Of a stretch of 64,000 nt of DNA, positions 1-64,000 are shown piece after piece. Position 1 is the stretch's first letter. Each line of letters begins with the position of its first letter. The stretch is from Roseivivax sp. GX 12232. GTDB taxonomy: Bacteria > Pseudomonadota > Alphaproteobacteria > Rhodobacterales > Rhodobacteraceae. The DNA is taken from NCBI RefSeq assembly GCF_021272185.1, contig NZ_JAJSEC010000001.1, positions 744,001 to 808,000 of the forward strand. Direction: 5' to 3'. A model generated the notes under the pieces. The model made no database searches. It saw only the letters and a program-made list of their open reading frames with translations, and had not been told where the DNA came from. Both the position numbers and the translations under genes were made by a program.

Positions 1-118
1 TGGTGCCCGGCACCGGGCCGTCGCCCTCGAGGAAGAGGTCCTCGAGCTGCCCGTCGATCATCAGCGCCGCCGCCTCGCGGCCGCGGTGCTCCCCCAGGAC
101 AACCTGTGCGCCCTTCAT
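1..118 (-). CDS. Ribonuclease E/G family protein, N-terminal fragment
   Basis: Only the first 39 codons are inside the window; the gene runs off the left edge. The N-terminus ([20 protein letters not shown]...) has the look of the start of RNase E/G family proteins, which process rRNA and decay mRNA. The start codon overlaps the stop of maf as ATGA, so the two are co-transcribed, and maf followed by an RNase E/G gene is a common order in Rhodobacterales. The fragment is too short to tell RNase E from RNase G or to see any catalytic residue. The family call rests on the N-terminus and on context. Confidence 0.7.
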
Positions 119-696
119 GCCGTCTCTCCGTTCCAGACCTGAATGCCCGCCGCGCCCAGAAGCTGCGCCGTCTCGGCGAGCGGCAGGCCCACGACGGCGG
201 TGAAGGAGCCCGAGATCCAGGGGATCAGCGCCCCCGCGGGCCCCTGGATGCCGTAGCCGCCCGCCTTGCCCTGCCAGTCGCCGGTGGCGAGATAGCCGCG
301 GATCTCGTCTTCCGAGAGGCGCTTCATCTTGACCTGGCTGACCACCTCGCGCTCCCAGAGCGCGTCGCCCCGGCGCACCGCGACGGCGGTGATGACCCGA
401 TGACGGCGCCCCGAGAGGCCGCGCAGGAAGGCCTCGGCCTCGCCCGCGTCGGCGGGTTTGCCGAGGATGCGTCGGCCGAGCGCCACGGTGGTATCCGCCG
501 AGAGCACCACGTCGCCCTCTCCGGCGCGGACGGCCAATGCCTTTTCCCGCGCCATGCGGATGCAATAGGGCCGCGGCAGCTCACGCGGGCGCGGCGTCTC
601 GTCGATATCGGGCGGGCGCACGTCATCGGCCACGAGCCCCAGCTCGGCCAGAAGGTCGCGCCTGCGCGGGCTTCCCGATCCCAGAATCAGCGCCAT
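115..696 (-). CDS. maf: Maf-family nucleoside triphosphate pyrophosphatase
   Basis: A 193-residue protein of the Maf/HAM1 type, which hydrolyses modified or non-canonical nucleoside triphosphates to monophosphates. Visible hallmarks are the N-terminal [13 protein letters not shown] nucleotide-binding loop, the middle [10 protein letters not shown] segment that holds the general-base aspartate, and the C-terminal [13 protein letters not shown] segment. The start at 696 (MALILGSG) is preferred to an ATG at 714, because 714 lies directly against the U-tract of a hairpin and adds six residues not expected in the family. The stop overlaps the start of the RNase E/G gene, and infA lies just upstream. 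Confidence 0.9.
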
Positions 697-714
697 GTGG
701 CACACCCCCGACAT

Positions 715-738
715 GAAAGAGGGGCCCGAAGGCCCCCG
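715..738 (-). terminator. Hairpin terminator or attenuator between infA and maf
   Basis: On the minus strand GGGGCC-TTCG-GGCCCC forms a 6-bp stem with a UUCG-type tetraloop followed by TCTTTC. It lies between the infA stop and the maf start, so infA may be made mostly as a short transcript with partial read-through into maf. Confidence 0.6.
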
Positions 739-760
739 TTTCGCACCGCGCGGACGCGGT

Positions 761-979
761 TCACTTGAAGCGGTAGTTGATGCGGCCCTTGGTCAGATCA
801 TAGGGCGTCATCTCAACCTGCACCTTGTCGCCAGCCAGAACCCGGATGCGGTTCTTCCGCATCTTGCCTGCCGTATGCGCGATGATCTCATGGCCGTTTT
901 CAAGCTCGACCCGGAACGTCGCGTTCGGCAGGAGTTCCTTCACGACACCGGGAAATTCGAGCGTATCTTCCTTGGCCAT
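761..979 (-). CDS. infA: Translation initiation factor IF-1
   Basis: IF-1 binds the ribosomal A site during initiation with IF-2 and IF-3. The product is 72 residues, exactly the usual length, and is one S1-like OB fold: [20 protein letters not shown] at the start and [13 protein letters not shown] at the end. The start at 979 has an AGGAGA ribosome binding site seven bases upstream. Starting nine codons earlier would add residues never found in the family. It is the first gene of the infA-maf-RNase group and is followed by a hairpin. Confidence 0.97.
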
Positions 980-1036
980 GGTCTCTCCTGCATTGCGTTC
1001 ACCCACCGAGAAGCCGTGCCTCTCCGTGCGATGCTG

Positions 1037-1066
1037 TTAAATGGTCCGGTTTTCCCGGCATTTCAA
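1037..1066 (-). promoter_or_regulatory. Possible sigma-70 type promoter of infA
   Basis: On the minus strand TTGAAA (1061-1066) and ATTTAA (1037-1042) are separated by 18 bases, about 60 bases before the infA start, in a stretch noticeably richer in A and T than its surroundings. This is sequence resemblance only. Confidence 0.35.
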
Positions 1067-1069
1067 GGG

Positions 1070-1975
1070 TCAATCTGGCTTCAGCCGCACTTCGACCGGC
1101 GGACCGTCGCGGCCGGACTGCTCTTCCCAGTGGGTGCGGTTCAGAACCACGCCGTCGCGGCGGACCCGGCCGACGCGGTCGAGGTCGACCGAGGCATAGG
1201 CCCAGCCGGGCTGGTCGAGCCGCCCCTCGGCCAGGATGCCGTTCGGCGGGAAGCCGGTGTCGGGCGGGCCGAAGACGCCACCCATGCCGCAGTTGAAGTC
1301 CACCGCCTCGTTCCAGGCAGCCGCCCCCACGGTCGAGGCCATGACCGCGACGCATTGGTTCTCGAGCGCGCGGGCCATGGCGCCGATGCGGACGCGGGAA
1401 TAGCCCGCCCGCGCCTCGGTGCAGGAGGGCACCAGCAGGAGCTCCGAGTCCTTCAGCGCGCGGCCGAAAAGCGGATATTCCGCGTCGTAGCAGATCAGGA
1501 TGCCGATCCGGCCCAGCGCGGTGTCGAAAATGTGCAGCGGCCCGCCCGAGGCGATGCCCCAATCCTCGCGCTCGAAGCGGGTCATGATCTGCTTGTCCTG
1601 GTGGCCCGCCTGCCCGTCCGGCGAGAACAGCCGGGCGCGGTTCACCGGGCGCGGCCCGAGCCCGGGGTCGAAGACCGGCCCCGAGGCGGCGAGGATATGC
1701 ACCCCGTGTTCGGCGGCCAGCCTTGCGTGCAGCGCGTCGGCCTCGGGCACCCGGTCCGAGACCGCCCGAAGCGAGGCTTCGAGGTCGCCCGCCACCCGCA
1801 GGCCGCCCAGGGTCGCCAGCTCCATCGCGCCGTATTCGGGGAAGACCAGCAGATCGGCGCCCGCGCCCGCGGCATCGGCCACCCAGTAGGACAGCTTGGT
1901 CTCGTAGGCGCCCCAGTCGGGCAGGATATCCATCGGGTAGGCCGCGGCGGCCACGGTAATCATTCGTCCGGCCAT
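1070..1975 (-). CDS. Carbon-nitrogen hydrolase (nitrilase superfamily)
   Basis: A 301-residue protein of the nitrilase/omega-amidase superfamily, which hydrolyses amides or nitriles through a Glu-Lys-Cys triad. The motifs are visible: LLVFPEYGAM with the catalytic Glu, HQDKQIMTRFE with the Lys, and IGILICYDAEYP with the Cys. The substrate cannot be inferred. The start at 1975 is used because it lies four bases after the stop of the GNAT gene, matching the spacing seen throughout this operon; a longer frame would overlap that gene by about 50 bases. It is the last gene of the CoA-transferase/LOV operon. Confidence 0.85.
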   Translation of the reverse strand: MAGRMITVAAAAYPMDILPDWGAYETKLSYWVADAAGAGADLLVFPEYGAMELATLGGLRVAGDLEASLRAVSDRVPEADALHARLAAEHGVHILAASGPVFDPGLGPRPVNRARLFSPDGQAGHQDKQIMTRFEREDWGIASGGPLHIFDTALGRIGILICYDAEYPLFGRALKDSELLLVPSCTEARAGYSRVRIGAMARALENQCVAVMASTVGAAAWNEAVDFNCGMGGVFGPPDTGFPPNGILAEGRLDQPGWAYASVDLDRVGRVRRDGVVLNRTHWEEQSGRDGPPVEVRLKPD

Positions 1976-1979
1976 GTTC

Positions 1980-2270
1980 TCATACCTGGAAGACATCGGC
2001 CCAGTCCGGGTGACGCCGGCGCTGAGCATTCACGAAAGGGCAAAGCGGCACGATCTTCACGCCCTCGGCGCGGGCGTCCGCGACCATCCGGGCGACCAGC
2101 GCCTGCCCGGCGCCGGTGCCGCGCAGGGCCTCGGGGACGCCGGTGTGATCGGCGATGATGAGCCGCGGCGAGGCGATGGAATAGGTCAGCTCGGCCTCGG
2201 CGCCGTCCTGCCGCAGGAGATAGCGGCCCCGGCCCTCGGCCACTTCACGGGTGATCTCGCCCTCAGCCAA
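1980..2270 (-). CDS. Short GNAT-fold N-acetyltransferase
   Basis: A 96-residue member of the small YjdJ-like (COG2388) group of GNAT acetyltransferases. The acetyl-CoA loop is seen as HTGVPEALRGTGAGQALV, followed by a helix and KIVPLCPFVNAQRRRHPDWADV, which is typical of the group's C-terminus. The acceptor substrate is unknown. The start overlaps the end of the DUF1801 gene by eight bases, which indicates translational coupling in the operon. Confidence 0.85.
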   Translation of the reverse strand: MAEGEITREVAEGRGRYLLRQDGAEAELTYSIASPRLIIADHTGVPEALRGTGAGQALVARMVADARAEGVKIVPLCPFVNAQRRRHPDWADVFQV

Positions 2271-2655
2271 GTGCGGCGCGCCTTTCCTCGAGCGCCGCCA
2301 GCAAGAGCGCCCGCAGGCCCGGCGCGGCGACCGCCTCGGGCGAAGTGAGCTTGACGTGCCGCAGCGCCTTGCCGCCGCCCTCGAGCAGCCCCTCGGGGTC
2401 GGGCAGCGAGGCGCCCTGGAAGAACCCGAGGTTCACATGGGAGGCATGCGGCATGGCATAGGCGTAGCCGTCGCGCATCTTGGCCGGGCCGAGGCCCCAC
2501 CAGACGCTGTTCTCGCGGCGGCTGGCCTTTTCATGGGCCCCGGGGTCGATCCCGGCCACCAGCGCGCGGATCGCCTGCAGCGTTCCGGCATGGGCCGGGG
2601 CCGCCGCGATCAGGTCCTCGAAGCTGCCCAGCGTCGTGTCGCGGCGGAACTCCAT
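2263..2655 (-). CDS. DUF1801 family protein
   Basis: A 130-residue protein of the DUF1801 (YdhG-like) fold. The characteristic middle segment is present: a WWGLGPAKMRDGYAYAMPHASHVNLGFFQGASLPDP stretch resembling the family's conserved core (start and end of that stretch around residues 52 and 87), with a final helix ending in LEERRAALG. No enzymatic role is established for the family. The gene sits four bases after scoB and overlaps the GNAT gene. No signal peptide or membrane segment is seen. Confidence 0.8.
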   Translation of the reverse strand: MEFRRDTTLGSFEDLIAAAPAHAGTLQAIRALVAGIDPGAHEKASRRENSVWWGLGPAKMRDGYAYAMPHASHVNLGFFQGASLPDPEGLLEGGGKALRHVKLTSPEAVAAPGLRALLLAALEERRAALG

Positions 2656-2659
2656 GCGC

Positions 2660-3286
2660 TCAGAGGATCGTCGCCTCGGTGGCTTCGCGCAGCTGCTCCT
2701 CGGTCACGCCCTCGGCCAGTTCAACGATCTTCAGACCGCCCTCGACCACGTCGAGCACGCCGAGGTTGGTGATGATCCGGTTGACCACGCCGGTGCCGGT
2801 GAGCGGCAGCGTGCAGGCCTTCAGGAGCTTCGATTCACCGGCCTTGTTCTGGTGGTCCATGACCACCACCACGCGCTGCACCCCGGCGACGAGGTCCATC
2901 GCGCCGCCCATGCCCTTGACCAGCTTGCCGGGGATCATCCAGTTCGCCAGGTCGCCGTTCTCGGCCACTTCCATGGCGCCGAGGATCGCCATGGCGATCT
3001 TGCCGCCGCGGATCATGCCGAAGCTGGTGGCGCTGTCGAAATAGGAGGTATGCGGCAGCTCGGTGATGGTCTGCTTGCCGGCGTTGATGAGGTCGGGGTC
3101 GGCCTCGCCCTCGTAGGGGAACGGCCCCATCCCGAGCATCCCGTTCTCGGATTGCAGGGTCACGTTGACGCCCTCGGGGATGTAGTTCGGCACCAAGGTG
3201 GGGATGCCGATCCCGAGGTTGACATACGTGCCGTCCTCCAGCTCCTGCGCGGCGCGCGCGGCCATCTGCTCACGGTCCCAAGGCAT
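2660..3286 (-). CDS. scoB: 3-oxoacid CoA-transferase, subunit B
   Basis: The beta subunit of the succinyl-CoA:3-ketoacid (acetoacetate) CoA-transferase. It carries the active-site glutamate in the [10 protein letters not shown] motif, which forms the CoA thioester intermediate. At 208 residues it has the usual length, and [15 protein letters not shown] near the N-terminus is typical. Together with ScoA it would exchange CoA between succinyl-CoA and acetoacetate, linking ketone-body or polyhydroxybutyrate breakdown to the TCA cycle. The phaA and phaB genes are elsewhere in this window. Unusually, the two subunits are separated by a LOV photoreceptor gene, with gaps of three and four bases. Confidence 0.93.
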
Positions 3287-3289
3287 GTG

Positions 3290-4348
3290 TCAGGCTCCTT
3301 CCTGGTCCAGATCGTAGGGGTCGATGGGCACGTCCACCATGACGATGGTGCCCGCCGCGCCCCGCACGACGTTTATGGTTGCGTCAAGCCCTTCCAAGAG
3401 GGCGGCGATCAGCCGCCCGCCGACCGTCGCGGTCGAGGGCCATTCGATGTTCTTCGAGATGCCGACGCCATCGTCGGCGACGACGATGCGCAGGCCGCCC
3501 GCGGCGAGCCGCGTCACGCGCAGCTCCACGAGGCCGCGGTCGAGCCCGGAGAAGGCATGGGTGAAGGCGTTGGAGAGCGCCTCCGAAAGGATCAGCGCCA
3601 GCCGCACCGAGGTGTCGAGGCTGACCTCCACCTGTTCGAGGTGCTGCATGAAGCGGATGCCGGGGCGGCATTCGTGGAAGACCACATTGGCCGCCACCCG
3701 GCTCATCATCGCGCCAAGGTCGATCCGGTGCCGGCCCGGAGTCTCGTCGCTCATGCGCATTTCTTCGTAGACCAGCTGCAGGCAGTCGAGCCGCCGCGGC
3801 AGGGCCTCGATCTCGTGCACCGGGTCTTCCTGGCTGCGTTCGGGCGCGGGCTCCGAGATCGAGGCCAGGATCAGCGACAGGTCGTCCTGCACCCGCTCGC
3901 GGATCGCCTTCAGGCTGTCGTCCAGGAACTCCCCGTCCGACTCGTCGTCGCGCAGCTCCTTCTGGAGGCCGAGGTAATACATCGGCTCGCCGCCCTCGCC
4001 GAGGATCGGCGCGATGATCAGCCGGTTCAGGAAGGGCTCGCCGCTGGCGCGGTAGTTGAGGATGTCGACGCTCACGTCCCGGCACTTCTCGACCGCGGTG
4101 CGGATCCGGTCCACGTCGTCCTTGTCGGTGCGCTGGCCCTGCAGGAACCGGCAGTTCCGGCCGATCACCGAGGAGCGGTTGTAGCCGGTGGTCCGCTCGA
4201 AGGCGTCGTTGACGTAGACGATCGGGTTGTCGGGCGCGTTGGGGTTGGTGATCACCATGGCCAGCGAAAGCCGGGAAAAGCCGGCCAGCGCGGCCCTGTC
4301 ATCTAGGACCGCGCTCAGCTTTCTGGGGGTGACCGGCGCGCTCGACAT
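3290..4348 (-). CDS. LOV photoreceptor with HATPase domain, phosphoacceptor histidine missing
   Basis: A 352-residue soluble protein. Residues about 20-135 are a LOV (PAS) domain with the photoactive cysteine motif GRNCRFLQ (Cys66), the FMN-contacting Asn98 and Asn108, and the signal-relay Gln129. Residues about 140-200 form the helical region of HisKA_2/HWE-type kinases, and about 215-345 form the HATPase with N-box Asn260 and the DDGVGI box at 292-297. Where the family has H-R-V-K-N-x-L the sequence reads E-R-V-Q-D-D-L (Glu151), so the phospho-accepting histidine is absent. It is therefore expected to sense blue light and bind ATP, but perhaps not to autophosphorylate. It lies between scoA and scoB with gaps of four and three bases. 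Confidence 0.9.
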   Translation of the reverse strand: MSSAPVTPRKLSAVLDDRAALAGFSRLSLAMVITNPNAPDNPIVYVNDAFERTTGYNRSSVIGRNCRFLQGQRTDKDDVDRIRTAVEKCRDVSVDILNYRASGEPFLNRLIIAPILGEGGEPMYYLGLQKELRDDESDGEFLDDSLKAIRERVQDDLSLILASISEPAPERSQEDPVHEIEALPRRLDCLQLVYEEMRMSDETPGRHRIDLGAMMSRVAANVVFHECRPGIRFMQHLEQVEVSLDTSVRLALILSEALSNAFTHAFSGLDRGLVELRVTRLAAGGLRIVVADDGVGISKNIEWPSTATVGGRLIAALLEGLDATINVVRGAAGTIVMVDVPIDPYDLDQEGA

Positions 4349-4352
4349 GCGC

Positions 4353-5051
4353 TCAGGCGGCGGGGCGCGTCGTCAGCTTCTCGATGCGCTTTTCGTGCTC
4401 GCCCTGGATCAGGCGGTGCACGTAGACGCCCGGAAGATGGATCTGGTCGGGATCAAGCTCGCCGGGTTCGACGATCTCCTCGACCTCCATCACGCAGACC
4501 TTGCCGCACATGGCCGCCGGCGGATTGAAGTTGCGGGCGGTCTTGCGGAAGATGCAATTGCCCGTGGTGTCGGCCTTCCAGGCTTTCACGATCGACAGAT
4601 CCGCGAAGATCCCACGCTCGAGAATGTAGTTCTCGCCGTCGAAGTCCTTGACTTCCTTGCCTTCGCCGATCTGCGTGCCGTAGCCGGTCTTGGTGTAGAA
4701 GCCCGCGATGCCGGCGCCGCCGGCGCGCATCCGCTCGGCCAGGGTGCCCTGCGGGTTGAACTCCAGCTCGAGCTCGCCCGAGAGATACTGGCGCATGAAT
4801 TCCGCGTTTTCGCCCACGTAGGAGGACATCATCTTCCGCACCTGCCGGGTCTGCAGCAGGATGCCGATGCCGAAGTCGTCGACGCCGGCGTTGTTCGACG
4901 CGAAAGTGAGGTCCTTGACGCCCGACTCCTTGATCGCCTGGAGCAGGAGCTCGGGAATGCCGCACAGGCCGAAACCGCCCGCCGCGATAAGCATTCCGTC
5001 ATGCAGGAGACCGTCAAGCGCCTCGGTTGCGGATCCGTAGACTTTTTTCAT
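4353..5051 (-). CDS. scoA: 3-oxoacid CoA-transferase, subunit A
   Basis: The alpha subunit of the acetoacetate/succinyl-CoA transferase, 232 residues. Typical segments are GGFGLCGIPELL near the N-terminus, SNNAGVDDFGIG, and FNPQGTLAERMRAGGAGI. It is the promoter-proximal gene of a six-gene minus-strand operon: scoA, LOV protein, scoB, DUF1801, GNAT and nitrilase-like gene. The upstream neighbour is topA on the same strand, 86 bases away. No substrate-deciding residue can be read, so a related acyl-CoA transferase specificity remains possible, although the fit to the acetoacetate type is close. Confidence 0.93.
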   Translation of the reverse strand: MKKVYGSATEALDGLLHDGMLIAAGGFGLCGIPELLLQAIKESGVKDLTFASNNAGVDDFGIGILLQTRQVRKMMSSYVGENAEFMRQYLSGELELEFNPQGTLAERMRAGGAGIAGFYTKTGYGTQIGEGKEVKDFDGENYILERGIFADLSIVKAWKADTTGNCIFRKTARNFNPPAAMCGKVCVMEVEEIVEPGELDPDQIHLPGVYVHRLIQGEHEKRIEKLTTRPAA

Positions 5052-5137
5052 TCTGCCGTCCCTCTGAAGCGAATTTGCTCACTTGTGGCCCCAGCCCTCC
5101 GCGAAGTCAATGCGGCCAGCCGGGACCCGGGGAGGGG

Positions 5138-7651
5138 CTATTTCTTCGCGGCCTTCTTCTTCGGCGCGGCCTTCTTCTTGCCGCCCTTCTTGGCCTGTTT
5201 CTCGGCGATCAGCTCGACCGCGCGCTCCATCGTGACGTCGGCGGGCTCGACCTCCTTGGGCAGGGTCGCATTGACCTTGCCCCATTTCACGTAAGGCCCG
5301 TAGCGCCCGTCGAGCACGTTGACCGGGCCGCCCTCCTCGGGGTGTTCCCCGAGCTCTTTCAAGGGCTTGGCCGCAGCACCCCGGCCCGCGCCGCGCTTGG
5401 CGGCCTTCTCGGCCAGGACGTCGACGGCGCGGTTGATGCCGATCTCGAAGACCTCGTCGACCTCCTTGAGGTTGGCGTAGAGCCGGCCGTGTTTCACGAA
5501 GGGCCCGTAGCGCCCGATCCCGGCCTCGATGGGCTCGCCGTCCTCGGGGTGCTTGCCGACCTCGCGGGGCAGGCTCAGGAGCGTCAACGCCTTCTCGAGG
5601 TCCATGTCCTCGGGGGCCCAGCCCTTGGGCAGGCTGGCGCGCGGCGGCTTCTTGTTCTCCTCGGTCGCCTCGCCGCGCTGGACATAGGGCCCGAAGCGGC
5701 CCGAGCGCAGGCTGATCTCGTCGCCCTGGTCCTCACCGAGGATGCGGTCGCCCGCGCCCTCGTCGCCGCCGATCGGGCGGGTGTAGCGGCACTCGGGGTA
5801 GCGCGAGCAGCCCACGAAGCCGCCCGACCTCGAGGTCTTGAGGTGCAGGCTGCCCTCGCCGCAAAGCGGGCAGATGCGCGGGTCGCTGCCGTCTTCCTTC
5901 GGCGGATAGAGCTGCGGCGCCAGCGCGTCGTCGAGCACGTCCAGCACCTCGGCGATGCGCAGGTCCGAGGTCTCGGAGATCGCCGCGGAGAAATCGCGCC
6001 AAAACTTCGAGAGCAGCTCCTTGTAGTCGCGCTCGCCCGCCGAGACGTCGTCGAGCTCCTCCTCGAGCGCGGCGGTGAAATCGTATTCCACGTAGCGCTT
6101 GAAGAAGTTCAGAAGGAAGATCGTGACGATCCGGCCCTTGTCCTCGGGGATCAGGCGGTTCTTGTCCTTGCGGACGTATTCGCGGTCCTGGATCGTGGTG
6201 ATCACGCTGGCATAGGTCGAGGGCCGGCCGATGCCCAGCTCTTCCATCTTCTTGACCAGCGTCGCCTCGGTGTAGCGCGGCGGCGGCTGGGTGAAATGCT
6301 GCTCGGGCGTGATGCCGCGCTTCTCGGGGGTGTCGCCTTCGGAAATCTGCGGCAGGCGCTTGTCGTCGTCGTCGACCACGTCGTCGCGGCCTTCCTCGTA
6401 GACCCGCATGAAGCCGTCGAAAAGCACCACCTGCCCGGTGGCGCGCAGGCCGACCTGTTCGTCGCGGCTGCCGATCTCGACGGTGGTGCGCTCGAGGCGC
6501 GCGGCCTCCATCTGGCAGGCCAGGGTGCGCTTCCAGATCAGGTCGTAGAGCTTCTTCTGGTCGGCGTCGCGCAGGCCCAGCGCGACGGCGTCCTTGGTCA
6601 TGTCGGTCGGCCGGATGCATTCATGCGCTTCCTGCGCGTTCTTGGCCTTGTTCTTGTACATCCGCGGCGAGGAAGGGACGTATTCGGCGCCGTAGCGGTC
6701 CTTGATCGCGTCGCGGGCGGCATGCACCGCCTCGGGTGCCATGTCGATGCCGTCGGTCCGCATGTAGGTGATGTGCCCCGCCTCGTAGAGCCGCTGCGCG
6801 GTCGACATGCAGATCTTGGCGCCCATGCCGAACTTGCGGCTGGCCTCCTGCTGCAGGGTCGAGGTCATGAAGGGCGCGGCAGGGTTGCGGTTGGCGGGCT
6901 TGGCCTCGACCGAGGTGACGCTGAGGTCGCGGCTCTCGATGGCTTGGACCGCCATTTCCGCCTGGGTCTGGTTCTCGAGGTCGTAGCGGTCGAGCTTCTT
7001 GCCGGCCAGCGTGACCAACCGGGCCTCGAACTCCTTGCCGCGCGGGGTCGCGAGCAGCGCCTTGACCGACCAGTATTCCCGGGCGCGGAAGGCCTCGATC
7101 TCCATCTCGCGCTCGACCACGAGCCGCAGGCAGACCGATTGCACCCGGCCCGCCGATTTCGCCCCCGGCAGCTTGCGCCAGAGCACCGGCGAGAGGTTGA
7201 AGCCCACCAGGTAGTCGAGCGCCCGGCGCGCCAGGTAAGCCTCGACCAGCGGGGCGTCGATCTCGCGGGGCGATTTCATCGCCTCGGTCACCGCCTGCTT
7301 GGTGATGGCGTTGAAGGTGACGCGGCGGACGTCGGTGTCCTTCTTGATCGAGCGCCGCTTGGTCAGCGCCTCCTTCAGGTGCCAGGAGATCGCCTCGCCC
7401 TCGCGGTCGGGGTCCGTGGCGAGGATCAGCGCGTTGTCGTCCTTCAGCGCGTCGGCGATGGCCTTGACATGCTTGCGGCTGTCGTTGGCCACCTCCCAGG
7501 TCATGTCGAAGTCCTGGTCTGGGTTCACCGAGCCGTCCTTGGGCGGCAGGTCGCGGACATGCCCGTAGGAGGCCAGGACCGTGTATTCCGATCCCAGGTA
7601 CTTGTTGATCGTCTTGGCTTTGGCCGGGGATTCGACAACGACAACGGGCAT
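5138..7651 (-). CDS. topA: DNA topoisomerase I
   Basis: A type IA topoisomerase that relaxes negative supercoils through a 5'-phosphotyrosine intermediate. At 837 residues it has the usual length. The TOPRIM domain starts the protein (VVVESPAKAKTINKYLG, with the acidic TDPDREGEAISWHL motif), and the active-site tyrosine lies in the motif HITYMRTDGIDM. One zinc-ribbon-like CxxC pair set (CPLCGEGSLHLKTS...CSRYPEC) is followed by repeated GRYGPFVKHG/GRYGPYVKWG C-terminal modules and a Lys/Ala-rich tail (KKGGKKKAAPKKKAAKK). It is transcribed alone from a promoter seen upstream. Confidence 0.97.
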   Translation of the reverse strand: MPVVVVESPAKAKTINKYLGSEYTVLASYGHVRDLPPKDGSVNPDQDFDMTWEVANDSRKHVKAIADALKDDNALILATDPDREGEAISWHLKEALTKRRSIKKDTDVRRVTFNAITKQAVTEAMKSPREIDAPLVEAYLARRALDYLVGFNLSPVLWRKLPGAKSAGRVQSVCLRLVVEREMEIEAFRAREYWSVKALLATPRGKEFEARLVTLAGKKLDRYDLENQTQAEMAVQAIESRDLSVTSVEAKPANRNPAAPFMTSTLQQEASRKFGMGAKICMSTAQRLYEAGHITYMRTDGIDMAPEAVHAARDAIKDRYGAEYVPSSPRMYKNKAKNAQEAHECIRPTDMTKDAVALGLRDADQKKLYDLIWKRTLACQMEAARLERTTVEIGSRDEQVGLRATGQVVLFDGFMRVYEEGRDDVVDDDDKRLPQISEGDTPEKRGITPEQHFTQPPPRYTEATLVKKMEELGIGRPSTYASVITTIQDREYVRKDKNRLIPEDKGRIVTIFLLNFFKRYVEYDFTAALEEELDDVSAGERDYKELLSKFWRDFSAAISETSDLRIAEVLDVLDDALAPQLYPPKEDGSDPRICPLCGEGSLHLKTSRSGGFVGCSRYPECRYTRPIGGDEGAGDRILGEDQGDEISLRSGRFGPYVQRGEATEENKKPPRASLPKGWAPEDMDLEKALTLLSLPREVGKHPEDGEPIEAGIGRYGPFVKHGRLYANLKEVDEVFEIGINRAVDVLAEKAAKRGAGRGAAAKPLKELGEHPEEGGPVNVLDGRYGPYVKWGKVNATLPKEVEPADVTMERAVELIAEKQAKKGGKKKAAPKKKAAKK

Positions 7652-7698
7652 AATGAACGGACCTCGGGGAAAAAATGTTCAGCGGGATATGGGCGGGG

Positions 7699-7728
7699 AA
7701 CATGTGTCGTGCAAGCCGAGATTGTCAA
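7699..7728 (-). promoter_or_regulatory. Putative sigma-70 promoter of topA
   Basis: A perfect TTGACA -35 element lies on the minus strand at 7723-7728, with CATGTT at 7699-7704 as a weak -10 after an 18-base spacer. This is about 50 bases upstream of the topA start. Confidence 0.5.
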
Positions 7729-8032
7729 TCAAGCTTGGCGGCGGGGTGCCGGGCGGCGGGTTTGCGGAGGTGGGTTTCGGGGGCTGTTTCGCTGGCGTGG
7801 CACGGCGGGATGGCGGGACAGAGAGGCCGCGGCGGCGTGGCCCGGTGAGGGCTGGCGGCGGCGCGCCAAGGCGCGGGCGCAGGGCGGAATTCCACGGGCG
7901 GGGGGCGCGGGACGGCGCGTCCGACTTCGGCCGCGCGGCGGGATCTCGCGGCGCAGGTGCTGCGTGCCACGTCACGCCCAGACGCCGCGGCGGACTGTCA
8001 CGGCGGAGCCTCGTGCCGGAATGTCACGGCCC

Positions 8033-8073
8033 GGCAAAAGAAACGGCCCGGTGCGGGACATGCACCGGGCCGT
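8033..8073 (-). terminator. Rho-independent terminator of the small lipoprotein gene
   Basis: Perfect 12-bp arms ACGGCCCGGTGC / GCACCGGGCCGT with a 7-base loop, followed on the minus strand by TTCTTTTGCC. It starts 37 bases after the stop codon at 8110. Confidence 0.8.
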
Positions 8074-8109
8074 GTCGCATCGCGCAGCGCAACCGCTGAA
8101 GCGGCGGCG

Positions 8110-8283
8110 TCAGCTGTCGGGAAGATCCCGGGTGTTCACGATGACCCAGTCCTCTTCGAGGACGGTGCCGTCCTTGGCCAGAAGCGGATCATAGGCCAGC
8201 TCGACCTCGTAGCGTTCGACAACCGCGCAGGCCGAGAGGGTCAGGGCGAAGACGGAAAGCAGAGCAAGTTTGACGGATTTCAT
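8110..8283 (-). CDS. Small predicted lipoprotein, 57 residues
   Basis: The frame begins MKSVKLALLSVFALTLSAC, which is a lipoprotein signal peptide with lipobox LSAC, so the mature protein would begin at Cys19 and be anchored to a membrane. The mature part is only about 39 residues, acidic, and ends in NTRDLPDS. I do not recognise a family. The gene is supported by its own terminator downstream and an A/T-rich promoter-like region upstream (8290-8390), so it is probably monocistronic. It is too short for many gene finders. Confidence 0.75.
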   Translation of the reverse strand: MKSVKLALLSVFALTLSACAVVERYEVELAYDPLLAKDGTVLEEDWVIVNTRDLPDS

Positions 8284-8441
8284 TAGGACATCCCCATTTT
8301 ACATAAACGGTTTAAGACCTTACGTAACCTGCCCCATTAGCAATTCTACGTCAAAACGTTAACGAATCAACTTATTTGAATGTGTGCGTGCGGCTTCCGC
8401 GCAGCATGGTTAATGCTTGGGCGGTGCCGGCTGAGCGGGGC

Positions 8442-9707
8442 TCAATCGGGCAGCCGCGCGACCATGCCGCCGGCGGCGCGGCGGATGCGGCCTTCCAGCT
8501 CGAGATCGGTGAGCAGCGGCGCGATGTCCCGCGCCGGCCGCGCGAGGTCGCGCATGAGCTGATCCTCGGCGATGGGCGAAGGCCCGAGACGTGACAGGAT
8601 TTCCTGGTGCAGCGCGAGAGTGGTGTCGGGTAGCACCGGGGGTTTCGCGGTGTTTGCAGGCGCCGGGGCCTTCGGTGTGCCTGCCTCCGCCATGTCGTCC
8701 CGGGCCCCCTGCCCGGCCCGTGACACAGCCGCCCTGCCCGGCCCTGCTTCCCGCGCGACCCCCGGCCCCAGCGGCAGCGGCGCTTGCGGGTCGTCCTGGT
8801 CGATCACCTCTTCGGGGTCGAGCGCCTCGAGCACGTCGCCCGCGCCACGCACCAGCGCCGCGCCGTCGCGGATCAGCATGTTGCAGCCCGCGGCCCTTGC
8901 GTCGAAGGGATGGCCCGGCACCGCCATGACCTCGCGGCCGAGGTCCAGCGCCGCCCGCGCGGTGATCAACGAGCCCGAGCGCGCCGCCGCCTCCACCGCG
9001 ATCACCGCCCTTGAGAGCCCGGCGATCAGCCGGTTCCTGGCGGGGAAATGCCGCGCCTGGGGCGTCATGCCCATGGGTTGTTCGCTGATCCTGCAACCGC
9101 CGCCTGCGACGATCTCAGCCGCGAGGCCCGCGTTTTCCTGCGGGTAAAGCACATCGACCCCGCCGCCCATGACCGCCAGGGTGCCGGTCGACAGCGCCGC
9201 GCGATGCGCCTCGGCGTCGATACCGCGGGCAAGGCCCGAGACCACCACCTGCCCCGCGTCACCAAGGTCCGTGGCCAGCCGCCGCGCCATGCGCCGGCCC
9301 AGCGAGGAGGCGTTCCGCGCCCCGATGAGCGCCACCATGGGGCGCGCAAAGAGCGCCGGGTCGCCCATCACCCAGATGAGCGGCGGCGCATCCTCCAGAT
9401 CGGTGAGCCGGGCGGGATAATCGGCATCGCCCCGGCAGATCAGCCGCGCCCCGGCGGCCCGGCCGGCGCGCAGTTCGGCGGCGACCACGGCTTCGGGGCA
9501 GATGCGATAGCCGCCCACGCCCGCCTCGGCGGCAATCTCGGGCAAAGCCTCAAGCGCCGCGCCCGGCGTGCAGAACTCGCCCAGGAGCCGGTAGAAGGTC
9601 GAAATGCCGACGCGGCGGCAGCGCAAGAGACGGAGCCAGTCGAACCGCGCGTCTTCCGTGGGGGGTGGGAGTAGGGGATGAGTGGAAGAAGGAAAATCCT
9701 CGGCCAT
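8442..9707 (-). CDS. dprA: DNA-processing protein DprA
   Basis: DprA binds incoming single-stranded DNA and loads RecA during natural transformation. The 421-residue protein has the Rossmann-like core with VALIGARNASSLGRRMARRL, VSGLARGIDAEAHRAAL and GGGVDVLYPQENAGL, followed by an insert and a C-terminal winged-helix region ending RRAAGGMVARLPD. In Rhodobacter capsulatus DprA is needed for uptake of gene transfer agent DNA, and its gene is controlled by CtrA. A perfect CtrA box lies 47 bases upstream here. It follows tldD on the same strand with a 77-base gap. Confidence 0.95.
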   Translation of the reverse strand: MAEDFPSSTHPLLPPPTEDARFDWLRLLRCRRVGISTFYRLLGEFCTPGAALEALPEIAAEAGVGGYRICPEAVVAAELRAGRAAGARLICRGDADYPARLTDLEDAPPLIWVMGDPALFARPMVALIGARNASSLGRRMARRLATDLGDAGQVVVSGLARGIDAEAHRAALSTGTLAVMGGGVDVLYPQENAGLAAEIVAGGGCRISEQPMGMTPQARHFPARNRLIAGLSRAVIAVEAAARSGSLITARAALDLGREVMAVPGHPFDARAAGCNMLIRDGAALVRGAGDVLEALDPEEVIDQDDPQAPLPLGPGVAREAGPGRAAVSRAGQGARDDMAEAGTPKAPAPANTAKPPVLPDTTLALHQEILSRLGPSPIAEDQLMRDLARPARDIAPLLTDLELEGRIRRAAGGMVARLPD

Positions 9708-9753
9708 TCGCCAGCCCCGTCTCGTTGCCCGAGCAGGTCTAGCGCACCGAGGG

Positions 9754-9768
9754 TTAAGCCACCCTTAA
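9754..9768. promoter_or_regulatory. Perfect CtrA binding box upstream of dprA
   Basis: TTAA-GCCACCC-TTAA matches the alphaproteobacterial CtrA consensus TTAA-N7-TTAA exactly. It ends 47 bases before the dprA start codon and lies in the short gap between tldD and dprA, a position suited to activation of dprA. Confidence 0.7.
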
Positions 9769-9784
9769 CATCCCGCAAAAAACC

Positions 9785-11206
9785 TCAGGTGCCGGCGCCG
9801 CCCACGGTCAGCCCGCCGATCAGCACCGAAGGCTGGCCGACGCCGACGGGCACCCATTGCCCCTGCTTGCCGCAGTTCCCCATGCCCGGATCCAGCGCCA
9901 TGTCATCGGCGAGCCCGCGGATCTGCTGCAGCGCCGTGGCGCCGTCGCCGATCAGCGTGGCGCCCTTGACCGGGGCGCCGATCTTGCCGTCCTTCACGCG
10001 GTAGGCCTCGGTGCAGGAGAAGACGAACTTGCCGTTGGTGATGTCGACCTGCCCGCCGCCGAAGCCCACGGCGTAGATGCCGTCCTTCAGCTCGGCCACC
10101 AGATCCTCGCGCTTGGCCTCGCCGCCCAGCATGTAGGTGTTGGTCATGCGCGGCATGGGGATATGGGCGTAGCTCTCGCGGCGGCCGTTGCCGGTGGGCG
10201 CGGCGCCCATCAGCCGGGCGTTCTGGCGGTCCTGCATGTAGCCCACGAGGATGCCGTCCTCGATCAGCACGTTCTTGCCCGAGGGCGTGCCCTCGTCGTC
10301 CACGGTGATCGAGCCGCGCCGGTCGGGAATCGTCCCGTCGTCCAGCACCGTCACCCCCGGTGCGGCGACGCGCTGCCCCATGAGCCCCGCGAACGCCGAG
10401 GAGCCCTTGCGGTTGAAGTCGCCCTCGAGCCCGTGGCCCACCGCCTCGTGCAGCAGGATACCCGGCCAGCCCGGCCCCAGCACGATGTCGAAGGTGCCCG
10501 CGGGCGCGGGCTCGGCGGAAAGGTTCACCAGCGCGATGCGCAGCGCCTCGCGGGCCTTGGCCTCCCAGTCGGCGCGATCGACCAGCCCGTCGAGCAACAC
10601 CCGCCCGCCGCCGCCGGCGGTGCCGCTTTCGCGGCGGCCGTTCTCCTCGACGATGACGCTGACGTTGAGCCGGGTCATCGGCCGCACGTCGGAGACCTGC
10701 GTCCCCTCGGCGCGCAGGATGGTGACCTCCTGCAAGGAGGCCGCGAGGCTCGCCGAGACCTGCACGACGCGCGGATCGAGGTCGCGCAGGAAGGCGTCGA
10801 TCTCGCGCAGGGTGTCGAGCTTCACCGAGAAGGGCAGGCCCGCGATCGGGTCGGCATCGGTGTAGAGCCGGCGATTCGTGGCCTGCGGGGCCGCGGCCAT
10901 GCTGCCGCCGCCGGCGCCCACGGCCAGGCGGGCGGTCTCGGCGGCGCGGCGCAGGGCGGGCTCGTCGATCTGGGTGGAATGGGCATAGCCCGCCACCTCG
11001 CCCCGGACCGCGCGCAGCCCGAATCCCTCGGAGGCGTCGTAATTCGCGGTTTTCACCCGCCCGTCGTCGAACAGCACGCTCTCGCTGCGGCGCCGCTCGA
11101 AGAAAAGCTCGCCGTCGTCGGCGCCCGCGAGGGCCTCGCCGAGGACGGTGCTTGCGGTCTCGGCATCGAGATGCGTCTCGAGCGGGCGGAAGGGCGCGTC
11201 GGTCAT
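9785..11206 (-). CDS. tldD: Metalloprotease TldD
   Basis: TldD forms a zinc protease with TldE/PmbA that trims unfolded peptides and matures some peptide toxins. The 473-residue protein carries the metal motif HEAVGHGLEGDFNRKG, with the HExxxH core, and other typical segments: ASEGFGLRAVRG and PRMTNTYMLGG. The start at 11206 (MTDAPFRPLE) is used because an upstream extension would be a Pro/Arg-rich stretch unlike the family. The gene diverges from ctaC across about 280 bases. TldE is not in the window. Confidence 0.95.
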   Translation of the reverse strand: MTDAPFRPLETHLDAETASTVLGEALAGADDGELFFERRRSESVLFDDGRVKTANYDASEGFGLRAVRGEVAGYAHSTQIDEPALRRAAETARLAVGAGGGSMAAAPQATNRRLYTDADPIAGLPFSVKLDTLREIDAFLRDLDPRVVQVSASLAASLQEVTILRAEGTQVSDVRPMTRLNVSVIVEENGRRESGTAGGGGRVLLDGLVDRADWEAKAREALRIALVNLSAEPAPAGTFDIVLGPGWPGILLHEAVGHGLEGDFNRKGSSAFAGLMGQRVAAPGVTVLDDGTIPDRRGSITVDDEGTPSGKNVLIEDGILVGYMQDRQNARLMGAAPTGNGRRESYAHIPMPRMTNTYMLGGEAKREDLVAELKDGIYAVGFGGGQVDITNGKFVFSCTEAYRVKDGKIGAPVKGATLIGDGATALQQIRGLADDMALDPGMGNCGKQGQWVPVGVGQPSVLIGGLTVGGAGT

Positions 11207-11487
11207 GGATACTCCGTCTGGGCAGGCCCGGCGCGGCCCGGCGGGGGCCGCCCCGGGGGCGGTCGGATCGCCGCGGCGGGGCGCGGGCGGGCGGGAACCG
11301 GGACAGTCGCCCGGGGCTGGGGCGGGCACAAGCGGCTCTTTGCCGCAAGTATCCGCCTTTACTCCGCCCGTAGGAATATGGTTTTAACCGGCGTCGAAAC
11401 AACGGGGGAACGCGCGCCCGGATCTCTGCCGCTTGGCACGCGCTCCGGACCGGCCCGACGCAAACGACGAAACCACCTAGGTGTTAC

Positions 11488-12375
11488 ATGCGAACCAAGA
11501 CGATGATTGCGGGGTTTCTCACGGCCCTTCTTGCAGCTCCGGCGCTGGCCCAGAGCAATGAGGTGATCGGCGCGCCCAAGGCCGGCGGCATCGGCTTCCA
11601 GCCGGCGGCGACGGAACTGGCCCGCGACCTGCAGTGGCTCGACGGCATGATCACGGTGATCATCACCGCGATCGTGATCTTCGTCATGGGGCTCCTGGCC
11701 TGGGTGATCGTGCGCTACAACCGCCGCGCCAACCCCGAGTCGGCGAGCTTCACCCACAACACCCCGATCGAGATCGCCTGGACCATCGTGCCGATCGTGA
11801 TCCTGGTCTTCATCGGGGCCTTCTCGCTGCCGGTGTTGTTCAAGCAGCAGGAGATCCCGGAAGGCGACGTGGTCATCAAGGCCACCGGCTACCAGTGGTA
11901 CTGGGGCTACGAATATCCCCAGGAAGGCTTCGGCTTCGACAGCTACATGATCGGCTCGCCCGCCACCGGCGGCGACAACTCCTACACCGAGGAGGTCGAG
12001 GCCCAGCTGACCGAGGCCGGCTACGAGCCCGAGCACTTCCGCCTGGCCACCGACACCCAGGTCGTGGTGCCGGTCGGCAAGACCGTGGTCGTGCAGGTCA
12101 CCGCCGCCGACGTGATCCACTCCTGGACCATCCCGGCCTTCGGCGTGAAGCAGGACGGCGTGCCCGGCCGCCTCGCCGAGCTGTGGTTCACCCCCGAGCA
12201 GGAAGGCATCTACTTCGGCCAGTGCTCGGAGCTCTGCGGCATCGCGCATGCCTATATGCCGATCACCGTCAAGGTCGTGAGCCAGGAGGAATACGACACC
12301 TGGCTGGCCGAGATGAAGGAAGAATACGCCTCGGCCGAGACCGGCGAGAGCTACAAGATCGCCGCGGCGCAGTAA
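11488..12375 (+). CDS. ctaC: Cytochrome c oxidase subunit II
   Basis: Subunit II of the aa3-type terminal oxidase, which accepts electrons from cytochrome c at its dinuclear CuA centre. Residues 1-22 are a cleavable signal (ending ALAQS), two transmembrane helices follow at about 50-75 and 92-115, and then comes the periplasmic cupredoxin domain. CuA ligands are visible in [13 protein letters not shown] and [12 protein letters not shown], and the aromatic electron-entry patch is [10 protein letters not shown]. It is 295 residues. It begins the cluster ctaC-ctaB-small gene-ctaG-ctaE; subunit I is not in the window, as is usual in Paracoccus-like genomes. Confidence 0.97.
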
Positions 12376-12462
12376 GCGCCCGGAAACTGACCGGGCGGCC
12401 CGGGAGACCGGACCGCCCGCCCCCCGTTCCAGACCTGCCCCAGCCCCGAAGCCCCGCGCCAG

Positions 12463-13407
12463 ATGACCGATATCAGCCTTCAGACCCTGACCGAGGACGA
12501 GCCGCAGTTCGGCGACTACTTCGCGCTGCTGAAGCCGCGGGTGATGACGCTGGTCGTCTTCACCGCCTTCGTGGGCCTTCTGGCCGCGCCGGACGGCCTG
12601 CATCCCTTCGTGGCCTTCTGCGCGGTGCTTTTCATCGCTGTGGGCGGCGGCGCCTCGGGCGCGCTCAACATGTGGTGGGACGCCGACATCGACGCGGTGA
12701 TGCGGCGCACGGCCAAGCGGCCGATCCCCTCGGGCCGCGTCTCGCGCGACGAGGCGCTGGGCATTGGGCTGACGCTCTCGGGCTTCTCGGTGGTCTTCCT
12801 GGGGCTCGCGACCAACTGGGTTGCGGCGGCCCTCCTGGCCTTCACCATCTTCTTCTACGTCGTGGTCTACTCGATGTGGCTGAAGCGCTCGACGCCGCAG
12901 AACATCGTGATCGGCGGCGCCGCGGGCGCCTTCCCGCCGATGATCGGCTGGGCCGCGGCCACCGGCGGCGTCTCGGTCGAGAGCGTGCTGATGTTCGCGC
13001 TGATCTTCATGTGGACCCCGCCGCACTTCTGGGCGCTGGCGCTCTTCATGCGCTCGGACTACGACGATGCCGGCGTGCCGATGCTGACCGTGACCCACGG
13101 CCGCCCGGCCACCCGCCGGCACATCCTGATCTACACCCTGCTTCTGGCCGCGCTGGCGCTGGCCATGGCGGCGACCTCGGTCGGCGGCCCGGCCTACCTC
13201 CTCTGCGCGCTGGTGCTGAACGCGCTCTTCGTGAAGGGCGCCGTGGCGATCTGGCGCCGCGACGAGGTCCAGGCCGAGGCCGACAACTACGCGGTCGAGA
13301 AGCGCTTCTTCAAACTGTCGCTCCTGTATCTCTTCGCCCATTTCGGCGCGATCCTCGCCGACCAGGCGCTGGCGGCACTGGGGCTTGGCTTCGGAGGTCT
13401 GTTTTGA
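12463..13407 (+). CDS. ctaB: Protohaem IX farnesyltransferase (haem O synthase)
   Basis: CtaB attaches a farnesyl group to haem b, giving haem O, the precursor of haem A for the aa3 oxidase. The 314-residue polytopic protein has the UbiA-family acidic motif NMWWDADIDAVMRRTAKRPIP and a second conserved segment, YSMWLKRSTPQNIVIGGAAGAFPP. About nine hydrophobic helices can be picked out. The gap from ctaC contains an inverted repeat (12392-12419) that could tune expression. The stop overlaps the TTG start of the next small gene. Confidence 0.96.
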   Translation: MTDISLQTLTEDEPQFGDYFALLKPRVMTLVVFTAFVGLLAAPDGLHPFVAFCAVLFIAVGGGASGALNMWWDADIDAVMRRTAKRPIPSGRVSRDEALGIGLTLSGFSVVFLGLATNWVAAALLAFTIFFYVVVYSMWLKRSTPQNIVIGGAAGAFPPMIGWAAATGGVSVESVLMFALIFMWTPPHFWALALFMRSDYDDAGVPMLTVTHGRPATRRHILIYTLLLAALALAMAATSVGGPAYLLCALVLNALFVKGAVAIWRRDEVQAEADNYAVEKRFFKLSLLYLFAHFGAILADQALAALGLGFGGLF

Positions 13408-13583
13408 GCCTCTCTCGCAGACATGACATGCACGTCCGGCGCTTCAGCCGGAACCTCGGCGTCGGGCTGTGCCTCGCCGCCCTGATCGCCATCGTCTTCG
13501 GGCTGACCTTCGTGAAGGTCACCCGCGGCGACTTCGAGATGCCCCGGGGACCGGCGGCAACCCAATCGGCAGGAGGCGAATGA
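13404..13583 (+). CDS. Small single-span cytochrome oxidase assembly-type protein
   Basis: A 59-codon gene between ctaB and ctaG, starting at TTG (13404) and overlapping the ctaB stop. GGAGG eight bases upstream supports that start, although an in-frame ATG lies at 13428. The product has a short basic N-terminus (RRFSRNLGVG), one membrane span at about 17-38 (LCLAALIAIVFGLTFV), and a short periplasmic tail. Small proteins of this pattern sit in this position in many alphaproteobacterial cta clusters. An assembly role is inferred from position only. Confidence 0.8.
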   Translation: MSLSRRHDMHVRRFSRNLGVGLCLAALIAIVFGLTFVKVTRGDFEMPRGPAATQSAGGE

Positions 13584-14167
13584 TGGCGATGGACGGCAAG
13601 ACCAAGACGGTGGCGCAGCTCGTCGGCGTGGCGACCTTCATGGGCGCCATGGCCTGGGCCTCGGTGCCGCTCTACGACTGGTTCTGCGCGGTGACCGGCT
13701 ACGGCGGCACCACCGGGACGGCCGAGGCCGGCAGCGGCGAGGTGCTCGACCGCGAGATCACCGTGCGCTTCGACGCCAATGTCGAGGCCGGGATGCCCTG
13801 GGAGTTCAAGCCGGTCGAACCCGAGATGACCGTCAAGATCGGCCAGGACGGGCTGGCCTTCTACGAGGCCTACAACCCGACCGACGAACCCATCGCGGGC
13901 CAGGCCGGCTACAACGTCGCCCCCTTCGTGGCGGGCAGCCATTTCTCCAAGGTGCAGTGCTTCTGCTTCACCGAGCAGGTGCTGATGCCCGGCGAGCGGG
14001 TGCAGATGCCGGTCAGCTTCTTCGTCGATCCCGCGATCGTCGATGACCCGGACACCCGCAAACTCAACCATATCACGCTCTCCTACACCTTCTACGAGAT
14101 CGACCTGCCCGAGGACGTGCAGGAAAGTCTCGACGAGGGCAGCCAGAGCGCGGCCAACGTCAACTAA
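13583..14167 (+). CDS. ctaG: Cytochrome c oxidase assembly protein CtaG (Cox11)
   Basis: CtaG/Cox11 is the membrane-anchored copper chaperone that delivers copper to the CuB site of subunit I. The 194-residue protein has an N-terminal membrane anchor ([22 protein letters not shown]) and the copper-binding motif VQCFCFTEQ in a periplasmic immunoglobulin-like domain. AGGAGG lies six bases before the ATG at 13583; a second ATG directly in front (13580) is equally in frame. The start overlaps the stop of the small gene before it, and ctaE follows 26 bases later. Confidence 0.95.
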
Positions 14168-14193
14168 CGCGGAAAGCGAGCGAGGGAACCCAG

Positions 14194-14994
14194 ATGGCGC
14201 ACGCGAAAAACCACGACTACCACATCCTGAACCCCTCGATCTGGCCCTTCCTGGGCGCGGTCGCGGGGTTCGTCATGCTGTTCGGGGCGGTGCTCTGGAT
14301 GAAGGACAGCGGGCCCTGGATGTTCCTCATCGGCCTTGTCGGCGTGCTCTACGTGATGTTCGCCTGGTGGTCCGATGTGGTCAGCGAAAGCCAGGTCGGC
14401 GATCACACCCCGGTGGTGCAGATCGGCCTGCGCTACGGCTTCATCCTGTTCATCATGTCCGAGGTGATGTTCTTCTTCGCCTGGTTCTGGTCGTTCTTCA
14501 AACACGCCATGTACCCGATGGGCCCGAACTCCCCGGCCGAGGACGGCGTCTGGCCGCCCGCGGGCATCGAGACCTTCGACCCCTGGCACCTGCCGCTGAT
14601 CAACACGCTGATCCTGCTGTGCTCGGGTGCGGCGGCGACCTGGGCACACCACGCGCTGGTGCACGAGGACAACCGCGAGGACATGAAGTGGGGCCTGATC
14701 ATCGCCATCGTGCTGGGCCTGATCTTCTCGGTCTTCCAGGCCTATGAGTACAGCCACGCGGCCTTCGGCTTCTCGGGCAACATCTATGGTGCCAACTTCT
14801 TCATGGCGACCGGCTTCCACGGCGCGCATGTGATCATCGGAACGGTGTTCCTCTTCGTCTGCCTGATGCGGCTGATGCGGGGGCATTTCACGCCCAACAA
14901 GCACGTCGGCTTCGAGGCCGCCGCCTGGTACTGGCACTTCGTCGACGTGGTCTGGCTGTTCCTCTTCGCCGCCGTCTACGTCTGGGGCGGCTGA
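14194..14994 (+). CDS. ctaE: Cytochrome c oxidase subunit III
   Basis: Subunit III of the aa3 oxidase, 266 residues and seven predicted transmembrane helices, the usual length and topology. Typical sequences are [16 protein letters not shown] at the N-terminus, [10 protein letters not shown], the lipid-binding-pocket region around [13 protein letters not shown], and [13 protein letters not shown] near the C-terminus. It ends the cta cluster and is followed after 32 bases by a strong terminator. Confidence 0.97.
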
Positions 14995-15026
14995 CCCGGC
15001 CGGACCTTCTTAGGACGCTGATTGCC

Positions 15027-15058
15027 ACGCGCCCGCCCTCAACGGCGGGCGCGTTTTG
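15027..15058 (+). terminator. Rho-independent terminator of the cta cluster
   Basis: Arms ACGCGCCCGCC / GGCGGGCGCGT with a short loop, followed by TTTT, 32 bases after the ctaE stop. Confidence 0.85.
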
Positions 15059-15292
15059 GTTTGGGGGTGGGGGGTGGTTGCTGGGCGGTTGGGCGGCCGG
15101 GCGGCCGGGCATGACGGTGTTAGGGGATTGCGCGGGTCCGGCTTGGGTCTCTTGAGTCGCACGGGCACCGCTCGGACCAACGCCCCCAACAATGCACCCC
15201 AGGACGCACCCACGCCAACCCCACCGCGAAACACGCCCACCGCCCGACACCTGAAACGCCCCCGCCACCACAAGCCCCCTCTCACCCCTCGC

Positions 15293-15462
15293 ACCAGAGG
15301 GCGCGCGCCGGACCGGGGGTCGGCGCTACCGACCTCCGAGCGAGGCGCTTTATCCCAACAAGGTCAGGACAAGCGTCGATCTAAGCACGCCATCCCAAGG
15401 AGCGCCGGCCCAAGGCGCCGGTCCGGCGCGCGCCCGGCACCTTCGGTGCTATTCGGGCACAG
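15293..15462 (+). repeat. Structured intergenic repeat, copy A
   Basis: Full copy of the family. The left arm starts GGGCGCGCGCCGGACC at 15299. The core includes GCGCTTTATCCCAACAAGG. The right arm AGCGCCGGCCC...GGTCCGGCGCGCGCCC ends near 15435, followed by the small hairpin GCACC-TTC-GGTGC and ATTCGGGCAC. Its last bases differ slightly (GGGCACAG instead of GGGCGCAAG). Confidence 0.9.
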
Positions 15463-15612
15463 GTGGGCGCCCCGCTCTCCAAGGTCAGGGCAAAGACCAA
15501 GCCGGGGCGAAGCAGCGCCTGGAAGACAAGTGCAATCGCTTGGAACCGGGCGGACCACATGCGCAGGCTCCCATCCTCACCCAGCAGCCCCTACCCGCTC
15601 TCAACCCGCGCA

Positions 15613-15782
15613 ACGGAGGGCGCGCGCCGGACCGGGGGCCGGCGCTACCAACTTCTGAGCCAAGCGCTTTATCCCAAAAAGGTCAGGACTAGGTCTGATC
15701 TATGCGCGCCACTCTCAAGAGCGCCGGCCCATCGGGCCGGTCCGGCGCGCGCCCGGCACCTTCGGTGCTATTCGGGCGCAAG
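15613..15782 (+). repeat. Structured intergenic repeat, copy B
   Basis: Full copy, same orientation as copy A and offset from it by 319 bases (measured at the GGGCGCGCGCC of the left arm). Its right arm has the ATC variant of the inner bulge (GGCCC-ATC-GGGCC). It ends GCACCTTCGGTGC TATTCGGGCGCAAG. Confidence 0.9.
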
Positions 15783-16114
15783 AAAGGGGGCGTGTCCGCC
15801 GGTGCCGTGCCGGGGGTCTTGATTGTGAGGGCGGAAAGTCCTGAGCCGTCACCGACAGGGCAGCGGGGCGGCGGTGACGGGTCTGGGGAAGTTACGAAGA
15901 CAAACAATCAGTGATTGGTCCGAGGCAAAGGTCGGGGGGATCAAGCAGCAGAAAAGCAGGAGCGGGAAGGAGACGGCGGCATAACGCGATCCCAGCGGTG
16001 CAGCCCCCCACGCGACCCCGCACCACACCGCCGCCGCGGCAGCTCCGCATTGAACCTGCGCGCGCAACGGGATAGAGCAACGCGAACCTTCAACACGGAT
16101 GCCCGCGTGCCCTC

Positions 16115-16801
16115 GTGAAACGCCTCATCGCCCCGCTTCTCTTCGGCCTGATCGGCACCGCGATCCTGATCTCTCTCGGGGTCTGGCAGGTGCAGCGCCT
16201 GGCCTGGAAGGAAGGCATCCTGGCCCAGATCGAGGAGCGCATCTCCGGCCCCGCCGAGCCGCTGCCGCGGGTGGTCGACCCCGAGGCCCAGCGCTACCAG
16301 CCGGTCGCCCTCGAAGGCGAGATCGAGCCGGGCGAGCTGCACGTCCTCGTCTCGGTCAAGCGCCAGGGCCCGGGCTACCGCATCATCGCCCCCTTCGAGA
16401 CCGAGAACGGCCGCCGGGTGCTCGTCGACCGCGGCTTCGTGCCCGAGGCGGCCCGCGACGCCACCCGCCGCACCGGCCCGACGGAGGTCAGCGGCAACCT
16501 GCACTGGACCGACGACCGCACCTCCTCGACGCCCGAGAACGACGTCGAAGGCAACATCTGGTTCGCCCGCGACATCGCCCCTATGGCCGAGGCGCTCGGC
16601 ACCGAGCCGCTCCTGGTCATCGCCCGCGCCGAGACGCCGCCCGCCCCGGGCATCGCGCCTCTGCCGGTCTCGACCCAGGGCATCCCGAACGACCACCTGC
16701 AATACGCCATCACCTGGTTCTCGCTGGCCGCCATCTGGATCGCGATGACCCTCGCCTACATCCTGCGCGGCAGCTTCGCCCGAAAAGAGGTCCGGCCATG
16801 A
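16115..16801 (+). CDS. SURF1 family cytochrome oxidase assembly protein
   Basis: SURF1 proteins bind haem a and deliver it to subunit I of haem-copper oxidases. The 228-residue protein has the expected two transmembrane helices, one at each end (about 5-22 and 200-220), around a periplasmic domain. It shows GVWQVQRLAWKEG after helix 1, FVPEAARD, and the conserved NDHLQYAITWFSLA before helix 2. It starts with GTG, and the frame has no upstream in-frame ATG nearby. Its stop overlaps the thrC start (ATGA). It probably serves the aa3 oxidase encoded just upstream. Confidence 0.92.
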   Translation: MKRLIAPLLFGLIGTAILISLGVWQVQRLAWKEGILAQIEERISGPAEPLPRVVDPEAQRYQPVALEGEIEPGELHVLVSVKRQGPGYRIIAPFETENGRRVLVDRGFVPEAARDATRRTGPTEVSGNLHWTDDRTSSTPENDVEGNIWFARDIAPMAEALGTEPLLVIARAETPPAPGIAPLPVSTQGIPNDHLQYAITWFSLAAIWIAMTLAYILRGSFARKEVRP

Positions 16802-18186
16802 ACTACGTCTCGACCCGCGGCAGCGCGCCCGTCCTCGGCTTCGAGGACACCATGCTTTCCGGGCTGGCCCGCGACGGCGGCCTTTATGTCCCCGAGACCG
16901 TGCCGCAGATGAGCGCGGGCGACATCCGCGCCCTGCGCGGCCTCTCCTACGAGGAGCTGGCCTTCCGGGTCATGCGGCCCTTCGTGGCCGATGCCTTCGA
17001 CGACGCCACCTTCATGCGGCTGATCGAGAACGCCTACCGCGACTTCGGCCATGCCGCCCGCGCGCCGCTGGTGCAGCTCGGCCCCGGGCATTTCCTCTGC
17101 GAGCTCTTCCACGGGCCCACCTTGGCCTTCAAGGACTTCGCGATGCAGCTCATCGGACAGATGTTCGAGGAGGCGCTGAAGCGCCGCGGCGACCGGGTGA
17201 CCATCGTCGGCGCCACCTCGGGCGACACCGGCTCGGCGGCGATCGAGGCCTTCCGCGGGCTCGACGCGGTGGATGTCTTCATCCTCTTCCCGCATGGCCG
17301 GGTCTCCGAGGTGCAGCGCCGCCAGATGACCACGCCCAGCGAGGCCAACGTGCATGCCATCGCGCTCGACGGGCATTTCGACGACTGCCAGGCGCGGCTC
17401 AAGGACATGTTCAACCACTTCGAGTTCCGTGACGAGGTGCGGCTCGCCGGGGTGAACTCGATCAACTGGGGCCGGGTGCTGGCGCAGATCGTCTATTACT
17501 TCTCCTCGGCCGTGGCGCTCGGCGCGCCCGACCGCAAGGTCAGCTTCACCGTGCCCACGGGCAATTTCGGCGACATCTTCGCGGGCTATATCGCCAAGCG
17601 CATGGGGCTGCCGATCGACAAGCTGGTGGTCGCGACCAACCAGAACGACATCCTGCACCGCTGCCTGACCAGCGGCGCCTATACGACCGATACCGTAGCG
17701 CCCTCGATCTCGCCCTCGATGGACATCCAGGTCAGCTCGAACTTCGAACGGGCGCTCTTCGACGTCTACGGCCGCGACGGCCGGGCGGTGAGCCAGCTCA
17801 TGGAGGAGCTGAAGGCCGGCGGCTTCCACGTCAGCCAGGGCGCGCTCGAGGGGCTGCGCGCGCATTTCGCCTCGGGCCGCGCCTCCGAGGAGGACACCAG
17901 CGCCACGATCGCCCGCGCCCGCGCCACGATGGGCGAGCTTCTCTGCCCGCATAGCGCCGTCGGCGTGAAGGTGGCCGAGGAACACCTCGACCCCGCCGTG
18001 CCCATGGTCACGCTCGCCACCGCGCATCCCGCGAAATTCCCCGACGCGGTCGAGGCCGCCACGGGCCTCCGCCCGCCCCTGCCCGACCGCATGGCCGATC
18101 TATTCGACCGGCCCGAACGTGTCACGCGCGCCGAGAACGACCTCGCCGCGCTCGAAACCCTGGTAAAGGACCGCATCGCCCATTGA
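16798..18186 (+). CDS. thrC: Threonine synthase
   Basis: A PLP enzyme that converts O-phosphohomoserine to threonine. The 462-residue protein belongs to the long, yeast-like class. It starts MNYVSTRGSAPVLGFEDT. The PLP lysine lies in GPTLAFKDFAMQ, and the phosphate-binding stretch is VGATSGDTGSAAIEAF. It overlaps SURF1 by four bases and the M16 peptidase gene by four bases, so the three genes are translated as one unit. Confidence 0.96.
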   Translation: MNYVSTRGSAPVLGFEDTMLSGLARDGGLYVPETVPQMSAGDIRALRGLSYEELAFRVMRPFVADAFDDATFMRLIENAYRDFGHAARAPLVQLGPGHFLCELFHGPTLAFKDFAMQLIGQMFEEALKRRGDRVTIVGATSGDTGSAAIEAFRGLDAVDVFILFPHGRVSEVQRRQMTTPSEANVHAIALDGHFDDCQARLKDMFNHFEFRDEVRLAGVNSINWGRVLAQIVYYFSSAVALGAPDRKVSFTVPTGNFGDIFAGYIAKRMGLPIDKLVVATNQNDILHRCLTSGAYTTDTVAPSISPSMDIQVSSNFERALFDVYGRDGRAVSQLMEELKAGGFHVSQGALEGLRAHFASGRASEEDTSATIARARATMGELLCPHSAVGVKVAEEHLDPAVPMVTLATAHPAKFPDAVEAATGLRPPLPDRMADLFDRPERVTRAENDLAALETLVKDRIAH

Positions 18187-19445
18187 CCTACCGGATCACC
18201 ACGCTCCCCAACGGCTTCCGCATCGTCACCGAGAACATGCCGCACCTGAAATCCGCGGCGCTTGGCATCTGGGTCGGCGCGGGCGGACGGCATGAGCGCG
18301 CGGCCGAGAACGGCGTCGCGCATTTCCTCGAGCACATGGCCTTCAAGGGCACCGCCTCGCGCAGCGCGCTGAAGATCGCCGAGGAGATCGAGGACGTGGG
18401 CGGCTACATCAACGCCTATACCTCGCGCGAGACCACGGCCTATTTCGCCGGCGTGCTCGAGCCCGACGTGCCGCTGGCGCTGGACCTGATCGCCGACATC
18501 CTGCGCAATCCCGCCTTCGAGGACCGCGAGATCGAGACCGAGCGCGGCGTCATCCTGCAGGAGATCGGCCAGGTCCGCGACACGCCGGACGACATCATCT
18601 TCGACTGGCTGCAGGAGACCTCCTATCCCGACCAGGCCATCGGCCGTTCGATCCTCGGGCCGGTCGCCAATGTCTCGCGCTTCGGGCGCGACGACCTGGC
18701 GCGCTTCGTAGATGAACACTACGGGCCCGACCGGCTGATCCTCTCGGCGGCGGGCGCGGTCGACCATGACGCGCTGGTGGCCCAGGCCGAGGCGCTTTTC
18801 GGCGACCTTGCCCCGCGCCCGGCGCGCGACGCCGATGCCGCGCGCTTCCGGGGCGGCGAGATCCGCGAGGCCCGGGCGCTGGAACAGGCGCATTTCGCGC
18901 TGGCCTTCGAGGCCCCGGGCTACCGCGCGCCGGATTTCTTCGCGGCGCAGATCTACGCCACGCTCCTGGGCGGCGGCATGTCCTCGCGGCTCTTCCAGGA
19001 GATCCGCGAGCGCCGCGGCCTCTGCTACACGATCTTCGCCAATTCCGGCGCCTATGCGGACACCGGCACCACGACGATCTACGCCGGCACCTCGGCGGCG
19101 GAACTGCCGGGCCTCGCGCGGCTGACCATCGACGAGATGAAGCGCGCCGCCGAGGACATCGGCACCGCCGAGATCGACCGCGCCCGCGCCCAGCTCAAGG
19201 CGGGCCTGCTGATGGGGCTCGAAAGCGCCTCGGCGCGCGCCGAGCGGCAGGCGCGCATGGTGCAGATCTGGGGCCATGTCCCCGAGATCGAGGACACCAT
19301 CGCCCGCATCGACGCGGTGAGCCTCGCCGATGTGCGCGCCCATGCCGAGGAGATCGCCGCGCGCGCCCCGGCGGCGCTGGCGCTTTACGGTCCGGTCGAG
19401 GAAGCCCCCTCGCTCGAGACCCTGAACGCGGCCCGCGCCGCCTGA
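18183..19445 (+). CDS. M16 family zinc peptidase (processing-peptidase-like)
   Basis: A 420-residue pitrilysin-family protein with the inverted zinc motif HFLEHMAFKG (HxxEH) and the distal glutamate in ETERGVILQEI. The glycine-rich loop and the overall length match bacterial homologues of the mitochondrial processing peptidase beta subunit. It starts at TTG overlapping the thrC stop as TTGA. The order thrC-M16 peptidase-GNAT is common in Rhodobacterales. The natural substrate is not known. Confidence 0.93.
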   Translation: MTYRITTLPNGFRIVTENMPHLKSAALGIWVGAGGRHERAAENGVAHFLEHMAFKGTASRSALKIAEEIEDVGGYINAYTSRETTAYFAGVLEPDVPLALDLIADILRNPAFEDREIETERGVILQEIGQVRDTPDDIIFDWLQETSYPDQAIGRSILGPVANVSRFGRDDLARFVDEHYGPDRLILSAAGAVDHDALVAQAEALFGDLAPRPARDADAARFRGGEIREARALEQAHFALAFEAPGYRAPDFFAAQIYATLLGGGMSSRLFQEIRERRGLCYTIFANSGAYADTGTTTIYAGTSAAELPGLARLTIDEMKRAAEDIGTAEIDRARAQLKAGLLMGLESASARAERQARMVQIWGHVPEIEDTIARIDAVSLADVRAHAEEIAARAPAALALYGPVEEAPSLETLNAARAA

Positions 19446-20029
19446 TGCTGTCGCGCCGCCGGAAACTGCGCCTCGAGACCGAGCGGCTGACCCTGCGGCC
19501 GCCGGTCCATGCGGATTTCACCGGCTGGGCGGCGCTGCGCCAGGACAGCCGCGCCTTCCTGGTCCCCTGGGAGCCGACCTGGGCCTCGGACCATCTGACC
19601 CGGCGGGCCTTCACCAACCGGGTCTACTGGGCCAACCGCTCGATCGCCGGCGGCACCGCCGTGCCGGTCTTCCTGGTGCGCCGCGAGGACCAGATGCTGC
19701 TCGGCGCGCTGACGCTCGACAACATCCGCCGGGGGCCCGCGCAATCGGGCACGCTGGGTTACTGGATCGGCCAGCCCTTCGCCCGGCAGGGCTACATGCA
19801 GGAGGCGATCGAGGCCATGGCGCATTACGCCTTCGGCAAGCTCGACCTGTCGCGGCTCGAGGCCGCCTGCCTGCCCGAGAACGTCGCCTCGCGCGGGCTG
19901 CTCGAACGGTCGGGCTTCAAATACGAGGGCGTCGCGCAGAGCTACCTGCAGATCAACGGGCGCTGGCGGACGCATGTTCTTTACGCAAGTCTGCGCAGCG
20001 ACCGGCGCGGACGGACCCAGGTGGGCTGA
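19445..20029 (+). CDS. GNAT N-acetyltransferase, RimJ-like
   Basis: A 194-residue acetyltransferase of the RimJ/RimL type (N-terminal acetylation of ribosomal proteins, or other amines). Evidence: LRLETERLTLRPPVHADF at the start, the acetyl-CoA loop GYWIGQPFARQGYMQEAI, and the C-terminal LEAACLPENVASRGLLERSGFKYEG. It overlaps the M16 peptidase stop by one base (TGATG), forming the end of the thrC operon. The specific acceptor cannot be read. Confidence 0.9.
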   Translation: MLSRRRKLRLETERLTLRPPVHADFTGWAALRQDSRAFLVPWEPTWASDHLTRRAFTNRVYWANRSIAGGTAVPVFLVRREDQMLLGALTLDNIRRGPAQSGTLGYWIGQPFARQGYMQEAIEAMAHYAFGKLDLSRLEAACLPENVASRGLLERSGFKYEGVAQSYLQINGRWRTHVLYASLRSDRRGRTQVG

Positions 20030-20094
20030 CCTCGCGCTGACGTGACCCCGGGACGGCAGGGCTGTGCTAGCCTCGCGCCCAGGAGGTCCCGCCC

Positions 20095-21285
20095 ATGTTC
20101 CGCATCATCGCCGCGCTTGTCCTGAGCGCCCTGCCCGCCCTCGCCACCGCCCAGGACGCCGACCGCCGGCCCTCGCATTGCATCGCGCTGGCCGAGGCCG
20201 CGCCGGGGGTGTCGTATCTGCAGCAGGCGGGGGTTTCTGCGCCAGAACGGCTTGGGGGCGTGGGGGCGTCCGGGGGGCTTTGGTCGGGCGGCTCTGGGGC
20301 GGCGGGGTTTGGCGGTTCGGCTCCGGGGCATGGGGCGGGCAGTTCTCTAGTGCCTGCTGGTTTTGCGGGTCCGGCTGTCGCGTTGGGTTCGGTTGGCTCT
20401 CAGGCCGTGATCGCCCGCGCTGACCCCGCCGAGAGTCGTTTCGCTTCTGCGCGCCTGTCCGCAAATGGCCCCGCCGTCACGCCTCAGCCCGCGCCGCCTC
20501 TGGCCCTTGAGGCCGCCGCATACGCTTCCCCCATTGCAACCCGCGCGCCCCGCAGTGCCGCCGCCGCGCAAAGCCCTACCAAAGCGAACTGGCAGGCGCC
20601 CGTCCCGGAATACTCGGTCCGGCTGCATTACATCAGCCATGCCTCCTTCCTTCTGCAGACCCGCGGCGGGCTCAACGCCGTCACCGATTTCACCGGCTTC
20701 ATCGGCAACACCACGCTCCTGCCCGACGTGGTCACCATGAACCACGCCCATTCCACCCATTGGACCGCCAATCCCGACCCCGCGATCCCGCATGTCCTGC
20801 CGGGCTGGAGCGAGAGCTTCGGCACGCCCGTCCGCCATCACCTCGATCTCGGCGAGATGCTGGTGCGCAACGTCTCGACCGACATCCGCTCGGCCTTCGG
20901 CGGACGCGAGGACAACGGCAATTCGATCTTCATCTTCGAGGTCGAGGGCCTCTGCATCGGCCACCTCGGCCATCTGCACCACGAGCCCAGCCCCCAGCAA
21001 TACGCCACCATCGGCCGGCTCGACGTGGTCATGGTCCCGGTCGACGGCGGCTACACCATGGCGCGCACCAACATGATCAACGTGCTGGAGCGCCTGAAGA
21101 GCCGGGTGATCGTGCCGATGCACTGGTTCTCCGGGCTGGCGCTCGAGGCCTTCCTCGAGGAGATCGGCCCCGGTTTCGCGGTGGAGCGCGTCGAGGGCCC
21201 GAGCCTGGAGGTCTCGCTCGCCACCCTGCCCGAGCGTCCGACGATCATGGTGCTGCGCCCGGAGTTGTTGAGGGACCCGGGGTGA
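20095..21285 (+). CDS. Secreted metallo-beta-lactamase-fold protein with low-complexity insertion
   Basis: A 396-residue protein with signal peptide (1-19, ending ALATA) and an UlaG-like MBL-fold domain from about residue 170. The metal motif reads NHAHSTHWT, so the usual HxHxDH has Thr in place of Asp; further histidines are in IGHLGHLHHEP and VPMHWFSG. Residues about 45-168 are a Gly/Ala/Ser/Pro-rich stretch between the conserved N-terminal RPSHCIALAEAAPGVSYLQ and PVPEYSVRLHYISHASFL, segments I would expect to be nearly adjacent in homologues. The frame stays open through it. A good AGGAGG precedes the start. Activity is unknown. Confidence 0.85.
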   Translation: MFRIIAALVLSALPALATAQDADRRPSHCIALAEAAPGVSYLQQAGVSAPERLGGVGASGGLWSGGSGAAGFGGSAPGHGAGSSLVPAGFAGPAVALGSVGSQAVIARADPAESRFASARLSANGPAVTPQPAPPLALEAAAYASPIATRAPRSAAAAQSPTKANWQAPVPEYSVRLHYISHASFLLQTRGGLNAVTDFTGFIGNTTLLPDVVTMNHAHSTHWTANPDPAIPHVLPGWSESFGTPVRHHLDLGEMLVRNVSTDIRSAFGGREDNGNSIFIFEVEGLCIGHLGHLHHEPSPQQYATIGRLDVVMVPVDGGYTMARTNMINVLERLKSRVIVPMHWFSGLALEAFLEEIGPGFAVERVEGPSLEVSLATLPERPTIMVLRPELLRDPG

Positions 21286-21538
21286 AGGGAGGTGGCGTGG
21301 GCCGTGGGGGGAGGATCGGTGGGTGTTGGGGCCTTGGCATGTGGCCCTCAATTGCAGCGCCTGAGAGCACTGCAATGACCAGCGCCCAGTCTTTCCCGAC
21401 CGGCACAACGCCGGAAGCGAATACTCCGACTTCGCCGCGACCAAGACCCACTGCCGTGCCTGTAGCTAAACCCAAAGCCCTCGCCGGCGCTCCATCCGAC
21501 GAACCAACGACGCAGCCCTCATCCTCTCATCCCTCCCC

Positions 21539-21708
21539 ACCAGAGGGCGCGCGCCGAACCGGGGGCCGGCGCCGCTGACCTCTGAGCGGCGCGCTTTATC
21601 CCAACAAGGTCAGGGCTAACGACAATCTATGCGCGCCACTAAAAGAGCGCCGGCCCAAGGGGCCGGTCCGGCGCGCGCCCGGCATCTTCGATGCTGTTCG
21701 GGCGCAGG
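21539..21708 (+). repeat. Structured intergenic repeat, copy C
   Basis: Full copy with two informative differences. The terminal hairpin reads GCATC-TTC-GATGC instead of GCACC-TTC-GGTGC, a paired change that keeps the stem. The left part can also form GCCGCT...AGCGGC. The left arm has one G-to-A change (GCCGAACC). Confidence 0.9.
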
Positions 21709-21858
21709 AAGGCGTGGGATGTCGACAGCAGGGTCAGAATGCCACCGAGGAAACACGGGGACCCCAAGGTCCGCCTAGATGAGGTCAAAGGACGCGCCAG
21801 TCTGTCCGGCAGCGCTGCCTGGCCACAGAGACCAACCCTCCCCCTCTCAACCCTCCCT

Positions 21859-22029
21859 ACCAGAGGGCGCGCGCCGGACCGGGGGCCGGCGCTGCCGCCC
21901 TCTGAGCTGCGCGCTTTATCCAGGCAAGGTCAGGACGAGCGGTGATCTTAGCGCCCCGCCCACAAGAGCGCCGGCCCATCGGGCCGGTCCGGCGCGCGCC
22001 CGGCACCTTCGGTGCTGTTCGGGCGCAAG
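21859..22029 (+). repeat. Structured intergenic repeat, copy D
   Basis: Full copy, same orientation as copy C and offset by 320 bases, almost the same spacing as A to B. Its core is more divergent (CTTTATCCAGGCAAGGTCAGG). It ends GGCGCAAG, about 140 bases before the next gene. Confidence 0.9.
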
Positions 22030-22169
22030 AGGGGCTCGGCCTCGATATGAGCCCTCCAGAGGCGACCATCAGGGCCCAGCGGCCCCGCCTGCACCCTCAC
22101 CCCCCACTGGCCCCCGGCCCGCCGCCGCGCTATCCCGAGGGGGCACGCAAGCCAGGAGACCTCCCGCCC

Positions 22170-23591
22170 GTGACCCTGAACGCCGCCGACGACGCCTTCC
22201 TCGCCCGCCTGACCGAGGCCCTGCCCGCCGACACCCTGCGCCCCGCCGAGCCGCGCTACACCGAGGAGCCGCGCGGGCGTTGGCGCGGCACCGCGCGGCA
22301 TGTCGCCCTGCCCCGCACCACCGAGGAGGTCGCCACCATCGTCCGGCAGGCCAACGCGGCCCAAGTCCCGCTCGTGCCCTACGGCGGCGGCACCGGGCTC
22401 GTCGGCGGCCAGGTCAGCCAGGAGGGCGCCGAGCCCCTGATCCTCAGCCTCGAGCGCATGACCCGGATCCGCGCCAGCTACCCCGAGGAAAACGTGCTGG
22501 TGGCCGAGGCCGGCGCCATCCTCGCCGATGTTCAGGCCGCCGCGCGGGCCGAGGACCGGCTCTTCCCGCTGTCGCTGGCCTCCGAGGGTTCGGCACGGAT
22601 CGGCGGGCTCCTCGGCACCAACGCGGGCGGCGTGAACGTGCTGCGCTACGGCAATGCCCGCGACCTCTGCCTGGGGCTCGAGGCGGTGCTGCCCTCGGGC
22701 GAGGTCTGGCACGGGCTGCGGCGGCTCAGGAAGGACAACACCGGCTACGACCTGAAGAACCTCCTGATCGGGGCCGAGGGCACGCTGGGGGTGATCACCG
22801 CCGCGGCGCTGAAGCTTTCGCCGCTGCCCGCGGCGACCGGCACAGCCCTTCTGACCGTGCGCGACCCCAAGGCGGCGCTGGCGCTCCTCTCGCGGGCCCG
22901 GGCGCGGCTCGGCGAGGGGATCTCGGCCTTCGAGCTGATGAGCGGCATGGGCTATGCCTTCCTCGCCGAGGCCATCCCCGAGCTGCGCCAGCCCTTCGAC
23001 AGCGCCCCCGGCTGGTCGGTGCTGATCGAGATCGGTCTGCCCGAGGGGCTCGACCCCGCCGAGGCGCTGGAGGCGCTCTTCGCCGAGGCACTGGAGGCCG
23101 GCCTGGTCCAGGACGGGCTCATCGCCCAGTCCGAGGCCCAGGCGCGCGACTTCTGGCAGATCCGCGAGCGCATCCCCGAGGCCAACCGCGCCATCGGGGC
23201 GATCTCCTCGCATGACATCTCGCTGCCGCTCTCGGCGATCCCGTCCTTCATCCCCGAAGGGATCGCCCGGCTGAAGGCCCTGGGCGACTTCCGGGTCAAC
23301 TGCTTCGGCCATGTCGGCGACGGCAACCTGCATTACAACGTCTTCCCGGTGCCCGGCCAAAGCCGCGCCGACCACGAGGACAAGCGCGACGCGATCAAGC
23401 GTTGCGTGCATGACCTGGTGCACGAGATGGACGGATCGGTCAGCGCCGAACACGGGATCGGCCGGCTGAAGGTCGGCGACCTCGAACGCTACCAGGACCC
23501 AGCCAAGCTGGGCGCCATGCGGGCGATCAAGGCCGCGCTCGACCCCAACGGCATCATGAACCCCGGCGCGGTGCTGCGCGCCTCAGGGTGA
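22170..23591 (+). CDS. FAD-binding oxidase, D-2-hydroxyacid dehydrogenase type
   Basis: A 473-residue member of the GlcD/D-lactate dehydrogenase family (PCMH-type FAD domain). The FAD phosphate loop is PYGGGTGLVGGQ, then LLGTNAGGVNVLRYGNARDL and LIGAEGTLGVITAAALKL; the C-terminal metal/substrate segment is NCFGHVGDGNLHYNV and the end is SAEHGIGRLK...DPNGIMNPGAVL. D-2-hydroxyglutarate and D-lactate are both possible substrates. The GTG start at 22170 has an AGGAG upstream and excludes a repeat-derived extension. It overlaps the converging transglycosylase gene by nine bases. Confidence 0.9.
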   Translation: MTLNAADDAFLARLTEALPADTLRPAEPRYTEEPRGRWRGTARHVALPRTTEEVATIVRQANAAQVPLVPYGGGTGLVGGQVSQEGAEPLILSLERMTRIRASYPEENVLVAEAGAILADVQAAARAEDRLFPLSLASEGSARIGGLLGTNAGGVNVLRYGNARDLCLGLEAVLPSGEVWHGLRRLRKDNTGYDLKNLLIGAEGTLGVITAAALKLSPLPAATGTALLTVRDPKAALALLSRARARLGEGISAFELMSGMGYAFLAEAIPELRQPFDSAPGWSVLIEIGLPEGLDPAEALEALFAEALEAGLVQDGLIAQSEAQARDFWQIRERIPEANRAIGAISSHDISLPLSAIPSFIPEGIARLKALGDFRVNCFGHVGDGNLHYNVFPVPGQSRADHEDKRDAIKRCVHDLVHEMDGSVSAEHGIGRLKVGDLERYQDPAKLGAMRAIKAALDPNGIMNPGAVLRASG

Positions 23592-24431
23592 GACGTTGAA
23601 GACGCAGCCGTCCGACAAGAGCATCGGCGGCGTCTTACAGAGCCCGCGGGCCACCTCGAAGGCGGCCAGCACCTTGGGCACGTAGTCGCGCGTCTCGGCG
23701 AAGGGCGGCACGCCGCCGGCCTCGGCCAGGGCCGTCTCGCCGGCGTTGTAGCCCGCCAGCACCAGGACCGGGTCGCCGCCATAGGCGCGCATCAGGCGGT
23801 CGAGAAAGGCGATCCCGCCGCGGATGTTCTGGGCCGGGTCGAAGGCGTCGCTGACCCCGAAGCTCGCCGCGGTCTCGGGCATGAGCTGCATCAGCCCCTG
23901 GGCGCCGGCGCGGCTGACCGCCTCGGGCCGGCCGCCGGATTCCACCGCCATGACCGCGAGCGCCAGCGCCGGAGAGACCTGGGTGTCGACGCTGTGCAGC
24001 AGGAGGTCGCGACCGTAGCGCGCCGCAAGATCCTGCACCGCCTGCATCCGGGGGGCCGCGACCGGCGCGCCGCCCGGCCCGGATTTCAGCGCCGCCAGCG
24101 CCGGCTCGAGCCGCCCCGGCCCCGCCGCCGCCGCGCGCTCGGGCGCCACCTGGTCCCAGAACCAGCCGTAGCGCGCCTCGGGCCCGGGCGCGCGCGGGGA
24201 GGCCGCCTCGGCACCGGGCGCGGCCCCGGGCTCCGGCGGCGCCTTGGCCTCGGGGGCGGCATAGACGGCGGGGTTGGCGCGCGGGGCGATCTGCACCGTC
24301 ACGCGCTTCTGGCTGCCGGGGGCCGGCGGCTTGACGAAGCGCGCCGAGAAATCCCCGCCCGGGGTCTCGGCCCCCGCCGGCGCCGCCGCCAGGAGGGCGG
24401 CCAGAAGCCAGGACCTTGTGATATGGGGCAT
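23583..24431 (-). CDS. Exported lytic transglycosylase (SLT family)
   Basis: A 282-residue periplasmic muramidase that cuts the glycan strands of peptidoglycan. It starts with a signal peptide (MPHITRSWLLAALLAAAPAGAE), then has an Ala/Pro-rich linker (about 30-120) and a C-terminal SLT domain with the catalytic Glu in AVMAVESGGRPEAVSRAGAQ and the motifs GLMQLMPETAASFGV and VLAGYNAGETAL. It diverges from the Tad pilus locus, and such enzymes often open the wall for surface machines, but a functional link is only inferred. Confidence 0.92.
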   Translation of the reverse strand: MPHITRSWLLAALLAAAPAGAETPGGDFSARFVKPPAPGSQKRVTVQIAPRANPAVYAAPEAKAPPEPGAAPGAEAASPRAPGPEARYGWFWDQVAPERAAAAGPGRLEPALAALKSGPGGAPVAAPRMQAVQDLAARYGRDLLLHSVDTQVSPALALAVMAVESGGRPEAVSRAGAQGLMQLMPETAASFGVSDAFDPAQNIRGGIAFLDRLMRAYGGDPVLVLAGYNAGETALAEAGGVPPFAETRDYVPKVLAAFEVARGLCKTPPMLLSDGCVFNVSP

Positions 24432-24765
24432 CTGCTCATTGCCTCTGTCTGTTGCGACAAGTGTCGCACATCCGCGCTTTGCGCCCAATGGCGCGCGGCA
24501 AACCGGGCGGAATCGCCAGATTATCGTGTTCCCGCCCCCTCACCCGGCGGCAAGAAGCGGGTATTTCCCAGCGATTCCAGGCGTTAACCCAAACATCGCA
24601 AAAATAGCATCAATTACGGAAAAGGATCCATTGCGGTCAAAATCGTGCCCCAATCCGACGGCTATATGAAGCCATACCGACAAGGGCGCGGGGAGGATGA
24701 GAGACCCCCGAAAACGTCCGACCCGGTGTGGTAACGAGAGCAAACTGAACCCTACGGAGACGACC
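24432..24765. other. Divergent control region between the transglycosylase and Flp pilin genes
   Basis: About 330 bases. It holds a perfect-arm palindrome at 24453-24468 and an A/T-richer stretch (24585-24660) that is the likely promoter zone of the first pilin gene. No gene is seen. Confidence 0.6.
24453..24468. promoter_or_regulatory. Palindromic operator candidate
   Basis: TGCGACA-AG-TGTCGCA: perfect 7-base arms around two bases, 21 bases in front of the transglycosylase start. The size and symmetry fit a dimeric regulator site; the regulator is unknown. Confidence 0.45.
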
Positions 24766-24966
24766 ATGTTCAAATTCCTCAACACCTTCCGCAAGGACGA
24801 AGACGGCGCAGTCACGGTTGACTGGGTCGTGCTGACCGCAGCCGTTGTCGGCCTTGCCGTGGCCGCTTACTCGGGCCTGTCCGGCCAGGCACTCGACCTG
24901 ATCGGCGATGCCGCTGCAGACGTCGACGCCGAGCAGGACGTCGTTCTGGCACCGGCCGGCGACTGA
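24766..24966 (+). CDS. flp1: Flp-family type IVb pilin, first copy
   Basis: A 66-residue prepilin. After a 14-residue leader ending in Gly (FRKDEDG) comes AVTVDWVVLTAAVVGLAVAAYSG, the hydrophobic polymerisation helix. Position +5 is Asp and +6 is Trp, in place of the usual Glu-Tyr of Flp pilins. The start at 24766 has a GGAGACG ribosome site. It opens the Tad locus and is followed by a second pilin with the same length and ending (D...EDVVL..AGD). Confidence 0.9.
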   Translation: MFKFLNTFRKDEDGAVTVDWVVLTAAVVGLAVAAYSGLSGQALDLIGDAAADVDAEQDVVLAPAGD

Positions 24967-24988
24967 CCCCGCCGCGTGACCGCGTAAG

Positions 24989-25014
24989 ACTGAGAGGGCC
25001 CCTGCGGGCCTTCT
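24989..25014 (+). terminator. Possible hairpin after the first pilin
   Basis: GAGAGGGCCC-CTGC-GGGCCTTCTC can pair imperfectly, 23 bases after the pilin stop. It lacks a real U-tract, so it may stabilise or attenuate rather than end the transcript. Confidence 0.35.
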
Positions 25015-25129
25015 CGAAACCCCGGGCCCGGGGCACGGGCCGAGCGGATGGGGCAGGTTCAAGCGGGCTCCGACCGACCCGGACAGGCCCGCGCCAAGGC
25101 GCCGGCCTCGGACAAAGCGAGCAGCCAGC

Positions 25130-25330
25130 ATGTTTTCCCATCTCAAGACCTTTTCCCGCAGCGAATGCGGTGCGATCACTGTTGACTGGGTGGTCCTGAC
25201 CGCCGGCACCATCGCACTGGCCATCGCCGCCTACACGCTCATGGGCGGGCAGACGCTCGACCTCGTGAACGACACATCGAACACCATCGACGCCGAAGAG
25301 GACGTGGTCCTGACCGGCGCCGGAGACTGA
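25130..25330 (+). CDS. flp2: Flp-family type IVb pilin, second copy
   Basis: Also 66 residues, with the same plan: leader to Gly14 (FSRSECG), then AITVDWVVLTAGTIALAIAAYTL and the tail DAEEDVVLTGAGD. It has the same Asp-Trp variant at +5/+6 and an extra cysteine just before the cleavage site. The tandem arrangement with flp1 suggests duplication and divergence, giving a major and a minor pilin or conditional variants. cpaB follows after 36 bases. Confidence 0.88.
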   Translation: MFSHLKTFSRSECGAITVDWVVLTAGTIALAIAAYTLMGGQTLDLVNDTSNTIDAEEDVVLTGAGD

Positions 25331-25366
25331 CGCCGCCGCCCGCCTGCGAGACGAAAGGAAGGCATC

Positions 25367-26206
25367 ATGCGACTGATTTTTGGACTTGTCCTGATCGCGG
25401 GCATCGGCCTGGCGGGCTTCGCCGTCTACATGGCGCAGACCTATATCGGCGCCTATGAGACCGCCCTGAAGGAAGAGCGCGCCAAGCAGAAAGAGGCGGT
25501 CGACACCCAGACCATCTATGTCGCCGCCAAGCCGCTCGCCTACGGGCAGACCATCACCCCCAAGGACGTGAAGCTCGTGCAATGGCCGACCGAGGCCCTG
25601 CCCGAGGGCTTCTTCGACGAAGAAAACCCGCTGCTGGCCGAGGGCATGGACCCCCGCGTGGTGCTGCGCCAGATCGAGACCAACGAAGCGGTCATGGCCA
25701 TCAAGGTCTCTGAGCCCGGCGGCGACGCGGGCATCACCTCGCGGCTCGAGAAGGGCATGCGCGCCTTCGCCATCAAGGTCGACGTGGCCTCGGGCGTCTC
25801 GGGCTTCCTGCGTCCCGGCGACCGCGTGGACATTTACTGGACCGGCCGCATCAACAACGACGACGTGACCAAGCTGATCCAGACCGGGATCGAGCTGATC
25901 GCCATCGACCAGAGCGCCAATGCCGACAACGCCAACGGCGCGACCATCGCCCGCACGGTGACCGTCGCCGCCCGCCCCCAGCAGGTCGCGGCGCTGGCCC
26001 AGGCGCAGTCGACGGGTGATCTGTCGCTCTCGCTCATGGCCTCGGACGACACCACCATCGCCGAGGCGATCGAGGTCGACCAGCGGTCGCTCCTCGGCCT
26101 GGAGAAGCGCGAGCCCAAGGCCGCCGCCGCCACGCCCGAGGTCTGCACCATCCGCACCCGCAAGGGCTCCGAGGTCGTGCAGATCCCGATCCCCTGCACA
26201 AACTGA
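25367..26206 (+). CDS. cpaB: Flp pilus assembly protein CpaB (RcpC)
   Basis: A 279-residue periplasmic protein of the Tad secretion channel. It has an N-terminal membrane helix (residues 3-24), an SAF domain (VAAKPLAYGQTITPKDVKLVQWP), and the RcpC/CpaB middle domain (GMRAFAIKVDVASGVSGFLRPGDRVDIYW). The C-terminus has two cysteines (VCTIRTRKG...PIPCTN) that may pair. CpaB works with the secretin CpaC, which follows after a terminator and about 200 bases. Confidence 0.93.
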   Translation: MRLIFGLVLIAGIGLAGFAVYMAQTYIGAYETALKEERAKQKEAVDTQTIYVAAKPLAYGQTITPKDVKLVQWPTEALPEGFFDEENPLLAEGMDPRVVLRQIETNEAVMAIKVSEPGGDAGITSRLEKGMRAFAIKVDVASGVSGFLRPGDRVDIYWTGRINNDDVTKLIQTGIELIAIDQSANADNANGATIARTVTVAARPQQVAALAQAQSTGDLSLSLMASDDTTIAEAIEVDQRSLLGLEKREPKAAAATPEVCTIRTRKGSEVVQIPIPCTN

Positions 26207-26227
26207 CCTGATATCAACACCTTGGAA

Positions 26228-26254
26228 GCGGCGCCCCGGCGGGGCGCCGTTTCT
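26228..26254 (+). terminator. Terminator after cpaB
   Basis: GGCGCCCC-GGC-GGGGCGCC followed by GTTTCTCT. It separates the pilin-cpaB unit from cpaC, which therefore probably has its own promoter in 26255-26411. Confidence 0.7.
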
Positions 26255-26411
26255 CTGTGCGGGCCCGGGCCAGGTGCATGTTGCCGGCGTCCCACATGAA
26301 AAGCGCCGCGAAAGTGGTTGATTCTTGCAAAAAATCGATTTCTCGCACAGGGTTTTGCCGAAGGCGGGCGCAAGACCTGCGGCATGAGGCGTGATCGGAA
26401 AGGCAGGTCAC

Positions 26412-27827
26412 ATGAACATCGACGGAATTCTGCGGGCGGTCCTCCTGGGGGTCGTCCTTGGCGGCGCACCGGCATTGGCGCCCCAGGCCGAGGCCGAGTC
26501 CCTGCGCGTGGTGCGCGGCGGCGTCGGCTCGATTCTTCCCGTTGCGATGAACCGCGCGGTTGTTGTCGAAAGCGGCACACCCTTTGCCGAGCTTTCGATC
26601 GCGAACCCGGGCATCGCCGACATCTCTTCGCTCTCGGACCGCACGATCTACGTGCTGGGCAAGGCACCCGGCACCACGACGCTGTCGATGTTCGACGCCG
26701 AGGGCCAGCTCATCGCCAATGTCGACGTGCGGGTCTCGGCCGATATCTCCGAATTCAAGGAACGGCTGAAGCAGATCCTCCCCGACGAGCCCATCGAGGT
26801 GCGCACGGCCAATGACGGCATCGTCATGTCGGGCACCGTCAGCTCGGTACAATCGCTCGACCGGGCACTGAGCCTCGCCGAACGCTATGCGCCCGAGCGC
26901 GTGTCGAACCTCATGCAGGTCGGCGGCGTCCAGCAGGTCATGCTGAAGGTCCGTTTCGCCGAGATGCAGCGCTCGGTCTCCAAGGCCCTGCGCTCTTCGG
27001 TGAACATCGCCGGCGATCTTCTCGGCGGCGAGGCCGGACAGGTCACCACCGGCAGCTATCTCAGCACCAATCCGTCGACCGGGGCCGTGCCGCTCGATGC
27101 CTCGACCGCAGGGGCTTCGATTCTGAACTTCGACGTCGGCGGGCTGGAGATCGGCATCCTGCTCGAGGCGCTCGAGACCAAGGGCATGGTGCGGATGCTG
27201 GCCGAGCCGAACCTGACCGCGCTTTCGGGGCAGGAAGCCTCCTTCCTCGCAGGCGGGGAATACCCGGTGCCGGTCAACAGCGGCGACGAGCAGGTGACGG
27301 TCGAGTTCAAGCCCTTCGGCATCCAGCTCGATTTCGTGCCCCGCGTCGTCGACGGCAAGATCATCAACCTCGAGCTGTCGACCACGGTCTCGGCCATCGA
27401 CAGCTCCTCGGGCATCGAGCTGAACAACATCTCGATCGACGGTTTCTCCACCCGCAGCGCCGCGACCACGGTCGAGCTGGCCGACGGCGAGAGCTTCGCC
27501 ATCGCGGGCCTCCTGCAGGACGACTTCCGCGACAACAGCTCGCAGCTGCCCTGGATCGGAGATGTACCCGTCCTTGGCGCGCTTTTCCGCAGCGCCGAAT
27601 ACACCCGCGAGCAGTCGGAGCTGGTGATCATCGTCACCCCGCATCTCGTCACGCCCACGCGCGGCGAGGCGCTGGCCCTGCCCACCGACCGGGTGCGGCC
27701 GCCGACCGAGCGCGACCTCTTCCTCTTCGGCAACACCCAGGCGCCCGGCCCCCGGGCCCAACGCGGCGCCGCGGGCGAGGTCGCCACGCAGGATTTCAAC
27801 GGCTCCTACGGCTACGTGATGGACTGA
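26412..27827 (+). CDS. cpaC: Flp pilus secretin CpaC (RcpA)
   Basis: The outer-membrane secretin of the Tad system, 471 residues, with signal peptide (to about residue 28). The N-terminal pilus-specific domain shows LPVAMNRAVVVES and a BON-like repeat region near VMSGTVSSVQSLDRALSLAERYAP. The C-terminal secretin domain includes LEALETKGMVRMLAEPNLTALSGQEASFLAGGEYPVPV and ELVIIVTPHLVTP. Start at 26412 gives MNIDGILRAVLLG. The OmpA-like lipoprotein follows after four bases. Confidence 0.94.
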   Translation: MNIDGILRAVLLGVVLGGAPALAPQAEAESLRVVRGGVGSILPVAMNRAVVVESGTPFAELSIANPGIADISSLSDRTIYVLGKAPGTTTLSMFDAEGQLIANVDVRVSADISEFKERLKQILPDEPIEVRTANDGIVMSGTVSSVQSLDRALSLAERYAPERVSNLMQVGGVQQVMLKVRFAEMQRSVSKALRSSVNIAGDLLGGEAGQVTTGSYLSTNPSTGAVPLDASTAGASILNFDVGGLEIGILLEALETKGMVRMLAEPNLTALSGQEASFLAGGEYPVPVNSGDEQVTVEFKPFGIQLDFVPRVVDGKIINLELSTTVSAIDSSSGIELNNISIDGFSTRSAATTVELADGESFAIAGLLQDDFRDNSSQLPWIGDVPVLGALFRSAEYTREQSELVIIVTPHLVTPTRGEALALPTDRVRPPTERDLFLFGNTQAPGPRAQRGAAGEVATQDFNGSYGYVMD

Positions 27828-27831
27828 GGCG

Positions 27832-28527
27832 ATGACCAAGCGACACTCCCCGACCCGCCGCCCCGCCACCCTGGCGCTTTGCCTCGGCGCCGCCGCCATC
27901 CTGGCGGGCTGCGCCAACGAGGCGGGCCTCTCGGTCACCGGCGGCTTCAACCGCGAGGCCGGATCGGTCATCGACCGGGGCGACTTCGGGGCCGCGACCA
28001 AGAACAACATCGCGGTGCTCTCGGGCGAGAAGAGCTACACCATCAGCCTGGCCCGGCGCTTCGACGCCGAGGTGCCCTCGACCGTCAACTTCGCCTTCAA
28101 CTCCGCGCGCCTGGAACCCGGCGCGCGCGAGATCCTGCGTCGCCAGGCGGCCTGGATCCGGCAGTTCCCCGAAGTCCGCTTCCGGGTCTTCGGCCATACC
28201 GACCTCGTGGGCTCGGACGCCTACAACAAGCGGCTGGGCCTCGCCCGGGCGCAGGCGGTGGTGCAATACCTCGGCAGCCAGGGCATCTCGCTCGACCGGC
28301 TCGAGGCGGTGGTCTCCTTCGGCGAGACCCAGCCGCTGATCGCCACCCAGAACCGCGAGCGGCGCAACCGCCGCACGGTGACCGAGGTCTCGGGCTTCGT
28401 GCAGGGCCACCAGAACGTGCTCGACGGCAAATACGCCCAGATTATCTACCGCGAATACGTCAACTCCGCGGAGCCGACCTCGACGCTGAACGCCAGCAGC
28501 TCGCTGGGCGAAGCCTCCGGCGAGTGA
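27832..28527 (+). CDS. OmpA-family lipoprotein of the Tad locus
   Basis: A 231-residue lipoprotein with lipobox LAGC at 25-28 and a C-terminal OmpA peptidoglycan-binding domain (VNFAFNSARLEPGAREIL, RFRVFGHTDLVGSDAYNKRLGLARAQAV, NRERRNRRTVTEV). It stands where other Tad loci have CpaD/RcpB, between the secretin and CpaE, and so may help to hold the secretin at the outer membrane; that role is inferred from position. A terminator follows 15 bases after the stop. Confidence 0.9.
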   Translation: MTKRHSPTRRPATLALCLGAAAILAGCANEAGLSVTGGFNREAGSVIDRGDFGAATKNNIAVLSGEKSYTISLARRFDAEVPSTVNFAFNSARLEPGAREILRRQAAWIRQFPEVRFRVFGHTDLVGSDAYNKRLGLARAQAVVQYLGSQGISLDRLEAVVSFGETQPLIATQNRERRNRRTVTEVSGFVQGHQNVLDGKYAQIIYREYVNSAEPTSTLNASSSLGEASGE

Positions 28528-28542
28528 GCTGACCGTCAGCGG

Positions 28543-28565
28543 AAACCGTACAATTACGGTTTTTT
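28543..28565 (+). terminator. Rho-independent terminator inside the Tad locus
   Basis: AAACCGTA-CAAT-TACGGTTT followed by a run of T, directly after the OmpA-like gene. It separates cpaC-ompA from cpaE and the genes after it. Confidence 0.8.
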
Positions 28566-28720
28566 CGTCCAAATGTTGCCGCCTTTGAATGTGACTTTCG
28601 CTGGATACCGACAGGTGTCCGCGGGCGTGAGCGCCGGTGCGGCACCGGCGCCGGAGGGACGCGGCGGGCCAGGGCCCGCGCTCACCCGCCGCCGCCCGAC
28701 AGGCAAAGGATGCGAGGCAG

Positions 28721-29971
28721 ATGAGCACCGTGACCGACGAAAGCGCAGAGGGCGCGCCGATTCGCGCCTGCACGATCAGCCGCGACGTGCAGTTGTTCGA
28801 TCTGCTGATCGAGGACATGGAATCGCTCCTGGGCGAGGCCTGGGGGGATCTGAGCTTCGACGAGGCGCTGACCTTCCTGGGCCAGCCCGACGCCGAGGGC
28901 CTGGAGTTCGTCGCCATCGCGCTCGACCAGAGCGACGAGGACCAGATCGACCGGATCGTCTCGATCATCACCACCGCCAAGGCGCGCCGCATCAAGGTCG
29001 TGCTGATCGCCGAGGACGTCTCGCCGGCGGTGCTGCACCGGATGCTGAAGAACGGCGGGGACGAGTTCGTCCCCTACCCGCTCCCCGAGGGCGAGCTGGC
29101 CGCCGCCGTGGAGCGGATGCGCCGCCCCGCGCCCGCGCCCGCCAGCGCCGCGCAGCCTGACGCCGAGGGCGTGAAGCTCGCCTCGGAAGGCGACGGCGTG
29201 CTGATCGCGGTGCAGGGCATGGCCGGCGGCGTCGGCGCCACCACCTTCGCTGTCAACCTCGCCTGGGAACTGGCCACGGTCGAGAAGGACAAGACCAAGT
29301 CGCCGCGCGTCTGCCTGATCGACCTCGGCCTGCAGTTCGGCTCGGTCGCCACCTATCTCGACCTGCCCCGCAAGGAGACCGTGGTCGAGCTTCTGGCCGA
29401 CATGAGCTCCTTCGACGAGGAGACCTTCGCCCAGGCGCTGCAAAGCTACGAGGACCGGCTCGACGTCTTCACCGCGCCCTCGGACCTGCTGCCGCTCGAC
29501 ATGATCGGGCCGGACGACGTGACGCTGCTGCTCGACGTGGCGCGCAATCACTACGACTACGTGATCGTCGACATGCCCTCGCCGGTGCTGGTCTGGTCGG
29601 AAACCGTGCTGCAGGCCGCCCAGGTCTATTTCGCGCTGACCGAGCTCGACATGCGCTCGGCGCAGAACACGCTCCGGCTGAAGCGCGCGCTGCAATCCGA
29701 GGACCTGCCCTTCGAGAAACTGCGCTTCGTGCTGAACCACGCGCCGAAGTTCACCGACCTGCAGGGCAAGAGCCGCGCGCGGCGCATGGCCGAGAGCCTG
29801 GAGATCGCGCTCGACCTGCAGCTGCCCGACGGCGGCAAGCAGGTCAGCCAGTGTTGCGATCATGGCATCCCCATGGGTCTTCAGGCCGCGAAGAACCCGC
29901 TTCGCCGCGAAATCGCCAAGGTTGCCCAGTCTCTTCACCAGATCGGCCAGAGCGCGGCAGAAGCCGCCTGA
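28721..29971 (+). CDS. cpaE: Tad pilus localisation ATPase CpaE (TadZ)
   Basis: A 416-residue MinD/ParA-type protein that places the Tad machine in the cell. An N-terminal receiver-like domain (about 1-140) precedes the ATPase with a deviant Walker A loop AGGVGATTFAVNLA, the Walker A' stretch VCLIDLGLQFGSVATYLDL and Walker B YVIVDMPSP. The start at 28721 (MSTVTDESAEG) is used because the longer frame is Arg-rich and lacks a ribosome site. cpaF follows 15 bases later. Confidence 0.93.
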   Translation: MSTVTDESAEGAPIRACTISRDVQLFDLLIEDMESLLGEAWGDLSFDEALTFLGQPDAEGLEFVAIALDQSDEDQIDRIVSIITTAKARRIKVVLIAEDVSPAVLHRMLKNGGDEFVPYPLPEGELAAAVERMRRPAPAPASAAQPDAEGVKLASEGDGVLIAVQGMAGGVGATTFAVNLAWELATVEKDKTKSPRVCLIDLGLQFGSVATYLDLPRKETVVELLADMSSFDEETFAQALQSYEDRLDVFTAPSDLLPLDMIGPDDVTLLLDVARNHYDYVIVDMPSPVLVWSETVLQAAQVYFALTELDMRSAQNTLRLKRALQSEDLPFEKLRFVLNHAPKFTDLQGKSRARRMAESLEIALDLQLPDGGKQVSQCCDHGIPMGLQAAKNPLRREIAKVAQSLHQIGQSAAEAA

Positions 29972-29986
29972 GTGTGAGAAAAGCAC

Positions 29987-31417
<1,431 letters not shown>

Positions 31418-31422
31418 GTGCC

Positions 31423-32388
31423 ATGTTGAGTGCCGAGTACATCATTTACGGAGCGATTTTCCTGGGCGTGATCGTGCTGGTCGAGGGCATCTACCTGGTG
31501 GCCTTCGGCAAGTCGATCAGCCTCAACAACCGGGTCAACCGCCGTCTGCAGATGCTCGACAAGGGCGAACGCCGCGAAGAGGTGCTCGCCAAGCTCCGCA
31601 AGGAGATGGACCAGCACCTCGAGGGCGCGGGCATCCCGCTCTATTCCCTGCTCGCCGACCGGGCGCAGAAGGCCGCCATCGCCTTCACTCCGAACCAGCT
31701 GCTGGGGATCATGGCGCTGGTCTGCGCGGCGGCCTTCCTGGGCCTGACCATGATGACCGAGACCGGCATGGCGGTGCGGGTGGTGCTGGCCCTGGGCTTC
31801 GGCATCGGCGGCGTGTTCTTCTGGGTCAACTCCAAGGCCAAGAAGCGCCTCGACATGATCGAGGAACAGCTGCCCGACGCCATCGAGCTCATGGTGCGCT
31901 CCCTGCGCGTGGGCCATCCCTTCTCCTCGGCGATCTCCATCGTCTCGAAGGAAATCCAGGACCCGCTGGCGACCGAGTTCGGCGTCATCGCCGACGAAAG
32001 CACCTATGGCCGCGACATCGGCGAGGCGCTGAAGCACATGGCCGAACGGCTCGACATGCAGGACCTTCGGTTCCTCGCCGTGGCGGTGACCATCCAGCAG
32101 CAATCGGGCGGCAACCTGGCCGAGATCCTCGAGGGGCTCTCCAAGGTGATCCGCGCCCGCTTCCGGCTGTTCCGCCGGGTCAAGGCGATCACCGCCGAGG
32201 CGCAGTGGTCGGGCAAGTTCCTCTCGGGCTTCCCGGTGGCGGCGCTGATCTTCATCCAGGTCTCCAAGCCCGACTACTACGACGGGGTGATCGACCACCC
32301 GCTGTTCATCCCCGCCTGCTTCGCGGTGGCGATCTTCCTCATCGCCAACCTGCTGGTCATGCGGATGCTCGTGAACATCAAGGTCTGA
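31423..32388 (+). CDS. tadB: Tad inner-membrane platform protein TadB
   Basis: One of the two GspF-like membrane proteins of the Tad machine, 321 residues. Hydrophobic helices are at about 5-25, 90-135 and two near the C-terminus (about 265-315). The T2SSF domain shows LPDAIELMVRSLRVGHPFSSAISIV and VAVTIQQQSGGNLAEILEGL. The ATG at 31423 lies eight bases after GGAG; a GTG three codons upstream overlapping the cpaF stop is the alternative. tadC follows ten bases after. Confidence 0.94.
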   Translation: MLSAEYIIYGAIFLGVIVLVEGIYLVAFGKSISLNNRVNRRLQMLDKGERREEVLAKLRKEMDQHLEGAGIPLYSLLADRAQKAAIAFTPNQLLGIMALVCAAAFLGLTMMTETGMAVRVVLALGFGIGGVFFWVNSKAKKRLDMIEEQLPDAIELMVRSLRVGHPFSSAISIVSKEIQDPLATEFGVIADESTYGRDIGEALKHMAERLDMQDLRFLAVAVTIQQQSGGNLAEILEGLSKVIRARFRLFRRVKAITAEAQWSGKFLSGFPVAALIFIQVSKPDYYDGVIDHPLFIPACFAVAIFLIANLLVMRMLVNIKV

Positions 32389-32398
32389 GGGGGGCGGC

Positions 32399-33370
32399 AT
32401 GCAGATCATCGACAGCCTCAACGCCTATCTGACCGAGCTTCTCGGGCCGGCCGGACCGCTCTTCGCGGTGGCGGGGCTGGGCCTTCTGCTGCTGCTCATC
32501 GCGATCCCGCTGATGCTCTCGCAGAAGCCCGACCCGATGGACAAGCTGCGCCAGCCCGAGCGCAACAAGCGCGCCGAGACCGGCGCCAAGGCGGTGCTGC
32601 GCGAGAAGGCCAAGAACGACAAGCTGAACCGCTACGCGCAGTTCCTCGAGCCCAAGAACGAGCAGGAGTTCAGCTCGGTCCGGCTGAAGCTGATGCAGGC
32701 AGGCTACGGCTCCAAGGAGGCGGTGCGCTACTACTACTTCCTGCAGGCCGCGCTGGGCATCATCGGGCTGGGCCTCGGCACGCTTTACTACCTCTTCGCG
32801 CTCGGCGATGCGGCCACCACGCAGGACATGATGCTCTATGTCCTGGGCCCCGGCGCGGCAGGCTACTACTTCCCGAAATACTGGGTCACGCGCCGCGCCG
32901 CCGAGCGCAAGGAGCAGATCCAGGACGGCTTCCCCGACGCGCTCGACATGATGCTGGTCTGCGTCGAGGCCGGCCAGTCGATGGACCAGTCGATCGTGCG
33001 GATCTCCAAGGAGCTTCGGGCCTCCTACCCCTTCCTTGCCGACGAGTTCCAGCTCGTGAGCTACGAGATGAAGGCCGGCAAGGACAAGACCGCGGTCCTC
33101 AACGACATGTCCGAGCGCTGCGGCGTGCAGGACGTCTCCTCCTTCGTGACCGTGCTGAACCAGAGCCAGACCTTCGGCACCTCGATCGCCGATGCGCTCC
33201 GGGTCTATGCCTCGGAGATGCGGGACAAGCGGGTGATGCGCGCCGAGGAGAAGGCAAACAAGTTGCCGACCAAGATGACATTGACCACAATGATGCTGAC
33301 CGTGCCGCCGCTGCTCATCATCCTTGTCGGGCCCTCGGCGGTGAACATCATGAACATGTCGGGGAACTGA
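32399..33370 (+). CDS. tadC: Tad inner-membrane platform protein TadC
   Basis: The second GspF-like component, 323 residues. There is an N-terminal membrane helix (residues 18-40), a cytosolic basic linker (KPDPMDKLRQPERNKR), central helices, and the conserved FPDALDMMLVCVEAGQSMDQSI and RAEEKANKLPTKMTLTTMMLTVPPLLIILVGPS near the C-terminus. TadB and TadC together form the base of the pilus machine. The TPR lipoprotein gene follows three bases later. Confidence 0.94.
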   Translation: MQIIDSLNAYLTELLGPAGPLFAVAGLGLLLLLIAIPLMLSQKPDPMDKLRQPERNKRAETGAKAVLREKAKNDKLNRYAQFLEPKNEQEFSSVRLKLMQAGYGSKEAVRYYYFLQAALGIIGLGLGTLYYLFALGDAATTQDMMLYVLGPGAAGYYFPKYWVTRRAAERKEQIQDGFPDALDMMLVCVEAGQSMDQSIVRISKELRASYPFLADEFQLVSYEMKAGKDKTAVLNDMSERCGVQDVSSFVTVLNQSQTFGTSIADALRVYASEMRDKRVMRAEEKANKLPTKMTLTTMMLTVPPLLIILVGPSAVNIMNMSGN

Positions 33371-33373
33371 CCC

Positions 33374-33946
33374 ATGTCCCTTCCCCTCGCGGGGACGCTG
33401 ACAGCACTGAGCCTGGGCCTGGCGCTCGCGGGCTGTTCCGGGGACACCGGGATGCCGCCCGAGGGGCAGCTTTTCGCGCCCGAGATCGACCCCGAGGGCA
33501 CCTCGGTCGACGGGCTGATCGTCGGCCACCGCCTGATGGACAACGACGAGCCCGAGCTGGCGCTCGAGGCCTATACCCGCGCCGCGGCGACCCGCGGCCT
33601 CACCCTCGAGGTGCTGACCGCGCTTGGCTCGGCCAACCTGGCGCTGGGGCGGCTGAACCAGGCCGAGGCGCTCCTGCGCGAGGCGGTGGACCGCGACGGC
33701 GCGGCGCCCGAGGCCTGGAACAACCTTGGCGTGGTGCTGATGGAATTGGGCAAGACCGCCGAGGCCTCCGAGGTCTTCCGCCGGGCCTTCGCGCTCGACG
33801 ATGGCCGGAATGACTCAATCCGCGACAATCTCCGCTTGGCGCTCGCAAAAATGAGCGATCCGGTCTATGCTGAGGCCAATGAAGAAGAATTCAAGCTCGT
33901 GCGGAGGGGCCAGGGCGACTTCCTGATCACCGAAGGCGGGCCGTGA
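33374..33946 (+). CDS. tadD: TPR lipoprotein of the Tad locus (TadD-like)
   Basis: A 190-residue lipoprotein with lipobox LAGC (18-21) and about three tetratricopeptide repeats, for example AYTRAAATRGLTLEVLTALGSA and WNNLGVVLMELGKTAEASEVFRRAFALD. TadD proteins are pilotin-like lipoproteins needed for Flp pili. It begins three bases after tadC. The second TPR lipoprotein gene follows after 27 bases, so the role may be shared between the two. Confidence 0.85.
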   Translation: MSLPLAGTLTALSLGLALAGCSGDTGMPPEGQLFAPEIDPEGTSVDGLIVGHRLMDNDEPELALEAYTRAAATRGLTLEVLTALGSANLALGRLNQAEALLREAVDRDGAAPEAWNNLGVVLMELGKTAEASEVFRRAFALDDGRNDSIRDNLRLALAKMSDPVYAEANEEEFKLVRRGQGDFLITEGGP

Positions 33947-33973
33947 GGCAGAAGCAGGACAAGGACGCAGCAA

Positions 33974-34822
33974 ATGCGCCACTCCCCCCTTATCGCCCTC
34001 TGCACCGCAGGGGCCTTCGTGCTGTCCGCATGTGACAAGAACGAAGCGCAGACCGTCGACCGCAACTTCCAGGGCGTGAACGCCATCGACGGCACCGGGC
34101 TCAACGACGTCATGCTGACGGTGGCCGACCCCAACGAGTCCGTGAACTACTTCCGCCGCGCCACCTCGGAGGCGCCCGAGAAGATCGAGCACCGCCGCGG
34201 CCTCGCGAAATCGCTGATCCGCGCCAAGCGCGTGCCCGAGGGCGTCGCCGCCTGGAAGCGCGTGGTCGACCACGAGGAGGCCACCAACGAGGACGCCGTG
34301 GGTTTCGCCGACGCGCTGATCCGCTCGGGCGACTGGGAACGCGCCGAGGCCACGCTGAACGCCATCCCCCCGACCCATGAGACCTTCGAGCGCTACAAGC
34401 TCGAAGCCATGGTCGCCGATGTGAACGAGGACTGGGACAAGGCCGACAGCTTCTACGAGATCGCCCTGGGGCTGACCACCAAGCCCGCCGGGGTGATGAA
34501 CAACTGGGGCTATTCCAAGCTCACCCGCGGCGAATACGCCGAGGCCGAACGGCTCTTCGCCGACGCCATCCGGCAGGACCAGTCGCTCTTCACCGCGAAG
34601 AACAACCTGATGCTGGCCCGGGCCGCGCGCGGCGACTACACGCTGCCGGTGATCCCGATGAGCCAGATCGAACGCGCCGAACTCTTGCACACCATGGCGC
34701 TGGCGGCGGTGAAGAAAGGCGATGTGGAGACCGGCAAGGCGCTTCTGCGCAGCGCCATCGAGACCCATCCGCAGCACTTCGAGGCCGCGGCTGTCAGCCT
34801 CGAAGCGCTCGAGACCTCCTGA
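33974..34822 (+). CDS. Second TPR lipoprotein of the Tad locus
   Basis: A 282-residue predicted lipoprotein (MRHSPLIALCTAGAFVLSAC, lipobox LSAC at 17-20) with TPR-like helical repeats across about 55-270 (VNYFRRATSEAPEKIEHRRGLAKSL, NNWGYSKLTRGEYAEAERLFADAI). It is longer than the previous one, and the two are not obvious duplicates in their N-termini. It probably acts as a scaffold for the Tad channel in the periplasm. The peptidase gene starts 13 bases later. Confidence 0.85.
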   Translation: MRHSPLIALCTAGAFVLSACDKNEAQTVDRNFQGVNAIDGTGLNDVMLTVADPNESVNYFRRATSEAPEKIEHRRGLAKSLIRAKRVPEGVAAWKRVVDHEEATNEDAVGFADALIRSGDWERAEATLNAIPPTHETFERYKLEAMVADVNEDWDKADSFYEIALGLTTKPAGVMNNWGYSKLTRGEYAEAERLFADAIRQDQSLFTAKNNLMLARAARGDYTLPVIPMSQIERAELLHTMALAAVKKGDVETGKALLRSAIETHPQHFEAAAVSLEALETS

Positions 34823-34835
34823 GCGGGGGCGGCGG

Positions 34836-35330
34836 GTGAACCTCTCGGCCTGGGCGGCGCTCTGGTTCCTGCCCTTCGTGCTGCCGATCTGCGCTTACGT
34901 GGTCTTCACCGACCTGTCGCGGATGAAGATCACCAACCGCGCGGTTCTGGCGCTGGTCCTGGTCTATGCGCTTGTCGGCGCGCTGGTCCTGCCCTTCGAG
35001 ACCTACCTCTGGCGCTACCTGCACCTGGGCCTGGCCCTGGCGGCGGGCATCGCGCTCAATGCCGCGGGCGTGCTGGGCGCGGGCGACGCGAAGTTCGCCG
35101 CCGCCGCAGCACCCTTCCTGCATCCCGGCGACCTGGTGCTGGTCTTCGCGCTTCTCACCGGGCTCATGCTGGCCGCCTTGGCCGCCCATCGCATCGCCCG
35201 GGCAAGCCCCCTGCGCCGCCTCGCCCCGGACTGGGAGAGCTGGACCGCCAAGGGGCGCTTCCCCATGGGCCTCGCGCTCGGCCCGGCGCTCGCGACCTAC
35301 CTGGCGCTCGGCGCGCTCTACGGCGCCTGA
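34836..35330 (+). CDS. cpaA: A24-type prepilin peptidase of the Tad locus (CpaA/TadV)
   Basis: A 164-residue inner-membrane aspartic peptidase that cleaves the Flp prepilins after the conserved Gly. The two catalytic aspartates are in VVFTDLSRMKITN and in the GxGD motif LGAGDAKF; about six hydrophobic helices are visible. The gene starts at GTG 34836, 13 bases after the preceding stop. It lacks the N-methylation domain, as is usual for Tad peptidases. Confidence 0.9.
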   Translation: MNLSAWAALWFLPFVLPICAYVVFTDLSRMKITNRAVLALVLVYALVGALVLPFETYLWRYLHLGLALAAGIALNAAGVLGAGDAKFAAAAAPFLHPGDLVLVFALLTGLMLAALAAHRIARASPLRRLAPDWESWTAKGRFPMGLALGPALATYLALGALYGA

Positions 35331-35428
35331 GGCGCCTTCGCGCAAATTCCAAAGCCCGGCCCAACACTCGCCACAAAGCTCTGGTGTCTTGAGCGCAAAG
35401 AAACGACCGGGCGAAAGGGACCGCCGCG

Positions 35429-36736
35429 ATGAACATGCAGGCCACCAACGTGATGGCGCCGCCGCCGCCGAAACGCTTGCAGGACATGCAATTGCCCCTG
35501 GTGATGATGCGCGACATCGTCATCAAGACGATCTTCCGCAAGAACGTGGGCACGGTCAGCGACCTGGCGCGCGCCATGTGTCTGCCGGTGCCGATCACCC
35601 AGGAGCTGGTGGACCACGCCCGCGGCCAGAACCTGCTCGAGGCCATGGGCACCATGTCCGCCACCCGCGGCGGCGAGATGGGCTACCAGCTCACCGACAG
35701 CGGCAAGGCGCGCGCGCTCGATGCGCTGACCCAGTCGGAATATTACGGCCCGATGCCCGTCCCGCTCGAGGTCTACCGTGAACAGGTGGAACGCCAGTCG
35801 ATCCGCAACATCCAGATGACCCGCGAGCAGCTCACCAATGCCATGGGCCACCTGGTGCTGCCGGACGCGCTGCTGGACAACCTCGGCCCCGCGGTGACCT
35901 CCGGGCGGTCGATCCTGATGTATGGCCCGCCGGGCAACGGCAAATCCTCGATCTCGAACGGCATCCGCGACGCCATGGGCGACAAGATCTACGTGCCCCG
36001 CGCGATCGAATATTCGGGCTCGGTGATCACCGTCTATGACCCGATCGTGCATTCCAAGGCCGAGCAGCTCGAGGACGACCCGACGCAGCTCCGCCGCCGG
36101 GTGCTTTACGACACCCGCTACGTGCTCTGCGAGCGGCCCACGGTGATCACCGGGGGCGAGCTGTCGCTGAACATGCTGGACCTGGTCTACAACCCCACCG
36201 CGCGGACCTACCAGGCGCCCTTGCAGCTGAAGTCCACCGGCGGGATCTTCATCGTCGACGACCTCGGCCGCCAGGCCGAGCCGCCGCAGAAGCTGGTGAA
36301 CCGCTGGATCGTGCCGCTGGAGGAATCCAAGGACATCCTCGCCCTGCAGTCGGGCGAGAAGTTCGAGGTGCCCTTCGACACGCTGGTGATCTTCTCGACG
36401 AACTTCCACCCCAATGAGATCTTCGACCAGGCGGCGCTCAGGCGGATCTTCTTCAAGATCAAGATCGACGGCCCGAACCAGGAGGACTTCCTGAAGATCT
36501 TCGCGCTGGTGGCCCGGAAGAAGCGCATGCAGCTTTGCGAGAAGAGCCTCGTGCACCTCCTGAAGACCAAGTATCCGACGATCAACAACGTCTATGCGAA
36601 CTACCAGCCGATCTTCCTGATCGAGCAGATGATCTCGGTCTGCGATTTCGAGGGGCTGCCCTACAAGATGACCCCTGAGCTGGTGGACCGCGCCTGGGCG
36701 AACATGTTCGTGAAGGACGAGAAGATCGCCAAGTGA
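35429..36736 (+). CDS. AAA ATPase with N-terminal winged-helix-like domain
   Basis: A 435-residue cytosolic protein. Residues about 25-105 resemble a winged helix (MRDIVIKTIFRKNVGTVSDLARAMCLP...MGYQLTDSGKARAL). The ATPase follows with Walker A LMYGPPGNGKSS, Walker B GGIFIVDDLGRQ, sensor-1 LVIFSTNF and an arginine-rich ALRRIFFKI. It lies just after the prepilin peptidase, in a position common in Rhodobacterales, which suggests a link to the Flp pilus, but no role is known to me. The 98-base gap may hold its own promoter. Confidence 0.85.
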   Translation: MNMQATNVMAPPPPKRLQDMQLPLVMMRDIVIKTIFRKNVGTVSDLARAMCLPVPITQELVDHARGQNLLEAMGTMSATRGGEMGYQLTDSGKARALDALTQSEYYGPMPVPLEVYREQVERQSIRNIQMTREQLTNAMGHLVLPDALLDNLGPAVTSGRSILMYGPPGNGKSSISNGIRDAMGDKIYVPRAIEYSGSVITVYDPIVHSKAEQLEDDPTQLRRRVLYDTRYVLCERPTVITGGELSLNMLDLVYNPTARTYQAPLQLKSTGGIFIVDDLGRQAEPPQKLVNRWIVPLEESKDILALQSGEKFEVPFDTLVIFSTNFHPNEIFDQAALRRIFFKIKIDGPNQEDFLKIFALVARKKRMQLCEKSLVHLLKTKYPTINNVYANYQPIFLIEQMISVCDFEGLPYKMTPELVDRAWANMFVKDEKIAK

Positions 36737-36839
36737 GGCTTGGTGTCGGAGGGGGTCGCGGGGCCGGCTCCGGGGGCGGAATTTTCCCGCAAAACCCGCT
36801 TGACCCTCCCCCGAGCCTCCCTTAATCAGCCCGCACTCC

Positions 36840-36916
36840 GGCGGAGTAGCTCAGTTGGTTAGAGCAGAGGAATCATAATCCTTGTGTCGGGGGTTCAAGT
36901 CCCTCCTCCGCTACCA
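36840..36916 (+). tRNA. tRNA-Met (CAT), elongator type
   Basis: A 77-base cloverleaf with encoded CCA. The acceptor stem GGCGGAG pairs with CTCCGCT (first pair G-U), the D arm is GCTC...GAGC, the anticodon stem GAGGA/TCCTT surrounds the loop ATCATAA (anticodon CAT), and the T arm carries GTTCAAG. The sequence resembles the elongator tRNA-Met of alphaproteobacteria rather than the initiator or the tRNA-Ile2(CAT). Confidence 0.93.
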
Positions 36917-36942
36917 TTCCCCTTCAGATGATCGGTGAATGA

Positions 36943-37048
36943 CGCCCGGGTCTTCGGGTGAGGCGCCTTGTGCGTGAGTGCGCCGGGTGGCGCGGGTCTC
37001 CGGGTGATGCGCCTTGGGCGTTGGTGCGCCGGGAGGCGCGGTTTTCCT
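36943..37048 (+). repeat. Two tandem hairpin units behind tRNA-Met
   Basis: Units at 36943-36990 and 36991-37036 are near-identical (GGGTCTTCGGGTGAGGCGCC and GGGTCTCCGGGTGATGCGCC, each later ending GTGCGCCGGG(T/A)GG). Each ends with GCGCC-GGGW-GGCGC, and the second is followed by GGTTTTCC, so the array may act as a terminator for the tRNA transcript. Confidence 0.7.
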
Positions 37049-37278
37049 TTAAATTGCAGATGATTACTGTCGCGCGCTGCGCGAGCCCGCGGGGCGTTCG
37101 GCGCCTCGCGGCGTGATCTGTCATGCCGTCGTCTCGCCACATGCCGAGCCCTCGGCCAAAGTCTGTAGCGCCCCTGCGCGACCCGTCGGTTCCCTCCACT
37201 ACCCCGCAACGGCGTCGCTATCTTCACCGTCTGACACCTGCGCAGGACCTCGGACACCCACCCCCTCTCACCCCGCAC

Positions 37279-37449
37279 ACCAGAGGGCGCGCGCCGGACC
37301 GGGGGCCGGCGCTGCCGACCTCTGAGCAAGGCGCTTTATCCCGGCAAGGTCAGGACTAGAGAATAGCTATGCGCGCCACCCCAAGGAGCGCCGGCCCAAG
37401 GGGCCGGTCCGGCGCGCGCCCGGCACCTTCGGTGCTGTTCGGGCGCAGG
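37279..37449 (+). repeat. Structured intergenic repeat, copy E
   Basis: Full plus-strand copy with intact arms, the AAG inner bulge (GGCCC-AAG-GGGCC), the core CTTTATCCCGGCAAGGTCAGG, and the terminal GCACC-TTC-GGTGC hairpin followed by TGTTCGGGCGCAGG. Confidence 0.9.
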
Positions 37450-37839
37450 TTGGGCTGCGGGTGGGTGATGTTGCGCGACAGGTGCGTCGGGGCGTGACGG
37501 TGGCGTCGGGGATGCCTGTGCAAGGGCGTCTGCCCTTCCGACGCAGCAATGGCCGCTGTCTTTCGACCGGGAAAGGGCAGCGCGAACGACGCTCGACGGG
37601 AACGACGCTCGATGGGGACAAGCCGCGCGACCGAACAGGCGGCCAGGCGGCCTGCCTCACCACCATAACCTCACCCCAAGCCTTCGCCCGCCATCCCTCC
37701 GCGCACCTCACCCGCCCCCCTTCTCGGCAATCCCCCGCTGACCCCGCGGCAGCGCATTGGAACTCACCCCCGGGGGGTCGCCCTTTCCCGGGCAGATGCC
37801 CCGACGGGCATAGGCAATGACGATCCGAAAGGAGCCAAC

Positions 37840-38361
37840 ATGACCTATCGCATGCTCACCGCCTCCACCGCCGCAGCCGCGATGCTTCTCGCCGGTGCCG
37901 CAACCGCGCAGGACGAGGACAAGGACAACGTGGCCGCCCAGGCCGGCGACGTGGCACAGGAAATCGGCGAGACCTTCTATGCGATCGGCGAAACCGCGAC
38001 CGACACCGCGCAGGCGGGCGTCGGAGCCGTGGGTGAGCTGGCCGAAGAGCCCTATGGCGCCGCCGCCAACATCTCCGCGCAGCTCGACGCCGCGCTGACC
38101 GCCGATGCGGTGGTGCGCTCGAGCGACGGCGAGATCCTCGGCACCGTCACCCGCACCGACCTCGATGGCGATCGCGTGATGATCGACCTCGACGGCGAGA
38201 TGGAAGGCGCGGACGAGCGCGCGCTCGAGAACGCCGCGGTGCAGGTCAGCTCGCTCTCCGCCGCGGAAGGCGAAGGCGACCTGACGCTCGACATGACCCG
38301 CGCCGAGTTCGAGACCGCGCTGCGCGCCGCGCCGCAGGCCAGCCTCGACGCGCAGATGTAA
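37840..38361 (+). CDS. Exported protein with PRC-barrel-like C-terminal domain
   Basis: A 173-residue protein with a signal peptide (1-23, ending AATAQ). The middle (30-80) is helical and acidic (AAQAGDVAQEIGETFYAIGE), and the C-terminal part (about 92-165) looks like a PRC-barrel-type fold (ADAVVRSSDGEILGTVTRTDLDGDRVMIDLDGEM). Such proteins are often found in the periplasm of Rhodobacterales; the function is unknown. It is monocistronic: a clear ribosome site (AAAGGAGCC) lies upstream and a terminator 80 bases downstream. Confidence 0.8.
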   Translation: MTYRMLTASTAAAAMLLAGAATAQDEDKDNVAAQAGDVAQEIGETFYAIGETATDTAQAGVGAVGELAEEPYGAAANISAQLDAALTADAVVRSSDGEILGTVTRTDLDGDRVMIDLDGEMEGADERALENAAVQVSSLSAAEGEGDLTLDMTRAEFETALRAAPQASLDAQM

Positions 38362-38784
38362 GCGGGGCTCCGCCACCCGGATCCGGAGGCGCGGCGGAGG
38401 GGCCGGTCCCCAAGCAAAGCCCTGACGCCGACCTCTGGCAGAGACCTGTCGCCTGACACCGGGCGGCAGGTCTTTTTTCTGGGGGCGCCATCGCGCCGGC
38501 CATCACGGAATGCCGACCCAGCCGGCCAACACGCGCGCCCCACGGTTTCCAACCATCGGCGCCCAGCCCCTCCGGCCATGCCCCGCGCCCGCTTCGCACC
38601 ACACCGCGCCATGCCAAAGGTCATGACGCACGCGGGCTTTCCCTTCCCAAGCAGCCCCGCCCCCTCGCCCATCCCTCGACCCGCCTTCCGCCACGGCGGG
38701 CCCGCGCCGCGCCCCTTCCCGCAGGCAAGGCGATGGTCTAGACCGAGCTACACGCCAAAGCGTGCAACGAGGCCGAGCCAGTCA
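38362..38784. other. Intergenic region before murJ
   Basis: About 420 bases with the terminator at 38442-38478. The rest is C-rich on the plus strand; frames extending murJ upstream through it are Pro/Arg-rich and lack homology, so they were not accepted. Confidence 0.6.
38442..38478 (+). terminator. Rho-independent terminator
   Basis: AGACCTGTCGCC...GGGCGGCAGGTCT, a stem of about 12 bp with one mismatch, followed by TTTTTT. It ends the transcript of the PRC-like gene. Confidence 0.85.
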
Positions 38785-40335
38785 ATGAAACCGATCCGCC
38801 TTCTGTCCGGCATGATGACCGTCGGCTTCTGGACGCTGGCCTCCCGCGTGCTGGGGGTCATCCGCGAGGTGGTGATCCTGGCGCTGATCGGCCCGGGCCC
38901 GGTGCTCGACGCCTTCGTCGCGGCCTTCCGCCTGCCCAACATGTTCCGCCGCTTCTTCGCCGAGGGCGCCTTCAACGCGGCCTTCGTGCCGATGTTCTCG
39001 AAGCGCCTCGAGGCGGGCGAAGACCCGCTCGCCTTCGCGCGGGACGCGCTTTCGGGGCTGGCGACGGTGCTCCTGATCCTCAGCGCGCTGGCCATGGTCT
39101 TCATGCCGGCGCTGGTGGTGGCCACGGCGGGCGGCTTCATCGGCGACGAACGCTTCGACCTGACCGTCGCCTACGGGCGCATCTGCTTTCCCTATATCTT
39201 CCTGATCTCGCTGGCGGCGCTCTTCTCGGGCGCGCTGAACGCGGGCGGGCATTTCGCCGCCGCCGCCGCCGCGCCGGTCTTTCTCAACATCACCGTGGTC
39301 CTCGCGATGCTCGCCGGCCACCTGATGGGCGGCGAAGTGGTGCTCTGGCTGGTCTGGGCGGTGCCGGTGGCGGGCATCATCCAGCTCGCGCTGGTCTGGA
39401 TCGCGGCGGAACGCGCGGGGCTGAAGGTGCGCCCCGGGCGGCCGGTCTGGAACGACGAGATGAAGACCCTCGTGCGGGTCGCGGTGCCGGCCGCGCTCGC
39501 GGGCGGGGTCATGCAGATCAACCTCCTGGTCGGCCAGCAGGTGGCCTCGCAGTTCGACAAGGCGGTGGGCTGGCTCTACGCCGCCGACCGCCTGTATCAA
39601 CTGCCGCTGGGCGTCGTCGGCATCGCGGTGGGCATCGTGCTGCTGCCCGATCTCTCGCGCCGCCTGAAGGCGGGCGACGACGCGGGCGGGCGCGACGCCT
39701 TCAGTCGCGCGGGCGAATACGCGCTGGCGCTGACGGTGCCCGCCTCGGTGGCGCTGGTGGTGATCCCGCTGCCCCTGGTCTCGGTCCTTTTCGAGCGCGG
39801 CGCGACCGGCGCCGACGACAGCGCGGCCATCGCGGTGGCGGTGGCGATCTACGGGCTGGGCCTGCCCGCCTTCGTGCTGCAGAAGGTGCTGCAACCGCTG
39901 TTCTTCGCGCGCGAGAACACCAAGGCGCCCTTCCGCTACGCGGTGGTCTCCATGGTGGTCAACGCCGCAGCGGCCATCGGGCTCGCCCCGGTCCTGGGCT
40001 GGATCGCCCCGGCCATCGCCACCTCGGCGGCGGCCTGGTCGATGGTCTGGCTCCTGGCCCGCGGCAGCCGCGACATGGGCGAGGTCGCCCGTTTCGACAG
40101 CCGCTTCCGCGCCCGGATCTGGCGCATCGTCCTGGCCTCGGTGCTGATGGGCGGGGTGCTTTGGGGAACCCAGTTGCTGGTCGGGCCGTTTCTGGCGCGT
40201 GAGGGCTGGCGGTACCTGGCGCTGCTGGTCCTGATCCTGGTGGGAATGGCGGCCTATGGGGCCCTCGGGCAGATGCTCGGCGCCTTCCGCCTGCGGGACT
40301 TCGCCAATGCCTTTCGCCGCAAGAGGGCCAGCTAA
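38785..40335 (+). CDS. murJ: Lipid II flippase MurJ
   Basis: MurJ (MviN) moves lipid II across the inner membrane for peptidoglycan synthesis. The 516-residue protein has the typical 13-14 hydrophobic helices and the family start MKPIRLLSGMMTVGFWTLASRVLGVIREVV. It carries FVAAFRLPNMFRRFFAEGAFNAAFVPMF and later YQLPLGVVGIAVGIVLLPDLS, also family hallmarks. The start at 38785 matches the family. A phospholipase D-like gene follows after three bases and may be co-transcribed. Confidence 0.96.
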   Translation: MKPIRLLSGMMTVGFWTLASRVLGVIREVVILALIGPGPVLDAFVAAFRLPNMFRRFFAEGAFNAAFVPMFSKRLEAGEDPLAFARDALSGLATVLLILSALAMVFMPALVVATAGGFIGDERFDLTVAYGRICFPYIFLISLAALFSGALNAGGHFAAAAAAPVFLNITVVLAMLAGHLMGGEVVLWLVWAVPVAGIIQLALVWIAAERAGLKVRPGRPVWNDEMKTLVRVAVPAALAGGVMQINLLVGQQVASQFDKAVGWLYAADRLYQLPLGVVGIAVGIVLLPDLSRRLKAGDDAGGRDAFSRAGEYALALTVPASVALVVIPLPLVSVLFERGATGADDSAAIAVAVAIYGLGLPAFVLQKVLQPLFFARENTKAPFRYAVVSMVVNAAAAIGLAPVLGWIAPAIATSAAAWSMVWLLARGSRDMGEVARFDSRFRARIWRIVLASVLMGGVLWGTQLLVGPFLAREGWRYLALLVLILVGMAAYGALGQMLGAFRLRDFANAFRRKRAS

Positions 40336-40338
40336 GAG

Positions 40339-41826
40339 ATGACACCCAAGCCGCTCGTCACCGCCGAAGAGGTCTTCCCCGCGCTCGAGCGGCTGGTCGC
40401 CTCGGCGGAGCGCGAGGTGCTGCTGTCCTTCCGGGTGCTGGAGCCCGGCACCAAGCTGCGCGCGCCCGAACTGCGCGAGCGCGGGCTCGAGGATTGGTCG
40501 GACCTGATCGCCTGGGTCTCGAGCCGGGGCATCGCGGTGCGCATCCTGCTCTCCGACTTCGACCCGCTCTTCGCCGCGGGGCTGCACCGCGACGCCTGGG
40601 CGGCGGCTTCGCGCTTCGCCGACCGGGCCGAGGGCGACACCCAGATCCTTTGCGCGCCGCACGCCCAGGAGGTCGGCTGGCTCTGGCGGCAGATGCTCTG
40701 GACCAAGATCACCGAGAAGCTCCAGCACCTGCGCAACGCCGATCCGAACAAGCTGACCCCGGTGCAGCGCGCGGTCCTGAAGCTGCGCCCGCGCCTAAGG
40801 CCGGTCTCGATCCACCAGAAGCTCGCCGTGGTCGACGACCGCGCGGCGGTGATCGGCGGGCTCGACGTGAACGAACGCCGCTGGGACACCAATGCCCATC
40901 AAGGCTCGGGCGAGGAGACCTGGCACGACGTCTCGGTAGCCATCGAGGGCGACGTGGCCCGCCAAGCGCGCGGCCATTTCATCGACACCTGGAACGCCGC
41001 GCTGGAGGGTGAAGCCGCCGACCTCGGCACCCGCGCCCAGGCCATGCCCGCCGAGCCCCGCACCCAGGGCGCCTCGGACCTGCGGCTGGTGCGCACGCTC
41101 TCGGTGCCGATGCGCGGGCCCTTCGCCTTCAGCCCGCGCCCGCGCTACCCCGAACACGAGGAAACGCTGCTCCGGGCCTTCGCGGAGGCGCGGAAGCACA
41201 TCTACCTCGAAACCCAGTTCCTGCGGCACCGCCCCATCGTCCGGGCGCTGATCCGCGCTGCCGAGGCGCAGCCCGAGCTGACGCTGGTGGTGCTCTTGCC
41301 GGTCGAGCCCGAGCGGGTGCTTTACGACGGCGACCGCAGCCTCAACGCGCGCCACGCCCATGCGCTGCAGACCCATGCGCTGAACGACCTGACCCGCGCC
41401 TATGGCGAACGGTTGGCGATCGTGACCCCGGCGCAGACCAAGAGCACCGAGAACGACCACCCCGAGCGGCTGCATGGCGCCGCGCCGATCTACGTGCATG
41501 CCAAGGTGGTGCTGATCGACGACGCCTTCGGGCTGGTGGGCTCGGCCAATCTCAACGGGCGGTCGATGCGTTGGGACACCGAGGCCTCGGTGCTTTTCCG
41601 CGACCCCGGCACGGTGCAGGGCCTGCGCGAGCGGCTGGCGGGCAAATGGCTGGGCGCAAGGGCCGCCGAGGGCGACAGCCGGCAGGCTTCGCATTGGCGC
41701 GCCGTGGCCGAGGACAACAGCACCCTGCCGCCCGAGGAGCGCAACGGCTTCGCGCTGCCCTATCCGATCGGCCGCGCGCGGCGCTTCTCGCGCTACCTGC
41801 CGCTCTTGCCCGCGGATATGTTCTGA
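40339..41826 (+). CDS. Phospholipase D superfamily protein
   Basis: A 495-residue protein with two HKD motifs: HQKLAVVDDRAAVIGG near residue 158 and HAKVVLIDDAFGLVGSANLNGRS near residue 387. This is the pattern of phospholipase D and cardiolipin synthase enzymes. No N-terminal membrane helices are seen, unlike typical cardiolipin synthases, so a soluble phosphatidyl-hydrolysing or -transferring enzyme is likely. It sits three bases behind murJ. The substrate is not known. Confidence 0.9.
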   Translation: MTPKPLVTAEEVFPALERLVASAEREVLLSFRVLEPGTKLRAPELRERGLEDWSDLIAWVSSRGIAVRILLSDFDPLFAAGLHRDAWAAASRFADRAEGDTQILCAPHAQEVGWLWRQMLWTKITEKLQHLRNADPNKLTPVQRAVLKLRPRLRPVSIHQKLAVVDDRAAVIGGLDVNERRWDTNAHQGSGEETWHDVSVAIEGDVARQARGHFIDTWNAALEGEAADLGTRAQAMPAEPRTQGASDLRLVRTLSVPMRGPFAFSPRPRYPEHEETLLRAFAEARKHIYLETQFLRHRPIVRALIRAAEAQPELTLVVLLPVEPERVLYDGDRSLNARHAHALQTHALNDLTRAYGERLAIVTPAQTKSTENDHPERLHGAAPIYVHAKVVLIDDAFGLVGSANLNGRSMRWDTEASVLFRDPGTVQGLRERLAGKWLGARAAEGDSRQASHWRAVAEDNSTLPPEERNGFALPYPIGRARRFSRYLPLLPADMF

Positions 41827-41872
41827 GGAAGGGGCGACACCCCAGGCAGCCCGCAGGCCGGACGCTGGCCCC

Positions 41873-42556
41873 TTAGCGCGCCCGCAGCCGCTCGAGCAGC
41901 CGCGCGAACCCGCCCGGCACCAGCACCACCGACATCCCGAAGCCCACCACGAAGCCCGCGATCTCGGCGATCCAATAGGGCCCGCCGCCGAAAAGCAGCC
42001 CGAAGACCAGCTGCAACCCCAGGAGCACGCCGATCAGCGTGAAGGCCCGGATCTGCGCCTCGCCCATCTGGCCGAGCTTCAGCCAGAGCAGGTAGGTGAA
42101 GGCCCCGATCAGCCCGTAGATCGGCGGGAAGGCCCCGATCAGCGGCACGTCGCGCACCAGCATCCCGTAGATCACCGCCGAGAGCACCGTGCTGGTCACG
42201 AAGACCGCCAGCATCCGCAAAGGGCCCATGGCCTCGCCCACGATCTTGCCCAGCGCCAGCAGCATCACGCAGGCGAAAAGCGCCGCGGTGAAGCTGCCGT
42301 GCAAGAAGGGATAGCTCAGGAACCGCAGCAGGTGTTCCGCCGGGTAGCGCCCGGTCTCGACCATCCAGTGCATGATCTCGCCGAGGAAGGCATAGGTCTC
42401 GATGCCCTGCACCCGCCAGCCGATAGCGCCCGGCCCGCCCAGGATGCCGCGCGCCCCGAGCGAGAAGGCCAGCTCCGTACCCGCCATGAGCAGGACAAGC
42501 GCCACGGTGACCGGCGGGATCGTGTTGAAGGGGCTGGCGTTGTGGTCGCTGCTCAC
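41873..42556 (-). CDS. Rhomboid-fold membrane protein lacking the catalytic dyad
   Basis: A 227-residue six-helix membrane protein of the rhomboid family. The helix-2 signature survives (RFLSYPFLHGSFTAALFACVMLLALG). The helix-4 serine motif GxSG is replaced by PPIYGLIGAF, and the helix-6 histidine region reads AEIAGFVVGFG, so both catalytic residues are missing. It is therefore a pseudoprotease, perhaps a chaperone-like membrane factor. The start is placed at GTG 42556 because of GGAG eight bases upstream; an ATG at 42601 gives a basic, unrelated extension. It diverges from trpS. Confidence 0.8.
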   Translation of the reverse strand: MSSDHNASPFNTIPPVTVALVLLMAGTELAFSLGARGILGGPGAIGWRVQGIETYAFLGEIMHWMVETGRYPAEHLLRFLSYPFLHGSFTAALFACVMLLALGKIVGEAMGPLRMLAVFVTSTVLSAVIYGMLVRDVPLIGAFPPIYGLIGAFTYLLWLKLGQMGEAQIRAFTLIGVLLGLQLVFGLLFGGGPYWIAEIAGFVVGFGMSVVLVPGGFARLLERLRAR

Positions 42557-42654
42557 TGGGCGCTCTCCCGGGGAGGTTGGCTTGACGCGTCTCCGGGCCA
42601 TGGGTAAGCCACCGCGAACCCGTTTTCCAGCAGCTTCCAGCAGCGAGTGACCCC

Positions 42655-43686
42655 ATGTCCGAGGCGCCTTCCAACCTCGCCAATTTCGCCCCGCGCGTGT
42701 TTTCCGGCATCCAGCCCTCGGGCGGGCTGACGCTGGGCAATTACCTGGGCGCGATCAAGCGCTTCGTCGACATGCAGGGCGCGGATTACGAGACCATCTA
42801 CTGCATGGTCGACATGCATGCGATCACCGTCTGGCAGGACCCGGGCGCGCTGCGCCGCAACACCCGCGAGCTTTGCGCCGGCTTCATCGCCGCGGGCATC
42901 GATCCCGAGCAGTCGATCCTAGTCAACCAGAGCCAGGTGCCCGAGCACGCCCAGCTTGGCTGGATCTTCAACTGCGTCGCCCGCATGGGCTGGATGAAGC
43001 GCATGACCCAGTTCAAGGACAAGGCCGGCAAGAACGCCGAGCAGGCCTCGCTGGGGCTCTTTGCCTATCCCGCGCTGATGGCCGCCGACATCCTGGTCTA
43101 CCACGCCACCCATGTGCCGGTGGGCGAGGACCAGAAGCAGCACCTGGAACTGACGCGCGACATCGCGGCGAAGTTCAACCACGACTACGATGTGGATTTT
43201 TTCCCGCTGACCGAACCGGTGATCGAGGGGGCCGCGACCCGCGTCATGTCGCTGCGCGACGGCTCGAAGAAGATGTCGAAGAGCGATCCCTCGGACATGA
43301 GCCGGATCAACATGACCGACGATGCCGACACGATCGCCGCGAAGATCCGCAAGGCGCGCACCGACCCCGAGGCCCTGCCCTCCGAGGCCGAGGGCCTGAG
43401 CGAGCGCCCCGAGGCGCGCAACCTGGTGAACATCTACGCCGCGCTCTCCGATCAGACCGTGGCGGAGGTACTGGCGGAGCACGGCGGCCAGCAGTTCTCG
43501 GCCTTCAAGCCGGCGCTGTCGGAGCTGGCGGTCGAGAAGCTGGCGCCGATCTCCACCGAGATGGCGCGGCTGATGGAAGAGCCCGGCGAGATCGACGCGA
43601 TCCTCGCCCGCGGCGCCGAGCGCGCCCGCGAACGCGCCGAGCCGGTGCTGAAGAAGACCTACGAGATCATCGGCATGGTGCGCTGA
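42655..43686 (+). CDS. trpS: Tryptophan--tRNA ligase
   Basis: A class I aminoacyl-tRNA synthetase of 343 residues, the usual length. The HIGH-type motif is [10 protein letters not shown], preceded by FSGIQPSGG, and the KMSKS loop is [14 protein letters not shown]. Substrate-pocket segments ([29 protein letters not shown]) are typical of bacterial TrpRS. It is followed by a strong terminator, so it is a single-gene unit, and a deleted repeat copy lies just beyond. Confidence 0.97.
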
Positions 43687-43708
43687 ACCGAGGCTGAGGT
43701 GAGACGCG

Positions 43709-43737
43709 AAGGGGCCGGAGCGATCCGGCCCTTTTTT
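43709..43737 (+). terminator. Rho-independent terminator of trpS
   Basis: AAGGGGCCGG-AGCGAT-CCGGCCC followed by TTTTTT, 23 bases after the trpS stop. Confidence 0.9.
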
Positions 43738-43794
43738 GTTTGGGGCTTTCAGTCAGTTGAATGCCGGCGCCCCGTCCCGTCCCCTGCGCGCCTC

Positions 43795-43865
43795 CTTGCG
43801 CCCGAATAGCACCGAAGGTGCCGGGCGCGCGCCGGACCGGCCCCCGGTCCGGCGCGCGCCCTCTG
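43795..43865 (-). repeat. Structured intergenic repeat, copy F (internally deleted)
   Basis: Minus-strand copy of only about 70 bases: both outer arms and the terminal hairpin (GCACC-TTC-GGTGC) are kept, but the core between them is missing. The junction GGACCGGGGGCCGGTCC fits a deletion between the GGGGCCGG words found in both arms of full copies. The result is a perfect 16-bp palindrome arm pair. Confidence 0.88.
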
Positions 43866-43905
43866 TTGCACGAGTTGCAAGGGGTGCGCGGCGCCCCCCC
43901 TCCCC

Positions 43906-44466
43906 TCACCGCCGGCTCGGCGTGTTGTAGCCCTTCCGGTCCAGGCAACGCTCGCCGTAGACCAGCCGCTTGCCGCGGGTGGTCTCGACGCGGAAGGCGC
44001 ATTGGCGCGGCAGGCTCTCGTGAGCGGCAAAGTTCCGCGCCAGGCAGCGCTGGGGGTAGACCACCCGGGCCCGGGGTTTGCCCGAGGTGTGGCGTTCACC
44101 GTCAAGCCGCACCCGGCATTCGGCGGGCAGCGTCGCGGCCCAGTGGTTCTCGGCCCAGCGGTCGTGGCGGTGGCTGTGGTCGCGGCGGTGCTGATGCGCG
44201 CCGTAACCCTCGTGGCGATGGGTGTAATAGGGCGATGCATGCCCGTGCTTGGCCTGGCTGGCCTTGGCCTTGGCCTTCGCCTTCTCTTTCTTCTTGTCCT
44301 TCTCGCGGTCGGCCTCGGCCGAGAGCGCCTCTCCGACGATATATAGAAGCGCGATGCCGCCGACGATCTTGGCGATATCCTGGGTCTGATCGGCGCGGGC
44401 CCCGCTGGCCGAGGCGGCGATGGCGGTGCTGGCGGCCAGGATCAGGGCGATGAAACGGCGGGACAT
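43906..44466 (-). CDS. Exported His- and Lys-rich protein of unknown function
   Basis: A 186-residue protein with a signal peptide (MSRRFIALILAASTAIAASASGARA). A hydrophobic stretch (IAKIVGGIALLYIVGEAL, about 30-48) is followed by a Lys/Ala-rich charged run (EKDKKKEKAKAKAKASQAKHG) and a His-rich segment (about 82-112). The C-terminal domain has four cysteines in a regular pattern (AECRV, QRCLARNF, RQCAFRV, ERCLDRKGY), likely two disulphides. The His-rich part might bind metal. A ribosome site AGAGGAGACC precedes the start. Confidence 0.75.
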   Translation of the reverse strand: MSRRFIALILAASTAIAASASGARADQTQDIAKIVGGIALLYIVGEALSAEADREKDKKKEKAKAKAKASQAKHGHASPYYTHRHEGYGAHQHRRDHSHRHDRWAENHWAATLPAECRVRLDGERHTSGKPRARVVYPQRCLARNFAAHESLPRQCAFRVETTRGKRLVYGERCLDRKGYNTPSRR

Positions 44467-44679
44467 GGCAGGTCTCCTCTCTAGCGGTCGGATCGGATGG
44501 CGGCCCCCGAAGCGCCCGCGCCGGACAGGTGACGCGTCAGGACGCCTGGGGGCCGCCACCGAGAAGGATCCGCCCGCTCCCGGCGGTCAGGCAATGTCCG
44601 GGTCGAGGTTATCACATATCGCCCCGCCGCCGCCCTGCGGTTATTGATCGACCGCGCGCGCCGGGTCACTCTCGGGCCC

Positions 44680-44964
44680 ATGAAAACCGTCCTTCCCCTC
44701 CTTCTTGCGCTGGCCATGGCGCCGGCAGCCGCCGAGGCGGCCTGCTACGCCGACTACAAGGCCAAGCGCGAGGACCCGCTGCGCCTGCACTACGGCGTCG
44801 CCGAGGTCCCCGATGATGCCTGTTCGCGCGATGGCGCGGCCAGCGCCCTGGCGCCGCGGCTCGACCGCGCGGGCTGGACCCTCTTGAACATTGTCTCGAC
44901 CTTCGGCGAAGAGGGTCTCGAGGAAAGGAAGGACAGTGCCGGACAACACTTTCTCCGTTACTGA
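44680..44964 (+). CDS. Small exported protein of unknown function
   Basis: A 94-residue protein with signal peptide (MKTVLPLLLALAMAPAAAEA) and two cysteines in the mature part (ACYADYKAKREDPLRLHYG, DDACSRDGAA). The conserved-looking tail GWTLLNIVSTFGEEGLEERKDSAGQHFLRY suggests a compact fold; I do not recognise a family beyond hypothetical Rhodobacterales proteins. Its end overlaps the start of the next gene by 29 bases, so the two are translationally linked. Confidence 0.75.
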   Translation: MKTVLPLLLALAMAPAAAEAACYADYKAKREDPLRLHYGVAEVPDDACSRDGAASALAPRLDRAGWTLLNIVSTFGEEGLEERKDSAGQHFLRY

Positions 44965-45640
44965 GGCGCGCCGCTCGGGCGCGCGGGTGGTGGGTTTCGG
45001 CATCGCCGCGATCCTGCTTCTCCTGATCGTGGCCGGGGTCTGGCTTTTCGCCACCCTGCCCGACGCGGGCGCCTTCAACGACCGGGTGGAGCGGCTCTTC
45101 ATCGAGAACGACGACCTGACCGCCCAGGCCGAGATCAAGCTCCTGGAGATCCTCGCCCAGTCGGGCACCGCCTTCGCGGAGACGCTCGAGAGCTACCGAG
45201 TGACGATCTTCGTGCTGCTGATCTTCGCCACCGCCCTCCTGATGACCGCGCTGGTGTCGCTGGTCATGCTGGTGGGGCTGAACCGGCGCATGGCGGCGAT
45301 CGAACGCTCGGGCATCGAGGTCCGCTCGCTGATCATCAGCCGCAGCGAGAACACGGTCTATCTCAACACCATGGGCTTCAAGCTGACCGAGGCGATGATG
45401 GAGACCCTGGCGATCCTGGCCGAGGCGCGGCTCGACGAGGAGATGCTGACCGGCACCCAGATCGAGGCGATGATCTCGGGGCGCGACGAATCCGACTGCG
45501 AGGAGGCGGCGGGCGCGACCCGGGTGAAACGCCTCCGCGACGGGCTCGGCAACCAGCTGGTGAGCGAGCTTCTGGTCAAGACCATCGCCAAGCGCGGCTA
45601 TGTGCTGGCGGTCGACCGGGACGTGATCGAGGTGATCTGA
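44936..45640 (+). CDS. Membrane protein with C-terminal winged-helix-like domain
   Basis: A 234-residue protein. Two membrane helices (about 18-40 and 86-112) enclose a roughly 45-residue acidic periplasmic loop (AGAFNDRVERLFIENDDLTAQAEIKLLEIL), leaving both ends in the cytosol. The C-terminal part (about 130-234) resembles the winged helix of OmpR/ToxR-type regulators, with TRVKRLRDGLGN as recognition-helix-like segment and LLVKTIAKRGYVLAVD as wing. The GTG start at 44936 has AAGGAAGG upstream. A membrane-bound regulator that senses the envelope is inferred; the fold call is by eye only. Confidence 0.7.
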   Translation: MPDNTFSVTEARRSGARVVGFGIAAILLLLIVAGVWLFATLPDAGAFNDRVERLFIENDDLTAQAEIKLLEILAQSGTAFAETLESYRVTIFVLLIFATALLMTALVSLVMLVGLNRRMAAIERSGIEVRSLIISRSENTVYLNTMGFKLTEAMMETLAILAEARLDEEMLTGTQIEAMISGRDESDCEEAAGATRVKRLRDGLGNQLVSELLVKTIAKRGYVLAVDRDVIEVI

Positions 45641-46204
45641 GGCGGGCTTTGGTGGCCTGCGGGGGCTGGCGCGGCGGGAGGCCGGGCCGGGGTCAAGCGT
45701 TGTGGCCAAAGAGGGCGCGCGTTTGAGGGGCGGCTTTCGGCGCCGCCCTCCGCACCGTGGCCGGTGCCTCAGCTCCGCCAATCCTTGGAGCTGGCCCGGA
45801 CACCGGTTCTTCAAGACCCGGGGGCACCAAGGCGCGCGCCCCTCCTCTCGCCCCCGGCACCACAAGGCCGCCCGACGCCCCGCACCCTGCCCCATCCAAT
45901 TGCCTTATTTGCGCCACAATTTGCCACGTTTCCGCCACGATCTGCGGTTAACCATTTGTCAAAGATCAACAATCGGCCGGGGAAGCCGTGATCGCAGAGG
46001 CAAGGGTCAACAGCAGCGGCGTGCTTTTCGCACGCGGCGCCGCGCGGCAGGGCCGTCCGGCGCATATGACCGTAGGGGGCAGACCACACTCACCGCCCCT
46101 GATGCGCAAGCAGCCCCCCACACCCCGGACCGCGAGCAGAGGCCCCGAAGCGCACCCGCCGGATCACCCCGGCCAGGCGCCCGCGGGGTGAAAGGCCGGG
46201 CAGG
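45641..46204. other. Intergenic region upstream of the RTX protein gene
   Basis: About 560 bases. The first half is G/C-rich. An A/T-richer island (45900-45990) is the likely promoter zone and contains a near-CtrA box (45948-45962). The start codon at 46205 has only a weak ribosome site (GGGCAGG). No gene is seen. Confidence 0.6.
45948..45962. promoter_or_regulatory. Near-consensus CtrA box upstream of the RTX gene
   Basis: TTAA-CCATTTG-TCAA differs from TTAA-N7-TTAA at one position and lies about 240 bases before the RTX start in the A/T-richer island. Confidence 0.35.
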
Positions 46205-49200
46205 ATGGCGACGTATTCGGTAACGAGTTCCAACTACAACGACCCCAAGTTCTGGGGCTCGATCATCGAGACCGGCTCGGGCCATACGCTCGACTTCAGC
46301 GCCCTGCCCTCGGATTTCACCGTCTACCACGCCTATGGCGGCAACTACCTCTACATCCACGACGGCGACAGCTGGTTCACCGTGGGCTCGGGCGGCATCG
46401 GCGGGGTCGACGCGACGCTGGGCGGGCTGACCGGGCTGTCCTCCTTCACCAGCTACGCGGGCGGCGCGGGCGCGGACCTCTATGGCGGCTCCGACGCGGG
46501 CGAGCTGATCGAGGGCAACGCCGGCGACGACATCATTGACGCGGCGGGCGGCAATGACACCGTCTCGGGCGGCGCGGGCAACGACATCATCCTGACCAGC
46601 TCGGACGGCGGCCAGGGCGGCGGCACCCGCATCGACTGGAAAGCCGCGGGCATCGTCGACCGGGTGCAGGGCAGCTCGGGGCAGGACTATTTCACCTGGG
46701 CCGCCGCCGAGGGCAGCAGCACCACGCTGCGCCTCGGCCAGTCGCGCGACAGCGGCGAGGGCGACGGCCAGGCCGATTACGTGGTGGTCGAGACCACCAA
46801 TGAGACCGGCACGCTGACGCTGCACAACTTCGACTTCGGGCTCGACAAGATCGTCCTGCAGGAGGTCCCGGTCGCGGCCAAGCACTACGCGGGCGACGGC
46901 TACTACGAGGTCGCCCTGGCCTATGAAAACGGCAACGTCCAATCCTTCCTGATCTACAGCGACGACCGCGGCGCCGACCTGCGCGAGGCTTTCACCACCG
47001 AGATGCCGCTGGAACTGGCGGGCGACCTGCTGATGGGCGGCGACGACGCCGACACCTTCCTGGCCAGCAATGATTTCGGCAATGACACGGTCATCGGCGG
47101 CGAGGGCGGGCGCGATTTCGACGTGCTCGACTTCTCGCTGGTCACCGACCCGGTGACGCTGACCTATACCGGCGACGAATCCGGCACGATCACCGATGGC
47201 ACCGACACGCTGAGCTTCTCCGAGATCGAGCGGGTGATCCTTTCCGATCGGGCCGAGACCATCGACGCCAGCGCCACCACCGGCGGCATCCAGATCGAGG
47301 CTGGCGGCGGCGCCGACCTGTTGCGGGGCGGCTCGGGCGACGACACGATCTACCTCGGCGACGGGGCGGATACGGTCGCCGCGGGCGCGGGCGACGACCT
47401 GATCGACGACATCGAGGGCGGGGTCACCAGCGGCACCCAGTGGATCGACGCGGGCCTCGGCGACGACACGGTGCTTTACGGCGGCGGCGACGACACGGTC
47501 TTCGGCGGCGAGGGCAACGACCGCATCGACGACGCCAGCGGCGAGCAGCACGCCGGGCGCAACCTGATCGACGGCGGCGCGGGCTCGGACACGATCTGGG
47601 CGGGGCACGATTCCGACACGCTGATCGGCGGGCTCGGGGCGGATTACCTCAGCGGCGAGCACGACGACGACCTCTTCATCCTCGAGGATGACTTCGGCGC
47701 CGACACGATCCTCGGCGGCAGCGGCGGCACCGACAGCGACACGGTGGATTTCTCGGCGCTGACCGGGGCCGTCACGGTGACCTATTCGGGCAACGAGGCG
47801 GGCGCCTTCAGCGCCGGCAGCGACCGCGCCAGCTTCTCCGACATCGAAGCCTTCACTTTGACCGGCTTCGACGACCGCATCGACGCCACCGCCACGACCC
47901 GCGGCATCCGCGTGGCTGAGAGCGCCGGCAACGACGTGGTGCTGGGCGGCAGCGGCGGCGACACGATCTGGGGCGGCGAGGGCTCGGACTACATCGACGG
48001 CGGCGACGGCGACGACATGCTCTTCACCGGCACCGGCGAGGACACGCTGATCGGCGGCGCGGGCAACGACACGCTGTCGAACTCCTCGGGTGACGACAGC
48101 CTGGTGGGCGGCACCGGCGACGACAGCATCACCGCCACCGAGGGCGACGACACGCTCGAGGGCGGCGAGGGCAGCGACACCATGCACGGCGGCGCCGACA
48201 ACGACCGGCTGGTCGGCGGGCGCGGCGCGGACAGCATGACCGGCGACGGAGGCTCGGACACCTTCATCATCGAGGACGGCTTCGGCGCCGACACCATCGA
48301 GGGCGGCGAGACCGGCTCGGATGTCGACATGATCGACCTCTCGGCGCTCTCGGGGCCGGTCACGGTCACCTACACCGGCGACGAGGCCGGGACGATCACC
48401 GATGGCACCGACACGCTGAGCTTCACCGGGATCGAGCGGCTCAGGCTCACCGATCACGACGATTCCGTCGATGCCAGCGCCCAGCCCACCGCCGGCGCCT
48501 GGGTCGAGATGGGCGGCGGCAACGACAGTTTCACCGCCGACCAGAGCCGCGACTCCGCCCAGCAGGACACGGTCTTCGGCGGCTCCGGCAATGACACGAT
48601 CTCGACCGGCGCGGGCGAGGATTCGATCGAGGGCGGCAGCGGCGACGACAGCATCGACGGCGGCGACCGCGGCGACACGATCTTCGGCGGCGCCGGCAAC
48701 GACCGGATCGAGGCGGGCGAGGAATATGCCCAGGGCGACAGCGACCTGATCCTCGGCGGTGACGGCAACGACACGATCACCTCGGCCGAGACCGACGCCG
48801 GCTCGCAGGACACGATCTACGGCGAGGCCGGCGCGGATTCGATCTCGGTCACCGGCGGCGACCGCAACTTCCTCGATGGCGGGGCGGACAACGACACGAT
48901 CGTCAGCGGCACCGGCAACGACACGCTCTCGGGCGATGCGGGCGACGACCTCCTGACCGGCGGGGCGGGGGACGACGCGCTCTCGGGCGGCACCGGCAAC
49001 GACGTCTTCACCTATGCCGCGGGCGACGGCAGCGACACGATCAACGATTTCAACACCGGCAACACCGGCGGGCTCGAGGACGGCGACAGCGCCAACAACG
49101 ACTTCATCGACCTCTCGGGCTATTACGACCACATCTCCGAGCTCTACGCCGACCAGGCCGACGACGGGGTGCTGAACCAGTCCAACGCCGCGGATTCCCG

Positions 49201-49894
49201 CGGCCAGGCGGTGGATTACTCCGACAACAGCCAGTTCGGCACCGGCAGTCTGACCTTCAAGGGCGCCAGCGCCGACCGCTCCTATTACACCGCCGAGAAC
49301 ACCGGCGTGGTCTGTTTCACCACCGGCACGCTGATCCGCACCGCGCGGGGCGAGGTGCCGATCGAGGCGCTGCGGCCGGGCGACCGGGTGGAGACGCTCG
49401 ACAACGGGCTGCAGGAGGTGCTCTGGATCGGGCGGCGCCATCTCGGCAAGCGCAAGCTCGCCCATGCGCCGCAATTGCTGCCGGTGGAGATCGCGCCGGG
49501 GCTCTCGGGCGGCACTGCGCCGCTGGTGGTCTCGCCGCAGCACGGGGTGGTGCTGCGCCAGGACGGCGAGGACATCCTGATGCGCGCCACGCATCTGGCG
49601 CGGCTCGACGGCGGCCAGGCGCGGGTGATGAACGGCTGCCGCGCGGTGACCTACTACCACCTGATGTGCGCCCGCCACGAGGTGATCTTCGCCAATGGCG
49701 CGCCGTCGGAGAGCTTCTACCCCGGCCCGCTGGCCCTGGGCGCCCTCGCCGCGCCGATCCGGGCGGAACTGGGGATCCTGTTCCCCGAGATGCTCGGCCG
49801 AGCGCCTGACAGCTGGTACGGCGAGAGCGCCCGGCCCTACAGCCGGATGGGCGCCCTGCCCGAGCATCTGAAGGCACTGACGCCGGCGGCGTGA
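46205..49894 (+). CDS. RTX-repeat protein with C-terminal Hint domain
   Basis: A 1229-residue, very acidic protein with no Sec signal, expected to leave the cell by type I secretion. Residues about 80-130 and 280-960 carry many calcium-binding GGxGxDxx nonapeptides. Between them, three related modules (from about 288, 493 and 688) share TLTYTGDEAGTITDGTDTLSF-like cores and IDASATT. From Cys1037 (VVCFTTGTLIRTARG) to about 1185 there is a Hint_2-type domain with MRATHLARL and HEVIFANGAPSESF. It resembles the Hint-RTX proteins common in Rhodobacterales; the target and any self-cleavage are unknown. No transporter genes are nearby. Confidence 0.88.
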   Translation: MATYSVTSSNYNDPKFWGSIIETGSGHTLDFSALPSDFTVYHAYGGNYLYIHDGDSWFTVGSGGIGGVDATLGGLTGLSSFTSYAGGAGADLYGGSDAGELIEGNAGDDIIDAAGGNDTVSGGAGNDIILTSSDGGQGGGTRIDWKAAGIVDRVQGSSGQDYFTWAAAEGSSTTLRLGQSRDSGEGDGQADYVVVETTNETGTLTLHNFDFGLDKIVLQEVPVAAKHYAGDGYYEVALAYENGNVQSFLIYSDDRGADLREAFTTEMPLELAGDLLMGGDDADTFLASNDFGNDTVIGGEGGRDFDVLDFSLVTDPVTLTYTGDESGTITDGTDTLSFSEIERVILSDRAETIDASATTGGIQIEAGGGADLLRGGSGDDTIYLGDGADTVAAGAGDDLIDDIEGGVTSGTQWIDAGLGDDTVLYGGGDDTVFGGEGNDRIDDASGEQHAGRNLIDGGAGSDTIWAGHDSDTLIGGLGADYLSGEHDDDLFILEDDFGADTILGGSGGTDSDTVDFSALTGAVTVTYSGNEAGAFSAGSDRASFSDIEAFTLTGFDDRIDATATTRGIRVAESAGNDVVLGGSGGDTIWGGEGSDYIDGGDGDDMLFTGTGEDTLIGGAGNDTLSNSSGDDSLVGGTGDDSITATEGDDTLEGGEGSDTMHGGADNDRLVGGRGADSMTGDGGSDTFIIEDGFGADTIEGGETGSDVDMIDLSALSGPVTVTYTGDEAGTITDGTDTLSFTGIERLRLTDHDDSVDASAQPTAGAWVEMGGGNDSFTADQSRDSAQQDTVFGGSGNDTISTGAGEDSIEGGSGDDSIDGGDRGDTIFGGAGNDRIEAGEEYAQGDSDLILGGDGNDTITSAETDAGSQDTIYGEAGADSISVTGGDRNFLDGGADNDTIVSGTGNDTLSGDAGDDLLTGGAGDDALSGGTGNDVFTYAAGDGSDTINDFNTGNTGGLEDGDSANNDFIDLSGYYDHISELYADQADDGVLNQSNAADSRGQAVDYSDNSQFGTGSLTFKGASADRSYYTAENTGVVCFTTGTLIRTARGEVPIEALRPGDRVETLDNGLQEVLWIGRRHLGKRKLAHAPQLLPVEIAPGLSGGTAPLVVSPQHGVVLRQDGEDILMRATHLARLDGGQARVMNGCRAVTYYHLMCARHEVIFANGAPSESFYPGPLALGALAAPIRAELGILFPEMLGRAPDSWYGESARPYSRMGALPEHLKALTPAA

Positions 49895-50623
49895 GGGGGG
49901 TGGTTGAGGCAAGCGGTGGGGCGCCGGTTGGCCTTTGGCGGGTCGCTTGCCCCCGGGTGCACCGCCGTTCTCTAGCCGACCCGCACGCCCTCATCCAAAC
50001 AACTCGAGACTCCCAGTCACCAAGGCGCCCCCCTTGCGCCCGAACAGCGCGCGACGGTCGAAGCCCCAGCCCACCCCCTTGCGCCCGAATAGCACCGAAG
50101 GTGCCGGGCGCGCGCCGGACCGGCCCGATGGGCCGGCGCTCCTTGGGATGGCGTGCTTAGCTCTTCGTTAGTCCTGACCTTGGTGGGATAAAGCGCACAG
50201 CGCGAAGCGTAGAAGCGCCGGCCCCCGGTCCGGCGCGCGCCCTCGGGTGGGGAGGTCGGGATGGAGCGGATGGCGCCGATGGGTGGTCCGTTCCAGTGCA
50301 GCACCTTCACCTTCCGGAGAAGCCCGTCGAGAGCATCCAGCCTCGGACCGGACGCCTATCCCGCTCAGAACACCTGCCCAACCGCGTGCGATAAGCCTGC
50401 CCAACGGCCCTCCCGGCGCCTCCCCGAGAGGGCTTTTTCGTTTCACGCTAACGGCTTGCGGATCCACCCATTGGGCGGATTTTGGGCGCCCGTGCCGTGA
50501 CATCTCGCGAAATTGCACGCCATACCGTGCTGCGCCGCAACATGTCGTGACATGCACGCTTTGCGAACACGCACGGCGAAACCCGCCGGGCCAGAAAATT
50601 CCTGTTACTTCTCAGCATCTTAA
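49895..50623. other. Intergenic region between the RTX gene and tRNA-Arg
   Basis: About 730 bases that hold repeat copy G (50078-50245), a stray copy of the repeat end (50033-50050) and, from about 50430, an A/T-richer segment. No terminator with a clear U-tract and no gene were found. Confidence 0.65.
50078..50245 (-). repeat. Structured intergenic repeat, copy G
   Basis: Full minus-strand copy: CTTGCGCCCGAATAGCACC at the low-coordinate end, both arms intact (ATC variant of the bulge), core CTTTATCCCACCAAGGTCAGG. The segment between left arm and core is the most divergent of the set (CTTCTACGCTTCGCGCTGTG). Confidence 0.9.
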
Positions 50624-50700
50624 TGGCGACCCCGCCAGGATTCGAACCTGGAACCTGCCCCTTAGGAGGGGGCTGCTCTATCCAGTTGAGCCACGGGGCC
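50624..50700 (-). tRNA. tRNA-Arg (CCT)
   Basis: A 77-base cloverleaf with encoded CCA on the minus strand. The acceptor stem GGCCCCG pairs with CGGGGTC, the anticodon stem GCCCC/GGGGC surrounds the loop CTCCTAA (anticodon CCT, reading AGG), and the T arm CCAGG-TTCGAAT-CCTGG is perfect. It lies back-to-back with the LacI-type regulator gene. Confidence 0.95.
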
Positions 50701-50817
50701 GCTGCGGCGCCTTGTAGCCTCTGCGCCACCGGCTGTCACCCTCCGACGAGGCTGCTTGTAGCCGCCGAGCACAATGGGCTAACCTCTTCTGGCAAGCGAC
50801 AGATTGAGGATCCGCCC

Positions 50818-51843
50818 TTGTCGACGACGCCCCCCCGCCCGCTGACCCTGCGCGATGTCTCGGAAGCCTCGGGCGTCTCGGAAATGACCGTCAGCCGGGT
50901 GCTGCGCAACCGCGGCGACGTGAGCCAGGCCACCCGCGAAAAGGTGCTCGAAGCGGCGAAATCCCTGGGCTATGTGCCCAACAAGATCGCCGGCGCCCTG
51001 GCCAGCCAGCGGGTCAATCTGGTCGCGGTGATCATTCCCTCCTTGCGCAACATGGTCTTCCCCGAGGTCCTCAGCGGCATCAGCGCGGTCCTCGAGGACA
51101 CCGAGCTGCAGCCCGTCGTCGGCGTCACCGACTACCTGCCCGAGAAGGAAGAGCGCGTCCTCTACGAGATGCTCTCCTGGCGGCCCTCCTCAGTGATCAT
51201 CGCGGGGCTGGAACATTCCGACGCCTCGCGCGCCATGCTCTCGGCCTCGGGCATCCCGGTCGTGGAGATCATGGACACCGACGGCACGCCGATCGACGCC
51301 ATGGTCGGCATCTCGCACCGCCGCGCGGGCCGCGAGATGGCCCAGGCGATCCTCAAGGCGGGCTATACCAACATCGGCTTCATGGGCACCAAGATGCCGC
51401 TCGACCACCGGGCGCGGAAGCGCTTCGAGGGCTTCACCGAGACGCTCGCCAAGGCCGGGATCGAGGTCATGGACCAGGAATTCTACTCCGGCGGCTCCTC
51501 GCTCGCCAAGGGGCGCGAGCTGACCCAGGCCATGCTGGAGCGCACACCCGAGCTGGATTTCCTCTATTATTCCAACGACATGATCGGCGCAGGCGGGCTC
51601 CTCTACCTGCTCGAGGCGGGGATCGACGTGCCCGGCAAGATCGGGCTCGCGGGGTTCAACGACGTCGAGCTCCTGGACGGGCTGCCGCGCCGCTTGGCCA
51701 CCATGGACGCGGGCCGGACCGAGATCGGCCGCCGCGCCGCGGAGATCGTCGCCACGCTCGTCGACAACCCCCATTCCGAGATCGACCGCATCGTCGAGCT
51801 GGCCCCCAAGGTCGCCCCCGGGGACACGCTGAAGAAGCGCTGA
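50818..51843 (+). CDS. LacI-family transcriptional regulator
   Basis: A 341-residue repressor. The N-terminal helix-turn-helix and hinge read LTLRDVSEASGVSEMTVSRVL and GYVPNKIAGALASQRVN, followed by a periplasmic-binding-protein-like effector domain (VAVIIPSLRNMVFPEVLSGI, GFMGTKMPLDHRARKRFEGF, GLAGFNDVELLDGL). It looks most like the gluconate-utilisation regulators of the group, but the effector cannot be decided. The TTG start at 50818 has GAGGA nine bases upstream; the longer frame would run through the tRNA-Arg gene. No metabolic target gene is adjacent. Confidence 0.9.
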   Translation: MSTTPPRPLTLRDVSEASGVSEMTVSRVLRNRGDVSQATREKVLEAAKSLGYVPNKIAGALASQRVNLVAVIIPSLRNMVFPEVLSGISAVLEDTELQPVVGVTDYLPEKEERVLYEMLSWRPSSVIIAGLEHSDASRAMLSASGIPVVEIMDTDGTPIDAMVGISHRRAGREMAQAILKAGYTNIGFMGTKMPLDHRARKRFEGFTETLAKAGIEVMDQEFYSGGSSLAKGRELTQAMLERTPELDFLYYSNDMIGAGGLLYLLEAGIDVPGKIGLAGFNDVELLDGLPRRLATMDAGRTEIGRRAAEIVATLVDNPHSEIDRIVELAPKVAPGDTLKKR

Positions 51844-52156
51844 CGGGTCATCAAGCTGTTACGGAAGGCGCGCTATCCTCGGCCCCGTGTTCGGGCCGCC
51901 CGCGCCGGATCGTGACCGCAGCCGGCCCCGCGCCCATTTCAAGCGAGCCTTTCAGCACCAAAGAAGGGGGTGGCCCCGGCCGCCCCCGATTGGCTCCGGC
52001 CCGAGACCTGCACGCCTTGCAAGCCCTGCCCTGCAAGCCGCCCGGAGACATGCAGGAGCCGGGATGCCGCGTTGCAGAAAGAGCGGTGGAAGCCGCGCGG
52101 CCCGCGCCATATCTCCCGTGTCAAGGGGAGGATCAACCGTCAACGGAGATCCTGTT
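51844..52156. other. Intergenic region between the LacI regulator and the DUF1127 gene
   Basis: About 310 bases, with no clear terminator after the regulator. The last part (52125-52156) leads into the DUF1127 ribosome site (CGGAGATCC). No gene is seen. Confidence 0.55.
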
Positions 52157-52366
52157 ATGGCATTCGCAGACACCACCGCAAACACCGGCGCGAGCCGCGG
52201 CTTCTTCGGCGCGATTCTCGATTTCTTCGTGCATGTCGCCGAATCAAACTCCCGCGTCCGTCTCGCCCGTGAACTGAACGAGATGAGCGACGAGGAACTG
52301 GCCGAACGCGGCCTGAAGCGCACCGACATCGCGCGCCACGTCTACGGCGATCTCTACTACATCTGA
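52157..52366 (+). CDS. DUF1127 (YjiS-like) small protein
   Basis: A 69-residue protein with the DUF1127 C-terminal pattern SRVRLARELNEMSDEELAERGLKRTDIARHVY. In other alphaproteobacteria small DUF1127 proteins affect RNA turnover and phosphate or carbon metabolism, but a role here cannot be assigned. Start at 52157 (MAFADTTANTG) has GGAGATCC just upstream. A strong terminator follows 26 bases after the stop, so it is a single-gene unit. Confidence 0.9.
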   Translation: MAFADTTANTGASRGFFGAILDFFVHVAESNSRVRLARELNEMSDEELAERGLKRTDIARHVYGDLYYI

Positions 52367-52391
52367 GACCGCGCTCGGCTTTTGCCGAAGA

Positions 52392-52434
52392 AATCGGGCC
52401 GGCCCGGGCGATCCCCGGGCGGGCCCGTTTTTTT
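52392..52434 (+). terminator. Rho-independent terminator of the DUF1127 gene
   Basis: CGGGCC-GGCCCGGG...CCCGGGC-GGGCCCG, a very stable stem followed by TTTTTTT. Confidence 0.9.
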
Positions 52435-52498
52435 GTGCGCGCTAAGGGGAGATGCGGCCCCTGCCCGGCGCGGAAACGCAGCGCAGAGAGGCCCCATA

Positions 52499-52531
52499 AG
52501 AAAAGGCCGCACCCGAGGGGCGCGGCCTTTC
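52499..52531 (-). terminator. Rho-independent terminator of rpsD
   Basis: AAAGGCCGC...GCGGCCTTT around a short loop, with TTTTCTTAT after it on the minus strand. It begins 29 bases beyond the rpsD stop. Confidence 0.85.
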
Positions 52532-52559
52532 CCGATAAGCGGCGCGGAACCGAAAAGGA

Positions 52560-53180
52560 TCAGTTCTGCGCGTAGAATTCGATGACGAGGTTCGGTTCCA
52601 TCTGGACGGCGAAGGGCACGTCCGAGAGGCCCGGCTGACGCACGAAGGTCGCGGTCATCTTGGAGTGGTCGGCCTCGATGTAGTCCGGCACGTCGCGCTC
52701 GGGCAGTTGGCTGGCTTCGATCACCGATGCGAGCTGCTTGGACTTCTCGCGGACCTCGATGACGTCGCCTTCCTTCACGCGGTAGGAGGGGATGTTCACC
52801 TTGCGGCCGTTCACCAGGACGTGGCCGTGGTTCACGAACTGGCGCGCGGCGAAGACGGTCGCCACGAACTTCGCGCGGTAGACCACCGCGTCGAGGCGGC
52901 GCTCCAGCAGGCCGATCAGGATCTCGCCGGTGTCGCCGCGCAGGCGCTCGGCCTCGGCGAAGATGCGGCGGAACTGCTTCTCGGTCAGGTCGCCGTAATG
53001 GCCCTTGAGCTTCTGCTTGGCGCGCAGCTGCAGACCGAAGTCGGACATCTTGCCCTTGCGGCGCTGACCGTGCTGGCCGGGGGCGTATTCACGCTTGTTG
53101 ACCGGGGACTTCGGGCGACCCCAGATGTTTTCGCCCATCCGGCGGTCGAGCTTGTACTTGGCAGAGGTGCGTTTGGTCAC
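52560..53180 (-). CDS. rpsD: 30S ribosomal protein S4
   Basis: Primary 16S rRNA-binding protein of the small subunit, 206 residues, the usual length. Evidence: [19 protein letters not shown] at the start, the S4 RNA-binding domain ([40 protein letters not shown]) and the end LVIEFYAQN. The GTG start at 53180 has AAGGAG ten bases upstream; the longer frame is unlike S4. It stands alone, with its own promoter about 150 bases upstream, instead of in the alpha operon. This is usual for the order. Confidence 0.97.
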
Positions 53181-53325
53181 CGTCTGATCTCCTTCTGATG
53201 CGGCGCCGGACGGGTGGTCGGCCCGGAGCCTTGGAAGGGCGTTGTCCTCTGGGCGCTTTGCGGTGCATCGCACCGGCCCTGACAGGCATCCCCTTGCGGG
53301 GGCCACCAACACCAATGAAGGCGCG

Positions 53326-53353
53326 CTTATATCGCCCGCGGGCGCGGTGTCAA
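53326..53353 (-). promoter_or_regulatory. Strong sigma-70 promoter of rpsD
   Basis: TTGACA at 53348-53353, a 16-base spacer, and TATAAG at 53326-53331 on the minus strand. It is the best promoter match seen in the window and implies an rpsD leader of about 140 bases. Confidence 0.75.
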
Positions 53354-53375
53354 CTGGGCAGAATGCGGGCCTGCG

Positions 53376-53390
53376 TTAAGCGCCCGGTAA
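53376..53390. promoter_or_regulatory. Near-consensus CtrA box upstream of the EAL gene
   Basis: TTAA-GCGCCCG-GTAA differs at one position from TTAA-N7-TTAA. It lies about 165 bases before the EAL-domain start, on the far side of the rpsD promoter. Confidence 0.35.
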
Positions 53391-53554
53391 GGCGCGCGGA
53401 GGCAGGATATGCGCGGGTCCGTTCCGCCGCCCCGGTGCCGGGGGTGATGCGGGGGGTGGGCCCCTGGTGGGGGCCGGTTCGCGGTGCCCTGCCCGTCACC
53501 GCCATCCGGGCCGCCGCCGGGTGGCCTTTGTAAAGGAGATGCGCCCTGCGATCC

Positions 53555-54430
53555 ATGCGCCCCCTGCCGCCGGAGGATGCGGTGCGCCACGGGCCGGGTG
53601 ACCGGCCCCCGCGCGATCCCGCGCCGCCGCCCGACCCCGAGGCCCCGCGCAACGCGCTCGACGCGCTGGCGCGGCTGCACAGCCACGAGGCCCCGCGCAC
53701 CGCCGCCGCCGCGATCCGCACGCGGCAGGTGCAGCTGGCCTATCAGCCGATCGTGCAGGCCCGCGACGCCGAGAAGGTGGCCTTCCACGAAGGGCTGGCC
53801 CGGGTCTTCGACCCGCAGGGCCGAATCATTCCTGCCCGCGATTTCATCACCGAGATCGAGGAGGAAGAGGCCGGCCGCCTGCTCGACTGCCTGGCATTGG
53901 GAAAGGGACTGCGGGTGCTGGCGCGGCACCGGGGCATCCGGCTGTCGCTGAACCTCTCGGCCCGCTCCATCGGCTTTCAGAAATACACCACGCTGCTGTC
54001 GCAGGCGCTGACCGCCGATCCCGGCATCGCCGAGCGGCTGATCCTCGAGGTGACCGAGGAATCGGCCCTGCGCCTGCCCGAGCTGGTCACCGACTTCATG
54101 CGGCACTACGGGGCCGAAGGGGTGAGCTTCGCGCTCGACAATTTCGGCGCGGGGCCGACCAACCTGCGCACGCTGACACGCTTTCCCTTCGACATCCTGA
54201 AGATCGACGGCGGCATCATGCGCGGGCTCAGCGAAGAGGGCGAGAAACAGGTGCTCCTGCGCGCCGTGCTGGCGCTCGCGCGCGAGCTGGACGTCTTCAC
54301 CATCGCCCAGGGCATCGAGAGCCAGCCCGACGCCGAGCTTGCCGCCGAGGCCGGGGTCGACTGCCTGCAGGGCTATTTCTACGCCGCCCCGACGCTGACC
54401 CCGCCCTGGCAGCCGCCGGGGGCGGGCTGA
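53555..54430 (+). CDS. EAL-domain protein with altered catalytic motifs
   Basis: A 291-residue cytosolic protein. A Pro/Arg-rich N-terminus (1-45) precedes an EAL domain (about 57-285). The signature EAL reads EGL (FHEGLARV), the usual DDFGTG reads DNFGAG, and the AEGVE stretch reads AQGIES; the ExTE (LEVTEES) and the lysine (ILKIDGG) remain. Loss of the second aspartate and of AEG's glutamate suggests that cyclic-di-GMP is bound or sensed more than hydrolysed. The AGGAG upstream is 15 or more bases from this ATG, so the exact start is uncertain. Confidence 0.8.
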   Translation: MRPLPPEDAVRHGPGDRPPRDPAPPPDPEAPRNALDALARLHSHEAPRTAAAAIRTRQVQLAYQPIVQARDAEKVAFHEGLARVFDPQGRIIPARDFITEIEEEEAGRLLDCLALGKGLRVLARHRGIRLSLNLSARSIGFQKYTTLLSQALTADPGIAERLILEVTEESALRLPELVTDFMRHYGAEGVSFALDNFGAGPTNLRTLTRFPFDILKIDGGIMRGLSEEGEKQVLLRAVLALARELDVFTIAQGIESQPDAELAAEAGVDCLQGYFYAAPTLTPPWQPPGAG

Positions 54431-54838
54431 GGCGGGACGAGGCGGCAGCCGCCTCGGGCGCAGCGACGCCGCCGCCTTTCGCGCACACACTAAAGCGGGT
54501 CTCGATGCAGCCGCCGGGCGCGGGATGAGGAGCGGGTCGCGGCCGAGCCGCTCCCGGCACGACACCGCGGCAGCGCCCACTCGCCCGGGCATCACGGCAG
54601 CCCCAACTCAAGCCCGCATGGGGCGCGCCCCAACTCACGCCCGCATCAGCGTCGCTCACCACCCCCGCAGGCAACACGCGCGCCCACCGCGCGCGCAGGC
54701 ATCCCGGCCAACCCCACTCGCGCACGCCACAGGACCGGCTCCGATATTGCCCGTTCCACTTGCATCCTTTACCACGGGCCCAAAGCGACGGGCCCGCCGC
54801 GATGCGGCCCCGCGCCAGTGCACGAGAGGAGACCGCAC
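54431..54838. other. Intergenic region before phaA with a 27-bp tandem repeat
   Basis: About 410 bases. Three 27-base units lie at 54573-54599, 54600-54626 and 54627-54653. The stretch 54740-54835 leads to the phaA ribosome site (AGAGGAGACC) and may contain the promoter. No gene is seen. Confidence 0.6.
54573..54653 (+). repeat. Three 27-bp tandem units
   Basis: Units two and three share GCCCCAACTCA(A/C)GCCCGCAT and unit one is degenerate (GCGCCCACTCGCCCGGGCAT). The spacing is exactly 27 bases. Confidence 0.6.
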
Positions 54839-56014
54839 ATGACCAACATCGTGATCGCGTCCGCCGCCCGCACCGCGGTGGGCAGCTTCAACGGCGCTTT
54901 CGCCGCCACCCCGGCCCACGATCTCGGCGCCGCGGTGCTCGAGGCGCTGGTCGCCCGCGCCGGCATCGACAAATCCGAGGTCTCCGAGACGATTCTCGGC
55001 CAGGTGCTGACCGCCGCCCAGGGCCAGAACCCCGCCCGCCAGGCGCATATCAACGCCGGCCTGCCGCAGGAAAGCGCGGCCTGGGGCATCAACCAGGTCT
55101 GCGGCTCGGGCCTGCGCGCCGTGGCGCTTGGCGCCCAGCACATCATGCTTGGCGATGCCGAGATCATCTGCGCCGGCGGCCAGGAAAGCATGTCGCTCTC
55201 GGCCCATGCCGCGCATCTGCGCTCGGGGCACAAGATGGGCGACGTGAAATACATCGACACGATGATCCGCGACGGCCTCTGGGACGCCTTCAACGGCTAC
55301 CACATGGGCAACACCGCCGAGAATGTCGCCGAGAAGTGGCAGATCGGCCGCGAGCAGCAGGACGAATTCGCCCTGGCCTCGCAGAACAAGGCCGAGGCCG
55401 CCCAGAAGGCCGGCAAGTTCGACGACGAGGTCGTGCCCTTCACCGTCAAGACCCGCAAGGGCGACATCGTGGTCGACAAGGATGAATACATCCGCCACGG
55501 CGCCACCATCGAGAACATGCAGAAGCTGCGCCCGGCCTTCGCCAAGGACGGCACGGTCACCGCGGGCAACGCCTCGGGCATCAACGACGGCGCCGCGGGC
55601 GCGCTCCTGATGTCGGCCGAGGCCGCCGAGAAGCGCGGCATCGAGCCGCTCGCGCGCATCGTCTCCTATGCGACCGCGGGCCTCGACCCGGCGATCATGG
55701 GCGTCGGCCCGATCCACGCCAGCCGCAAGGCGCTCGAGAAGGCGGGCTGGAAGCCCGAGGACCTCGACCTCGTGGAGGCCAACGAGGCCTTCGCCGCCCA
55801 GGCCTGCGCGGTGAACAAGGACATGGGCTGGGACCCCTCGATCGTGAACGTGAACGGCGGCGCCATCGCCATCGGCCACCCGATCGGCGCCTCCGGCGCG
55901 CGGGTCCTGAACACGCTGCTCTTCGAAATGAAGCGCCGCGGCGCCAAGAAGGGCCTCGCCACGCTCTGCATCGGCGGCGGCATGGGCGTCGCCATGTGCG
56001 TCGAGCGCCCGTAA
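54839..56014 (+). CDS. phaA: Acetyl-CoA C-acetyltransferase (beta-ketothiolase)
   Basis: A biosynthetic thiolase that condenses two acetyl-CoA to acetoacetyl-CoA, 391 residues, the usual length. The acylated cysteine is in [14 protein letters not shown], the His in [17 protein letters not shown], and the second Cys in [11 protein letters not shown]. With phaB 1 kb further on, it would feed poly-3-hydroxybutyrate synthesis. The start at 54839 has GAGGAGACC upstream. A terminator lies between it and the patatin-like gene. Confidence 0.95.
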
Positions 56015-56030
56015 CGGCATAGCGGCGAAG

Positions 56031-56059
56031 AAGGCGGGGCCCGGACCCCGCCTTTTTTG
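56031..56059 (+). terminator. Rho-independent terminator of phaA
   Basis: GGCGGGG-CCCGGA-CCCCGCC followed by TTTTTTG, about 20 bases after the phaA stop. Confidence 0.9.
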
Positions 56060-56076
56060 TCTCTGCCGAGGCCGTC

Positions 56077-56919
56077 ATGCGCCAGGTGCTGCCCCATAGC
56101 CCCGACCAGATCGTCTTTTCAGGCGGCGGGCTGCGCTGTTTCTGGCAGGGCGGCTTCATGACCGAACTGGCCAGGGACCGGACGCTTGCGCCCGCGCGGG
56201 TCACCGGCGTCTCGGGCGGGGCGCTGGCCGGTGCGGCTTATCTCGGCGGAGTGGAGCATCACCTCCTCTCCGAGATGTGCGCGGCCTTCGCCGAACAGGA
56301 CAGCAATCTTGACCTCTTCCACAAGGGCGAGAGCGGCCTGACCCCGCATCAGACCATCTACTGCGAGGTGGTCGACCGGGTGCTCGACGATGAGGTCGCC
56401 CGCCGCATCGCCGAGGGCCCGCAGTTCCAGGTGCTGATCGCCCATCCGCCGCCGCATCTGCCGCCGATGATCTCGGGCGCGGCCATGACGCTGGCCTATG
56501 AGGCGGAATTGCACACGGTCAACGCCCCGCATTTCGGCTGGGCCGAGAAGCTCGGGCTCGACTACAGCCTGGTCGACGCCAATGCCGCCGCCCGCGCGGG
56601 CAAGCTCTCCGAGCTGGTCTGCGCCGCCGCGGTGATCCCGCCGGTCTTCGAGCCGCCGCTCTGGGACGGCCGCCCGGTGGTCGACGGCGGCATGGCCGAC
56701 CAGGCCCCCATGCCCGAACCCGACGAAGGCCGGACGATGATCCTGCTGACCCGCGCCTACCGAAGGCTGCCCGAGGATGCGAACCGCCATTACCTGCACC
56801 CGAGCGACGAGACGCCCGCCGACAAGATCGATTTCACCGACCCGCAGAAGCTGCGCGACACCTGGGCACAGGGCGCCAGCGATGCCCGGCGGCTGCTTGA
56901 CGGGGCAGGAGAGAAGTGA
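56077..56919 (+). CDS. Patatin-like phospholipase family protein
   Basis: A 280-residue serine hydrolase of the patatin type. Motifs: the oxyanion loop SGGGLRCFWQGGF, the nucleophile GVSGGALAG (GxSxG), and the catalytic aspartate in VVDGGMADQ (DGG). There is no signal peptide, so it acts in the cytosol on acyl esters, possibly phospholipids. It sits between phaA and phaB, and an action at the polymer granule surface is conceivable, but nothing in the sequence proves it. The ATG at 56077 has GAGG close upstream. Confidence 0.85.
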   Translation: MRQVLPHSPDQIVFSGGGLRCFWQGGFMTELARDRTLAPARVTGVSGGALAGAAYLGGVEHHLLSEMCAAFAEQDSNLDLFHKGESGLTPHQTIYCEVVDRVLDDEVARRIAEGPQFQVLIAHPPPHLPPMISGAAMTLAYEAELHTVNAPHFGWAEKLGLDYSLVDANAAARAGKLSELVCAAAVIPPVFEPPLWDGRPVVDGGMADQAPMPEPDEGRTMILLTRAYRRLPEDANRHYLHPSDETPADKIDFTDPQKLRDTWAQGASDARRLLDGAGEK

Positions 56920-56937
56920 TTTTCGTTAAGCAATAAA

Positions 56938-56966
56938 GTTGCGCATCAAGGGAGGTTCCGCGCAAC
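56938..56966. promoter_or_regulatory. Inverted repeat in the phaB leader
   Basis: GTTGCGC and GCGCAAC, perfect 7-base arms 15 bases apart, in the A/T-richer 80-base gap before phaB. It could be a regulator site or a leader hairpin; its proximity to phaB makes a PHB-responsive control site plausible. Confidence 0.4.
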
Positions 56967-57001
56967 AACAAGATAAGCACACGCGATAAAAGGAGGATTT
57001 C

Positions 57002-57724
57002 ATGGGACGTGTAGCAGTTGTAACCGGCGGCAGCCGGGGGATCGGGGCCGCCATTTCCAAGGCGCTCAAGGCCGAGGGCTATTCCGTGGCCGCGACCTAT
57101 GCCGGCAACGACGAGAAGGCCAAGGCCTTCACCGATGAGACCGGGATCAAGACCTACAAGTGGGACGTGGCCGATTACGACAGCTCCAAGGCCGGGCTGG
57201 CCCAGGTCGAGGCCGACCTCGGCCCGATCGAGGTGGTGGTCGCCAATGCCGGCATCACCCGGGACGCGCCCTTCCACAAGATGACGCCCGAGCAGTGGCA
57301 CCAGGTCATCGACACCAACCTGACCGGCGTCTTCAACACCGTACACCCGATCTGGCCGGGCATGCGCGAGCGCGGCTTCGGGCGGATCATCGTGATCTCC
57401 TCGATCAATGGGCAGAAAGGCCAGTTCGCCCAGGTGAACTACGCCGCGACCAAGGCCGGCGACCTCGGCATCGTGAAAAGCCTCGCCCAGGAAGGCGCGG
57501 GCAAGGGCATCACCGCCAATGCGATCTGCCCGGGCTATATTGCGACCGAGATGGTCATGGCGGTGCCCGAGAAGGTGCGCGACGCGATCATCGGCCAGAT
57601 CCCGACCGGCCGCCTCGGCGAGCCCGAGGAAATCGCGCGCTGCGTGACCTTCCTGGCCTCCGAGGATTCGCAGTTCATCAACGGCTCGACGATCTCGGCC
57701 AACGGCGGGCAGTTCTTCGTCTGA
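57002..57724 (+). CDS. phaB: Acetoacetyl-CoA reductase
   Basis: A short-chain dehydrogenase that reduces acetoacetyl-CoA to (R)-3-hydroxybutyryl-CoA with NADPH, the second step of PHB synthesis. The 240-residue protein has the cofactor loop TGGSRGIGAAI, NAGITRD, and the catalytic VNYAATKAG (YxxxK) with the serine in VISSINGQKGQFAQ, which is characteristic of PhaB. It has a textbook ribosome site (AAAAGGAGGATTTC) and a terminator behind it. Confidence 0.95.
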   Translation: MGRVAVVTGGSRGIGAAISKALKAEGYSVAATYAGNDEKAKAFTDETGIKTYKWDVADYDSSKAGLAQVEADLGPIEVVVANAGITRDAPFHKMTPEQWHQVIDTNLTGVFNTVHPIWPGMRERGFGRIIVISSINGQKGQFAQVNYAATKAGDLGIVKSLAQEGAGKGITANAICPGYIATEMVMAVPEKVRDAIIGQIPTGRLGEPEEIARCVTFLASEDSQFINGSTISANGGQFFV

Positions 57725-57748
57725 TCGCCGGCGCCTTGTCCGGCTTGA

Positions 57749-57779
57749 GAGGGCGCGTCCGCCGGGCGCGCCCTTTTTG
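57749..57779 (+). terminator. Rho-independent terminator of phaB
   Basis: AGAGGGCGCG...GGGCGCGCCC followed by TTTTT, 25 bases after the phaB stop. Confidence 0.85.
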
Positions 57780-57898
57780 CTTGGCGCGAAACGCAGGGCA
57801 AGTTCTGTTCACCCGCGCACCATCATGGTGAGCGCCCGCCGGTTATCCGCCCTCATGCACAGCGCTATATCTGCCCCAAGACCAGATGGAGACCCAGC

Positions 57899-58831
57899 AT
57901 GATCAAGGAAATCAACGGGCTGCACCACGTCACCTCGCTGGCGTCCGATGCCCAGACCAACAATGACTTCTTCACCCGCACCCTCGGGCTGCGCCGGGTC
58001 AAGAAGACGGTGAATTTCGACGCGCCCGAGGTCTATCACCTCTATTACGGCGACGCCGAAGGCACGCCGGGCACGGTGATGACCTATTTCCCCTTCCAGG
58101 GCGCGCGGCGCGGCAAGGCCGGCACCGGCGAGGTGGGGACCACCGTGTTTTCGGTGCCGAAGGGCGCCCTGCCCTACTGGGAGAGCCGCCTGACCGAGGC
58201 CGGAACCGCCAACCTGACCCGCGACAACCGCTTCGGCGCGGCGCGGCTGCGGTTTTCCGGCCCCGACGGCGACGGCTTCGCCCTGACCGAGACCGAGGAC
58301 GACCCCCGCGCCCCCTGGACCGGCGGCGGCGTGCCCGAGGAGGCGGCGATCCGTGGCTTCCACTCCACCGACATGCGGCTTGCCGACCCCGGCGCCACGG
58401 CCGAGCTCTTGCGCTTCATGGGCTACGAGGAGGCCGACACCCAGGGCGAGGTGACGCGCTTTCACGTGCCTGGCGGCAATGCGGCCAATGTCATCGACCT
58501 GACCCGGGTCAACGCCCCCATGGCGGACCAGGGCGCGGGCTCGGTGCACCACGTGGCCTTCGCGGTCGAGGACCGCGCGGCGCAGCTTTCGGTGCGCAAG
58601 GCGCTGATGGACACCGGCTACCAGGTCACCCCGGTGATCGACCGCGACTACTTCTGGGCGATCTACTTCCGCACCCCGGGCGGCGTGCTCTTCGAGGTGG
58701 CCACCAACGAGCCGGGCTTCGACCGCGACGAGGACAGCGCGCATCTCGGCCAGGCGCTGAAGCTGCCGAGCCAGCACGAACACCTGCGCGAGATCCTCGA
58801 GGCGCGCTACCTGGAGCCGATCCGTGACTGA
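57899..58831 (+). CDS. Ring-cleaving dioxygenase of the glyoxalase (VOC) fold
   Basis: A 310-residue protein of two VOC domains in the MhqO/LinE-like group of hydroquinone-type dioxygenases. The metal positions appear as LHHVTSLASDAQTN (His at residues 9-10), SVHHVAFAVED, and the Glu in GGVLFEVATNEPGF. In Bacillus such enzymes belong to the quinone-stress mhq operon together with an MhqD hydrolase, and here an alpha/beta hydrolase overlaps it by eight bases. The substrate is inferred, not proved. Confidence 0.85.
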   Translation: MIKEINGLHHVTSLASDAQTNNDFFTRTLGLRRVKKTVNFDAPEVYHLYYGDAEGTPGTVMTYFPFQGARRGKAGTGEVGTTVFSVPKGALPYWESRLTEAGTANLTRDNRFGAARLRFSGPDGDGFALTETEDDPRAPWTGGGVPEEAAIRGFHSTDMRLADPGATAELLRFMGYEEADTQGEVTRFHVPGGNAANVIDLTRVNAPMADQGAGSVHHVAFAVEDRAAQLSVRKALMDTGYQVTPVIDRDYFWAIYFRTPGGVLFEVATNEPGFDRDEDSAHLGQALKLPSQHEHLREILEARYLEPIRD

Positions 58832-59429
58832 TCCCGCCTATCATTACGCCGAGACCGAGGGCGCCCCCGGGCGCCCCCTGGTCTTCACCTTCCACGGCAC
58901 CGGCGGCAGCGAGGCGCAGTTCCACCGCATCGCCTCGGACCTGGTGCCCGGAGCGCATGTGATCTCGCCCCGGGGCGATGTCTCGGAGATGGGCGCGCTG
59001 CGCTATTTCCGCCGCCGGGGCGAAGGGCGCTACGACATGGAGGACCTGGCCCGGCGTCGCGCGGTGATGGGCGAGTTCCTCGCCGCCCAGAAGGCGCGGG
59101 TCGGGGCGTCGCGGGTGATCGGCCTGGGTTATTCCAACGGCGCCAATATCGCCGCGGCGGTGGCCTTCGAGATGCCGGAGCTCTTCACCGACCTGGCGCT
59201 CCTGCACCCGCTGATCCCCTGGGAGCCCGCGCCGGAACCGCGGCTCGCTGCCCTTCGCGTGCTGATCACCGCAGGACGGCGCGACCCGATCTGCCCGCCG
59301 GATCTGACCGAGGCGCTGACCGGCTACCTGGCCGCGCAAGGATCCCCGGTCGAGACGCATTGGCACCCGGGCGGGCATGAGATCGCGCAAAGTGAAGTCA
59401 CGGCGCTGAGCGCCTTCCTGGCCGACTAA
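58824..59429 (+). CDS. Alpha/beta-hydrolase of the phospholipase/carboxylesterase type (MhqD-like)
   Basis: A 201-residue serine hydrolase. The nucleophile lies in GLGYSNGANIAAA (GYSNG), the histidine in HPGGHEI near the C-terminus, and the likely acid in TAGRRDPIC. This pattern is that of the MhqD/YodD carboxylesterases. It starts with GTG inside the last codons of the dioxygenase gene, so the pair is translationally coupled. It may handle products or toxic quinone adducts. A terminator follows 20 bases after the stop. Confidence 0.85.
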   Translation: MTDPAYHYAETEGAPGRPLVFTFHGTGGSEAQFHRIASDLVPGAHVISPRGDVSEMGALRYFRRRGEGRYDMEDLARRRAVMGEFLAAQKARVGASRVIGLGYSNGANIAAAVAFEMPELFTDLALLHPLIPWEPAPEPRLAALRVLITAGRRDPICPPDLTEALTGYLAAQGSPVETHWHPGGHEIAQSEVTALSAFLAD

Positions 59430-59448
59430 GCGGCCCGCGCGCGGAATA

Positions 59449-59498
59449 AAAAACGCCCCCGGAGGCTCGGCCCAGGGCCGTCGCTTCGGGGGCGTTTC
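59449..59498 (+). terminator. Terminator of the dioxygenase-hydrolase pair
   Basis: AAAAACGCCCCCG...CGGGGGCGTTTC with an inner GGCTCGGC...GCCGTCGC structure. It is close to symmetrical and may also end the small minus-strand ORF that comes from the other side. Confidence 0.8.
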
Positions 59499-59542
59499 GC
59501 ATCTGCGCGCGGGTCGTCGGGCGGGCCAGCCGCCTGCGGCCC

Positions 59543-59653
59543 CTAGCGGCGCGCAAACAGCGCGGACCAGAGCGCCGCAACCGCGGCGCCCCGGGCGTCA
59601 TGGGCACGCCGGATCGCGGCGCGATGTCGTCTGTCGATGGGCGATTCCAACAT
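59543..59653 (-). CDS. Very small basic protein divergent from the LysR gene
   Basis: A 36-codon ORF, MLESPIDRRHRAAIRRAHDARG...WSALFARR, very rich in Arg and Ala and probably one or two helices. The start is supported by AAAGGAGCAAGCC directly upstream, which is the best reason to accept it. LysR genes of this type are often found divergent from tiny basic proteins in Rhodobacterales (compare DUF1127). A terminator-like hairpin lies 45 bases beyond the stop. No family is assigned. Confidence 0.6.
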   Translation of the reverse strand: MLESPIDRRHRAAIRRAHDARGAAVAALWSALFARR

Positions 59654-59691
59654 GGCTTGCTCCTTTCGCATCGAAAAATTCTTGACCTCCT

Positions 59692-59713
59692 CTCATATGG
59701 ACCTTGCCATGAG
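59692..59713. promoter_or_regulatory. LysR-type operator candidate
   Basis: CTCAT-ATGGACCTTGCC-ATGAG, short dyad arms in the intergenic region between the small ORF and the LysR gene, where autoregulating LysR proteins bind. A TTGACC -35-like element lies just before it at 59682. Confidence 0.4.
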
Positions 59714-59764
59714 CGCCGACAAACGAGAGGTTTTAGCCTATCAGTTAAGAATATCTTGTGTGAT

Positions 59765-60706
59765 ATGCCCGACCGCCTTCCGCCCCTGACCGCCCTGCGC
59801 GCCTTCGACGCCGCGGCGCGGCATCTTTCCTTTGCCAAGGCGGCGGAGGAGCTGAACGTCACGCCCGCGGCTTTGTCCTTTCAGATCAAGTCACTGGAGG
59901 AACACCTGGGCCGCCCGCTCTTCCGCAGGCTCAACCGCGCGGTGGAACTGACCGAGGCCGGCCGCACCCTCGCCCCCGGCGCGGCGCGCGGCTTCGAGAC
60001 CCTGCAGGGCGCCTGGCAGGAGACCCGGCGGCTGGGCGATGCGCGCACGCTGACCGTCACCGCCGGCCCCGCCTTCACCGCGAAATGGCTCGCCCCGCGC
60101 ATGTTCGACTTCGCCCAGGCCCACCCCGAGATCGAGATGCGCTTCTCCGCGACCCTGCGCCCGCTGTCCTTCGACCGCGACGAAGTCGACGTGGCGATCC
60201 GCTTCGGCCAGCCCGGCAAGCCCGATCCCGCGCTTTTCGAGGCGCCGCTTCTGCGCGACCTGATGACGCCGATGATGGGCCCGGCGCTGGCCGCGCGTTT
60301 CCCGACGCCCGAGAGCCTTCTGGAGGCGCCGCTGGTCTTCGACGACAGCATCGCCTTTCTCGGCGACCGCGCGAGCTGGCACCGCTGGTTCGCAGCGGCG
60401 GGCATCGAGGCCGACCCGACGCCGGTCGCGCGCTTCGACCAGGCCGACCACGCGGTCGACATGGCGCTGACGGGGCAAGGGGTGATCCTGGGCCGCACCG
60501 GCATCGCCGCGCAGGAACTGCGCGCGGGCCAGCTGGTCGCGCCCTTCGCCACCGCGCTCGATCCCGGCGCGATCTTTCGGTTTCTCTGTCGGAAGGGCGC
60601 CGAGTCGCGCCCGCAGATAGCCGCTTTCCGGACCTGGATCGAAGACGAGGTCCGGAAAGTCGAGGCCGCGCTACGCGAGTTCGAGGTTCACGACACGCGC
60701 GACTGA
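59765..60706 (+). CDS. LysR-family regulator, GcvA-like
   Basis: A 313-residue transcription factor. The N-terminal HTH reads LPPLTALRAFDAAARHLSFAKAAEELNVTPAALSFQIKSLEEHLGRPLFRR, the exact pattern of GcvA-like LysR proteins (start at 59765); the effector domain follows from about residue 90 with DVAIRFGQPGKPD. The specific ligand is unknown. The neighbouring 36-codon ORF on the other strand is its likely target. There is no strong ribosome site in front of the ATG. Confidence 0.92.
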   Translation: MPDRLPPLTALRAFDAAARHLSFAKAAEELNVTPAALSFQIKSLEEHLGRPLFRRLNRAVELTEAGRTLAPGAARGFETLQGAWQETRRLGDARTLTVTAGPAFTAKWLAPRMFDFAQAHPEIEMRFSATLRPLSFDRDEVDVAIRFGQPGKPDPALFEAPLLRDLMTPMMGPALAARFPTPESLLEAPLVFDDSIAFLGDRASWHRWFAAAGIEADPTPVARFDQADHAVDMALTGQGVILGRTGIAAQELRAGQLVAPFATALDPGAIFRFLCRKGAESRPQIAAFRTWIEDEVRKVEAALREFEVHDTRD

Positions 60707-60743
60707 CGGCACCGGCGCGACGGCCGGTGCCGGATGCCTGGCA

Positions 60744-60920
60744 TCAGTGCATCGTGCCTGCGGACAGGCGCGAAATCTCCTCCTTGAGTCGCAGCTTCTG
60801 CTTCTTGAGCTCGGACACACGCAGACCGTCCGCACTTGGGGACTTCTGGGCCTCTTCGACCTTGCTGGACAGCATCGCATGCTTCTTCTTCAGCTCGGAC
60901 AGATGCGAACTCAGGCTCAT
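60744..60920 (-). CDS. DUF465 (YdcH family) small coiled-coil protein
   Basis: A 58-residue protein that is helical throughout: MSLSSHLSELKKKHAMLSSKVEEAQ and VSELKKQKLRLKEEISRLS, a pattern typical of DUF465/YdcH. Function unknown. The start at 60920 has GAAGGAGG seven bases upstream; earlier ATGs give a longer form without support. It lies convergent to the LysR gene, 37 bases from its stop. Confidence 0.9.
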   Translation of the reverse strand: MSLSSHLSELKKKHAMLSSKVEEAQKSPSADGLRVSELKKQKLRLKEEISRLSAGTMH

Positions 60921-61030
60921 GTGGACCTCCTTCAATGCGTGTGGGAACTGAAAGTTCAGCACAGAAGAGGTAATAAGTCACGCTGCAGGCGCAAAATCAG
61001 GAAAGCAAAATTGCGCCGATTGTAACTTTC

Positions 61031-61816
61031 TTAGGCGCCCGCCCCGAAGTCGAGCGCCGCGCCCTCGCGCAGGACGGCGCGGATGGCGGGCGCGTAGTCC
61101 TCGCCGTCGGCCTCGTGGCGGGGGCCTGCATGCAGAACGATCGGGGCATGCATGCGGAACGCCGCGCGCCCGCCCTTGCGCCCGCGCAGGATCACCAGCC
61201 GCGCGGAGCGGCCCGCGCGGGGCGCCAGGGGCTGCAGCTCGAGGCTGCCCAGGTGCTCTGCCGCCGCCGACAGGAGCTCGGGCAGCCGCTCGGCGCGGTG
61301 GATCATGGTGAAGCGCCCGCCCGGGGCCAGCCGCCGCGCGCCGGTGCTGATCCAGGCCGCCAGCGGCGTCTCCTCGGCCAGCGCCGCCTCGCGGCCCGCG
61401 TCCCGCGCCCGGGTCCGGCCCTCGGGGTCGAAATAGGGCGGATTGGCCAGCACGTGGTCGAAGCTCTCGCCGCGGATCTCGGGCGGCAGCGCGGTCAGAT
61501 CGGCGGTCACGATGCGCGCGCTAAGGCCGTTTTCCTCGGCGTTGCGCCAGGCGAGCTCGGCGTAATCGGCCTGCCGCTCGACGCCGTTCAGGGCCAGCCC
61601 GCCGACCCTACGCCCGAGACAGAAGAGCGCAGCCCCCGCCCCGCAGCCCAGCTCGAGCACCCGCTCGCCCGGACGCGCCGGCACGGCAGCGGCCAGGAGC
61701 ACCGGATCGACGCCCGCGCGATAGCCCGCGCGCGGCTGCAGAAGCGTCACCCGCCCGCCCAGGTAGGCGTCGCGGGTCAGCGCCTCCTCGGGAAAGACCG
61801 GGGCCTCAGCCGTCAA
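61031..61816 (-). CDS. trmN6: tRNA1(Val) (adenine37-N6)-methyltransferase TrmN6-like
   Basis: A 261-residue SAM-dependent methyltransferase. The SAM loop is VLELGCGAGAALFCLG, and the N6-adenine motif is ANPPYFDPEGRTRARD (NPPY). The family modifies A37 of tRNA1(Val). It overlaps the DUF2007 gene by 11 bases, so the two form an operon. A methyltransferase with another substrate cannot be ruled out. Confidence 0.88.
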   Translation of the reverse strand: MTAEAPVFPEEALTRDAYLGGRVTLLQPRAGYRAGVDPVLLAAAVPARPGERVLELGCGAGAALFCLGRRVGGLALNGVERQADYAELAWRNAEENGLSARIVTADLTALPPEIRGESFDHVLANPPYFDPEGRTRARDAGREAALAEETPLAAWISTGARRLAPGGRFTMIHRAERLPELLSAAAEHLGSLELQPLAPRAGRSARLVILRGRKGGRAAFRMHAPIVLHAGPRHEADGEDYAPAIRAVLREGAALDFGAGA

Positions 61817-62021
61817 GCGCGACCCCCTGCTCCCAGAGCGCGGTGCGGGCCCGGCCGAGGTCGGCCGTGCGCACCATCAGCCGGCGCGGCAGGATTCCGA
61901 TGGAGCCTTCGAGGACGCTCATATTTACGTCCAACTCGAAGCTCTCTATACCCTCGTCCTCGAGTATGGCCCGCGCCAAGGGGATGAGCGTGATGTCAGT
62001 GGTACGCAACAGTTCTTCCAT
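61806..62021 (-). CDS. DUF2007 family protein
   Basis: A 71-residue protein with the DUF2007 pattern: MEELLRTTDITLIPLARAILEDEGIESFELDVNMSVLEGSIGILPRRLMV (first and last residues of this block about 1 and 50). It looks like a small ferredoxin-like fold; function unknown, possibly regulatory. It begins the operon with trmN6, and its promoter lies in the short gap to the divergent polyprenyl synthase gene. Confidence 0.88.
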   Translation of the reverse strand: MEELLRTTDITLIPLARAILEDEGIESFELDVNMSVLEGSIGILPRRLMVRTADLGRARTALWEQGVALDG

Positions 62022-62072
62022 GGGCGCGATCTAAACCTCTCCTATTTCGACTGTCGAGAGTCAGGAGTCCGC

Positions 62073-63074
62073 ATGAGCCTGGACCACCCACAGCAGAAAC
62101 CGCACGATCGCCTCGCCGAGGCGCTCTCTGAAGAGATGGGCGCGGTCAATGCGCTGATCCGCGACCGCATGGCCTCGGAACATGCGCCGCGCATTCCCGA
62201 GGTCACGGCGCATCTGGTCGAGGCCGGCGGCAAGCGGCTGCGCCCGATGCTGACGCTTGCGGCGGCGAAGATGTGCGGCTACCCCGGCCCCTATCACCTG
62301 CATCTCGCGGCGACGGTGGAGTTCATCCACACCGCGACGCTCCTGCATGACGATGTGGTGGACGAAAGCGCCCAGCGTCGCGGGCGGCCCACGGCGAACC
62401 TTCTGTGGGACAACAAGTCGAGCGTGCTGGTCGGCGACTACCTCTTTGCGCGCTCCTTCCAGCTCATGGTCGAGACCGGCAACCTGCGGGTGCTCGACAT
62501 CCTGGCCAATGCCGCCGCCACCATCGCCGAGGGCGAGGTGCTGCAGCTTTCCGCCGCGCAGGACCTCAAGACCACCGAGGAGATCTACCTCACGGTGGTG
62601 CGCGGCAAGACCGCCGCGCTGTTCTCGGCGGCGACCGAGGTCGGCGGGGTGATCGCCGGGGTCGAGGAACGCCAGGTGCAGGCGCTCTTTGCCTATGGCG
62701 ACGCGCTGGGGATCGCCTTCCAGATCGTCGACGACCTCCTGGACTACCAGGGCGACGCCAAGGCGACCGGCAAGAACGTCGGCGACGACTTCCGCGAGCG
62801 CAAGCTGACCCTGCCGGTGATCAAGGCCGTCGCCGCCGCCGATGCCGAGGAACGCGCTTTCTGGGTCCGGGTGATCGAGAAGGGCCGCCAGGAGGAGGGC
62901 GACCTCGACCATGCGCTGGCGCTGCTCGACCGGCACGGCGCGCTCGCGGCGACCCGCGCCGATGCGCTGGCCTGGGCCGAGACCGCGAAGACCGCCATGG
63001 CCGAGCTGCCCGCGAGCGACTTCCGCGACATGCTGCGCGATCTGGCCGACTACGTGGTCGCGCGGATCAGCTGA
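62073..63074 (+). CDS. Polyprenyl diphosphate synthase (ubiquinone side chain)
   Basis: A trans-prenyltransferase of 333 residues that builds the long isoprenoid tail of ubiquinone from farnesyl diphosphate and isopentenyl diphosphate. The first aspartate-rich motif is LLHDDVVDESAQRRGRP (DDxxD), and the second is FQIVDDLLDYQGD. GGKRLRPMLTL is the diphosphate-binding segment. Alphaproteobacteria of this group make Q10, so a decaprenyl product is expected, though chain length cannot be read off the sequence. It diverges from DUF2007 across 51 bases. Confidence 0.93.
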   Translation: MSLDHPQQKPHDRLAEALSEEMGAVNALIRDRMASEHAPRIPEVTAHLVEAGGKRLRPMLTLAAAKMCGYPGPYHLHLAATVEFIHTATLLHDDVVDESAQRRGRPTANLLWDNKSSVLVGDYLFARSFQLMVETGNLRVLDILANAAATIAEGEVLQLSAAQDLKTTEEIYLTVVRGKTAALFSAATEVGGVIAGVEERQVQALFAYGDALGIAFQIVDDLLDYQGDAKATGKNVGDDFRERKLTLPVIKAVAAADAEERAFWVRVIEKGRQEEGDLDHALALLDRHGALAATRADALAWAETAKTAMAELPASDFRDMLRDLADYVVARIS

Positions 63075-63136
63075 CGCTTGCGCCGGGGGCGCGGGCTTGC
63101 CACCATCACGGCCCGTGACCGGAGCCCCGTGACCCC

Positions 63137-64000
63137 ATGCGCAAGACCCCTGCCCGCCTGAGCCTCCTGGCCGCCGCCCTGCCGGTCGCGGCCGTCGCGG
63201 CGGATCTGCCCGACCCGGTGACCGAGGCCGACTACCGCGCGGTTTCCGAGGCCGAGGCGCGGCTGGGCCAGCAGCTCTTCTACGACCCGATCCTGTCGGG
63301 CAACCGCTCGGTCGCCTGCGCCACCTGCCACCACCCCGCCTTCGGCACCTCCGACGGGCTCTCTCTGGGCTTCGGCGACGGCGGCACGGGGCTGGGTCCG
63401 AAGCGCGTGACCGACGCCGAGAACCCGCCCGAGGCGCGGGTGCCGCGCAACGCCCAGGCGCTCTGGAACCTCGGCGCGCATGAGTTCCGGGTGATGTTCC
63501 ACGACGGCCGCGTCGAGGTCCGCGAGGACGGCTCGATCCGCACGCCCCTGGGCGAGGACATGGTGGGCGATTTCGCCTCGCTTCTCTCGGCGCAGACCAT
63601 GTTCCCGGTGCTCTCCGCCGACGAGATGGCCGGCCACTACGGCGAGAACGAGGTCTCCAAGGCCGTGCGCCAGGGGCGGCTGACCGGCCCCGGCGGGGCC
63701 TGGGACATCATCGCCCGGCGCGTGGCGGGGGTGGAGGACTATGCCCGGGCCTTCGCCGCGCTCGACCCCGCGATCAGCAGCCCCGACGAGATCACCTTCA
63801 CCGCCATCTCCGATGCCATCGCCGCCTTCATCGAGCTGGAATGGCGCTCCGACGACAGTCCCTTCGACGCCCACCTGAGGGGCCAGGCCCCCCTGCCCGA
63901 ACCCGCCCGCACCGGCATGGCGCTGTTCTACGGAGAGGCCGGCTGCGCGGCGTGCCACTCCGGCAAGTTCCAGACCGACCACGGTTTCCACGCCATGGGC
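63137..64000 (+). CDS. Di-haem cytochrome c peroxidase family protein (partial)
   Basis: The first 288 codons of a gene that continues beyond the right edge. The start at 63137 (MRKTPARLSLLAAALPVAAVAAD) gives a signal peptide. Haem-binding motifs CATCHH (about residue 59) and CAACHS (about residue 272) and the linking FGTSDGLSLGFGDGG are those of the CcpA/MauG peroxidase family, which reduce hydrogen peroxide in the periplasm with cytochrome c as donor. No upstream partner gene is near. The 63-base gap from the polyprenyl synthase lacks a clear terminator. Confidence 0.88.
   Translation, partial: MRKTPARLSLLAAALPVAAVAADLPDPVTEADYRAVSEAEARLGQQLFYDPILSGNRSVACATCHHPAFGTSDGLSLGFGDGGTGLGPKRVTDAENPPEARVPRNAQALWNLGAHEFRVMFHDGRVEVREDGSIRTPLGEDMVGDFASLLSAQTMFPVLSADEMAGHYGENEVSKAVRQGRLTGPGGAWDIIARRVAGVEDYARAFAALDPAISSPDEITFTAISDAIAAFIELEWRSDDSPFDAHLRGQAPLPEPARTGMALFYGEAGCAACHSGKFQTDHGFHAMG

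Follow-up and report, generated by a model that had tools for sequence, protein, structure and literature searches.

Relationship to described repeat families

ERIC sequences are long imperfect hairpins of 127 nt that lie mostly between genes and occur in tens to hundreds of copies; their number depends on the lineage, and an effect on upstream mRNA has been shown in Yersinia (PMC2229807, PMC10969869, PMC2267715). They are listed with TA termini and target-site duplications (TSDs) (PMC2229807). The YPAL (RU-2) repeat of Yersinia measures 168 bp, is not A+T rich, and lacks TA ends; it carries internal inverted repeats and an ORF, is known from empty and filled sites, and has TSDs of 3-26 bp (PMC2229807). 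CIR, an alphaproteobacterial intergenic repeat of Caulobacter and Brucella, has a conserved RNA fold with a loop motif and carries GANTC (PMC2229807). REP, BIME, and REPIN sequences are extragenic palindromes present in hundreds of copies (PMC2817692, PMC3116915), and Correia/NEMIS, RUP, and BOX are structured interspersed repeats of ~100-200 nt (PMC2229807, PMC3049150). 

The repeat described here was found in the window, a 64-kb stretch of the genome of Roseivivax sp. GX 12232 (Rhodobacteraceae). It is non-coding and shares with ERIC the long hairpin, the mostly intergenic position, and a copy number that varies with lineage, but by description it is set apart through a bulge, a further 3′ hairpin, arms rich in GC, and doublets arranged head to tail, and it belongs to a different host family. 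Like YPAL/RU-2, it is ~170 nt in size, is not A+T rich, has no TA ends, contains internal inverted repeats, and shows empty and filled sites; unlike YPAL, it has no ORF and no TSD detected at the core borders, lives in another host, and spans a unit of ~320 nt. With CIR the element has the intergenic location, a conserved fold, and a loop motif in common; identity with CIR was rejected because GANTC is mostly absent (0/57 copies of the GX 12232 genome, 2/20 of the genus, and 6/31 of the family). The hundreds of extragenic copies are reminiscent of REP/BIME/REPIN, but those are palindromes of 20-40 nt that alternate in orientation in BIMEs, in contrast to a 170-nt core and co-oriented pairs, and RAYT is absent from the nine genus genomes. 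REP repeats are biased to gene 3′ ends. SPRITE is a further structured interspersed repeat; Correia/NEMIS, RUP, BOX, and SPRITE, compared by description only, have other hosts, and Correia and RUP lie at TA target sites.

At gathering score, Rfam (release 15) returned two tRNAs only in the window, and the single match with E≤1 in the doublet at 15200-15800 reached 17.3 bits versus a gathering score of 70. The sequence-only reading knew of no description of this family; none was found in the literature searched or in Rfam, where nothing beyond the two tRNAs matched a named family. Apparently, the element represents a folded, non-coding repeat family undescribed so far. By analogy, it may work like ERIC, YPAL, or REP repeats.

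Architecture of the element and its unit

The window harbors six full copies of ~170 nt and one deletion derivative (Table 1). All seven copies of the sequence-only reading are present, six of them at full length; the seventh has lost its loop, retains the 3′ hairpin, and has called convergent genes on either side. The minus-strand copy that had been ended at 50245 runs to 50248, and the right-arm bulge, given as 8 bases, comprises 6 nt (ATCGGG or AAGGGG). A decayed second 3′-hairpin tail follows copy 6 near 50044.

Table 1. Features of the repeat in the window. Wing extents at copy 5 are taken from averages over flanks, not from copy 5 alone.
Feature	Position	Strand	Remark
Full copy 1	15293-15462	+	
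Left arm, copy 1	15299-15326	+	
Conserved loop motif CGCTTTATCC, copy 1	15346-15355	+	
AAGGTCAGG, copy 1	15360-15368	+	
Right arm, copy 1	15402-15435	+	with 6-nt bulge
3′ hairpin GGCACC-TTC-GGTGC, copy 1	starts 15436	+	
Doublet spacer, copies 1/2	15463-15611		149 nt
Full copy 2	15612-15782	+	head-to-tail doublet with copy 1, 319 nt apart
Full copy 3	21539-21708	+	
Full copy 4	21859-22029	+	head-to-tail doublet with copy 3, 320 nt apart
C-rich left wing of ~320-nt unit, copy 5	37180-37278	+	approximate; extent inferred from 50-flank average
Full copy 5	37279-37449	+	tRNA-Met 363 nt upstream
G-rich right wing of unit, copy 5	37450-37505	+	approximate; extent inferred from 52-flank average
Deletion derivative	43795-43868	-	left arm fused directly to right arm
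Full copy 6	50078-50248	-	between 3′ end of RTX-like gene and tRNA-Arg

The motif strand can fold, in the predicted structure, into two hairpins, a long one of ~28 pairs and another at the 3′ end. The right arm carries an asymmetric GGG-bearing bulge, the ~75-nt loop a near-invariant TTTAT motif, and the 3′ hairpin an RTT-bearing bulge that is unpaired in the predicted fold. Over 57 own-genome copies (those above 100 bits in the window and at 33 loci around earlier hits, a non-random draw), the arms are nearly invariant and the loop columns variable, so that the earlier remark on kept arms and varying linkers holds for this larger set.

In the stems of family copies, G.T exceeds A.C (28:4 and 29:9 in two family sets), which points to the motif strand as the putative folding strand. 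The counts for set A3 are based on its 31 best rows out of 50, the others being weaker antisense or partial; set A4 comprises 20 of 25 rows from loci found with a TTTAT pattern. Omitted from A4 were three L124/L132 rows that ranked within the top 23 but duplicate A3 loci, and another two that are weak and antisense. G.T and A.C are equal in the own copies (9:10, one constant G-T pair left out) and in the genus set (11:11), and such counts are not decisive between an RNA fold and a DNA fold.

Averaged over own-genome flanks, composition flips ~100 nt to the left and ~55 nt to the right of the core; the C/T-rich left flank noticed earlier is real and extends ~100 nt on average. Doublet spacers begin G-rich and finish C-rich, and the spacer between copies 1 and 2 is read as two wings in succession, first the right one of unit 1 and then the C-rich left one of unit 2. 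Together with a spacing of 253-371 nt in 44 of 45 neighboring pairs among the matches listed, these features suggest an own-genome unit of ~320 nt that consists of the core, a C-rich left wing, and a G-rich right wing. The C-rich wing was not seen in other species and is restricted to the own lineage. Copy-specific pairing of the two flanks was rejected, as their complementarity score (7.23) is not above that of swapped flanks (7.36 ± 0.18).

Copy number and distribution

A 30-nt right-arm pattern with ≤3 mismatches matches the genome 228 times (106 forward, 122 reverse) and its reversed control 0 times; the copies are not limited to the 35 kb first reported. Neighboring pairs are head to tail in 45/45 cases among the matches listed, a near-complete list of pattern matches and selected BLAST rows in which some BLAST-derived positions are shifted by as much as 28 nt. 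The element probably breaks short-read assemblies, as at least three copies are situated ≤160 nt from contig ends.

A covariance-model scan of relatives, which scored at most nine candidates per genome, showed that 148 of 295 Rhodobacteraceae genomes, the own genome included, carry this architecture; the copies are not confined to this genome. About half of the sampled genera carry the element, among them Salipiger, Tropicimonas, and Seohaeicola. In a draw from the class, 2/289 genomes were positive, both from Rhodobacteraceae and none from beyond the family. The repeat family is old, not merely recent. The recent spread proposed by the sequence-only reading takes the form of a lineage-specific expansion, with 228 matches here versus 0 to 50 BLAST matches, partial ones counted, in each of eight other genomes of the genus; an own-type query found no match in 3/9 genus genomes. 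At the level of sequence, copy number is shown to have expanded in the own lineage as ~320-nt units, often doubled head to tail.

Conservation of the structure

Covariation was scored on a MAFFT alignment made without fitting to the structure: 10 of 32 pairs have both sides changed, as do 36 cells (shuffles 4.2 and 7.5), and slid controls do not exceed 7 pairs and 8 cells. Taken by itself, the 3′ hairpin shows just 2 doubly changed pairs; 125 of 500 shuffles reach that number and one slid control surpasses it, though none reaches its 6 doubly changed cells. RNAalifold found one doubly changed pair on the own copies, and on the wide MAFFT set it recovered no more than the inner stem together with a handful of pairs. 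Alignment A2 combines 20 of 27 cross-species copies with 8 of the 57 own copies and omits seven odd, truncated, or second cross-species copies; TTTAT conservation within it is by construction, because the copies were found by a CGCTTTAT/CACTTTATC regex. The covariation shows that the predicted long hairpin is conserved across species via compensatory changes, in line with the selection on structure that had been suspected.

Resident copies were compared at two orthologous sites. Between genomes G005 and G008, arms and 3′ hairpin agree in 85/86 positions versus 214/268 in the flanks (p=1.7e-6). At the second site, the left arm agrees in 31/32 positions, the right arm in 31/35 beside a 25-column insertion, the 3′ hairpin in 27/29, and the loop in 56/73, versus 41/71 and 38/71 in flanks with 85 gap columns. 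In these alignments, arms and 3′ hairpin are shown to be better conserved than the flanks at both sites tested. Evolution seems to preserve the shape of the element; arm conservation could partly reflect gene conversion.

Arms might also stay complementary and uniform without any selection, if template switching at quasi-palindromes and gene conversion kept them so. Templated correction readily affects long GC-rich inverted repeats, and the arms are almost identical among copies. This explanation is very unlikely, however, as the asymmetric bulge and the one-sided 3′ hairpin persist across genera, orthologous copies keep their arms while their own loops diverge, and TTTAT is kept in 29/31 family copies found by a model that was itself built from TTTAT copies.

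Genomic context

None of 108 copies, 57 of them from the own genome, overlaps an ORF called by a simple codon-usage script, and the intergenic placement stated earlier holds for the copies examined. Convergent gaps harbor 22/57 own, 19/31 family, and 13/20 other-genus copies; divergent gaps harbor 7/57, 1/31, and 1/20, respectively. Among gaps of ≥150 nt at own loci, which were chosen around elements, 17/41 with the element are convergent versus 3/49 without it. Gene calls on either side show convergent junctions to be the commonest location, with copies most often at gene 3′ ends.

This 3′-end placement would suit a host-serving RNA element, a stability or processing module or an RNA-binding site that spreads by ordinary recombination and is not mobile. 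The conservation of both orthologous copies tested and the G.T excess in family copies fit this idea as well, but insertions in opposite orientations at one junction and lineage-specific bursts look mobile, and of 53 own copies with both neighbors called, 7 lie in divergent gaps and 7 are antisense to both neighbors. A host-serving element that is not mobile is somewhat unlikely.

A bidirectional transcription terminator for convergent genes would likewise account for the common convergent junctions. Rho prefers C-rich loading regions, which the left wing of the own genome resembles, and a T-rich stretch follows the antisense stem in 7/57 own and 5/31 family copies (shuffles 0 and 2). After the sense hairpin, however, such a stretch occurs in 0/31 family, 1/20 genus, and 2/57 own copies (shuffles 2, 2, and 0). 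In 2/53 convergent gaps the element itself is scored as an intrinsic terminator, whereas 20/53 contain a separate terminator-like site outside of it (shuffled expectation 1.7), and the C-rich wing is absent in other species. An intrinsic terminator was rejected on the sense strand, the antisense strand being slightly above shuffles, and so was a Rho-loading wing as a general feature, since it belongs to the own lineage only; a bidirectional terminator is improbable.

Equally improbable is a topology or nucleoid site that acts as DNA, for example by binding gyrase or IHF as BIMEs do. Positive supercoils gather at convergent junctions, the doublets are near-constantly spaced, and neighboring elements share a strand in 91/149 cases (p=0.0085), a regional orientation bias. 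Yet in those 17 of 21 stretches where copies are numerous enough, orientation follows neither GC skew (rho -0.24, p=0.36) nor gene strand (rho -0.45, p=0.07), by which tracking of replication or genes was rejected, and binding to duplex DNA needs no single-strand fold with compensatory changes.

Proposed mobility and origin

At one convergent junction, ~4 nt separate the stop codons in the genus member G002, G005 has a gene and no element, and G008 and the own genome carry the element in opposite orientations, which speaks for independent gains. Copy 5 is absent from the syntenic gap of G002. The element thus varies in presence between species; divergence of the interspecies gaps kept the insertion junctions from being placed exactly.

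The long inverted repeats, the lack of coding sequence, and presence/absence between species might indicate a classical MITE whose arms are the terminal inverted repeats of a hypothetical DDE insertion sequence. Direct repeats at the core borders are not in excess over swapped controls, although unit borders are uncertain and target duplications could be missed. The conserved 3′ hairpin lies outside of the arms on one side only, and no composite of left half, ORF, and right half occurs in the ~632 kb covered of the 4.12-Mb genome. A MITE is, on this evidence, distinctly unlikely.

No transposase or other mobilizer of the element was found. A REP/BIME or REPIN system, driven in trans by a RAYT (Y1/IS200-like) transposase, would agree with the short bulged 3′ hairpin, the doublets, and the hundreds of copies between genes. 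The Y1_Tnp domain (Pfam PF01797) is present in 0/9 genus genomes, by which a RAYT mobilizer was rejected for the genus, and in 3 of 28 carrier genomes, with matches in 5/14 control genomes; the 28 are the own genome, G007, and 26 genomes chosen among those that reached nine scored matches, the most possible. The doublets, moreover, are head to tail with none inverted among the matches listed, and the core has 170 nt rather than 20-40. This system is largely refuted for the genus and highly improbable overall. Of the REP, ERIC, or MITE relationship first suggested, the dispersed structured repeat stands, a RAYT-driven REP does not, and no TSD was seen.

The elements are probably Rhodobacteraceae-specific, non-autonomous, structured interspersed repeats that colonize new sites rarely and are retained at mRNA 3′ ends. 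Colonization would be performed by an enzyme that recognizes the folded single strand and is not a Y1/RAYT transposase, and most doublets would arise through local duplication of the unit. The transcript of a resident copy may then form a protective or processing hairpin at the mRNA 3′ end, a role proposed also for ERIC and YPAL, and resident copies would be retained because of this hairpin. Alternatively, though this is unlikely, the family-wide folded-strand class may spread without a known transposase by laying a new unit head to tail one unit length from the resident, with copies subsequently selected as working single-strand structures at gene 3′ ends. Doublets would then share orientation and near-constant spacing, even without detectable spacer homology.

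Significance

Rhodobacteraceae are a widely distributed, largely marine family in which about half of the sampled genera carry the element, and the own genome holds it in hundreds of copies. It provides an ERIC-like family in which the conservation of single resident copies is measurable, which makes it testable whether repeats of this kind are selfish or of use to their host, a long-standing question. The strict head-to-tail doublets in the absence of RAYT call for a mode of spread other than that of the usual REP model.

Anatomy of the element

The seven repeats that the sequence-only reading reported in the window stand at their positions (Table). Six are complete; the seventh is a loop deletion in which only the arms and the 3′ hairpin remain. 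In the whole genome (4,120,283 bases, 38 contigs), a 30-nt arm pattern with up to three mismatches matches 106 times on the forward strand and 122 times on the reverse; its reversed control has no match. An alignment of 57 full copies, taken from the window and 33 loci fetched around earlier matches, has a mean column identity of 91%; the arms are near-invariant and the loop columns variable, as the earlier description of kept arms and varying linkers had it. CGGGC in TRTTCGGGCGCAAG offers an alternative partner for GCCCG, which is otherwise part of the long arm. RNA folding yields −96.2 kcal/mol for one copy (z = −2.8) and z = −2.9 for a Salipiger copy.

Parts of the element and coordinates of associated features (positions without a locus name refer to the window)
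Feature	Position	Strand	Description
Left arm		motif	GGGCGCGCGCCGGACCGG-GGGCCGGCGCT
Loop		motif	contains CGCTTTATCC and AAGGTCAGG
Right arm		motif	AGCGCCGGCCC-(bulge ATCGGG or AAGGGG)-CCGGTCCGGCGCGCGCCC
3′ end, after right arm		motif	hairpin GGCACC-TTC-GGTGC, then TRTTCGGGCGCAAG
Complete copies	15293-15462, 15612-15782, 21539-21708, 21859-22029, 37279-37449	+	
Complete copy	50078-50248	−	
Loop-deleted copy	43795-43868	−	
tRNA-Met	36840-36916		neighboring gene of a copy
tRNA-Arg	50624-50700		neighboring gene of a copy
Long ORF	46205-49894	+	many 27-nt repeats coding GGxGxD-type sequence
Tandem repeat	L189 884-928		9-nt unit TCTGAAGGC, five units
3′-end modules	L023 2717-2903, L031 2108-2162		without left arms
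Extra right-arm hairpin	L077 ~1998-2027		genus member G008
Extra right-arm hairpin	L056 ~5678-5715		genus member G007

Several variants accompany this plan. In the own genome and in G007 alike, TTTAT precedes CCC in some copies and GGC in others, which looks as though a pair of old loop types had persisted across species. The 3′-end modules without left arms occur solo or in tandem, about 73 nt apart, and decayed 3′ tails also lie behind some full copies. The extra right-arm hairpins sit at nearly the same insertion place; the ortholog of the G008 locus in genus member G005 is without one. GANTC, the site carried by CIR repeats, is contained in none of the 57 own copies against about 25 sites predicted from base composition alone, which may merely reflect a general rarity of GANTC.

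Distribution and relation to known repeats

DNA matches occur in six of nine genomes of the genus; the longer ones, own genome excepted, are 69–77% identical. Built from 28 copies, a covariance model (E ≤ 0.001, only nine candidates scored per genome) finds matches in 148 of 295 Rhodobacteraceae genomes, own included and equal to 148 of 295 genera, so that copies are not limited to the own genome; in a class-wide draw, two of 289 genomes match, both from the own family. Named carriers are Salipiger, Tropicimonas, Alloyangia, Seohaeicola, Allosediminivita, and uncultured Rhodobacteraceae, and two loci of the own family share 360 nt without a difference with Rhodobacteraceae HLUCCO18 and Seohaeicola zhoushanensis, which identifies that family as Rhodobacteraceae. 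Plasmid records of Salipiger and Pacificitalea match 84–89% of the query, those of Leisingera and Sulfitobacter only 30%; one own copy as query found no phage match. A Rhodobacteraceae-type copy is also present in a record titled Maritalea mobilis DP3N28-3 (L118), a name that may be wrong.

The sequence-only reading knew of no description of the family. Scans of the window and of one doublet (15200-15800) gave no Rfam family that matches the element, and no described repeat was found in the literature searched, which covers subscription papers only in part and leaves absence from print unproven. The Rhodobacteraceae names sought do not occur in PMC3733652 and PMC2817692, and the literature covered includes passages of PMC2864571, PMC2267715, PMC10969869, and PMC2229807. 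The structured interspersed repeat is a known kind; this element with its head-to-tail doublets is not covered by the families tested.

Conservation of the folded form

In a MAFFT alignment of cross-species and own copies, both sides changed in 10 of 32 pairs, with 36 doubly changed cells versus 7.5 ± 2.2 in shuffles and at most seven pairs and eight cells in slid controls. The 3′ hairpin and outer pairs are weaker: 125 of 500 shuffles have at least as many as their two doubly changed pairs, and one slid control for the hairpin has three, while no control attains their six doubly changed cells. The family alignment, which is biased by fitting to the covariance model and contains antisense rows, has 21 doubly changed pairs.

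Per-site conservation was tested on two orthologous copies in sister species. At the first site, arms and 3′ hairpin are identical in 85/86 positions, the loop in 67/74, and the flanks, of which the left is partly coding, in 214/268 (p = 1.7e-6). At the second, the values are 31/32 for the left arm, 27/29 for the 3′ hairpin, 31/35 for the right arm, beside which one species has a hairpin insertion of 25 columns, 56/73 for the loop, and 79/142 plus 85 gap columns for the flanks. Because arms and hairpin outdo the flanks at both sites, the resident copies themselves are, judged by these comparisons, conserved in both cases, beyond family consensus alone; gene conversion may account for part of this. 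G·T outnumbers A·C in the stems of the family sets (28:4 and 29:9), with no excess in the own (9:10) and genus (11:11) sets. The family ratios suggest that it is the motif strand that folds, either as RNA or as ssDNA.

Gene context

As claimed from the window, copies lie between genes: none of 108 (57 own, 31 from 29 family loci, 20 from other genus members) overlaps a called ORF. Relative to the element, neighboring genes are convergent, co-directional tandem, opposed tandem, divergent, and undefined in 22, 17, 7, 7, and 4 own copies and in 19, 6, 3, 1, and 2 family copies; the first four classes hold 13, 1, 5, and 1 genus copies. Among gaps of at least 150 nt, with the baseline counted in own loci only, 17/41 are convergent with the element versus 3/49 without.

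That the element is simply the terminator was rejected, since it scores as an intrinsic terminator in two of 53 convergent gaps and a separate terminator-like site is found in 20 of 53 (expected 1.7). Antisense T-rich stretches slightly exceed shuffles (own 7/57 versus 0, family 5/31 versus 2).

Copies show a regional bias in orientation on own contigs C22, C1, C2, C38, and C36 (heterogeneity p = 0.006), with 18 minus and four plus copies on C22 after collapsing doublets; neither GC skew nor gene strand is clearly linked to this bias. The L189 tandem repeat shares a long gap with a copy. The long ORF in the window is presumably RTX-like, as named by its GGxGxD motif.

Larger unit and doublets

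In the own genome the core is embedded in wings. On average over 50 left flanks, C-over-G skew changes sign some 100 nt before the core, from about −0.1 to −0.2 outside to as much as +0.65 adjoining the core; over 52 right flanks it reverts about 55 nt beyond the core, giving a unit of about 320 nt. The C-rich wing was not found in G007, other genus members, or the family set, and thus belongs to the own lineage.

Positions pooled from pattern matches and BLAST rows amount to at least about 227 copies. Among the matches listed, all 45 neighboring pairs less than 1500 nt apart share one orientation; 44 are spaced 253–371 nt, one, with a merely partial partner, 155 nt, and none 372–1500 nt. Spacing modes among these matches are ~262 nt (11 pairs within 253–268) and ~317 nt (21 pairs within 304–326, about 23 once two positions are corrected). 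The spacer is clearly homologous to an outer flank in five of 13 doublets tested (left in L009, L016, L019, and L037, right in L014), which shows local tandem duplication. Homology is borderline in L011, whose score of 54 lies above the control 95th percentile and below the control maximum of 60, and in L035, and at control level in six. Spacers are G-rich at the start and C-rich at the end, as expected of two abutting units. Variable loops are 77.5% alike between partners versus 73.2% for other pairs, and arms 98% in both. Five full-length doublets in other species (G007 and four other genera) are likewise co-oriented, 244–373 nt apart.

Gain, loss, and mechanism

At syntenic sites the element is present in some genomes and missing in others. 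Genus member G002 lacks the window copy at 37279: in its syntenic stretch the flanking matches are 198 nt apart versus ~910 nt in the own genome. One convergent junction has ~4 nt between stop codons in G002, a different gene and no element in G005, and an element in G008 and, in opposite orientation, the own genome. At three further sites the own genome lacks an element that G007 or G008 carries.

Y1_Tnp, the transposase domain of the REP mobiliser RAYT, is found in none of the nine genus genomes and in three of the 28 carrier genomes chosen. The core borders showed no target duplication, and no separated element halves surround an ORF in ~632 kb. These results favor a reading in which the element would spread as a folded strand through a mobiliser other than a Y1/RAYT transposase, the unit would duplicate locally, and resident copies would be retained at mRNA 3′ ends. 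More than one of the rival readings may hold at once, and their odds therefore need not total one. In the own assembly, copies lie within ~160 nt of the end of C33, the start of C12, and the end of C7; the repeat therefore probably breaks short-read assemblies.
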